Assembly (NCBI RefSeq): GCF_014203015.1
Contig: NZ_JACHIB010000024.1
Span: forward strand, 1-43,318
Length of the DNA: 43,318 nt
Source of the DNA: Castellaniella defragrans
GTDB taxonomy: Bacteria; Pseudomonadota; Gammaproteobacteria; Burkholderiales; Burkholderiaceae_B
Direction of reading: 5' to 3'
The notes below the pieces were generated by a model. It was not told where the DNA came from, did no database searches, and worked only from the letters and a program-made list of their open reading frames with translations. This document shows positions 1 to 43,318 of this stretch, in pieces; position 1 is the first letter of the stretch; every line of letters starts with the position of its first letter. Made by a program: the position numbers and the translations under genes.

Positions 1-129
1 CCGGGCGACAACGTGTCGATGACGGTGAGCCTGATTGCGCCGATCGCCATGGAAGAGGGGCTGCGCTTTGCCATCCGCGAAGGCGGCCGTACCGTGGGCG
101 CCGGCGTCGTCGCCAAAATCATCAAGTAA
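1..129 (+). CDS. tuf: Elongation factor Tu, C-terminal end (partial)
   Basis: The window opens inside a frame that reads [20 protein letters not shown] and ends in VAKIIK followed by TAA. This is the C-terminal beta-barrel end of EF-Tu, the GTPase that brings aminoacyl-tRNA to the ribosome. The start lies upstream of the window. A second tuf copy begins at 43225 after fusA, the usual two-copy arrangement in proteobacteria, where the copies are kept alike by gene conversion. Identification is from the conserved tail and from the trnW-secE-nusG genes that follow. Confidence 0.97.
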
Positions 130-173
130 TTCTGTAGTACAATGGTGGGCTGGTCGCCCACCAACGCTTTTCA

Positions 174-205
174 AAAAACGGGGGTGCGGCAGCGCCACCG
201 TTTTT
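174..205 (+). terminator. Terminator hairpin after tuf
   Basis: AAAAACGG (174-181) pairs with CCGTTTTT (198-205), with a further five inner pairs after one mismatch and a GGCA loop, and ends in five T. A second perfect 7-bp hairpin (GGTGGGC 144-150, GCCCACC 156-162) lies just upstream. Together they plausibly stop or attenuate the tuf transcript just before tRNA-Trp, which starts only 9 nt later, so read-through followed by processing is also possible. Confidence 0.6.
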
Positions 206-213
206 CGAGGTTT

Positions 214-289
214 AGGGGTATAGCTCAATTGGCAGAGCGTCGGTCTCCAAAACCGAAGGTTGAGGGTTCGATTCCTTCTGCCCCTGCCA
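214..289 (+). tRNA. trnW: tRNA-Trp (anticodon CCA)
   Basis: A full cloverleaf is visible. The acceptor arm AGGGGTA (214-220) pairs with TGCCCCT (279-285), followed by discriminator G286 and an encoded CCA end (287-289). The anticodon stem TCGGT/ACCGA encloses the loop CTCCAAA, with anticodon CCA at 247-249. The T-loop GGTTCGATTCC is present. Its place between tuf and secE is the usual one in betaproteobacteria. Confidence 0.97.
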
Positions 290-329
290 CCGATCTCATT
301 GCCGCAGCAGCGGCGTCGAACACCCGTAT

Positions 330-710
330 ATGTCTCACCAGAACGTAGAAACCGTCAGCCGCGCCGCCGAACGCATCAAGCTCGGCCTGGCCGTGCTCGT
401 GATCGTTGCGGGTATCGTGGCGTATTCGGTGTTCGTGGACCAGCCCGGCTACGTGCGCGTAGGCGCCTTCGTCGCCGGCCTGATCCTGGCCGCGGTCATC
501 GTCTGGTTCAGCGACACCGGCCGGCGCACTCTCGCCTTCGGCCGCGAATCGTACAACGAAACGCGCCGCGTCGTCTGGCCCACGCGCCAGGAAACCACGC
601 GCATGACCGCGATCGTGTTCGCCTTCGTGCTGGCCATGGGCGCTCTGCTGTGGATCGCCGACAAGCTGCTGGGCTGGGTCATCTACGGCCTGCTGCTGGG
701 CTGGAACTAA
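330..710 (+). CDS. secE: Preprotein translocase subunit SecE
   Basis: This is a 126-aa membrane protein, the small essential subunit that clamps SecY in the SecYEG channel of the inner membrane. Two hydrophobic segments lie at about residues 17-50, and a third after residue 90. The conserved cytoplasmic hinge [13 protein letters not shown] precedes the last segment and is the family signature. The three-segment form resembles the longer SecE of enterobacteria and Burkholderiales rather than the single-segment form of Gram-positives. It lies 14 bp before nusG and is almost surely co-transcribed with it. Confidence 0.95.
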
Positions 711-724
711 GGAACGAAAACCGC

Positions 725-1258
725 ATGAGCAAGCGCTGGTACGTCGTCCATGTCTATTCGGGCATGGAAAAAAGCGTCCACAAGGCCCTGGTCGAACGCA
801 TCGAGCGCGCCGGGCTGCAGGACGCCTTCGGCCGCATTCTCGTGCCTTCCGAGGAAGTCGTCGAAATCAAGGACGGCCGCAAGTCGATTTCCGAGCGCCG
901 CATCTTCCCGGGCTACGTCCTGGTCGAAATGGACCTCACCGACGAGACCTGGCACCTGGTGAAGAGCACCAACCGCGTCACGGGCTTCCTCGGGGGTTCC
1001 GGCAACCGTCCCGCGCCCATCTCCGAAAAGGAAGTCGAAAAGATCCTTTCCCAGATGGAAGAAGGCGTGGAAAAACCGCGTCCCAAGGTCCTCTTCGAGA
1101 TCGGCGAGACCGTCCGCGTCAAGGAAGGCCCGTTCGCCGACTTCAACGGCAGCGTCGAGGAAGTCAACTACGAGAAAAGCAAGGTCCGCGTGTCGGTCAC
1201 GATCTTCGGTCGTGCCACCCCGGTCGAGCTCGATTTCAGTCAGGTCGAAAAGGTCTGA
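725..1258 (+). CDS. nusG: Transcription termination/antitermination factor NusG
   Basis: The 177-aa protein starts [13 protein letters not shown] at the ATG at 725. The frame is open further upstream, but that stretch overlaps secE and is not NusG-like, and 177 aa is the normal family length. The N-terminal NGN domain (about 1-115) binds the RNA polymerase clamp. The C-terminal KOW domain (about 123-177) holds the motif [19 protein letters not shown] and contacts Rho or ribosomal S10. NusG couples transcription to translation and helps Rho act. The secE-nusG pair followed by rplK is the standard order. Confidence 0.97.
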
Positions 1259-1471
1259 TTTTTTACCGCCAGGCCACGCCCACGGTAAAGCGTCCCCCAG
1301 AGGGCAAGCAGAACCCGGAGCAGTCCCCCCGGACCGCCGCCGGGCCTGACGAGCCGGGGCAGCGGACACGCTGTCCGGGGATGCGCGCCGGAAGGCGCGG
1401 CGTGGAGGCATTTTAACCCGGGGAGCCCGTCCCATCAGGCGGCGGGCGCAATCACCCGACAGGAGCATCGC
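1259..1471 (+). promoter_or_regulatory. nusG-rplK spacer, likely rplK leader
   Basis: This is 213 bp without a credible gene. It holds a 6-bp hairpin with a GNRA-type loop (CGCGCC-GGAA-GGCGCG, 1384-1399) and other GC-rich inverted segments, then the rplK ribosome-binding site AGGAG. In other proteobacteria the L11 operon has its own promoter here, and L1 represses translation by binding the rplK leader. That control is inferred by position; no clear L1 target or promoter could be assigned. Confidence 0.4.
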
Positions 1472-1906
1472 ATGGCGAAGAAAATCGTCGGCTTCATCAA
1501 GCTGCAAGTGCCAGCTGGTAAGGCCAATCCCTCACCCCCGATCGGTCCGGCGCTGGGTCAGCGCGGTCTGAACATCATGGAATTCTGCAAGGCGTTCAAC
1601 GCCAAGACCCAGGGCCTGGAGCCCGGTCTGCCGATCCCCGTGGTGATCACCGCCTTCGCCGACAAGAGCTTCACGTTCATCATGAAGACTCCGCCGGCCA
1701 CGATCCTGATCAAGAAGGCCGCGAGCGTCCAGAAGGGCTCCGCGACGCCCAATTCGGCCAAGGTCGGCACGCTCACGCGCGCCCAGGCCGAGGAAATCGC
1801 CAAGACCAAGCAGCCCGACCTGACGGCGGCCGATCTGGACGCCGCCGTGCGCACCATCGCCGGCAGCGCCCGCAGCATGGGCATCGATGTGGAAGGAGTC
1901 GTCTGA
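1472..1906 (+). CDS. rplK: 50S ribosomal protein L11
   Basis: The 144-aa protein starts [20 protein letters not shown], the classic L11 start with the Pro-rich [15 protein letters not shown] segment. L11 forms the GTPase-associated centre with 23S rRNA and L10/L12, and is needed for RelA activation. The C-terminal RNA-binding domain (about 75-144) ends in [12 protein letters not shown]. The ribosome-binding site AGGAG lies 8 nt upstream. Its stop is 2 nt from the rplA start, so the two are translationally coupled. Confidence 0.97.
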
Positions 1907-1908
1907 TC

Positions 1909-2604
1909 ATGGCCAAGCTGAGCAAACGCGTCGCCGCCATCGCGGCCAAGATTGATCGCACCAAGCTGTATCCGGTGGCCGAAGCCATCGCGCTGGTCAA
2001 GGAAACCGCCACCGCCAAGTTCGACGAGTCCATCGACGTCGCCGTGCAGCTGGGCATCGACCCCAAGAAGTCCGACCAGCTGGTCCGCGGCTCCGTGGTG
2101 CTGCCCGCCGGCACCGGCAAGTCCGTGCGCGTCGCCGTCTTCGCCCAGGGCGAGAAGGCCGAGGCCGCCAAGGCCGCCGGCGCCGACATCGTCGGCCTGG
2201 ACGACCTGGCCGCCAGCATCAAGGCCGGCAACATCGACTTCGACGTGGTCATCGCCTCGCCCGACACGATGCGCGTCGTCGGCGCCCTGGGCCAGGTCCT
2301 GGGCCCGCGCGGCCTGATGCCGAACCCCAAGGTCGGCACCGTCACGCCCGACGTCGCCACCGCCGTCAAGAACGCCAAGGCCGGCCAGGTGCAGTACCGC
2401 ACCGACAAGGCGGGGATCATCCACGCCACCATCGGCCGCGCGTCCTTCGACGTCGAAAAGCTGCAGACCAACCTGGCCGCGCTGATCGACGCCCTGAACA
2501 AGGCCCGCCCCGCGGCGGCCAAGGGCATCTATCTGCGCAAGGTCGCCGTGTCCTCCACCATGGGTGGCGGCGCGCGCGTCGAATTGGCATCGCTGGCCTC
2601 GTAA
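1909..2604 (+). CDS. rplA: 50S ribosomal protein L1
   Basis: The 231-aa protein has the normal L1 length. L1 signature segments such as [20 protein letters not shown] and [18 protein letters not shown] are present. L1 forms the mobile stalk at the E site and, in many bacteria, represses the rplK-rplA operon by binding its mRNA. It follows rplK by 2 nt. The end [14 protein letters not shown] is typical. Confidence 0.97.
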
Positions 2605-2830
2605 GGCCGGCCAACAGAACTTTGGGCTGCGCCCGATCGGAAACGAGAGGGCGCCGCTGTCAAAGACCGCTGGAGCCGATCGCCTCCCGGCGTGACGCTT
2701 AATCCCGGGCCGTACCGCCGGATCCAGCGTAGACGGCGCCCAGGAAGAATTCATTCATGAACTCGACCAGGCGCGCCGCATTCGGTTGATGCCGGGGATT
2801 TCCCGGCGTCGTTAGATGGAGTGTTCAACC
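2605..2830 (+). promoter_or_regulatory. rplJ leader (probable L10-L12 autoregulatory region)
   Basis: This is 226 bp between rplA and rplJ with no gene. In E. coli and relatives this leader carries the site where the L10-(L12)4 complex binds to repress rplJL translation. Here several GC-rich self-complementary stretches occur, for example GCCGGGGATTTCCCGGCG at 2791-2808 just before the start. The Shine-Dalgarno GGAG at 2818-2821 fits an ATG at 2831. The role is known for the family and inferred for this sequence. Confidence 0.5.
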
Positions 2831-3355
2831 ATGAGTCTCAATCGCCAAGAAAAGGCGGTCGTCATCGAGGAAGTCTCGGCCGAAGTCGGCCGCGCCCAAT
2901 CGATCATCGTCGCCGAGTACCGTGGTCTGGACGTCGCCTCCGTAACCGTATTGCGCAAGACTGCGCGTGAATCGGGCGTGTACCTGCGCGTGTTGAAGAA
3001 CACGCTGGTACGCCGCGCGCTGGCCGGCACCCCCTTCGAGGGTCTGTCCGCCCAGCTCACCGGTCCGCTGATCTATGGGATCAGCGCCGACCCGGTGGCG
3101 GCCGCCAAGGTCCTGGCCGATTTCGCGAAAAGCAATGACAAGCTGGTCATCACAGGCGGGGCCCTGCCCAACAGCCTGCTGAGCCAGGATGGCGTGAAGG
3201 CCCTGGCCACCATGCCGTCCCGCGAGGAACTGCTGTCGAAGCTGCTGGGCACCATGCAGGCGCCCATCGCTCAGTTTGTGCGTACGCTCAACGAAGTGCC
3301 CACGAAGTTCGTGCGCGGCCTGGCGGCCGTGCGCGACCAGAAGCAGGCCGCGTAA
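2831..3355 (+). CDS. rplJ: 50S ribosomal protein L10
   Basis: The 174-aa protein starts [19 protein letters not shown] at 2831. An earlier in-frame ATG at 2816 overlaps the Shine-Dalgarno GGAG (2818-2821) and adds residues not seen in L10, so 2831 was chosen. L10 anchors the L12 dimers to the ribosome; its N-terminal part ([20 protein letters not shown]) binds rRNA and its C-terminal helix binds L12. It lies 76 bp upstream of rplL in the standard order. Confidence 0.96.
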
Positions 3356-3431
3356 GCGGTCCGCCGGCATCCCTTCGTTGCTGGAAGCGACACCAAACCT
3401 GGCATATTCAATCATCTGGAGTTCTTAAAAA

Positions 3432-3812
3432 ATGGCAACTAAAGCTGAAATCCTGGACGCGATCGCCGCCATGAGCGTGCTCGAACTGTCCGAGCTGATC
3501 AAGGAAATGGAAGAGAAGTTCGGCGTGTCCGCCGCTGCGGCCGCTGTCGCCGTGGCTGCCGCCCCGGCCGCTGGTGGCGCTGCCGCCGCCGCCGAAGAGC
3601 AGACCGAGTTCACGGTCGTCCTGGCCGAAGTCGGCGCCAACAAGGTCAACGTCATCAAGGCCGTGCGCGAAATCACCGGCCTGGGCCTGAAGGAAGCCAA
3701 GGACCTGGTCGACGGCGCGCCGAAGCCCGTCAAGGAAGGCGTCGACAAGGCCACGGCCGACGATGCGAAGAAGAAGCTGGAAGAAGCCGGCGCCAAGGTC
3801 GAACTCAAGTAA
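3432..3812 (+). CDS. rplL: 50S ribosomal protein L7/L12
   Basis: This is a 126-aa acidic protein. The N-terminal dimer domain ([20 protein letters not shown]) is followed by an Ala-rich hinge (about residues 34-55). The C-terminal domain EKTEF-like segment, here [20 protein letters not shown], recruits translational GTPases, with [20 protein letters not shown] as signature. It is the multicopy stalk protein of the large subunit. rplL is followed by an attenuator-like hairpin before rpoB. Confidence 0.97.
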
Positions 3813-3833
3813 GACCTCATCGCCGCGCCCGGG

Positions 3834-3902
3834 AAGCCCGGGGAAGCGCCGGATGGCCGTTTTCGGACCCGTCGGGCGCTTTCCAAAGCCTCCCGGGCTT
3901 TT
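3834..3902 (+). terminator. rplL-rpoB attenuator-like hairpin
   Basis: AAGCCCGGG (3834-3842) is complementary to CCCGGGCTT (3892-3900). Just inside, GAAGCGCC (3843-3850) pairs with GGCGCTTTC (3875-3883) with one bulge. The stem is followed by TTTT (3899-3902). A partial terminator here is expected because L12 is made in several-fold excess over RNA polymerase in bacteria. The structure is seen in the sequence; the attenuation role is inferred from E. coli. Confidence 0.6.
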
Positions 3903-4018
3903 GCGTTTCCAGAAAACCCGCGTTCGATGCCCCGCCGCATCACGCCGAGCCGGGTTTTCCGGAGTCGTAAACCATGGCCGTGGTTGACGGCCTAAGCAAC
4001 CCTCGAGTCGGAGTGCTC

Positions 4019-12393
<8,375 letters not shown>

Positions 12394-12421
12394 GCACTTC
12401 GTCTTCTGCAGTCCTGATCAG

Positions 12422-12455
12422 CGGGACGCTTCTTCGGAGGCGTCCCGTTTTTTTT
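12422..12455 (+). terminator. Strong rpoBC terminator (UUCG loop)
   Basis: CGGGACGC (12422-12429) pairs perfectly with GCGTCCCG (12440-12447). The inner nucleotides add T-G, T-A and C-G pairs closing a TTCG tetraloop (12433-12436), the very stable C(UUCG)G form. Eight T follow (12448-12455). This is a textbook intrinsic terminator 28 bp after the rpoC stop. Confidence 0.95.
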
Positions 12456-12456
12456 G

Positions 12457-12944
12457 GTGCGCCCAGCATGGGCGCACTCCTACGGGTGCAAGTCCCGTCG
12501 TAAGTGGATCACAGCGAATGAAGTGAAGCGCAACGTAAGCACCCGGCCAACCCGTCTTGAGCCCTGCAGGGGGCTTCCGATAGTGTCCACCATTTTTAGG
12601 TGGACACCATGCCGACGACAGAATTAGCCCTTGTACGCCAACGCCGGTCTTATCCGAAGGACATGAAGGCCCAGATTGTGGCTCAGTGCCGTCAAGACCA
12701 TGTTCCAGGAGTTGCGCGCACTGGGGAGCGAGTGTCGCGGTGGCTCATCGCATGGCGGCCAATAGCCGTCGGTGGTGGCGCAACAGCGGCAAGCTCTTGA
12801 ACAGCGTCCTGGACCTGGCTTGGTTCGATGCGCTGGGTTTACCTCGGATCTCTTGACCTCAACTTCTCGAACCGGCCGGTGCGGACCCGCATGCTGGGTG
12901 GTGTGGCAGGGGCGCAGTTCGTCGGAACTGTTCCCTATGCCGAT
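12457..12944 (+). mobile_element. Group II intron remnant (5' and 3' ends, reverse transcriptase lost)
   Basis: The 5' end reads GTGCG and forms a perfect 9-bp hairpin (GTGCGCCCA-GCA-TGGGCGCAC, 12457-12477), followed by a small hairpin ACGGG-TGCAAGT-CCCGT (12482-12498), both typical of the start of bacterial group II introns. At 12871-12904 lies a domain-V-like hairpin (ACCGGCCGG ... CTGGGTGGTGT around a GACC loop). After it a domain-VI-like stem (CAGTTC-GTCG-GAACTG, 12915-12930) leads to a candidate branch A at 12937 and an end at GAT 12944, 7 nt later. No reverse transcriptase remains, and domain V carries a G where C is expected, giving a G-G clash in the stem. Insertion 1 nt after a terminator T-tract is the habit of group IIC introns. 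The subclass is inferred; recognition is from memory of the family pattern. Confidence 0.72.
12583..12800 (+). mobile_element. Insertion-sequence fragment with decayed OrfA, nested in the intron
   Basis: A perfect 9-bp palindrome, GTGTCCACC (12583-12591) and GGTGGACAC (12599-12607), leads directly into ATG 12609. The frame reads TTELALVRQRRSYPKDMKAQ and then IVAQCRQ, which looks like the N-terminal helix-turn-helix of the small OrfA proteins of IS66/IS3-type elements. Similarity then stops, but a second piece resembling the recognition helix (VAHRMAANSRRWW) continues at about 12740 in another frame, so the gene is frameshifted and dead. No transposase core or second terminal repeat was found. 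The family assignment is tentative. Confidence 0.5.
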
Positions 12945-13231
12945 CCATGTGCCTGCCGGCGCCGACAGCGGCCTGGGGCTGGCCCGCCTTCCAGCTCGTG
13001 CGCGCGCTGGGCGCGTGCAGCATCGCCATCGCCGGCAGTCGGGGCAAGGTGATCGGCGGCAAGAGCGTCTTGCACGCGCTCATCGCCGGTTCATCGCTTA
13101 TCCACCATGATTGAAAATATCAATAAATCGAATTGCCTTCATTGCATGGACAATAAATAGACCGAAGTTCTATCTTGTAGGCAATTCCTTTCCGATGAAG
13201 AACATCGTCATGAAGCAGGTGGATTTCAAGC
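12945..13231. other. Unassigned, partly AT-rich spacer
   Basis: After the intron end the sequence is GC-rich to about 13085 and open in more than one frame. One frame reads FQLVRALGACSIAIAGSRGK and could be a gene scrap, but no family is recognised. From about 13090 to 13220 the composition turns distinctly AT-rich, unlike the flanks, and probably holds the promoter of the acyl-CoA dehydrogenase gene. No clear -35/-10 pair could be chosen. Confidence 0.35.
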
Positions 13232-13261
13232 ACTGCCATTACGAGGACTGCCATTACGAGG
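13232..13261 (+). repeat. Perfect 15-bp tandem duplication
   Basis: ACTGCCATTACGAGG occurs twice in direct succession (13232-13246 and 13247-13261). The unit is a multiple of three and would encode a repeated CHYED/CHYEV in the frame that runs into the binding-protein remnant. It marks recent slippage or local rearrangement at the edge of that remnant. Confidence 0.85.
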
Positions 13262-13317
13262 TCGACGGCCGTCAGAAAGTAACCGAAATCCTGCCGCCCC
13301 TGTCGGCAGGAAGATAA
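13261..13317 (+). pseudogene. C-terminal remnant of a Liv-type periplasmic binding protein
   Basis: The last codons before TAA at 13315 read VDGRQKVTEILPPLSAGR. The intact binding protein at 20582-21745 ends VDNGRQKVREILPPLSKK, so 14 residues are identical over the shared tail, which is the usual C-terminus of LivK-like proteins. Nothing upstream resembles the rest of the gene. The fragment sits 10 bp before the acyl-CoA dehydrogenase start, so that gene probably once followed a complete binding-protein gene. A short open frame from 13111 reaches this stop, but it looks like a chance join and not a functional gene. Confidence 0.7.
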
Positions 13318-13327
13318 AGGATTGCAC

Positions 13328-14497
13328 ATGGATCTGAATCTCACGTCCGAGCAGGTGATGCTCGTCGATACCGTCCGGAAATTTGTCGAGCGGGAGCTGC
13401 TGCCGCTCGAAGAGGGGGTCGAGGAAAAAGGCTATCTGGAGCCGGAACTGGCGCGTGCCCTGTTCGAGAAATCGCGGGACAACGGCATGTACGCCATGAA
13501 CATTCCGGAGGAGTTTGGCGGCGGCGGCCTGTCCGCGCTGGATACCATGCTGGTCGAGGAACAATTCGGCCATGCCAAGGATATCCTCATCCGGCGCGCT
13601 TTCGGCAATGTGTACGAGGTCCTGCTGGGCGCCAATGCCGTCCAGCGCGACCGCTGGCTGCTGCCGGCCGTGCAGGGCGAGCGGACCTGCTCCATCGCCA
13701 TCACGGAACCCGGTGCGGGTTCCGACGCCGCCGCGATCCGGTCGCGGGCGATGCGGCGGGGCGATGGCTGGGCGCTCTCCGGCAGCAAGCATTTCATCAG
13801 TGACGGTGAGTTTTCGGACTTCTTCATCGTGTCCGCCGTGACCAATCCGGACGCCGGCTCACGCGGCATTTCGCTGTTCCTGGTGGACAAGAACCTGCCC
13901 GGTCTGGTGGTGGGCCGCAATCAGAAGATGATGGGCCTGACCGGCACCAGTCACGTCGAGCTGCATTTCGATGAAGTCCCGCTGGACGCGGACTGCCTGC
14001 TGGGCGCGGAAGGCTCCGGCTTCGGCCAGGTCCTGAAAACCCTGGGGCGGGTGCGCCTGGCCCAGGTGTGCGCGCGGGCGGTGGGCAAGGCCACCCGTCT
14101 GTTGAACATGATGGTGTCCTACGCCAGTGATCGTGAACAATTCGGCCAAGCCATCGGCGGTTTCCAGATGATCCAGCAGATGCTGGCCGATAGCGCCATC
14201 GAGATCAATGCCGCTCGTTGGCTGGTGTGGGATGCAGCCAGGGATATCGACAACGGCAAGGATCCGCGCGACAAGATTTCGATGGCTAAGGTCTATGCCT
14301 CGGAAATGCTGGGGCGTGTGGCCGACCGTGCGGTCCAGGTGCATGGGGGCATGGGCTATTGTGCTGATCTGCCCGTCGAACGCCTTTACCGCGATGCGCG
14401 GATCTTCCGTATTTTCGACGGCACCTCGGAAATCCACCGCAGCGTCATCGCCCGCAGTCTGGGCAAGCACGGCGAGGTCTTGTACGGCACGGCTTGA
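13328..14497 (+). CDS. Acyl-CoA dehydrogenase family protein
   Basis: This 389-aa FAD flavoenzyme is of the kind that oxidises acyl-CoA to enoyl-CoA. The start at ATG 13328 has AAAGG 7 nt upstream. The order is N-terminal helical domain (1-115), beta domain with the FAD/substrate motif SIAITEPGAGSDAA (about 120-133), and C-terminal helices with DREQFGQAIGGFQMIQQML and VHGGMGYCADLPVERLYRDA. The catalytic-base position reads IFDGTSEI with Asp364, where most family members have Glu (IYEGTSEI). The substrate is unknown. Codon use is less GC-rich than in genes 14602-20460. It has its own terminator downstream and a LivK remnant upstream, suggesting a former link to amino- or organic-acid uptake. 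Confidence 0.9.
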   Translation: MDLNLTSEQVMLVDTVRKFVERELLPLEEGVEEKGYLEPELARALFEKSRDNGMYAMNIPEEFGGGGLSALDTMLVEEQFGHAKDILIRRAFGNVYEVLLGANAVQRDRWLLPAVQGERTCSIAITEPGAGSDAAAIRSRAMRRGDGWALSGSKHFISDGEFSDFFIVSAVTNPDAGSRGISLFLVDKNLPGLVVGRNQKMMGLTGTSHVELHFDEVPLDADCLLGAEGSGFGQVLKTLGRVRLAQVCARAVGKATRLLNMMVSYASDREQFGQAIGGFQMIQQMLADSAIEINAARWLVWDAARDIDNGKDPRDKISMAKVYASEMLGRVADRAVQVHGGMGYCADLPVERLYRDARIFRIFDGTSEIHRSVIARSLGKHGEVLYGTA

Positions 14498-14524
14498 AAC
14501 CGAAAGACACGCGCCGCTCAAATC

Positions 14525-14551
14525 GAAAAAGGCCTGATACAGGCCTTTTTC
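14525..14551. terminator. Bidirectional terminator
   Basis: GAAAAAGGCCTG (14525-14536) and CAGGCCTTTTTC (14540-14551) are perfect inverted repeats around a 3-nt loop (ATA). With A-tracts on one side and T-tracts on the other it can end both the acyl-CoA dehydrogenase transcript and the converging transcript of the TIM-barrel gene. Confidence 0.93.
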
Positions 14552-14601
14552 GTATGCCATATGCCGGCGCGGAGGGGCGCGGGCGATTTAGGGCACAGAA
14601 C

Positions 14602-15414
14602 TTAGGCGGCCAGGTTCCCCAGGTAACGGCGCGCGCCTTCGATGCAGCGGCGAGCCCATGCCTCGTGGCCCAGGGCCTGCACTTGTTCATTATTGGGAAT
14701 TTCGAGGGAGTAGGGAACGGCCGGCAGGGCGTCCAGGATTTGGCGGATGTCGAGGCCGCCTTCGCCCGGGACGAAGCGCTCGTCGCGTGCGGTGTGGATC
14801 AGTCCTTCGACGGTGTCGGGGATTTCGGCCGGCGCGTCGCAGACCTGGGCGAAGCGGAACCATTCGCGCGGCAGGGCGCGCAGGGCGTCCAGGCTGTCGC
14901 GCGAGCGGTCGAAGTGCAGCGTGTCGACGACGATGCCCGCGTTGGGGCGGCCGGCCGCGCGCACCACGTCCGCCGCGGCCTGGAGATTCGGGGTTTCCGT
15001 CCAGCTCGGGTATTCCAGGCCGATGGACAGGTCCAGCGGCCGGGCCATGTCGCACAGCCGCGCGAAGCGCGCCGTCGCCCGGGCGCGGTCGGGGTCCGGC
15101 AGCTGGGCCAGGATGTGCTGCGCGCCCAGTTCCGCCGCCGCGTCGAGGACGGCGGCATAGGCCTCGGGCTCGACCTCGGGCGGCATGCGGGCGAGTTCGA
15201 TGTCCAGCACACGCACGCCGGTGTCCTTCAGCAGCGCCTTCACCTCGGCCATCATGGCCGGGTCGTCCTGCAGCGCGAAGACGTGCTCCGTGGGCGTGAC
15301 GGCGGTCAGCCGCAGGCTGACGTAGTCGTAGCCGGTGCGGTGGGCGATGCGGATCATGTCCACGGGCGAACAGGTCAGCACCGTGAGGTGGGCAAGGGAG
15401 AACTGGAGAGCCAT
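14602..15414 (-). CDS. Metal-dependent TIM-barrel enzyme (sugar phosphate isomerase/epimerase, possible 3-dehydroshikimate dehydratase)
   Basis: The 270-aa single-domain protein starts at 15414, where AGGA lies about 8 nt upstream; an in-frame ATG 9 codons earlier is poorer. It belongs to the xylose-isomerase-like TIM-barrel superfamily. All four expected metal ligands are visible: Glu134 (GLEYPSW), Asp164 (VVDTLHF, with His167), Gln190 (AQVCDAP) and Glu238 (YSLEIPNN). The spacing matches that described for QuiC-type 3-dehydroshikimate dehydratases, but the family also includes sugar isomerases and epimerases, so the substrate is open. It is divergent from an aroE gene (15584) and shares its regulatory region. 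A role next to shikimate dehydrogenase fits shikimate-type metabolism. Confidence is high for the fold, low for the reaction. Confidence 0.85.
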   Translation of the reverse strand: MALQFSLAHLTVLTCSPVDMIRIAHRTGYDYVSLRLTAVTPTEHVFALQDDPAMMAEVKALLKDTGVRVLDIELARMPPEVEPEAYAAVLDAAAELGAQHILAQLPDPDRARATARFARLCDMARPLDLSIGLEYPSWTETPNLQAAADVVRAAGRPNAGIVVDTLHFDRSRDSLDALRALPREWFRFAQVCDAPAEIPDTVEGLIHTARDERFVPGEGGLDIRQILDALPAVPYSLEIPNNEQVQALGHEAWARRCIEGARRYLGNLAA

Positions 15415-15443
15415 TGCGGGATCCTGAAAGCCGAAGTCCATTT

Positions 15444-15472
15444 AATATAGAACTATATTCTGATGTACGCAA
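15444..15472 (-). promoter_or_regulatory. Promoter of the TIM-barrel gene with embedded GAA-N5-TTC operator
   Basis: Read on the minus strand: -35 TTGCGT (15467-15472), 6 nt, operator GAATATAGTTC (15450-15460), -10 TATATT (15444-15449). The spacer is 17 nt. The arrangement is base-for-base the same as in the promoter at 16642-16670, which makes both more credible. An operator touching the -10 should repress when bound. Confidence 0.7.
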
Positions 15473-15480
15473 CAATAAAA

Positions 15481-15495
15481 CGGAATCGGGTTCCG
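15481..15495. promoter_or_regulatory. Second GAAT-N3-GTTC operator upstream of aroE
   Basis: CGGAATCGGGTTCCG is a near-perfect inverted repeat with the same GAAT-N3-GTTC core (15483-15493) as sites at 15450, 16654, 34490 and 38611. It lies 89 bp before the aroE start and 22 bp from the neighbouring site, so one regulator could control both divergent genes. Confidence 0.6.
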
Positions 15496-15583
15496 CCGAT
15501 TCGCGTGCGGTACGCGGTCCAGGTTTACAGCGGCAACCCGGCACCGTATCCTTAGTCCCTTTTCGCTCCCCCAGGAGGCCGCG

Positions 15584-16393
15584 ATGCCCGACCGTTATGC
15601 CGTCATCGGCAACCCGATAGCCCAATCCAGGTCTCCGGTCCTGCACACGGCTTTCGCGCGCCAGTTCGGCCACGATCTCCAGTACGAGAAGCTGCTCGCC
15701 ACGCACGAGAATTTCGCCGAGACCGTGCGCCGGTTCATCGCCGAGGGCGGCAAGGGGATGAACGTCACGGCGCCGTTCAAGCTCGCTGCGCTGGAGTTCG
15801 CCGACACCCTGTCCGAGCGGGCGCGCGCCGCGCGCGCCATCAACACGCTCAAGTTCGGCCCCGAGGGCGTCCATGGCGACAACACCGACGGCGTCGGCCT
15901 GGTCAGCGACATCCGCGACCGCCTGGGGATCGCGCTGCGGGACCGGCGCATCCTCGTCATCGGCGCAGGCGGCGCGGCGCGCGGCATCCTGCAGCCGCTG
16001 CTCGAGACCGGTCCGGCCCATCTGCTGCTGGTCAACCGCACCGAACGCAAGGCCCACGAGCTGCTGGAGGCCTGCGGCGCCGCCGGCGTCACCGCGGCCG
16101 GTCCGCTGGACGCGGCGGCGGATGGCGCCTTCGACGTCGTGATCAACGCCACCTCGGCCAGCTTCGACGACGGCCGCCTGCCCCTGGGGCGTGGCACCTT
16201 CGCGCCCGGCGCCCTGGCCTACGACCTGGTGTATGGCCGCGGCGAAACAGCCTTCCTGCGCGATGCCCGGCGGCTGGGCGCGGCCCGGGTCTCGGACGGC
16301 CTGGGCATGCTGGTGGGGCAGGCGGCCGAATCCTACCGCCTCTGGTTCGGCTGCTGGCCCGACGTGGAGCCGGTCATGGCCCTGGTGCGCTAG
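15584..16393 (+). CDS. aroE: Shikimate dehydrogenase (NADP-type AroE)
   Basis: The 269-aa protein reversibly reduces 3-dehydroshikimate to shikimate. Shikimate-binding Ser15 and Ser17 (NPIAQSRSP), Lys66 (NVTAPFK), Asn87 and catalytic Asp102 (GDNTDG) are present. The nucleotide fold has GAGGAARG (127-134) and the NADP-specific Asn-Arg-Thr at 151-153. These are the hallmarks of the AroE class. The start ATG has AGGAGG upstream. Unlike the second homologue at 33527-34435, this one keeps the NADP signature. Whether it is the cell's biosynthetic enzyme or serves the divergent TIM barrel cannot be decided; the shared operator region suggests local regulation. Confidence 0.92.
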   Translation: MPDRYAVIGNPIAQSRSPVLHTAFARQFGHDLQYEKLLATHENFAETVRRFIAEGGKGMNVTAPFKLAALEFADTLSERARAARAINTLKFGPEGVHGDNTDGVGLVSDIRDRLGIALRDRRILVIGAGGAARGILQPLLETGPAHLLLVNRTERKAHELLEACGAAGVTAAGPLDAAADGAFDVVINATSASFDDGRLPLGRGTFAPGALAYDLVYGRGETAFLRDARRLGAARVSDGLGMLVGQAAESYRLWFGCWPDVEPVMALVR

Positions 16394-16641
16394 GCGCGCC
16401 CCGGCCGCGGCGGCAATCCCGCGGCGCATCCTCCTTCTCCGTTCCGCCTCTCCGCTCCCGCGGGCTGCCGGGGGCTGCCCGCGTGCGCCCCGCAGCCACG
16501 CACCCGGGCATCGCGCGCCCGAGCACCAGCGCAGCCGGGCACCCGAGCAGCCGCGCCGGGCGCCGCCGGCCGGCTGCAGGGAACGGCGCGCTGGCATGCC
16601 GTCGCGCACTCCTCCAGGCAAAAGCCGATTCTATAAATCAG
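16394..16641. other. GC-rich low-complexity spacer
   Basis: This is the first part of a 319-bp gap between aroE and the next operon. It is very GC-rich with imperfect CACCCGGGCA/GCACCCGAGC-like repeats and no frame resembling a protein. No terminator with a T-tract was seen. The remainder of the gap carries the promoter described separately. Confidence 0.5.
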
Positions 16642-16670
16642 TTGCGACAAGCAGAATTCTGTTCTAAAGT
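16642..16670 (+). promoter_or_regulatory. Promoter of the caiB-lyase-TPP-liv operon with embedded operator
   Basis: The order is -35 TTGCGA (16642-16647), 6 nt, operator GAATTCTGTTC (16654-16664), -10 TAAAGT (16665-16670), with a 17-nt spacer. The same geometry occurs on the minus strand at 15444-15472. The start codon of the first gene is 43 bp downstream. Confidence 0.7.
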
Positions 16671-16712
16671 TAGGCATGGCGATTCCATTATCAGCATGAG
16701 ACGAGGAACAGA

Positions 16713-17915
16713 ATGGCAAAGGCCCTCGCGGGTATCCGCGTACTGGATCTGACGAATGTCCTGGCAGGGCCGTTCTGCGCCTATCAGTTCGCGCTGCTCG
16801 GCGCCGAAGTGATCAAGGTTGAAGTGCCGGGCTCCGGGGATCTCGCCCGGCAGCTGGGCGCCGACCCGGAGCTGAACGGCCGCGGCATGGGGGCGTCCTT
16901 CCTCGCGCAGAACGGCGGCAAGCGCTCCATCACCCTGAACCTGAAATCCGCCGGCGGGCGCGAGGTCCTGCGCCGCCTGGTGGCCTCCGCGGACGCCCTG
17001 ATCGAAAACTTCCGCCCCGGCGTGATGGATCGCCTGGGCGTGGGGTACGAGGCGCTCAAGGCGGTCAATCCGCGGCTGGTCTATTGCGCGATCTCCGGCT
17101 TCGGCCAGGACGGCCCCATGCGCCACGCGCCCGCCTACGATCAGATCGTCCAGGGGCTGTCGGGCGTGATGAGCATCACCGGCTCGGAAGAATCGGCGCC
17201 GCTGCGCGTGGGCTATCCCATGGCCGACACCATCGGCGGGATCACCGCCGCCTTCGCCGTGGCCAGCGCCCTGGTGCGCCAGCAGCGCACCGGCGAGGGC
17301 GATTTCATCGACGTGTCCATGCTGGATTCCGTCATCGTCACGATGGGCTGGGTGGTCTCTAACTACCTGATCGCCGGCGTGGAGCCCCGCCCCATGGGCA
17401 ACGAGAACTTCACCGCCGTGCCTTCCGGCACCTTCAGGACGGGCGACGGCCCGCTGAACATCGCCGCCAACAAGCAGGAGCAGTTCGAGGCGCTGATGGA
17501 CGTGATCGGCCGCCCCGAGCTCAAGACCGATGCGCGCTTCGCCGGACGCGAGAGCCGCAAGAAGAACCGCGCCGCGCTCACGGCCGAGATCGAGCGGGCC
17601 CTGTGCACGAAATCCGCCCGCGAATGGGAGGGCATCCTGTCGGGCATCGGCGTGCCCTCGGGGCGCGTCCTGAGCGTGCCGGATGCACTGGCCCATCCCC
17701 AGATCGCCGAGCGCGCGCTGCTGCGGCGGTTCGACGACGCGCCCGGCGTGGGCCGGCCGATCGAGCTGGTGCGGACCGGATTCAAGATGGCCGGCGGCAG
17801 CCCCGACGTCGAGGCGCCGCCGCCGGCCCTCGGCCAGGATACTGACCCGATCCTGGCGGAACTGGGCTACGGCCGGGACGAGATCGCGCGGCTGCGCGAG
17901 GAACACGTGGTATAG
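16713..17915 (+). CDS. CaiB/BaiF family CoA-transferase
   Basis: This 400-aa class III CoA-transferase moves CoA between carboxylic acids. The family opening GIRVLDLTNVLAGPFCAYQF and the linked GAEVIKVEVPGSGD are present. The catalytic Asp is at 172 (YPMADTIGG), matching Asp169 of formyl-CoA transferase. The start is an ATG after AGACGAGGAACAGA. It is the first gene of an operon with a citryl-CoA-lyase-like enzyme 14 bp downstream and a TPP enzyme after it, so it probably activates an organic acid for cleavage. The acid itself cannot be read from sequence. A second, distinct member of the family is at 28797-30032. Confidence 0.92.
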   Translation: MAKALAGIRVLDLTNVLAGPFCAYQFALLGAEVIKVEVPGSGDLARQLGADPELNGRGMGASFLAQNGGKRSITLNLKSAGGREVLRRLVASADALIENFRPGVMDRLGVGYEALKAVNPRLVYCAISGFGQDGPMRHAPAYDQIVQGLSGVMSITGSEESAPLRVGYPMADTIGGITAAFAVASALVRQQRTGEGDFIDVSMLDSVIVTMGWVVSNYLIAGVEPRPMGNENFTAVPSGTFRTGDGPLNIAANKQEQFEALMDVIGRPELKTDARFAGRESRKKNRAALTAEIERALCTKSAREWEGILSGIGVPSGRVLSVPDALAHPQIAERALLRRFDDAPGVGRPIELVRTGFKMAGGSPDVEAPPPALGQDTDPILAELGYGRDEIARLREEHVV

Positions 17916-17929
17916 AAAGAGGACGAAAC

Positions 17930-18754
17930 ATGACGGCACAGCACGACGATCGCGTGGACCAGGCCAGCCGGTGGTGGTCCACCGACATCATCGACATCCA
18001 CCCCGGCGAGATCCGCATCCGCGGCTATGCGATCCAGGACCTGATCGGCCGGATCGGCTTCCCGGAAATGATCTGGCTCATGCTGCGCGGCGAACTGCCC
18101 GGCAAGGCCCAGGCGGCGCTGCTCGAAGCCGCGCTGGTCTCCTCCGTGGACCACGGCCCGCATGCGCCTTCCATCGCCATTTCCCGCATGGCGATCAGCT
18201 GCGGCGTGGACCTGAACGGCGCCATGGGATCGGCGGTCAACGTGCTGGGCGACATCCACGGCGGCGCCGGCCAGCAATGCATGGAAATCTACCAGGACTG
18301 CGTGGCGCGCGCCGGGCGCGGCGAACCGCAGCCCGTGAAGGCCGCGCTGGACGCGTATCGGGCCGCGCACGGCAAGATCGTGCCCGGCTTCGGCCATCGC
18401 TTCCATCCGCGCGATCCGCGCGCCAAGCGGCTGCTGGCCCTGGTGGACGAGGCGGTCGCCCAGGGCGTCGTCTCGGGCGAATTCGCCCGCATCGGGCGCC
18501 AGGTCGAAGCCGTCCTGGAGCAGGAAAAGGGCCGCCACATCCCCATGAACATCGACGGCGCGACCGCGGTGATCTATTCCGAACTCGGCTTCGCGCCGGA
18601 ACTGGGACGGGGGATCTTCATCCTCTCGCGCTCGGTCGGCATCCTCGCCCATGCCTGGGAGCAGATGCGCGAAGGCCGCCGGATCAAAGGCCCCATGCCG
18701 CCTTCCATCCCGTACGCCTACACCGGGCCGCGGCACGCCGAACTTCCCGAATGA
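17930..18754 (+). CDS. Citryl-CoA lyase-like protein (citrate synthase superfamily)
   Basis: This 274-aa protein is about the size of stand-alone citryl-CoA lyase and shorter than citrate synthase (about 430 aa). The three catalytic residues of the superfamily are visible: His75 (VDHGPHAPS), His156 (PGFGHRFHP) and Asp209 (MNIDGA). A Gly-rich segment DIHGGAGQQ is at 108-116. Enzymes of this kind split a hydroxyacyl-CoA into acetyl-CoA and a 2-oxo acid. With a CoA-transferase before it and a TPP-dependent enzyme after it, the likely flow is acid, acyl-CoA, then acetyl-CoA plus a 2-oxo acid. The preceding site AGAGGA fits the start. Citryl-CoA itself need not be the substrate. Confidence 0.85.
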   Translation: MTAQHDDRVDQASRWWSTDIIDIHPGEIRIRGYAIQDLIGRIGFPEMIWLMLRGELPGKAQAALLEAALVSSVDHGPHAPSIAISRMAISCGVDLNGAMGSAVNVLGDIHGGAGQQCMEIYQDCVARAGRGEPQPVKAALDAYRAAHGKIVPGFGHRFHPRDPRAKRLLALVDEAVAQGVVSGEFARIGRQVEAVLEQEKGRHIPMNIDGATAVIYSELGFAPELGRGIFILSRSVGILAHAWEQMREGRRIKGPMPPSIPYAYTGPRHAELPE

Positions 18755-18776
18755 ACGGTCTCAGGAGACAGACACC

Positions 18777-20537
18777 ATGCAAGAACTCATTTCCCGGCAA
18801 CTGGTCCGCTACCTCGAAGAGCGCGGCGTCGAGCACGTCTTCGGCCTGTGCGGCCACACCAACATCGCGGTCCTGACGGAGCTGGGCAAGAGCTCCATCC
18901 GCTTCGTCAACACGCGCCACGAGCAGATCGCCGCGCACGCCGCCGACGGCTACGCGCGGATGAAGAAAAAGGCCGCCGTGGTCCTCAGCCACCTCGGGCC
19001 GGGCCTGACGAACGCCGCCACCGGCGTGGCGAACGCGGCCCTGGACTCCATCCCCATGGTCGTGATCGCGGGCGACGTCCCCAGCCACTACTACGGCAAG
19101 CATCCGCACCAGGAAATCAACCTGCACGCCGACGCCGCGCAATGGGAGGTCTACCGTCCCTTCGTGAAGCGCGCCTGGCGCGTCGAGCGTCCCGACCTGT
19201 TCCCCGAAATCGTCGAGAAGGCCTTCCAGCTGGCCGAAAGCGGCCGCCCGGGCCCGGTGCTGGTGTCCGTGCCGATGGACATCTTCTCCAAGGAAATCGA
19301 CACCGCGCTGTTCGAGCGCCTGCGCCCGCACACCCGCCAGCTCGAAAAGCCGTCGCTGGACGAGGCCGTGGCGCGGCGCATCGTCCAGGCCCTGATCGAC
19401 GCCGAGCGTCCCGTGATCTACGCGGGCGGCGGCATCCTGCTGGCCGATGCCGCGCAGGAACTCGAACAGCTGGTCGATCACCTGGGCATCCCGGTCGCCC
19501 ATTCCCTCATGGGCAAGGGCGCGCTGCGCGACGACCACGACCTGACCCTGGGCATGACGGGCTTCTGGGGCACGCAGTTCGTCAACGACGCGTGCCGCAC
19601 CGCGGACCTGGTGATCGGCCTGGGCACGCGCTTCGCCGAAGCCGACTGCAGCTCCTGGGACGACCGCTACACCTTCAGCTTCCCGCCCGCGCGCCTGATC
19701 CACATCGACATCGACCCGAGCGAGATCGGCCGCAACTATCCGGTCGAGATCGGCGCGGTCGCCGACCTGCGCCAGGCGCTGGTCGCGCTCAACCGGGTCG
19801 CGCGCGAGATGCTGCCCGCGGGCCGCCGCAACGAGGCCATGCGCGCGCGCATCGCCCGCTACCGCGAGGAATTCGCCGCCGGCAACGCGGCGCTCATCCG
19901 CGAGGACCGCTACCCCATGCAGCCCGAACGCATTCTGTCGGAAGTGCGCGAGGTCCTGCCGCGCGACGCCATCATCACCACCGACGTGGGCTGGAACAAG
20001 AACGGCGTGGGCCAGCAGTTCCCCGTCTACGTGCCGGGCAGCATCCTCACCCCCGGCGGCTATGCCACGATGGGCTTCGGCGCGCCCGGCGCCCTGGGCG
20101 CCAAGCTGGCCTGCCCGGACCGCGTGGTGGTGTCGCTGGTGGGCGATGGCGGCTTTGGCCAGAATCCCGCGCTGCTGGCGACCGCGGTCGAGGAGGACAT
20201 CCCCGTCGTGTGGGTCGTGATGAACAACTGCGCCTTCGGCACCATCGCGGGCCTGCAGAAGGCGCACTACGGCACGACCACCGGCACGGTCTTCGCCAAG
20301 GACGGCCAGCCCTACACGCCGGACTACGCCGCCGTGGCCCGCGCCTACGGCGCCGAAGGCATCCGCATCCAGGACACCGCGGAATTCAAGGACGCGCTGG
20401 CGCGCGCCATCGCCAGCGGCAAGCCGTGCGTCATCGACGTGCTGATGCGCAACAATCCGGTGCCCACGTCCGGCCATTGGAATATTCTTGACATCTACTC
20501 GCCGAACGCAAAGATTTCCCACGTCAGCATAGATTGA
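18777..20537 (+). CDS. Thiamine pyrophosphate enzyme (acetolactate synthase-like)
   Basis: The 586-aa protein starts MQELISRQLVRYLEERGVEH at 18777 with AGGAG upstream. It has the three-domain layout of the acetolactate synthase/decarboxylase family. The N-terminal pyrimidine-binding domain carries the catalytic Glu49 (TRHEQIAAHAADGYAR). A central domain spans about 195-330. The C-terminal domain carries the TPP-Mg motif from GDG (456-458) to VVMNNCAFG. It could be a 2-oxo-acid decarboxylase, a carboligase or a CoA-dependent lyase; sequence alone does not choose. Composition becomes less GC-rich in the last 25 codons, close to the liv genes, suggesting a junction of different origins. Confidence 0.88.
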   Translation: MQELISRQLVRYLEERGVEHVFGLCGHTNIAVLTELGKSSIRFVNTRHEQIAAHAADGYARMKKKAAVVLSHLGPGLTNAATGVANAALDSIPMVVIAGDVPSHYYGKHPHQEINLHADAAQWEVYRPFVKRAWRVERPDLFPEIVEKAFQLAESGRPGPVLVSVPMDIFSKEIDTALFERLRPHTRQLEKPSLDEAVARRIVQALIDAERPVIYAGGGILLADAAQELEQLVDHLGIPVAHSLMGKGALRDDHDLTLGMTGFWGTQFVNDACRTADLVIGLGTRFAEADCSSWDDRYTFSFPPARLIHIDIDPSEIGRNYPVEIGAVADLRQALVALNRVAREMLPAGRRNEAMRARIARYREEFAAGNAALIREDRYPMQPERILSEVREVLPRDAIITTDVGWNKNGVGQQFPVYVPGSILTPGGYATMGFGAPGALGAKLACPDRVVVSLVGDGGFGQNPALLATAVEEDIPVVWVVMNNCAFGTIAGLQKAHYGTTTGTVFAKDGQPYTPDYAAVARAYGAEGIRIQDTAEFKDALARAIASGKPCVIDVLMRNNPVPTSGHWNILDIYSPNAKISHVSID

Positions 20538-20581
20538 CACCAACTGTTCGACGCACTATCGCGTCATCTCAGGAGACAAGC

Positions 20582-21745
20582 ATGAAAGCCTTCACCCCGT
20601 TCCGGAAGTACGCGCTCGCGGGCTCCCTCGCCCTGGTACTGGCCGGCCTGTCCGCGCCGGCGCCGGCAGCCGATACTGTCAAGATCGCCGAGATCACCGA
20701 ACTCACTGGGCCGGGAGCCACATCCGGCACCAACTTCAAGAACGGTGTGGATCTGGCCGTCAAGGAAATCAACGACGCCGGCGGCATTCTGGGCCGTCAG
20801 ATCGAGACGACCTCGGCCGATACGCAGACCAATCCGGGCATCGCCAAAGGCTTGGCCCAGAAAGCGATCGATGATGACGCCTTTGCCGTGTTCGGTCCGG
20901 TGTTCTCGGGCTCGATCATGGTCAGCATGGTTGTGACTGAAGAAGCCAAAGTGCCCAACTTCATCGGCGGCGAGGCAGCGTCCATCACGCAGAGAGGAAA
21001 TCCCTACGTCTTCCGCACCAGCCTGACTCAGGCTGACGCCATGCCCAAGATTGCGCGCTACCTGGACGGCCGCAAGGACATCGCCAGCATCGCCGTGATC
21101 TTCGTGAATGACGATTTCGGCAAGGGCGGACGCGACGCCATCATCGAGGCGCTCAAGAGCACCCACGTGAAGGTCGTCGAAGACATTTCGACCAGTTCCA
21201 GCCAGGTGGACTTCAGCGCGGCCGTACTCAAGGCCAAGCAGAGCAAGGCCGACGCGATCTTCGCCTACCTGCATGAGGAGGAATCCGCACGCCTGCTGCG
21301 CGAGCTGAAAAAACAGGGCTGGGACAAGCCGATCATCGGCGAAACCACGCTGACGGGCCAAAAGGTCGTCGAACTCGCCGGCCCTGCCGCCGAGGGCGCC
21401 ATCGCCCACGTGGGCCTAACGGTGGATGCGCCGCTGCGCGGCATGAAAAAGTTCAACGAGGACTTCCAGAAGGCCTACGGCTATGTGTCGGATCATAACG
21501 GCATCAAGGGCTATACCGGTGTTTACATGCTCAAGGCCGCCATCGAAAAGGTCGGCAAGTTTGATCGTGAGGCCGTCGCCCAGGCCTTGCACGGCCTTCA
21601 TATTTCCGTCGGGGAGCATCCCGGCGTCCTGATGGATGTCACCATCGATGACAAGGGTGACCTGGACCGCGAGAGTTTCCTGGTGCATGTGGATAACGGC
21701 CGCCAGAAGGTCAGAGAGATTCTGCCGCCTCTCTCCAAAAAGTAA
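20582..21745 (+). CDS. Liv-type ABC transporter periplasmic binding protein
   Basis: This 387-aa precursor starts at 20582 with AGGAG 8 nt upstream. The signal peptide has the charged start MKAFTPFRKY, a hydrophobic stretch, and probable cleavage after SAPAPA near residue 29. The mature part is a type I periplasmic binding fold (VKIAEITELTGPGATSGTNF; GPVFSGSIM; VSDHNGIKGYTGVYMLKAAI). The ligand could be a branched amino acid, an amide, or an aromatic or short organic acid; neighbours favour an organic acid. Its C-terminal tail is nearly duplicated in the remnant at 13261-13317. Codon use is less GC-rich than in the three genes before it. Confidence 0.9.
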   Translation: MKAFTPFRKYALAGSLALVLAGLSAPAPAADTVKIAEITELTGPGATSGTNFKNGVDLAVKEINDAGGILGRQIETTSADTQTNPGIAKGLAQKAIDDDAFAVFGPVFSGSIMVSMVVTEEAKVPNFIGGEAASITQRGNPYVFRTSLTQADAMPKIARYLDGRKDIASIAVIFVNDDFGKGGRDAIIEALKSTHVKVVEDISTSSSQVDFSAAVLKAKQSKADAIFAYLHEEESARLLRELKKQGWDKPIIGETTLTGQKVVELAGPAAEGAIAHVGLTVDAPLRGMKKFNEDFQKAYGYVSDHNGIKGYTGVYMLKAAIEKVGKFDREAVAQALHGLHISVGEHPGVLMDVTIDDKGDLDRESFLVHVDNGRQKVREILPPLSKK

Positions 21746-21854
21746 AACGACGTGACTCTCCTGCTGGCCGCGCACCTTCTGAGCAGCAGCCAGCAGAGGA
21801 GCGGCCGGGGTTTCGCACCTGACGACCCATCCACTCGAATCGGCGACAGCCAAG

Positions 21855-22730
21855 ATGACAGACTTCATTCAACTCATTATTTCCGGGATGGCCACCGGGG
21901 CGATCTACGCCCTGGCCGCCCTAGGATTCACCTTGCTGTGGCAAGCATCCGGGACGATCAACTTTGCCACGGGCGAGTTCGTCATGCTGCCGGCATTCTC
22001 GATGCTGGCCTTCCAGTCGCTGGGCCTGCCCCTGCTGGTGAGCTTTCTGCTCACGCTGGTGGTCGCCACCGCCGTGCTGGGATTCGGTTTCAAGCGCGCC
22101 ATCGTCGATCCGATGCGCAAGTTCGGCGTGATGCCCCTGGTGGTGGCCACGATCGGACTGGCGCTGATCATGCGCAGCGGCGTGCAGATCGCCTTCGGCG
22201 CGCAGGCGCTGCCTTTCAAGAACATCTTCGGTTACGAGGTCTTCCGTTTCGCGGGCGTGAGCGTGTCGGCCAACGATCTGGGCACCCTGGCCGTCACCCT
22301 GATCGTCGTCCTGGGCCTGCAGGCTTTCCTGCAGCGCACGGTCACTGGCCGCGCCATGCAGGCGGTGGCGCAGAACACCGAATCGGCCGAGGTGCTGGGG
22401 ATCAAGGTCAACCGCATGATCTTCTACACCTTCGCCATCAACGCCATGCTGGCCAGCTTGGCCGCACTGCTGGTCACGCCGCTGTACCTGGCCAAGTTCG
22501 ACATGGGCATCACCCTGGGGCTGAAGGCCTTCCTGGCGGCTATCATCGGCGGGTTCAACAACTCGCGTGGCGCGCTGCTGGGCGGCATCATCATCGGTGT
22601 GAGCGAAAACCTCGCCGGCGCCTACATCTCGCCAGCCTACAAGGACGGCGTCGCGCTGGCGCTGTTCCTGCTTGTGATCCTGTTCAAACCCAACGGCTTG
22701 CTGGGCGCGCCCGCCGAGCGCAAGGTCTGA
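21855..22730 (+). CDS. Liv-type ABC transporter permease (LivH-like)
   Basis: This 291-aa inner-membrane protein has about eight hydrophobic segments. The family opening is FIQLIISGMATGAIYALAAL, with the characteristic GFTLLWQASGTINFATGEF segment. The cytoplasmic coupling loop VTGRAMQAVAQNTESAEVLG, which contacts the ATPases, is present. It follows the binding-protein gene by 109 bp and precedes the LivM-like gene by 10 bp, so it is one half of the channel. The ribosome-binding site is weak, and the start is chosen for family length. Confidence 0.92.
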   Translation: MTDFIQLIISGMATGAIYALAALGFTLLWQASGTINFATGEFVMLPAFSMLAFQSLGLPLLVSFLLTLVVATAVLGFGFKRAIVDPMRKFGVMPLVVATIGLALIMRSGVQIAFGAQALPFKNIFGYEVFRFAGVSVSANDLGTLAVTLIVVLGLQAFLQRTVTGRAMQAVAQNTESAEVLGIKVNRMIFYTFAINAMLASLAALLVTPLYLAKFDMGITLGLKAFLAAIIGGFNNSRGALLGGIIIGVSENLAGAYISPAYKDGVALALFLLVILFKPNGLLGAPAERKV

Positions 22731-22740
22731 GGGGACGGCC

Positions 22741-23727
22741 ATGAAGAAAATCAATCTGTTCCTGGGCGTGCTGAGCCTCGCGGCACTGATCATCGCGCCG
22801 CACTTCTTCAAGACCTACGGCGTGTATCTGCTGACGTACTGGCTGGTCTACGTCATCGCCAATCTGGGCTTGAACCTGATCGTCGGTTATGCGGGCCTCA
22901 AGGCGCTGGGCCATGCCGCCTTCTTCGGAATCGGCGCCTATTCCTCGGCCATCCTGATGCAGGCGGGCGTCAATTTCTGGGCGGCCATGCTGGTGGGCAT
23001 GGTGCTGTGCTTCGTGCTCGGCCTGCTGGTGGGCTTTCCGGCCCTGCGCGTGCAGATGCATTACCTGGCTTTCGCCACGCTGGGCCTGAACGAAATCTTC
23101 GTGCTGGTCCTGCGCAACGAGGAATGGCTGACGGGCGGCACGTTCGGGATCTCGGGCATCGCGCGTCCCAGCCTGTTCGGCTATGTCTTCAAGGGGGCGA
23201 TCCCGTACTACTACTTCGTGCTGGTCTTCGCCCTGATCGCCTTCCTGCTGTTGTGGTGGCTGATCCATTCGCCCTGGGGCAAGGCCTTCATGGCGTTGCG
23301 CGACAATCCGATCCGCGCCGAGAGCCTGGGCGTGAACATCCAGCGCTACACGCTGCTGGCCTTCGCCATCGGCGGAGTGTATGCAGGCGTGGCCGGTTCA
23401 CTGTTCGCCTCGCTGGTGCAGTTCATTGATCCGGAGCCCTTCAACGTGCAGATCTCCATCCTGATGTTCCTGATGGTGATCCTCGGCGGCCCGGGCTATC
23501 TGCTCGGACCGGTGCTGGGTTCGTTCATCGGCGTCTTCGCGCCCGAGTGGCTGCGCTTCACCGAGGGCTGGTACCTGCTGCTGTTCGGCGGCGTGGTCGT
23601 GTTGTTGATGATCTGGCTGCCGGGCGGGCTGCTGTCGCTGCGCCAGGCCCTGGCCGCACGCCGCGAAGCCAAGGCGCATGAGGCGGCGCGCCTGTCGGCG
23701 GCCGCGCAGGCAAGGAGAGGCGCATGA
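22741..23727 (+). CDS. Liv-type ABC transporter permease (LivM-like)
   Basis: This 328-aa membrane protein is the second half of the channel. LivM features are GLNLIVGYAGLKALGHAAFF and the coupling loop SPWGKAFMALRDNPIRAESL. About nine to ten hydrophobic segments are followed by a charged C-terminal tail rich in Ala and Arg (about 300-328). GGACGG precedes the ATG. It overlaps the LivG-like gene by 4 bp (ATGA), indicating translational coupling. Confidence 0.92.
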   Translation: MKKINLFLGVLSLAALIIAPHFFKTYGVYLLTYWLVYVIANLGLNLIVGYAGLKALGHAAFFGIGAYSSAILMQAGVNFWAAMLVGMVLCFVLGLLVGFPALRVQMHYLAFATLGLNEIFVLVLRNEEWLTGGTFGISGIARPSLFGYVFKGAIPYYYFVLVFALIAFLLLWWLIHSPWGKAFMALRDNPIRAESLGVNIQRYTLLAFAIGGVYAGVAGSLFASLVQFIDPEPFNVQISILMFLMVILGGPGYLLGPVLGSFIGVFAPEWLRFTEGWYLLLFGGVVVLLMIWLPGGLLSLRQALAARREAKAHEAARLSAAAQARRGA

Positions 23728-24467
23728 ATCCGATACTGAGCGTCAAGGGGCTCAAGAAATCCTACGGTGCCATCCAGGCGGTGCGCGGCGTGTCCTTCGA
23801 GGTCATGCCGGGTGAGATCTTCGGCGTCATCGGGCCCAACGGCTCGGGCAAGACCACCATGTTCAACAGCATGCTCGGGCAGATCACGCCTGACGAGGGC
23901 CAGATCTTCCTCGACGGCAAGGAGATCACGCATCTCAATCCGCAGCAGCTCAGCATGCAGGGCGTGGGGCGCACGTTCCAGACCCTGCAGGTCTTCGGCA
24001 ACATGACCGTGCGCGACAACCTGATTGTGGCTGCGCAAGAGCATCGCGGCACCATGATGCAGCGCCTGTTCGCGCCCTCCGATTCGGGGCTGGGCGGCCG
24101 TGCCGATGAACTGATCGACTTGTTCAACATCGCCCACGTCAAGCACAAGCCGGCCGGCGCGCTGTCCTACGGCCAGCAGAAGCTCGTGGACATTGCCATG
24201 GCCTTCATGAGCGAGCCCGCGCTGGTGCTGCTCGACGAGCCTTGCGCCGGGGTCAATCCGCGGCTGGTGAGCGGGATTGCACGCATGCTCAAGGAACTCA
24301 ACCAGCGGCGCCAGGGCTCGTTCGTCGTGATCGAACACAATATGGACTTCGTCATGGATCTCTGCCATCGCATCCTGGTGATGGTCGAAGGCGAGGTGAT
24401 GATGGTGGGCTCGCCCGCCGAAGTGCGGGCGAACAAACAGGTGCTCGACGCCTACCTGGGGAGCTGA
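23724..24467 (+). CDS. Liv-type ABC transporter ATPase (LivG-like)
   Basis: This 247-aa nucleotide-binding subunit has Walker A GPNGSGKTT, the signature LSYGQQK (a common LivG variant of LSGGQ), Walker B LVLLDEPCAGVNP, and switch His in VIEHNMDF. It hydrolyses ATP to drive uptake on the cytoplasmic side of the membrane. It pairs with the LivF-like ATPase 4 bp downstream. Length and motifs are normal. Confidence 0.94.
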   Translation: MNPILSVKGLKKSYGAIQAVRGVSFEVMPGEIFGVIGPNGSGKTTMFNSMLGQITPDEGQIFLDGKEITHLNPQQLSMQGVGRTFQTLQVFGNMTVRDNLIVAAQEHRGTMMQRLFAPSDSGLGGRADELIDLFNIAHVKHKPAGALSYGQQKLVDIAMAFMSEPALVLLDEPCAGVNPRLVSGIARMLKELNQRRQGSFVVIEHNMDFVMDLCHRILVMVEGEVMMVGSPAEVRANKQVLDAYLGS

Positions 24468-24471
24468 GGCG

Positions 24472-25209
24472 ATGTCTGAAACCGCGATTGAATTTCAGGG
24501 TGTCGTGGCCGGCTACAAGGATTTCATGATCCTCAACGAGCTGTCCTTCCAGGCTCGCAGCAGCGCCATCACCCTGCTGCTGGGCCCCAACGGGGCGGGC
24601 AAGTCCACCGTGCTCAAGACCTTGTTCGGGTTGCTCAAGGTCCGCCAGGGCAAGATCCTGCTGCACGGCGAGGACATCACCCATTCCAGCGCGCGCGAAC
24701 TGCTGGCGCGTGGCATCGCCTTTGTGCCCCAGGGGCGTAATCTGTTCGGGCAGCTCACGGTTTATCAGAACCTGGAACTGGGCGGCATCACGCTGGGCAT
24801 GAAGACCACGCACGAGCGGATTCCCGAGGTGCTGGACCGTTTTCCCCGGCTCAAGGAGCGGCTGCATTCGCAGGCCTCGACGCTGTCGGGCGGCGAACAG
24901 AAACAGCTCGAGATCGGCCGCGCTTTGTTGCTGCGCCCCCGCGTGCTGCTGATCGACGAGCCGTCGATCGGCCTGTCGCCGCAGATCGTGGCGGGCGTGT
25001 TCGAGCTGCTGCGCCAGCTCGTGTCGCAGGGGATGACGGTGCTGATGGTCGAGCAGAACGTCAACAGCGCGCTGAAGATCTCGGACGACGCCATCGCGCT
25101 CGCCTCGGGCACCTGCGTGCTGCACAAGCCCGCGGCTGAGCTGCTGCTCGATCCCCACATCGAGCGCCTGTTCCTCGGCGCCGGGCTCCCCACTCAGGCC
25201 AGCATGTAG
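24472..25209 (+). CDS. Liv-type ABC transporter ATPase (LivF-like)
   Basis: This 245-aa nucleotide-binding subunit has Walker A GPNGAGKST, signature LSGGEQKQLEIGRAL, Walker B VLLIDEPSIGLSP, and LivF-type VEQNV in place of the switch His. It completes the five-gene transporter. Its last 16 bp overlap the end of the converging tetR gene, so no terminator lies between the two transcripts. Confidence 0.94.
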   Translation: MSETAIEFQGVVAGYKDFMILNELSFQARSSAITLLLGPNGAGKSTVLKTLFGLLKVRQGKILLHGEDITHSSARELLARGIAFVPQGRNLFGQLTVYQNLELGGITLGMKTTHERIPEVLDRFPRLKERLHSQASTLSGGEQKQLEIGRALLLRPRVLLIDEPSIGLSPQIVAGVFELLRQLVSQGMTVLMVEQNVNSALKISDDAIALASGTCVLHKPAAELLLDPHIERLFLGAGLPTQASM

Positions 25210-25835
25210 CGCAGGATCATGTCGATCACGTTCTGCCGCCGCTGCGCGTAGGCTTCGGGGGCCATGATGTCGCGCTTGAAGATCAGCGAGAACGTGTGCT
25301 GGTTCGAGACGTTGAAGAAGCACAGCGCGCTGATCGAGGCATGCAGGTCGATGGGGTCCAGGCCCGGCCGGAACAGGCCCTGGGCGCAGCCGCGCGCGTA
25401 GATCTCGCGGATGCCGTCGATCGCCGGGATGTTCAGGTCCTTGATCGACGCGGACTGCGCGAGGTAGCGGCCGTTCTGCATGTTCTCGTTCATCACGAGC
25501 CGCACGAAATTGGGATTGGCGGCCTGATAGTCGAACGTGAATCCGACCAGGGTGCGCACGGCCTCGATCGGCGGCAGACTTTCCAGGTGCAGCGTTTCCT
25601 CGATGTGGCGGATGTCGCGGTAGGACTTCTCCAGGACGGCGAGGTACAGCCCCTGCTTGCTCCTGAAGTAGTAGTAGATCATCCGCTTGCTGGTCGAAGT
25701 CTGGGCGGCGATCTCGTCGATGCGCGCGCCGGCCAGGCCTTTCTTGGCGAATTCCCGGATGGCCACTTCGAGGATGTTCTGCCGGGTGGCGGCGGGATCG
25801 TTGCCGCGGCCGCGGGATCGTGGGGTCGGGGTCAT
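25194..25835 (-). CDS. TetR/AcrR family regulator
   Basis: This 213-aa protein has the N-terminal helix-turn-helix ILEVAIREFAKKGLAGARID followed by EIAAQTSTSKRMIYYYFRSK (about 21-60) and a ligand-binding helical C-terminal domain. It converges on the liv operon and its start overlaps the stop of the lysR gene by 4 bp (ATGA), so both regulators are made from one mRNA. It may sense the transported substrate or its CoA ester, but no target site was identified. Confidence 0.9.
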   Translation of the reverse strand: MTPTPRSRGRGNDPAATRQNILEVAIREFAKKGLAGARIDEIAAQTSTSKRMIYYYFRSKQGLYLAVLEKSYRDIRHIEETLHLESLPPIEAVRTLVGFTFDYQAANPNFVRLVMNENMQNGRYLAQSASIKDLNIPAIDGIREIYARGCAQGLFRPGLDPIDLHASISALCFFNVSNQHTFSLIFKRDIMAPEAYAQRRQNVIDMILRYMLA

Positions 25836-26791
25836 GGTTTCAAGCGGGCGTGGAGGGGCGTGGAGGGGCGTGGAGAGGACCGGTCCGGGCCGAACAGGGC
25901 CATGCAGGCCTGGCGCAGCCAGCGGTTGCCGGGGTCGTGGTGGAATCGGGCGTGCCAGTGCTGCTTCACGCTGAAGGGGGCGATGGGAAAAGGGCAGGCG
26001 TGCAGCCGCAGCGTCCCGCGGCCGGCCAGCGTCTCGCCCGTCTGGCGCGGGACGGTCACGAGCAGGTCGCCGGCTTCGAGCACGGCTGACAGGCCGAGGA
26101 ATCCCGGCAGCTCCAGCACGACGCGGCGCTCGATCCCGGCGCGCCGCAGCGCGTGTTCGAGCAGGTGATGGCCGGTCCCCGCGGCGATCTCGATGTGGCC
26201 CTCGCGGCGGTAGGCCGGCAGGTCCAGCGTCCCGCCGATGCGGGGATGGTCCGCGCGCGCGAGGCAGACCCAGTCCTGCGTGAACAGCGTCTGCTGGTAG
26301 ACGCCGGCGCCCAGTTCCGGGATCAGCCCCAGGGCCAGGTCGGCCGTGCCCGACTGCAGGCGCTCGACCAGGGAATCGTCGATCGGCGCGGCGCGCAGGC
26401 TGCAGGCGCTGGCGGCCTGCCGCAGGTGGCCCAGCAGCCGGGGAAGCAGGTTGACGTGGCTGGCGTCGGTCATGGCGATGCAGAAGCGCCGTTCGGAGCG
26501 CATCGGGTCGAAGGCCGGCGCCGCGCCGCCGATGGCGCGTAGGGCCTCCAGGGTGGCGCGCACGGTATCGATCAGGTCCCGCGCGCGCGGCGTCGGGCTC
26601 ATCCCCTCGGACGTGCGGACGAACAGCGGATCGCCTAGCTGCTCGCGCAGCCGCGCCAGCCAGATGCTGACGGTGGGCTGGCTCAGCCCCAGCGTGCGCG
26701 CTGCGCCCGTGACGCTGCCCTCCGTGTAGAGCACGTCGAACAGGCGCAGCAGCTTGGTCTCGGGCAGCGCGTCGAGCAGGGGATCCGCCAT
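25832..26791 (-). CDS. LysR family regulator
   Basis: The 319-aa protein has a winged helix-turn-helix at residues 10-65 (KLLRLFDVLYTEGSVTGAAR, LGLSQPTVSIWLARLREQLG, DPLFVRTSEGM). A periplasmic-binding-like effector domain follows (about 90-300). The tail is encoded by a threefold direct repeat of a 10-bp GCGTGGAGGG-type unit (about 25848-25877 on the plus strand). It is divergent from the reductase-MaoC-CaiB operon at 26996, the normal position for its target. A 17-bp palindrome lies between them. Confidence 0.92.
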   Translation of the reverse strand: MADPLLDALPETKLLRLFDVLYTEGSVTGAARTLGLSQPTVSIWLARLREQLGDPLFVRTSEGMSPTPRARDLIDTVRATLEALRAIGGAAPAFDPMRSERRFCIAMTDASHVNLLPRLLGHLRQAASACSLRAAPIDDSLVERLQSGTADLALGLIPELGAGVYQQTLFTQDWVCLARADHPRIGGTLDLPAYRREGHIEIAAGTGHHLLEHALRRAGIERRVVLELPGFLGLSAVLEAGDLLVTVPRQTGETLAGRGTLRLHACPFPIAPFSVKQHWHARFHHDPGNRWLRQACMALFGPDRSSPRPSTPLHARLKP

Positions 26792-26830
26792 GCCGTATTT
26801 AAAAACACAATGAATTGAATTTTGATTATT

Positions 26831-26847
26831 GCATTTAATTTAAATGC
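26831..26847. promoter_or_regulatory. Palindromic candidate LysR operator
   Basis: GCATTTAA-T-TTAAATGC is a perfect 8-bp inverted repeat in an AT-rich patch (about 26795-26850) that stands out from the GC-rich surroundings. It contains T-N11-A spacings typical of LysR sites and lies 40 bp upstream of lysR, in the region between it and the divergent operon. Confidence 0.5.
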
Positions 26848-26995
26848 CCGCCTCCCTAGAATGGACCGGAGACGCGGCGGACATGAATCCGGCATGGGCC
26901 GCCGGAGAGGAGCCGGCGGATGCGCATCGGACACGATGCGGCCATGACTCGGACATGCGCCGGACGGCGCGCAGGCGCGCAAGGAGCGAAGGATA

Positions 26996-28273
26996 GTGAA
27001 AATCTGCATATTGGGGGCGGGCGCGCTGGGAAGCGCCCTGGGCGCGAGCCTGGCCGAGGGAGGCTCGGAGGTCGTCCTGCTCAGCCGCAATGCCGCGCAC
27101 GTCGAGGCCATCCGCGCCGGCGGGCTGCGCCTGCGCGACCAGGACGACGAGCGCCGCGTGCGCCTGCGGGCGGAGACCGAGGCGGCCGCGGTCGGGCCGG
27201 TGGACCTGGTCGTCGTGCTGGTGAAGTCGTTCCAGACCCGCGAGGCCCTGGCGCAGGCCGGTCCCCTGTTCGGTCCCGGCACGCTGGCGCTGTCCCTGCA
27301 GAACGGCCTGGGCCACGAGGACATCCTGGCGGAATCCATCGGCCGCGAACGCGTGCTGGCGGGCAAGACCTACGTGGGCGGGACGCTGCTCGGGCCCGGC
27401 CACGTGCTTGCGGGCGTGCGCGGCAAGGAAACCCTCCTCGGCGAGCTCGACGGCGCGCGCACCGGCCGGGCGCTCGCCATCGCGCGGGAATTCGAGCGCG
27501 CCGGCCTGCCGGTCCGGCTCAGCGACAACATCCTGGGCACGATCTGGGACAAGCTGCTGATCAACGTGGCGACGGGCGCCCTCACGGCCATCACGCGCAT
27601 GCCCTACGGCCCGCTGTTCCAGTGCGCGCCGCTCGAAGCCGTCGGCGTGGCGGCGGTGCGCGAGGCGATGGAGATCGCCCATGCCGCCGGCGTGCGCCTG
27701 TCCATCGCCGATCCGCTCGAAGCCTGGCGCAGGGCGGGCGCGGGCCTGCCGGCCGACTTCCGCACCTCGATGCTGCAGAGCCTGGACAGGGGCAGCGCCA
27801 CCGAGATCGACTACATCAACGGCGCCGTGGTCGAACGCGGCCTGCGGCTGGGCATCGCCGCGCCGGTCAACGCCACCCTGGCCGCCTGCGTCAAGGGAAT
27901 CGAGGCCATGGCGGGGCGGACCGCGCTGGCGCGCCCGCCCGGCATCGACCACGCCGCCGTGCGGGTGGAAGACATCGGCTGGCACGTCCGCTTCTTCGAG
28001 GAGGTCCTGGGCATGCCGGTGCGCGAGATCGACGGTCCGCCCGAGGCGCCCCGCCAGGTCTGGCTCGAAGGCGGCGTCCAGCTCATCGCCGCGCCCGCTG
28101 CGGCCGGCGACGCCGGGCGGGCGCAATCCCGCATCGCCCACGTCGCCCTGCGCGTGCGGGGCTTGGAGGCGGCGCTCGCGCGCGCCGCGGGCTGGCCCGT
28201 GACCGTCCTGCCGCAGGGGCCGAACTGGCTGCGCACGCCCGACGGCGTCGCGCTCGAACTATTCGATTGCTGA
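26996..28273 (+). CDS. Ketopantoate reductase family protein fused to a VOC domain
   Basis: The 425-aa protein starts at GTG 26996 with AAGGAGCG upstream. Residues 1-about 312 are a complete PanE/ApbA-type 2-oxoacid reductase: dinucleotide motif GAGALGS (7-13), catalytic Lys186 (WDKLLINVATGALTA) and Glu270 (SATEIDYING). Residues about 316-425 are a full glyoxalase/VOC domain made of two modules (GIDHAAVRVEDIGWHVRFFE; SRIAHVALRV ending ALELFD) with plausible metal ligands. Ketopantoate reductase is normally about 300 aa without this extension. The partner genes (MaoC, CaiB) argue against pantothenate synthesis and for catabolism of a 2-oxo or 2-hydroxy acid. The fusion is in frame with no sign of frameshift. 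Confidence 0.88.
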   Translation: MKICILGAGALGSALGASLAEGGSEVVLLSRNAAHVEAIRAGGLRLRDQDDERRVRLRAETEAAAVGPVDLVVVLVKSFQTREALAQAGPLFGPGTLALSLQNGLGHEDILAESIGRERVLAGKTYVGGTLLGPGHVLAGVRGKETLLGELDGARTGRALAIAREFERAGLPVRLSDNILGTIWDKLLINVATGALTAITRMPYGPLFQCAPLEAVGVAAVREAMEIAHAAGVRLSIADPLEAWRRAGAGLPADFRTSMLQSLDRGSATEIDYINGAVVERGLRLGIAAPVNATLAACVKGIEAMAGRTALARPPGIDHAAVRVEDIGWHVRFFEEVLGMPVREIDGPPEAPRQVWLEGGVQLIAAPAAAGDAGRAQSRIAHVALRVRGLEAALARAAGWPVTVLPQGPNWLRTPDGVALELFDC

Positions 28274-28285
28274 CAAGGACCCCTG

Positions 28286-28321
28286 CAATGAATCCCGCAA
28301 TGAATCCTGCAATGAATCCCG
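28286..28321 (+). repeat. Triple 12-bp repeat carrying three in-frame start codons
   Basis: A 12-bp unit of the form CAATGAATCCYG occurs three times from about 28286, giving ATG at 28288, 28300 and 28312, all in the maoC frame and encoding MNPA three times. The best-placed Shine-Dalgarno (AAGGA, 28275-28279) serves the first ATG. Confidence 0.8.
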
Positions 28322-28800
28322 CGGTGAAGGAACTGTATTTCGACGAAGTCGAGGTCGGCGCCCGGGGCGTTTCGCCTTCGCGCACCGTGACCGCGGCGGA
28401 CATCGACACGTTCGCCGACCTGACGGGCGACCACACGCCGGTCCACACCGACGAGGCCTATGCGCGCACCACGCCCTTCGGCACGCGCGTGGCCCACGGG
28501 CTGCTCGGCCTGTCCCTGGCCGACGGCCTCAAGAGCCGGTCCGACCTGCGCTTCGTGCCCGGGATGTCGCTGGGCTGGACCTGGGACTTCACCGGTCCGA
28601 TCAAGATCAACGACACGGTGCAGGTGCGCTTTCACGTCGCCAGCGCCCGCCTGTCGCGCAGCCGCGCCGGCTGGGGCATCCTGGTGCTGCCCGCGGAAAT
28701 GCGCAACCAGCATGGCGAGGTCGTGCAGCGCGGCGAGCACCGGCTCATGATTCCCTGCAGGCCGGGCTTCGCGCCTGCCGCGGCGGGAGACGCGCCATGA
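28288..28800 (+). CDS. MaoC-like enoyl-CoA hydratase/dehydratase
   Basis: This 170-aa hot-dog fold protein (166 or 162 aa from the later ATGs) carries the hydratase-2 motif: FADLTGDHTPVHTDEAYART followed by PFGTRVAHGLL, with the catalytic Asp and His in GDHTPVH. It would hydrate an enoyl-CoA or dehydrate a hydroxyacyl-CoA. It begins 14 bp after the reductase-VOC gene and overlaps the next CaiB gene by 4 bp (ATGA), so the three act as one unit. Related proteins include mesaconyl-CoA hydratase; the substrate is not determined here. Confidence 0.88.
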   Translation: MNPAMNPAMNPAVKELYFDEVEVGARGVSPSRTVTAADIDTFADLTGDHTPVHTDEAYARTTPFGTRVAHGLLGLSLADGLKSRSDLRFVPGMSLGWTWDFTGPIKINDTVQVRFHVASARLSRSRAGWGILVLPAEMRNQHGEVVQRGEHRLMIPCRPGFAPAAAGDAP

Positions 28801-30032
28801 CGGCGGCGCAGGCACGCCCGCTGGAGGGCATCCGGGTCATCGACTACAGCCATTTCCTCGCCGGCCCCTATCTGTCCCGCTGCCTGGCTGCCCTGGGCGC
28901 CGAGGTGATCAAGGTCGAGCGTCCCACCGAGGGCGACGCCGGGCGCCAGCACCCCTTCTTCATCCAGGGCCAGAGCGGCTACTTCCTGCAGCAGAACATG
29001 GGCAAGAAGGGGCTGTGCGTGAACCTGAAGGACGCGCGCGGGCGCGAGCTGATGGAAAAGCTCGTGGCCACGGCCGACGTCTTCGTCGAGAACTACCGCC
29101 CCGGCGCCCTGGCCCGGCTCGGCCTGGGCTACGAGGCGCTCTCGGCGCTGAATCCGGGCCTGGTCTACTGCTCGGTCTCGGCCTACGGCCACACCGGACC
29201 CGAGTCCCACCGCGCCGGCTTCGGCCTGATCGCCGAGGCCAGGAGCGGCATCATGGCCATGATCGGCTCGCCGGGGGAAGCGCCGCCGCTGCTGCGCATC
29301 GCGCTGGGCGACATGGTCACCGGCATCCACGGCGTGGCCGCCGTCAACGCCGCGCTGCTGGGGCGCATCAAGTCGGGCCGCGGCCAGCACATCGACCTGT
29401 CGCTGTACGACTGCCTGGTCTCCATGCACGAGTACGCGGGCCAGTGCTACACCCTGTCCCAGGGCCGGGTGAAGCCCGAGCAGAGCGGCCACGACCTGCC
29501 CGACTCGACCCTCTACGGCGTGTTCGCGGCGCGGGACGGCTGCCTGGTCATCGCCGCGCAGGTCGATGCATCCTGGAAGCGTCTGGCGCCGCTGGTGGGC
29601 GGCGAAGCCTTCGCGGCCGATGTCCGGTTCCACTCGCCGCAGGGGCGCAACGCCCACCGGCAGGAGATCCTGCCCGTCGTGCGCGCCTGGACCGGCGCGC
29701 GCACGGTGGCGCAATGCCTGGCGGCGCTGGATGCCGTGGACGTGCCCTGCGCCAAGGTGCAGGACATCGGCGAGGTGCTGGCCGACCCCCAGATCCGGGC
29801 GCGCGGCATGGTGGTGCGCCAGCACCATCCGGTGCTGGGCGACGTGGACCTGCTCAATACGCCGTTCCGCTTCTCGGGCTGCGACACGACCCTGCGCGAG
29901 CCGGCGCCGCTCATGGGCCAGCACAACCGGCGGATCGCCGCCGAACTGGGTTTCTGCGCCGCCGACATCGAAGCCATGGTGCGCGACGGGGTGTTGTACC
30001 AGGAAGCCGCCGTCGCCGGGCTGGAGACCTGA
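28797..30032 (+). CDS. CaiB/BaiF family CoA-transferase (second copy)
   Basis: The 411-aa protein opens GIRVIDYSHFLAGPYLSRCL. Class III catalytic Asp172 is in ALGDMVTGIHG. It differs clearly from the enzyme at 16713, so it is not a recent duplicate. It is the last gene of the operon and is followed by a terminator. Together with the MaoC hydratase and the 2-oxoacid reductase/VOC protein it could attach CoA to a hydroxy or unsaturated acid such as mesaconate or a similar C4-C5 acid. That pathway is an inference. Confidence 0.92.
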   Translation: MTAAQARPLEGIRVIDYSHFLAGPYLSRCLAALGAEVIKVERPTEGDAGRQHPFFIQGQSGYFLQQNMGKKGLCVNLKDARGRELMEKLVATADVFVENYRPGALARLGLGYEALSALNPGLVYCSVSAYGHTGPESHRAGFGLIAEARSGIMAMIGSPGEAPPLLRIALGDMVTGIHGVAAVNAALLGRIKSGRGQHIDLSLYDCLVSMHEYAGQCYTLSQGRVKPEQSGHDLPDSTLYGVFAARDGCLVIAAQVDASWKRLAPLVGGEAFAADVRFHSPQGRNAHRQEILPVVRAWTGARTVAQCLAALDAVDVPCAKVQDIGEVLADPQIRARGMVVRQHHPVLGDVDLLNTPFRFSGCDTTLREPAPLMGQHNRRIAAELGFCAADIEAMVRDGVLYQEAAVAGLET

Positions 30033-30066
30033 AGCGCCGCGCCCTGCGCCGGGCCGGAAAAGACGA

Positions 30067-30090
30067 GGGGCGCCGCGAGGCGCCCCTTTT
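30067..30090. terminator. Terminator between converging operons
   Basis: GGGGCGCC (30067-30074) and GGCGCCCC (30079-30086) pair perfectly around a GCGA (GNRA) loop, with TTTT at 30087-30090 on the plus strand. The other side has only a loose A-tract (AAAA at 30059-30062), so it works mainly for the CaiB operon and perhaps for aroQ. Confidence 0.85.
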
Positions 30091-30126
30091 GGCGTGCCCG
30101 GCTTGCGGCCGGGACGCGGTCCGGGT

Positions 30127-30573
30127 TCAGGCCTGCTTCGCCTTGGCCGCCGACACGGCCGCGCGCAGGGCCAGCAGGTAGCTGTCCACGCCGAAGCCGC
30201 AGATCTGGCCCAGGGCGATTTCCGCGAAGACGGACTTGTGGCGGAATTCCTCGCGAGCATGGATGTTGGACATGTGCAGCTCGACGATGGGCACCGTCAG
30301 GATCGCCAGCGCGTCGCGCAGGCCGTAGCTGTAGTGCGTCCAGGCGCCGGCGTTGATCAGCACGGCGTCCACGCCGTCCTGGTAGGCCTGGTGGATGCGC
30401 TCGCACATCGCGCCTTCGCAGTTGGTCTGGTAGCTCTCGATCGTGACGCCCAGTTCCTTGGCCAGATCGGCCAGCTGCGCGTCGATCTGTTCCAGCGTGA
30501 TCGTCCCGTATTGCTTGGGGTCGCGCTTGCCGAACATATTGTGGTTGATGCCATGCAGCATGAGGATCTTCAT
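30127..30573 (-). CDS. aroQ: Type II 3-dehydroquinate dehydratase
   Basis: This 148-aa protein is the usual size of the dodecameric type II enzyme, which turns 3-dehydroquinate into 3-dehydroshikimate. The family start appears as LHGINHNMFGKRDPKQYGT, with catalytic Arg17 and Tyr22. The ELHMSNIHAREEFRHKS segment carries the conserved His and Arg. It is divergent from typical members: His7 replaces the Asn of LNGPN and a Cys stands in QTNCEG. It is the last gene of an operon with an NAD-type AroE and a TRAP transporter, which points to quinate/shikimate use and not to biosynthesis. Confidence 0.9.
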   Translation of the reverse strand: MKILMLHGINHNMFGKRDPKQYGTITLEQIDAQLADLAKELGVTIESYQTNCEGAMCERIHQAYQDGVDAVLINAGAWTHYSYGLRDALAILTVPIVELHMSNIHAREEFRHKSVFAEIALGQICGFGVDSYLLALRAAVSAAKAKQA

Positions 30574-30667
30574 ACGACGCTTCCTGTCTTGAGTGGTCTT
30601 GAATCGGTCTGGGTTGGCCTGGATCGGAGGGCCTGCGCGGGCCGCGGGCGGCCCGCGCCGGACGGGA

Positions 30668-31690
30668 TCAGGGCTTGCGGATCTTGTCGATTTCCGCGTA
30701 CATCGACTTGACGGTGTCTTCGCCGACTTCCCGAGTATATTTTTCGACCACCGGTTTGACCATCGCGCGCATCTTGTCCAGGTCCGCGGGCGAGAGTTCC
30801 GTGACCTGCATGCCGTGCTTCTTCAGGGTTTCCAGCGCCGTGTGGGCGGCGTCGCGGGACACCTGGCGCTGGTAGGCGGCCGCTTCGGTGGCGGCGTCCT
30901 GGATCAGCTTCTGCTCGTCCGGATTGAGCGAATCCCAGAACTTCTTGCTGATGATGACGGACTGCGGATTGTAGATGTGGCGCGTGACTGCCAGGTACTT
31001 CTGCACCTCGTCGAGCTTGGCGTTCAGGATCACCGTGAACGGATTTTCCTGGCCGTCGACGGCGCCCTGTTCCAGCGCGTTGTAGACCTCGGGCCAGGCC
31101 AGGGGCGTGGGGTTGGCCCCCAGCGCCTTGAACACGTCCACGTAGATCGGCGACTGGATCACCCGCAGCTTCAGGCCGCTGATGTCCTCGGGCTTGTTGA
31201 TCGGATGCTTGCCGTTGGTGATGTTGCGAAAGCCCAGGTCGAAATAGGCCAGGCCGATCAGGCCCTTGTCCTGCAGCTTCTTGTGCAGCGTCTGGCCGAA
31301 GGGGCCGTCCACCAGCGCGTCCACTTCCTTGTCGTTGTTGAACAGGAAGGGGAAGTCGAAGGCCGCGAAGTCCTTGATCTGCGCCTGAAGGATGCCGGAG
31401 TTCAGCACGGTCATCTCGATGGTCCCGCCCTGCAGGGCGGAGACCGTTTCCAGGTCGCCGCCCAGCACGCCGCCGGGGAACAGGCGGACGCGGATCTTGT
31501 TGCCGGACTTCTGGGCCACCAGGTCGGCGAATTTCTGCATGCCCATGACCTGGGGATGGCCCTTGTTGTTCTGCGAGGCGAACTTGATGCTGTGTTCGCG
31601 GATGTCGGCCGCGTGGCCGACCCCCAGGGATGCCAGGCCGAAGCCCAGGGCCATGAGGGAGGAAAGGACGAGGCGTTTCATGGGTTTCAT
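30668..31690 (-). CDS. TRAP transporter substrate-binding protein (DctP family)
   Basis: This is a 340-aa periplasmic protein. The start at 31690 has AAGGAGA about 6 nt upstream; the open frame runs further upstream into the permease gene without family similarity. A signal peptide (MKPMKRLVLSSLMALGFG to GVGHA, cleavage near residue 26) precedes DIREHSIKFASQNNKGHP. The DctP segments GGDLETVSALQGGTIEMTVL and LEQGAVDGQENPFTVI are present, and the ligand-binding Arg is in KLRVIQSP. It feeds an organic acid to the DctQM permease encoded directly upstream. A quinate- or shikimate-like ligand is inferred from aroQ and aroE2. Confidence 0.92.
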   Translation of the reverse strand: MKPMKRLVLSSLMALGFGLASLGVGHAADIREHSIKFASQNNKGHPQVMGMQKFADLVAQKSGNKIRVRLFPGGVLGGDLETVSALQGGTIEMTVLNSGILQAQIKDFAAFDFPFLFNNDKEVDALVDGPFGQTLHKKLQDKGLIGLAYFDLGFRNITNGKHPINKPEDISGLKLRVIQSPIYVDVFKALGANPTPLAWPEVYNALEQGAVDGQENPFTVILNAKLDEVQKYLAVTRHIYNPQSVIISKKFWDSLNPDEQKLIQDAATEAAAYQRQVSRDAAHTALETLKKHGMQVTELSPADLDKMRAMVKPVVEKYTREVGEDTVKSMYAEIDKIRKP

Positions 31691-31727
31691 GGTTGTCTCC
31701 TTGGATTGTCGAGCACTTGTCGAACTA

Positions 31728-33005
31728 TTAATAGAGCCAGCGCGCGGGAACGAGCACCAGATCGGGGAACAGCACCAGCAGGAAAAGCACGGCGAGCTGC
31801 GCGAGCAGGAAGGGAAGGGCGCCGCGCGTGACATCGTCCATGCTCAGCCGCCCGACGCCGGCGACCGTGTTCAGCACGGTGCCGACCGGCGGCGTGATCA
31901 GGCCGATGGCATTGTTGATGATGAACAGCACGCCGAAATACACCGGATCGATGCCCGCCGCCTTGACGGCGGGCATCAGGACCGGGGTGAGGATCAGGAT
32001 GGTGGGCGTCATGTCCATGGCGGTGCCGACCAGCACCACCAGGGCCATGGCGGCGAGCATCAGCAGCAGCGGCTCGCCGATCAGCGGTTCGAGCAGGTCC
32101 ACCATCCGGTCGGGCAGGCCGGCCACGGTGATGAGCCAGGCGCTGACCATGGCGGCCGCCACCAGCAGCATGATGACCGCGGAGACCTTGGCCGAGCTGA
32201 GGAACACCTGGTAGAGGCTGCGCAGGTTCATCTCGCGGTAGATGAACGTCGAGACGAACCAGGAGTAGACGGCGGCCACCACGGCGGCCTCGGTGGGCGT
32301 GAACACGCCGAAGCGCAGGCCCACGATGATGATCACCGGCATGCCCAGCGCCCAGATGCCCTCGCGCGCCGCGTGCAGGACGTCCCGGGGGCTCTTGCGC
32401 GGCTGGGGCGTGATCGGCTCGCGGCGCACCAGCCAGGCCCAGGTCACCCACAGCGCGGCGCCCATCATCAGGCCCGGCAGGATGCCGGCCAGGAAGAGCT
32501 TGGAGATCGACACGTTGGCCGCGACGCCGAAGATGATCATGCCGATGCTGGGCGGGATGACGGGCGCGATGATGCCCGCCGACGCGATCAGGCCGGCCGA
32601 GCGCTTGCGGTCATGGCCGGCGGCCGTCATCATGGGCAGCAGCAGGGCGGTCATGGCGGCCGCGTCGGCCACGGCCGAGCCCGACAGCGCCGCCATCAGG
32701 CAGGCCGTGATGATGGTGACGTAGCCCAGGCCGCCCTTGACGTGGCCCACCAGCACCATGGCGAAGTCCACGATGCGGCGGGACAGGCCGCCCACCGTCA
32801 TGATTTCGCCGGCCAGCATGAAGAACGGCACCGCCAGCAGGGGGAAGCTGTTGGCCCCGTTGATCAGGTTCTGCGCCAGGATCTGCGCGTCGAACATGTC
32901 CAGCTGCCACATCAGGGCGGCGCCCGAGATGAGCAGCGCGAAGGCGATCGGCACGCCGATGGCCATGGCGCCCAGCAGGGCGACGAGAAAGGTCGTCAGG
33001 ATCAT
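31728..33005 (-). CDS. TRAP transporter large permease (DctM family)
   Basis: The 425-aa membrane protein starts MILTTFLVALLGAMAIGVPI at 33005. Conserved stretches are SFPLLAVPFFMLAGEIMTVG, GSAVADAAAMTALLLPMM and AAVVAAVYSWFVSTFIYREM. It is the sodium-coupled transport subunit with about 12 to 13 membrane segments. Its start overlaps the dctQ stop by 4 bp (ATGA). The dctP gene follows after 37 bp. Confidence 0.94.
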   Translation of the reverse strand: MILTTFLVALLGAMAIGVPIAFALLISGAALMWQLDMFDAQILAQNLINGANSFPLLAVPFFMLAGEIMTVGGLSRRIVDFAMVLVGHVKGGLGYVTIITACLMAALSGSAVADAAAMTALLLPMMTAAGHDRKRSAGLIASAGIIAPVIPPSIGMIIFGVAANVSISKLFLAGILPGLMMGAALWVTWAWLVRREPITPQPRKSPRDVLHAAREGIWALGMPVIIIVGLRFGVFTPTEAAVVAAVYSWFVSTFIYREMNLRSLYQVFLSSAKVSAVIMLLVAAAMVSAWLITVAGLPDRMVDLLEPLIGEPLLLMLAAMALVVLVGTAMDMTPTILILTPVLMPAVKAAGIDPVYFGVLFIINNAIGLITPPVGTVLNTVAGVGRLSMDDVTRGALPFLLAQLAVLFLLVLFPDLVLVPARWLY

Positions 33006-33511
33006 GCTTGTTCTCCGGCGTCGTCGATGTAGCGGTCCACGGTGGCCATGGAGCCCGTGGCCAGGCGGTAGAGGTCGCCCACCAGGACCAGCGCGCCCGC
33101 GACGCTGAAGACCATGCCGCTGGCATAGAACAGGCCCATGGAGATGCCCGTGATGGGCGCGCCGACCGACACGTTGATGAGGGTTTGCGACAGGGCGCCC
33201 GAGAACACCAGCCAGCAGATGTACAGCATGGCGAGGCGGCCGATGAACAGGCTGATGCGGCGGCCGGCCGGCGGGAGCCGCCGGACGACGAAATTGGAGC
33301 CCAGGTGGGTGTTCTCGCGCATGGCGATGATGCTGCCCAGGAACGTGATCCAGATGAACAGCCAGCGGGACATCTCTTCCGAGATCAGGATGCCCGAATT
33401 GAAGCCGTAGCGCAGGACGACGTTGCCGAACACCAGCACGACCATCGCCGCCAGCATGGCCACGATCAGGAAGGACAGGCCGCGCGTGCAGGAATCGATG
33501 ATTTTTTTCAT
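33002..33511 (-). CDS. TRAP transporter small permease (DctQ family)
   Basis: This 169-aa membrane protein has four hydrophobic segments. The family signature is visible as FNSGILISEEMSRWLFIWIT followed by FLGSIIAMRENTHLG. It pairs with DctM and is needed for assembly of the TRAP permease. It lies 15 bp after the aroE-like gene and is coupled to dctM by overlap. Confidence 0.93.
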   Translation of the reverse strand: MKKIIDSCTRGLSFLIVAMLAAMVVLVFGNVVLRYGFNSGILISEEMSRWLFIWITFLGSIIAMRENTHLGSNFVVRRLPPAGRRISLFIGRLAMLYICWLVFSGALSQTLINVSVGAPITGISMGLFYASGMVFSVAGALVLVGDLYRLATGSMATVDRYIDDAGEQA

Positions 33512-33526
33512 GGCGGGATCCTCGCG

Positions 33527-34435
33527 TCAGGCGGGATGGGTGGGGCGGTCGGCCGCGGCCGCGGCGCGGCGCGCCAGGATTTCCGCCACGTGCGCGGCCA
33601 TGCGGCGCGCATCGGCGGCGATGCCGTTGGTATAGAGCTCGAAGGCCCGGGCCGCCTGGTGCACGACCATGCCCAGGCCGTTGATCGTGTGGCAGCCCTT
33701 TGCGCGCGCGATGCGCAGCAGCTCGGTCTCCAGCGGGAAATAGATGATCTCGGCGAACCAGTGGCGCGGCTCCAGCAGCGACCCCGGGATCGGCGTGCCG
33801 GGGTGCTTGCGCATGCCCACCGGCGTGGCGTTGATCAGGCCGTCGGCGCGGCGCAGGGCCTGGGCCGGATCGCCGCCGACGTCCACCGGGATGCCGGGAA
33901 AGCGCGTCCGCAGGGCCTGGGCGAGGTACTCGGCGCGGCCCGCCGTCTGGTCGAACAGGGTCAGGCTGCGCGCGCCCAGCCGCAGGATGGCGTCGGCCAC
34001 CGCGGCGCCCGCGCCGCCGGCCCCGAGCTGCACGACGTGGCCCGGCGCCCGGCCGCCCAGGTTCTCGCGCAGGTTCTGCGAGAAGCCGTAGTGATCGGTG
34101 TTGTGGCCGATGCGCCGGCCGTTGCGCAGGACCACGGTGTTGACCGCGCCGATGACGCGCGCCTCGTCGGACAGTTCGTGGAGGTGCGGGATGACGGCCT
34201 GCTTGCAGGGATGGGTGACGTTCAGGCCGGCGAAGCCGAAGCGCTCCGCGGCGGTCAGGAGCTCGGGCAGGTTCGCCGGCCCCAGGCCGAGTTCGTCCAG
34301 ATCGATCCGCTGATAGATGCAGAGCAGCCCGTGCCGCGCCGCCTCGTGCTCGTACAGGGTGGGACTGAGGGACTCGCCGATGCCTTCGCCAATCAGGCCG
34401 AGCAGCAGGGCGGGCGTTTCGTTTTCCGGACGCAT
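33527..34435 (-). CDS. Quinate/shikimate dehydrogenase (AroE family, NAD-type signature)
   Basis: The 302-aa protein starts MRPENETPALLLG at 34435 with AGGAAG about 8 nt upstream. Substrate residues are Ser22 and Ser24 (ESLSPT), Lys78 (LNVTHPCK) and Asp114 (GHNTDHYGF). The nucleotide fold has GAGGAG (138-143). The residue after the second strand is Asp162 (LTLFDQT), where NADP enzymes have Asn-Arg-Thr; an acidic residue here usually means NAD, as in catabolic quinate/shikimate dehydrogenases. It is first in an operon with TRAP and dehydroquinase genes. It differs strongly from the AroE at 15584, supporting a catabolic role. Confidence 0.88.
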   Translation of the reverse strand: MRPENETPALLLGLIGEGIGESLSPTLYEHEAARHGLLCIYQRIDLDELGLGPANLPELLTAAERFGFAGLNVTHPCKQAVIPHLHELSDEARVIGAVNTVVLRNGRRIGHNTDHYGFSQNLRENLGGRAPGHVVQLGAGGAGAAVADAILRLGARSLTLFDQTAGRAEYLAQALRTRFPGIPVDVGGDPAQALRRADGLINATPVGMRKHPGTPIPGSLLEPRHWFAEIIYFPLETELLRIARAKGCHTINGLGMVVHQAARAFELYTNGIAADARRMAAHVAEILARRAAAAADRPTHPA

Positions 34436-34453
34436 GGGATGTCTTCCTGGTTG

Positions 34454-34473
34454 TATGTACCGGTTCGTACATA
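34454..34473. promoter_or_regulatory. 20-bp palindrome upstream of the aroE2-TRAP operon
   Basis: TATGTACCGGTTCGTACATA has two perfect 7-bp arms (34454-34460 and 34467-34473) around 6 bp. It lies 18 bp upstream of the start codon, so it falls in the 5' untranslated region or near the transcription start. The TNGTNNNACNA-like half (TTGTATGTACCGG region) resembles GntR-type sites; the regulator is unknown. Confidence 0.55.
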
Positions 34474-34483
34474 TTTTCGCTAT

Positions 34484-34513
34484 AGAATAGAATTCAGTTC
34501 CGAACCGCGTCAA
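34484..34513 (-). promoter_or_regulatory. Promoter of the aroE2-TRAP-aroQ operon with GAA-N5-TTC operator
   Basis: Minus-strand reading: -35 TTGACG (34508-34513), then operator GAACTGAATTC (34490-34500), then -10 TATTCT (34484-34489). The spacer is 18 nt. The operator again abuts the -10, as in the promoters at 15444-15472 and 16642-16670. Confidence 0.6.
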
Positions 34514-34541
34514 ACAGAATTTGCTAGGTGATTACCCTTGT

Positions 34542-34574
34542 TTGTCTAATTCTGTTCAGCAGAATATGATTCTG
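34542..34574 (+). promoter_or_regulatory. Aldehyde dehydrogenase promoter with perfect palindromic operator
   Basis: -35 TTGTCT (34542-34547) and -10 TATGAT (34565-34570) are 17 nt apart. CAGAATATGATTCTG (34560-34574) is a perfect inverted repeat with the GAA-N5-TTC core and covers the -10. Further CAGAAT/ATTCTG half-sites occur at 34515-34520 and 34549-34554. Confidence 0.65.
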
Positions 34575-34603
34575 TTAGAAAGAACTTCCTAGGTGGAACC
34601 GTC

Positions 34604-36079
34604 ATGTCCCTGCCCCGCTACGATCACTTCATCAACGGCGCCCGCGTGCCGCCCGCGTCCGGCGATTATTTCGACACCGAAAACCCCTATACGGGCGAAG
34701 TCTGGGCGCATATCGCGCGCGGCAACGCGGCCGACGTGGATGCCGCCGTGGCCGCCGCCAAGGCCGCCTTCGAGGGTCCGTGGGGCGGCCTGACCGCCAC
34801 CCGCCGCGGCCAGCTGCTGCGCCGCCTGGCCGACCTGGTGATCGAGCACGCCCCCCGCCTGGCGGAAATCGAGCAGCGCGACAACGGCAAGCTGTCCTCC
34901 GAGGTCGTCGCGCAGGTGCGCTACATGGGCGAATACTTCCATTACTACGCCGGCCTGGCCGACAAGGTCGAAAGCAAGGTCATCCCCACCGACAAGCCCG
35001 GGGTCTTCACCTTCACCCGCTACGAGGCCAAGGGCGTGGTGGTGATCATCACGCCCTGGAATTCCCCGCTCACCCTCACCAGCTGGAAACTGGCACCGGC
35101 CCTGGCGGCGGGCTGCGTGGCGGTGGTCAAGCCCTCGGAATTCACCTCGGCCTCGATGCTGGAATTCGCCGCGCTGTTCGAGCAGGCGGGCTTTCCGCCC
35201 GGGGTGGTCAACGTCGTGACGGGCTTCGGCGCCGAAGTCGGCGAGCCGCTGGTGGCGCACCCCGACGTGGCGCACATCGGCTTCACCGGCGGCGAGCTGG
35301 CCGGCAAGCGCATCTACGAGGCGGCGGCGCGCAACCTCAAGACCGTCACACTGGAACTGGGCGGCAAGTCGCCCAACATCATCTTCGACGACGCCGACCT
35401 GGACCAGGCCGTCAAGGGCGTCGTGTCGGGGATCTTCGCCGCGTCCGGCCAGAGCTGCCAGGCCGGCTCGCGCGTGCTGGTGCAGGAAAGCATCCACGAC
35501 GAGCTGATCCGGCGCCTGGTCGAATTCGTGGGCACGGCCAAACTGGGCGATCCGACCCGGCCCGACACCCAGATCGGGCCCATCGCCACCCGGCCGCAGT
35601 TCGAGAAGGTGCTCGACTACATCCGCATCGCGCGCGAGGAAGGCGCCCGCTGCGTGCTGGGCGGCAAGGCGCGCCCGGACCTGGGGGCCGGCCAGTTCGT
35701 CGAGCCCACCATCTTCACCGGGGTGGACAACCGCATGCGCATCGCCCAGGAGGAAGTGTTCGGGCCGGTGCTGTGCGTCATCCCCTTCAAGGACGAGGCC
35801 GACGCCATCCGCATCGGCAACGACATCCTCTACGGCCTGGCCGGGGCGGTCTGGACGCGCAGCCTGCATCGCGCGCTGTACGTCACCGAGCGCCTGAAGG
35901 CCGGCACGGTCTGGGTCAACAACTACCGCGCCACCAGTTTCACCACGCCCTTCGGCGGCTACAAGCGTTCGGGCATCGGCCGCGAATCGGGCTCGGACGC
36001 CATCCACGAATACCTGGATACCAAGAGCGTCTGGATTTCCACCGACCTGGACGTGCCCAACCCCTTCATCCGCCGCTGA
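34604..36079 (+). CDS. Aldehyde dehydrogenase (NAD(P)-dependent)
   Basis: This 491-aa protein is of normal family length. Catalytic Cys285 is in SGQSCQAGSR and general base Glu251 in TLELGGKSP. The cofactor-binding segment is IITPWNSPLTLTSWKLAPAL; FGPVL and the C-terminal FGGYKRSGIGRESG are present. AGGTGGAA precedes the ATG. It would oxidise an aldehyde to its acid. It stands alone, divergent from the aroE2-TRAP operon and sharing its regulatory region, so it probably works on a side product or on an aldehyde from the same compound class. The substrate is not readable. Confidence 0.92.
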   Translation: MSLPRYDHFINGARVPPASGDYFDTENPYTGEVWAHIARGNAADVDAAVAAAKAAFEGPWGGLTATRRGQLLRRLADLVIEHAPRLAEIEQRDNGKLSSEVVAQVRYMGEYFHYYAGLADKVESKVIPTDKPGVFTFTRYEAKGVVVIITPWNSPLTLTSWKLAPALAAGCVAVVKPSEFTSASMLEFAALFEQAGFPPGVVNVVTGFGAEVGEPLVAHPDVAHIGFTGGELAGKRIYEAAARNLKTVTLELGGKSPNIIFDDADLDQAVKGVVSGIFAASGQSCQAGSRVLVQESIHDELIRRLVEFVGTAKLGDPTRPDTQIGPIATRPQFEKVLDYIRIAREEGARCVLGGKARPDLGAGQFVEPTIFTGVDNRMRIAQEEVFGPVLCVIPFKDEADAIRIGNDILYGLAGAVWTRSLHRALYVTERLKAGTVWVNNYRATSFTTPFGGYKRSGIGRESGSDAIHEYLDTKSVWISTDLDVPNPFIRR

Positions 36080-36097
36080 GCGCCGCGGCGGGCCCGC

Positions 36098-36964
36098 TCA
36101 GCGGGCTGGCGCGCGCCGCAGCGGCAGGCGCCGGCGCAGGGCCTGGTCGTGGATCCATCCCACCGAGCGGATGCCCAGCCGCGCCACCGCGTGGGCCGGC
36201 AGCTGCCGGTAGTCCTTGTTGAAGACCAGCAGGCTGTAGCTGCCCTCGTAGTCCAGGCCGTCCAGGCGCCGCACGAGGGCGGCGACCTGGTCGCTCTGCA
36301 CGCCGTCGCCCGGAAACACCCGCATGCGGTCGGCGTCGTGCGGCTGGTTTTCCCGCAGCGCCGGGACGCCGAAGTCGGCGAGCTGCACCAGCACGATCCT
36401 GTCCGGCGGGATCTCGTCCAGGATGCCGAAGGCCGAGCCCTCGGCGATGAAGTGGAAGGCGTCCAGCACGAGGCCGAGGTTGGCGTGCGCGGCGCGGCAC
36501 ACCAGGTCCCAGGCGCTGCGGATGTCCGCGCCCGTGTGGCTCCAGGGGATCGCCTTGAAGCCGATGCGCACGCCCGTCGGCACGGCCAGGTTGGCCAGCT
36601 TGCGCAGGTCGGCCTCGGCGCGTTCCGGCGCGAGCGCGCGCGGCAGCGCCGCCGAGGCCGACACGATCAGCAGCGGCGCGCCCACGTCGGCGCAGATTTC
36701 CAGCAGGGCCTTGGCCACGTCGAGCTTGTAGCGGTGCGCCGGGCCGTTCATGCCCTCGTAGTCGCGCATCAGCTGCAGGCCGGTGATCTCCAGGCCGCTT
36801 TCGCGCACCCGCCGGACCGCGGTTTCGTAGCCCTCGGGGTGGTTGGCCAGGTCCCGCGCCCACAGCATGACCTGGGAGAAGCCGGCCGCCTCCGCGGCGC
36901 GCAGGCGTTCCTCCAGGGAGCCCGCCATGCAGGCCAGGTCGATGCCGAAGCGCTCCTGGCTCAT
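36098..36964 (-). CDS. QuiC-like TIM-barrel protein with degenerate metal site
   Basis: The 288-aa protein starts MSQERFGIDLACMAGSLEER at 36964, overlapping the preceding stop by 4 bp. It resembles the N-terminal 3-dehydroshikimate dehydratase domain of QuiC (LQLMRDYEGM, LDAFHF, VQLAD, RVFPGDG). Of the four metal ligands, Asp168 and Gln194 remain. The first Glu is Lys137 (IGFKAIPW) and the last is Leu246 (YSLLVFNKD). Metal-dependent dehydration as described for QuiC is therefore doubtful. It could be a changed enzyme, or a subunit of the HPPD-like protein encoded just before it. The frame is clean, so this is not simple decay. The assignment to the fold is firm, the function unknown. Confidence 0.8.
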   Translation of the reverse strand: MSQERFGIDLACMAGSLEERLRAAEAAGFSQVMLWARDLANHPEGYETAVRRVRESGLEITGLQLMRDYEGMNGPAHRYKLDVAKALLEICADVGAPLLIVSASAALPRALAPERAEADLRKLANLAVPTGVRIGFKAIPWSHTGADIRSAWDLVCRAAHANLGLVLDAFHFIAEGSAFGILDEIPPDRIVLVQLADFGVPALRENQPHDADRMRVFPGDGVQSDQVAALVRRLDGLDYEGSYSLLVFNKDYRQLPAHAVARLGIRSVGWIHDQALRRRLPLRRAPAR

Positions 36965-37848
36965 CGGGATTCCCGGGGCGGCGTGGCGTGGCGCACCAGC
37001 TCGAACGTCACGTCGTAGGACATGGCCGCGGTGATGGCGCCGTGGGCCTCCGTGTGGATGAAGGCGTTGTCCTGGAAAGGCACGCCCTGCGCGGCCATGG
37101 CGCGCACCGTCCCCAGCACGTCGGGCGTGCCGAAGGCCAGCCGCGCGAACTGCTCGTCCCATTCCGTGTCGTAGAGGGCGTCGCCCACCGGCTCGACGAG
37201 CTGCAGGTGGAAGCATCCGCAGGGGCTGCCCAGGATGGTGCCGCGCGGCAGGATGCCGAAATGGGTTTCCGCGGGCAGGGCCCTGAAGCCGAACAGCTGG
37301 GCGTAGAAGTCGGTCCACTGCGCGCTGCGCCCGGGGCCGATGTGCTGCACGAGGCCGAAGAAATGCAGGTCCGGCACCAGCGGCTCCACGTCCCGCTGCT
37401 CGTCCAGGTAGATGAAATCGATGTCGTAGATGGAAAAGGGGCGCAGACGGTCCACCAGGTAGATGACGGTGTCGCCCACGCCGTGGATGCCGGGGATGTT
37501 CAGTTCCATGGCGCCCGCCCGGGTGGGGATGGGCCAGGCGCCCCAGGCCATGCTGCGCTCGTAGGCCCGGCCGGCGTGGTCCACCTGGAACGCCACGGCG
37601 CTGATCTGGTGGTCCTCGCCCTCGCGCGCCACGCTGGCCAGCGTGGCGGGATCGGAATTGACGATGAGGTTCATGCCGCCCTGGCGGTACAGCAGCACCT
37701 GGCGGGAGCAGTGGCGGGCGATCTGGCGAAAGCCGATCCGGGTCAGCACGGCGCCCAGTTCCTCGGGGCGGGTGGAGGCGAATTCGATGAACTCGATCCC
37801 GCGGATGGCCGGCGGGGGGCTGGCGAACGCGGTTTCCTCGGCGCTCAT
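36961..37848 (-). CDS. HPPD-like VOC-family protein
   Basis: This 295-aa protein has two VOC modules as in 4-hydroxyphenylpyruvate dioxygenase and in the C-terminal half of QuiC (GIEFIEFASTRPEELGAVLT ... VLLYRQGGMNLIVN). By alignment from memory with HPPD, the first His is kept (His169, LVQHIG) and the Glu is kept (Glu283, TFELVRH). The second His is replaced by Arg236 (ARLAFGTPDV). The iron site is thus probably not normal. The gene overlaps iclR upstream and the QuiC-like gene downstream by 4 bp each, so all three are translationally coupled. In Pseudomonas QuiC the two domains are fused in the opposite order. Confidence 0.8.
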   Translation of the reverse strand: MSAEETAFASPPPAIRGIEFIEFASTRPEELGAVLTRIGFRQIARHCSRQVLLYRQGGMNLIVNSDPATLASVAREGEDHQISAVAFQVDHAGRAYERSMAWGAWPIPTRAGAMELNIPGIHGVGDTVIYLVDRLRPFSIYDIDFIYLDEQRDVEPLVPDLHFFGLVQHIGPGRSAQWTDFYAQLFGFRALPAETHFGILPRGTILGSPCGCFHLQLVEPVGDALYDTEWDEQFARLAFGTPDVLGTVRAMAAQGVPFQDNAFIHTEAHGAITAAMSYDVTFELVRHATPPRESR

Positions 37849-38558
37849 GGCGACGTACCCGCGCCGCCTTCGGGCCAGCGCCCGCCCAGGGCGTCGGTGA
37901 GCTCGGCCGCGTGGCGCTTGAGCACGGGGATCACCTGGGCGATCTTTTCCTCGCTGAAGCGGTATTTGGGGCCCGAGATGGACACCACGCCGGCCAGCTG
38001 CTGGCCGATCCCGAACACGGGACAGGCCACGGCCCCGATCTCGGGGTCCCGCTCGCCCAGGGAGACCGCGTAAAGCGCGCGTCGTATGTCGTCGTATTTC
38101 TCGCCCGCCTCCTGCTCGAAGGCGCGCATGACATGGCCCGAGGCGCCCACCTTGAGGGGCAGGGCGTCGCCCTCGTGGACGGAATCGCGCACCGAGCGCG
38201 GCGCGTCCACCCGGTGCAGGCAGATGCGGGCGTCGTGGTCCTTGATGAAGAAGGAGGCGCCTTCCTGGAGCTCGTCCACGATGCTGCGCAGCACGGGCAC
38301 GACGATGTCGGCGCTGCGGAAGTGCTTCTGGTAGAGCGAGCCGAGATACAGAGGCTTGGGCCCGAGGCGGTAGGTGCCGTCTTCCAGGCGGCGGAGATAG
38401 CCGAACTTCTCCAGCGATTCGGCCAGCCGCAGCGTCGTGCTCTTGTAGAAGCCCGCGCGCTTCGAGATGTCCGTGAGGGTGAGGCTGTCTCCTCCGTCGA
38501 TGAATACGTCCAGGATGGTCAGTGCGCGGTCTACCGCGGCGACGCCTTCACGGGTCAT
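37845..38558 (-). CDS. IclR family regulator
   Basis: The 237-aa protein has an N-terminal winged helix-turn-helix (AAVDRALTILDVFIDGGDSL then TLTDISKRAGFYKSTTLRLA, about 7-50). A GAF-like effector domain follows (about 75-230) with the family end GVVSISGPKYRFSEEKI. IclR proteins typically govern aromatic, quinate and glyoxylate catabolism. The gene heads an operon with the HPPD-like and QuiC-like genes and has a GAAT-N3-GTTC site in its own promoter region, which fits autoregulation. It is the best candidate to bind the same motif at the other promoters of the island. Confidence 0.92.
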   Translation of the reverse strand: MTREGVAAVDRALTILDVFIDGGDSLTLTDISKRAGFYKSTTLRLAESLEKFGYLRRLEDGTYRLGPKPLYLGSLYQKHFRSADIVVPVLRSIVDELQEGASFFIKDHDARICLHRVDAPRSVRDSVHEGDALPLKVGASGHVMRAFEQEAGEKYDDIRRALYAVSLGERDPEIGAVACPVFGIGQQLAGVVSISGPKYRFSEEKIAQVIPVLKRHAAELTDALGGRWPEGGAGTSP

Positions 38559-38610
38559 GGGGGGCGGCCTCTTGCAGGGTGGGAAATCCGGTCATGGGGC
38601 TATGATAACC

Positions 38611-38621
38611 GAATACGGTTC
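38611..38621. promoter_or_regulatory. GAAT-N3-GTTC operator in the iclR-eamA intergenic region
   Basis: GAATACGGTTC lies 53 bp upstream of iclR and 156 bp before the divergent EamA permease gene. On the minus strand it falls between a weak CTGAAA and TATCAT (18 nt spacing), a plausible iclR promoter. It matches the motif of the other catabolic promoters in the window. Confidence 0.6.
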
Positions 38622-38776
38622 TATTTTTCAGCCGTTTTGGCCCCGGCGCCGGCCGCAATGATTTATCCTTATGCTTTATCGGAACATCGTATGACCACGC
38701 GCCGAAGCGCAGGCTCCGCCGACCATCGCGGGGCCGAGCGCGGTAGTTTTCCCCCGGGGCCGCAGGCCTGACCACC

Positions 38777-39682
38777 ATGGATGCGAACCGTCCCGCCCGG
38801 GTCTGGCTGGGGCCCCTGCTCATGTGCGTGGCCAGCCTGTTCTTTTCCGTCCTCGACACCGGCACCAAGTACCTGACGGCCGGCTATCCCGTCACCCAGA
38901 TCGTCTGGGTGCGCTACATGGCGCAGGCGCTGGCCGTCTTCCTGATTTTCCAGCCGCGCATGGGGCGCGGCCTGTTCCGCACCCGGCGGTACGACATCCA
39001 GCTGTTCCGCGGCCTGTGCCTGTGCTGCGGCAGCGTGATGGTGATCAACGGCCTGGCGCGGCTGCCCCTGGCCGAGACCACCGCCATCGTCTTCATGGCG
39101 CCGGTGCTCATCACCCTGCTGTCCGGCCTGGTGCTGAAGGAAAAGGCCCGCCGCCTGGACTGGATCGCGGTGGCCTGCGGCTTCGCGGGGGTGCTCATCA
39201 TCGCCCGGCCTGGCGGCGGCCTGCTGACCTGGGCCATCCTGTTCCCGGTGGGCTCGGCCGTCTGCAACGCGTGCTACCAGCTCGTCACGCGCTCCTCCCG
39301 CAGTTCCGAGCATCCCGCCACCAGCAACCTGTACACCGGCCTGATCGGCGCGCTGGTCCTGGCGCCCTGGGGCGCCATGGCCTGGATGCCCATGGCCTGG
39401 GCCGACCTGCTGCTGGTGGTCGCCCTGGGCACGGTGGCCGCGCTGGGCCACCTCATCATGACCCACGCCCTGCTGCACGCGCCGGCGGCCATGCTGGGGC
39501 CCTACGGCTACACGCAGATCTTCTGGGCGACCCTGCTGGGCTGGCTGGCCTTCTCGTCCGCGCCCGACGCCACGACCTGGGTGGGGATGCTGATCATCGC
39601 CGCGGGCGGCCTGCTGCTGTCGTCCGGGCCGCTGCTGCGGCGCTGGGCGCAGGGCTGGCTGGACCGCCCCGGCGCGCAGTGA
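38777..39682 (+). CDS. EamA/DMT family transporter
   Basis: This 301-aa membrane protein has about ten hydrophobic segments in two repeats (starting about residue 11 and about 150), the usual layout of drug/metabolite exporters. Family features include VRYMAQALAVFLIFQP, PLAETTAIVFMAPVLITLLSG and the second-repeat end AAMLGPYGYTQIFWATLLGW. The ribosome-binding site is weak. It is divergent from iclR and could be controlled by the site at 38611. It could export an intermediate or import a substrate; nothing specifies which. Confidence 0.9.
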   Translation: MDANRPARVWLGPLLMCVASLFFSVLDTGTKYLTAGYPVTQIVWVRYMAQALAVFLIFQPRMGRGLFRTRRYDIQLFRGLCLCCGSVMVINGLARLPLAETTAIVFMAPVLITLLSGLVLKEKARRLDWIAVACGFAGVLIIARPGGGLLTWAILFPVGSAVCNACYQLVTRSSRSSEHPATSNLYTGLIGALVLAPWGAMAWMPMAWADLLLVVALGTVAALGHLIMTHALLHAPAAMLGPYGYTQIFWATLLGWLAFSSAPDATTWVGMLIIAAGGLLLSSGPLLRRWAQGWLDRPGAQ

Positions 39683-39733
39683 ACGGCGGCATCGGCCGCC
39701 CGCCCGGCCGCGTCCCTTTCCCGCAATAACTCT

Positions 39734-39763
39734 TTGCCCCGCAAAAACAAATCGTGCTACACT
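39734..39763 (+). promoter_or_regulatory. Candidate str operon promoter
   Basis: -35 TTGCCC (39734-39739) and -10 TACACT (39758-39763) are 18 nt apart, in an AT-richer patch 266 bp before rpsL. This gives a leader of about 255 nt. Nothing else in the 346-bp gap between eamA and rpsL looks like a stronger promoter. Confidence 0.5.
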
Positions 39764-39905
39764 TCTTGGCTTGCTGGGTTAATGGCATCTGGTCACGGTA
39801 TGCGCCGCATGATCTTGTGCCCGGCTTTTCGCCCCGGCAACACCGATGGCCTTTGCGGGCCCGGTGAGCAAGCCATCGTGCAAGACCCGCTCTTTACGTC
39901 ATTCG

Positions 39906-39937
39906 TTTCAGGCGGATTTTGCGCACATCGCCTGAAA
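39906..39937 (+). promoter_or_regulatory. Perfect hairpin in the rpsL leader
   Basis: TTTCAGGCG (39906-39914) and CGCCTGAAA (39929-39937) are perfect inverted repeats 14 nt apart, within the untranslated leader before rpsL. No T-tract follows, so it is not a terminator. It could be a translational control or mRNA-stability element. Confidence 0.45.
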
Positions 39938-40028
39938 ATGCCCCCGCCGCGCGCAGCGCGGCCAGGCAGGCCCGGGCACTCTGGATATCGACGTAAACGT
40001 ACGCAAGTACAAAGGATGCGTAAAGGTC

Positions 40029-40403
40029 ATGCCTACCATTGCTCAACTGCTGCGCAAGCCGCGCCAAGTCAGTCGCGAGAGCAGCAAGAGCCCGGCGCTG
40101 GATAACTGCCCCCAGCGCCGCGGCGTCTGCACCCGTGTCTACACCACCACCCCGAAGAAGCCGAACTCCGCCCTGCGCAAGGTCGCCAAGGTGCGCCTGA
40201 CCAACGGCTACGAGGTCATCTCCTACATCGGCGGCGAAGGCCACAACCTCCAGGAACACTCGGTGGTCCTGGTGCGCGGCGGCCGCGTGAAGGACCTTCC
40301 CGGCGTGCGCTACCACATCGTCCGCGGCTCCCTGGATCTGCAGGGCGTCAAGGACCGCAAGCAGGCCCGTTCCAAGTACGGCGCCAAGCGGCCCAAGAAG
40401 TAA
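40029..40403 (+). CDS. rpsL: 30S ribosomal protein S12
   Basis: The 124-aa protein starts [14 protein letters not shown]12 lies at the decoding centre. Lys43 ([11 protein letters not shown]) and the [14 protein letters not shown] loop are wild type, the state that goes with streptomycin sensitivity. It is the first gene of the str operon (rpsL-rpsG-fusA-tuf), here separated from rpoC by the catabolic island. Confidence 0.97.
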
Positions 40404-40556
40404 TCCGCGCTCTCCCGCAACCGCCCTGTCCGCAATACCCGATCGCTCCAGATCGGCCGTGCAGCCGCAGCCATGGGGCTGTGGCACGTAAGTGGCTTTC
40501 CCGATGGAAGCCGTGGCCGCCCGGCGGCTCAACTGAATCGTCACAAGGAAATCGAA

Positions 40557-41027
<471 letters not shown>

Positions 41028-41057
41028 TCCAGCCGGTCAATCACCAGGAAACACATC

Positions 41058-43318
<2,261 letters not shown>

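Follow-up and report, generated by a model that had tools for sequence, protein, structure and literature searches.

A conserved palindrome as the probable operator of a putative local, autoregulated IclR-family repressor in a catabolic gene island of Castellaniella defragrans

Introduction

Which protein reads the short palindrome that recurs in front of the catabolic genes of a Castellaniella defragrans gene island, and what is its effect there? In the window (the whole stretch of DNA that was analysed, 43,318 nt), an earlier note had pointed to six GAA-N5-TTC sites as operators of one IclR-family protein, whose 237-aa gene (37845..38558, minus strand) lies in the island. We consider it very probable that the motif is the operator of this protein, and that the protein acts as a local, autoregulated repressor of the island; from the sites, their clustering, conservation, promoter register and tandem spacing, and the co-occurrence of the IclR gene, all at the level of sequence, we infer binding, repression, the tetramer and the inducer. 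No description of such a regulon was found in the titles and abstracts of the open-licence literature.

Sites in the window and in the genome

The genes considered here include an acyl-CoA dehydrogenase gene (13322-14497) and a minus-strand gene for a TIM-barrel (AP_endonuc_2) enzyme (14602..15414), whose start is placed at 15414 because the ATG at 15441 directly follows a predicted -10. On the plus strand follow the shikimate dehydrogenase AroE1 (15584..16393; NF001310, 335 bits, cut-off 221) and the CaiB1 operon (16713..25209), which encodes a class III CoA-transferase, a citryl-CoA-lyase-like protein, a TPP enzyme and a LivK/H/M/G/F transporter. Genes for a TetR-family protein (25194-25835) and a LysR protein (25832-26791) come next, then AroE2, the TRAP transporter DctQ, DctM and DctP, and AroQ (30127..34435, minus strand), and an aldehyde dehydrogenase (ALDH; 34604..36079, plus strand; PF00171, 588 bits). 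Identification of the TPP enzyme as a cyclohexane-1,2-dione hydrolase, an idea drawn from A. diolicum 22Lin, was not supported, since acetolactate synthases score higher (273 vs 198 bits).

The six sites, which begin at 15450, 15483, 16654, 34490, 34562 and 38611, were verified, and all lie outside called genes; they are real, intergenic and clustered, and their support exceeds what had originally been claimed for them. The bare pattern has 12 occurrences in the window, where shuffles give 5.6 +/- 2.5 and one shuffle in 100 got to 12; the further matches lie in open frames (18783, 21179 and 40289) or in intergenic DNA (13130, 34485 and 34578). This enrichment is only about twofold. A tighter form of the motif is decisive: GAAT-N3-GTTC is found 45 times in the 3.94-Mb genome and five times in the window (p = 1.4e-4), and RGAAY-N3-RTTCY 24 times and five times, respectively (binomial p = 5.7e-6), the iclR site at 38611 falling outside the latter set for want of one outer purine. 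These forms were picked after the window sites had been seen; therefore, held-out genomes weigh more than clustering within the window.

The consensus is better given as (C/T)AGAAY-N3-RTTCT(A/G); in 24 motif sites, position -6 is A in 81% and G in 10%, and position -2 is C in 54% and T in 46%. The half-site is AGAAY and not of the GGAA/TTCC type of E. coli IclR that had been assumed. Among the 40 strict matches outside the window, the codon-usage coding score is at least 20 in 24 (clearly coding), between 5 and 20 in five (weakly coding) and lower in 11 (not coding), so a wide regulon elsewhere in the genome was rejected. The motif is concentrated in island promoters, an outcome in favour of the earlier note. 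Ten of the outside matches with low or weak coding scores were inspected: one lies just 5' of a tRNA-Pro gene (L017), another falls on the stop codon of an open reading frame (L004), and a third stands between divergent open frames (L026).

Conservation in relatives

In genomes with an IclR orthologue, GAAY-N3-RTTC is present in 19 of 24 orthologous upstream regions, or in 17 of 22 distinct regions once the shared TIM/AroE1 region is counted singly; the carriers are Castellaniella, Aromatoleum/Azoarcus and Thauera. In a subset of 19 regions, 17 have a site, compared with 0.31 expected and a maximum of three in 1000 shuffles. The subset omits Zoogloea (two regions), Variovorax (one) and the acyl-CoA dehydrogenase promoter of genome G374, which has no strict match, and takes in the corresponding region of S9, which entered after its site was seen; the count of 19 of 24 likewise excludes the G374 acyl-CoA dehydrogenase promoter and includes that of S9. 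A single site was counted for both ALDH and the far iclR in Thauera and A. diolicum, where iclR has a near site as well. Contig L031 was taken, for its equal length, to be the same as that of S9 (G376) and counted once, and loci L032, L034, L037 and L040 were omitted from both region counts for their closeness to L033, L033, L038 and L035, respectively. Among the genomes listed, extended sites also cluster at the island in G374 (4 of 25, p = 4e-5), S9 (4 of 25, p = 1e-4) and A. diolicum (3 of 32, p = 3e-4). Other genomes with the IclR gene retain the motif at the corresponding promoters, and its placement, as the earlier note had held, is not explained by chance.

The iclR orthologue adjoins sites in every carrier in which it was found (Castellaniella, Aromatoleum/Azoarcus and Thauera), and its own promoter has a site in five compared genomes, namely three of Castellaniella, Thauera and A. 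diolicum. Azoarcus Aa7 and two close Aromatoleum genomes have a degenerate dyad at the start of iclR and a full dyad 184 bp upstream. Zoogloea speaks against the assignment to IclR: its orthologues (65% identity) have an identical recognition helix, yet GAAY-N3-RTTC is missing in front of both iclR and AroE1, and near its iclR there is only CAAAACAGCGTTTTA, with a score of 8.5. In Variovorax, whose orthologue (49-50%) has an altered helix, the compared region contains no site. Genome G373 has sites and no IclR match; it is 89% complete, and its 26-kb contig stops short of the place expected for iclR from G374.

Relatives of CaiB1 numbered 39 in 268 genomes, and loci were checked for 30. Twenty-six of the checked family genomes have no close IclR orthologue (none above 49% at E <= 1e-50), and in all of them the CaiB1 relative, at just 63-69% identity to CaiB1, lacks the site. 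Several of these non-carriers have a distant IclR (40-49%), which in G500 (42%) lies 3 kb away. A class-wide search of 369 genomes for orthologues gave one other match, at 43%.

Promoter architecture

The candidate main operator of the TIM-barrel promoter (15450..15460, minus strand) takes up the 11 bp of spacer next to the -10 in the predicted promoter TTGCGT-17-TATATT (15467-15472 / 15444-15449), and this register is kept in G374 and S9. In the TIM/AroE1 divergent region, 33 bp from 15450, lies the dyad at 15483..15493, which was rejected as a separate AroE1 operator; it has no good in-register promoter (best 3.6), and a second dyad at the -33 offset from the TIM site is found also in G374 and S9, so it is better read as the upstream half of a TIM tandem pair.

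At the CaiB1 operon, the candidate main operator (16654..16664, plus strand) abuts the -10 of TTGCGA (16642-16647)-17-TAAAGT (16665-16670), and 33 bp from 16654 there is a weak upstream dyad, AAAGCCGATTC (16621..16631, plus strand), whose score of 4.8 is the weakest of ten. A second dyad at -32/-33 is present in all seven CaiB1 promoters compared, in whose alignment GAAT and GTTC are invariant (7/7) at a mean column identity of 62%; altogether, a weaker second dyad stands 32-33 bp upstream of the main one in 10 of 10 TIM/CaiB1 promoters. A dyad that abuts -10 and takes up the final 11 bp of a 17-bp spacer is the arrangement in the TIM promoters, in most CaiB1 promoters and in the acyl-CoA dehydrogenase promoter of S9. 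The in-register boxes ranked first of 231 alternatives in 10 of 12 promoters of these kinds, third in S9 CaiB1 and 18th in G374 CaiB1, where the fit is poor.

The candidate operator of the AroE2-TRAP operon (34490..34500, minus strand; TTGACG (34508-34513)-18-TATTCT (34484-34489)) shares part of its length with a second dyad at 34485-34495; S9 and G374 have an AroE2 promoter site too. That of ALDH (34562..34572, plus strand) lies over the -10 (TATGAT, 34565-34570), with a weak partner dyad at 34547; it recurs in Thauera and A. diolicum, and no site is near ALDH in S9 and G374, in which a Gfo/Idh gene stands between. The candidate autoregulatory operator in the iclR promoter (38611..38621, minus strand) lies between a predicted -35 (CTGAAA, 38626-38631) and -10 (TATCAT, 38602-38607), at a place matched in S9 and G374.

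Before the acyl-CoA dehydrogenase gene, a degenerate candidate operator, GACCGAAGTTC (13160..13170, plus strand), scores 11.7 with the 24-site matrix and 12.2 with a window-only matrix; the latter is unspecific at scores of at least 9 (21 control loci, together 65.8 kb, give 13 matches), and its weak matches (9-13) also lie off promoters in the window and in relatives. The site is intact in S9 (L115:12454) and degenerate in G374 (L111:10180), and this gene is probably part of the regulon. Sites and conservation thus speak for the proposal that one regulator links the TIM-barrel/AroE1 pair, the CaiB1, AroE2-TRAP-AroQ and ALDH units and iclR itself, with the acyl-CoA dehydrogenase as a probable addition.

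The IclR protein and alternative explanations

The protein has an N-terminal HTH_IclR domain (PF09339, 49.6 bits, cut-off 22, residues 8-57) and a C-terminal effector domain (PF01614, 59.9 bits, cut-off 24), the best stretch of which covers only profile positions 108-171 of 174. Its predicted fold (mean pLDDT 82) resembles that of T. maritima IclR (245 columns, E = 2.9e-18, TM 0.56, rmsd 9.0); the low-confidence hinge at 70-80 probably accounts for the high rmsd. The best NCBIfam model is PcaR/PcaU/PobR (TIGR02431), at 88.4 bits far under the cut-off of 284.75. All eight site carriers that were aligned have the same recognition helix, FYKSTTLRLAESLEKFG. With this helix, the conserved sites in its own and adjacent promoters and its gene adjoining the sites in carriers, the protein is, as had been proposed, the best candidate for the binder.

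IclR could bind these sites and act as an activator or as a dual activator/repressor, which we regard as unlikely. Activators and dual regulators exist in the family (PMC8222616), and the upstream TIM and CaiB1 dyads lie beyond -35, where an activator could contact polymerase; however, the best dyads lie within the spacer or over -10, and in most of the promoters boxes can be recognised at a spacing of 17-18 bp. This arrangement suits exclusion of polymerase, and we retain repression by IclR as the preferred reading.

Short palindromes are also bound by TetR proteins, and in each of the four Castellaniella carriers the TetR gene is part of the island. A search of seven genomes from Aromatoleum/Azoarcus, Thauera and Zoogloea, among them five with sites, gave no orthologue of it at E <= 1e-20, and before the LysR-TetR genes the 24-site matrix finds nothing at 8 or above (the window-only matrix a weak 10.6 at 26812); TetR was therefore rejected as the binder and seems to us highly improbable. 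Equally improbable is another regulator, such as LysR or a paralogous IclR. LysR is present in the Thauera locus as well (55%), but the general consensus of its family, T-N11-A (PMC6449761), stands against it. As for paralogues, the genome encodes eight other clear IclR proteins: six align at 20-27% and have different helices, two gave no alignment, and in 3.1 kb at each of their loci GAAY-N3-RTTC occurs once at L041 and at L042 and at none of the other six. Chance clustering of an AT-richer word between genes would fit the only twofold enrichment of the bare pattern, but the held-out regions (17 of 22; 17 of 19 against 0.31), the promoter register and dyad spacing, and the absence from 26 of 26 CaiB relatives without a close IclR contradict it at the sequence level and leave it practically no probability.

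Discussion

We propose that, when no inducer is present, IclR dimers would occupy the core promoters of iclR, the TIM-barrel/AroE1 pair, the CaiB1-lyase-TPP-Liv and AroE2-TRAP-AroQ operons and ALDH, and probably also that of the acyl-CoA dehydrogenase gene, either in the 17-18 bp spacer beside -10 or over -10, and bound IclR would thereby exclude RNA polymerase. At the TIM and CaiB1 promoters, where a weaker dyad lies three helical turns upstream, past -35, two dimers (a tetramer) would probably bind jointly across -35. An intermediate of the island pathway would free the repressor from DNA; given the AroE, AroQ and QuiC-like genes in the island, the pathway compound is probably of the quinate/shikimate type.

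From Castellaniella to Rhodocyclales genera, the CaiB1 operon keeps the two-dyad layout; the TIM-barrel gene keeps it within Castellaniella, and the other promoters do not. We suggest, tentatively, that an operator bracketing -35 at a fixed 32-33 bp may let an IclR tetramer clamp the promoter and so yield a built-in order of derepression within the regulon.

As read from sequence, a catabolic island (CaiB, citryl-CoA-lyase-like, TPP enzyme, AroE/AroQ, TRAP and Liv), parts of which are common to Castellaniella and Rhodocyclales bacteria, gains a proposed regulator together with its operator and regulon. Common control suggests that the island genes serve one pathway, which aids the search for its substrate. 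The promoter design, being conserved, offers a model of IclR repression that is open to direct test.

PcaR, PcaU and PobR are regulators of aromatic catabolism, and the predicted fold of the island IclR is similar to P. putida PcaR; their motifs, however, are of another type (GTNCG-N5-6-CGNAC), unlike that of the island (PMC8222616). The KdgR operator, RWWGAAACGNCGTTTCAKKA, shares the RAAC-N3-GTTY core and spacing, but KdgR governs a pectin/polygalacturonate regulon, and its operator has G/C at inner positions and GAAAC in place of the AGAAC of the island (PMC8222616). The island motif resembles that of IclR group 2, TGRAACA-N1-2-TGTTYCA, described by Suvorova and Gelfand (2021). It shares with this type an odd-centred dyad, the RAA(C) part of a RAAC-N3-GTTY core and a tandem habit, and departs from it by a predominant A at -6, where the group has G, by C or T at -2, and by a main site that abuts -10 (PMC8222616). 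In tandem IclR sites, a spacing of about three turns is overrepresented, if less pronounced (PMC8222616). IclR proteins generally control themselves and one or two adjacent operons, and one set of IclR genes described there is that for quinate/shikimate plus 4-hydroxyphenylpyruvate (PMC8222616).

Results

The six GAA-N5-TTC sites that an earlier note had placed in promoters of the catabolic island (starting at 15450, 15483, 16654, 34490, 34562 and 38611) are all present, and all lie outside called genes; the note had proposed the IclR protein encoded at 37845-38558 as their binder. The bare pattern is weak evidence, with 12 occurrences in the window where 5.6 would be expected. Strong evidence comes from the tighter palindrome: of 24 RGAAY-N3-RTTCY sites in the 3.94-Mb genome, 5 fall in the window, which is 1.1% of the genome (p = 5.7e-6), and of 45 GAAT-N3-GTTC sites again 5 (p = 1.4e-4). 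By codon usage, the 40 strict matches outside the window are clearly coding in 24 cases, weakly coding in 5 and not coding in 11. The genome-wide clustering recurs, among the matches listed, in another Castellaniella genome, G374 (4 of 25), in Castellaniella sp. S9 (4 of 25) and in A. diolicum (3 of 32). One match with similar flanks in G374 (L112:9986) and in the genome of the window (locus L022, C11:28787), where it stands in a coding frame, is probably conserved coding sequence rather than an operator. Because the tight forms were derived from the window sites themselves, conservation served as the independent test.

Orthologous genes were located by tblastn, and their 250-bp upstream regions were compared. 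Orthologues of the IclR-family regulator (37845-38558, minus strand) were found in G374 (87%), S9 (83%), Aromatoleum, Azoarcus and Thauera species (64-67%), a MAG labelled Thiobacillus (65%), Zoogloea (65%) and Variovorax (50%). The motif proved to be conserved in orthologous promoters, GAAY-N3-RTTC being present in 19 of 24 upstream regions (17 of 22 distinct) before iclR, CaiB1, AroE2, TIM/AroE1, ALDH or acyl-CoA dehydrogenase; the five regions lacking it are those of ALDH in G374 and S9, where a Gfo/Idh gene intervenes, two from Zoogloea and one from Variovorax. In a 19-region subset, 17 carried the motif versus 0.31 in shuffles, with a maximum of 3 in 1000 shuffles. GAA/TTC dyads with a five-base gap occurred in 17 of the compared regions, those with any other gap of 0-14 bases in 0-4. 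The motif is real and conserved, and very probably an operator.

Gene positions and site flanks look almost the same in the loci of Thauera phenylacetica (L035) and of the 'Thiobacillus' MAG (L040), suggesting that the MAG is mislabelled or mis-binned.

The operator very probably belongs to the neighbouring IclR protein. A site lies in the promoter of iclR itself in three Castellaniella, Thauera and A. diolicum, and the protein has both IclR domains and, in its predicted structure, the IclR fold. All eight aligned site carriers share the segment FYKSTTLRLAESLEKFG unchanged, as do two Zoogloea; it is altered in Variovorax, which has no sites. Zoogloea has no strict site, yet 164 bp upstream of its iclR stands CAAAACAGCGTTTTA (score 8.5), whose apparent resemblance to the weak dyads found upstream in CaiB1 promoters is suggestive only. 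Of 30 relatives of CaiB1 checked in the window's family, those of four Castellaniella have a site within 300 bp and the other 26 have none; in those 26 genomes, a search at E <= 1e-50 gave no IclR relative above 49%. One Castellaniella genome (G373) has sites and no IclR hit, its contig ending before the expected iclR place. The TetR regulator of the island could be proposed as the binder instead, but it has no orthologue at E <= 1e-20 in seven genomes of Aromatoleum/Azoarcus, Thauera and Zoogloea.

The promoter design is unusually clear. The -35 and -10 boxes were ranked with rough sigma-70 weights over 231 alternative placings per promoter. In 10 of 12 promoters, the first-ranked placing puts the main dyad at the downstream end of a 17-bp spacer, where it takes up 11 bp and touches the -10: TTGCnT-17-TATATT for TIM (14602-15414, minus strand, in the window) in the window, G374 and S9; TTGCnn-17-TAAAGT or TATTAT for CaiB1 (operon 16713-25209) in the window, A. 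toluolicum, Azoarcus Aa7, A. tolulyticum, Thauera and A. diolicum; and TTGACT-17-TAAAAT for the S9 acyl-CoA dehydrogenase. This placing ranks third for CaiB1 of S9 and eighteenth for that of G374. The site of AroE2 (operon 30127-34435) has an 18-bp version of the spacer, that of ALDH (34604-36079) overlaps the -10, and that of iclR is 3 bp upstream of its -10; for ALDH and iclR in Thauera and A. diolicum, the sites are downstream of the predicted -10. Such placings would fit a repressor that shuts out RNA polymerase.

A scan with a matrix built from the 24 main sites shows that each of the three TIM and seven CaiB1 promoters has a second, weaker dyad, 32 or 33 bp farther upstream than the main one. 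These ten promoters form about three independent groups, namely TIM in Castellaniella, CaiB1 in Castellaniella and CaiB1 in Rhodocyclales. None of the 14 others has a dyad at that distance. The weakest of the ten scores 4.8, for which chance at one position is ~5e-4 in shuffled upstream DNA. Site 15483 is thus the upstream partner in the TIM pair, and the scan places that of the CaiB1 pair at 16621. Other dyads occur in the AroE2/ALDH region (a weak one at 34547 and an overlapping one at 34485), without this spacing.

The regulon looks local. The same matrix gives eight matches scoring at least 8 in the window, and every one is intergenic. Besides the six sites, these are the overlapping dyad at 34485 and one at 13160, which precedes the acyl-CoA dehydrogenase gene. 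The promoter of that gene carries an intact site in S9 and, in G374, a degenerate one. The KPR-glyoxalase, CaiB2 and LysR-TetR genes have no match of at least 8. A window-only matrix gives a weak match (10.6) at 26812, between LysR and KPR-glyoxalase, and is less specific, with 13 such matches in 65.8 kb of control loci.

The island lies between rpoC and rpsL-rpsG-fusA (3974-12393 and 40029-43160), a setting shared with G374 and S9; in G373, rpoC adjoins the island. CaiB1 forms a conserved trio with a citryl-CoA-lyase-like protein (445 bits) and a TPP enzyme resembling acetolactate synthase (16713-20537); the trio is also found in Aromatoleum and Thauera. Two genes in the stretch 36098-37848, one for a TIM-barrel protein (36098-36964, start inferred) and one HPPD-like, cover positions 8-269 (131 bits) and 283-469 (78 bits) of the 635-position model of QuiC (3-dehydroshikimate dehydratase), both far below its cut-off of 1200, as if the pair were a split form of the fused enzyme. 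In S9 (L113:15476-16573) and G374 (L110:5398-6459), AroE2 and ALDH are separated by a gene for a Gfo/Idh/MocA oxidoreductase (Pfam search of the S9 copy alone), which the window lacks at this place. Between AroE1 and CaiB1, G374 has an amidohydrolase gene and a second AroE1-like frame (L111:5286-7115), with an operator copy near the amidohydrolase start (L111:7042); the same operator word occurs in G373 (L183:6509).

Discussion

Our literature search found no title or abstract describing this regulon, and a passage of one study mentions IclR proteins as outside its scope (PMC6449761). Two types of IclR motif are described by Suvorova and Gelfand (PMC8222616); the island motif resembles that of group 2, TGRAACA-N1-2-TGTTYCA, and differs from it at -6 and -2. 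The same authors report tandem IclR sites 18-22 bp apart, with a spacing of about three turns less pronounced, and list a gene set for quinate/shikimate plus 4-hydroxyphenylpyruvate (PMC8222616). The proposed operator/regulator system of the island would be a further case within an already known kind of IclR control.
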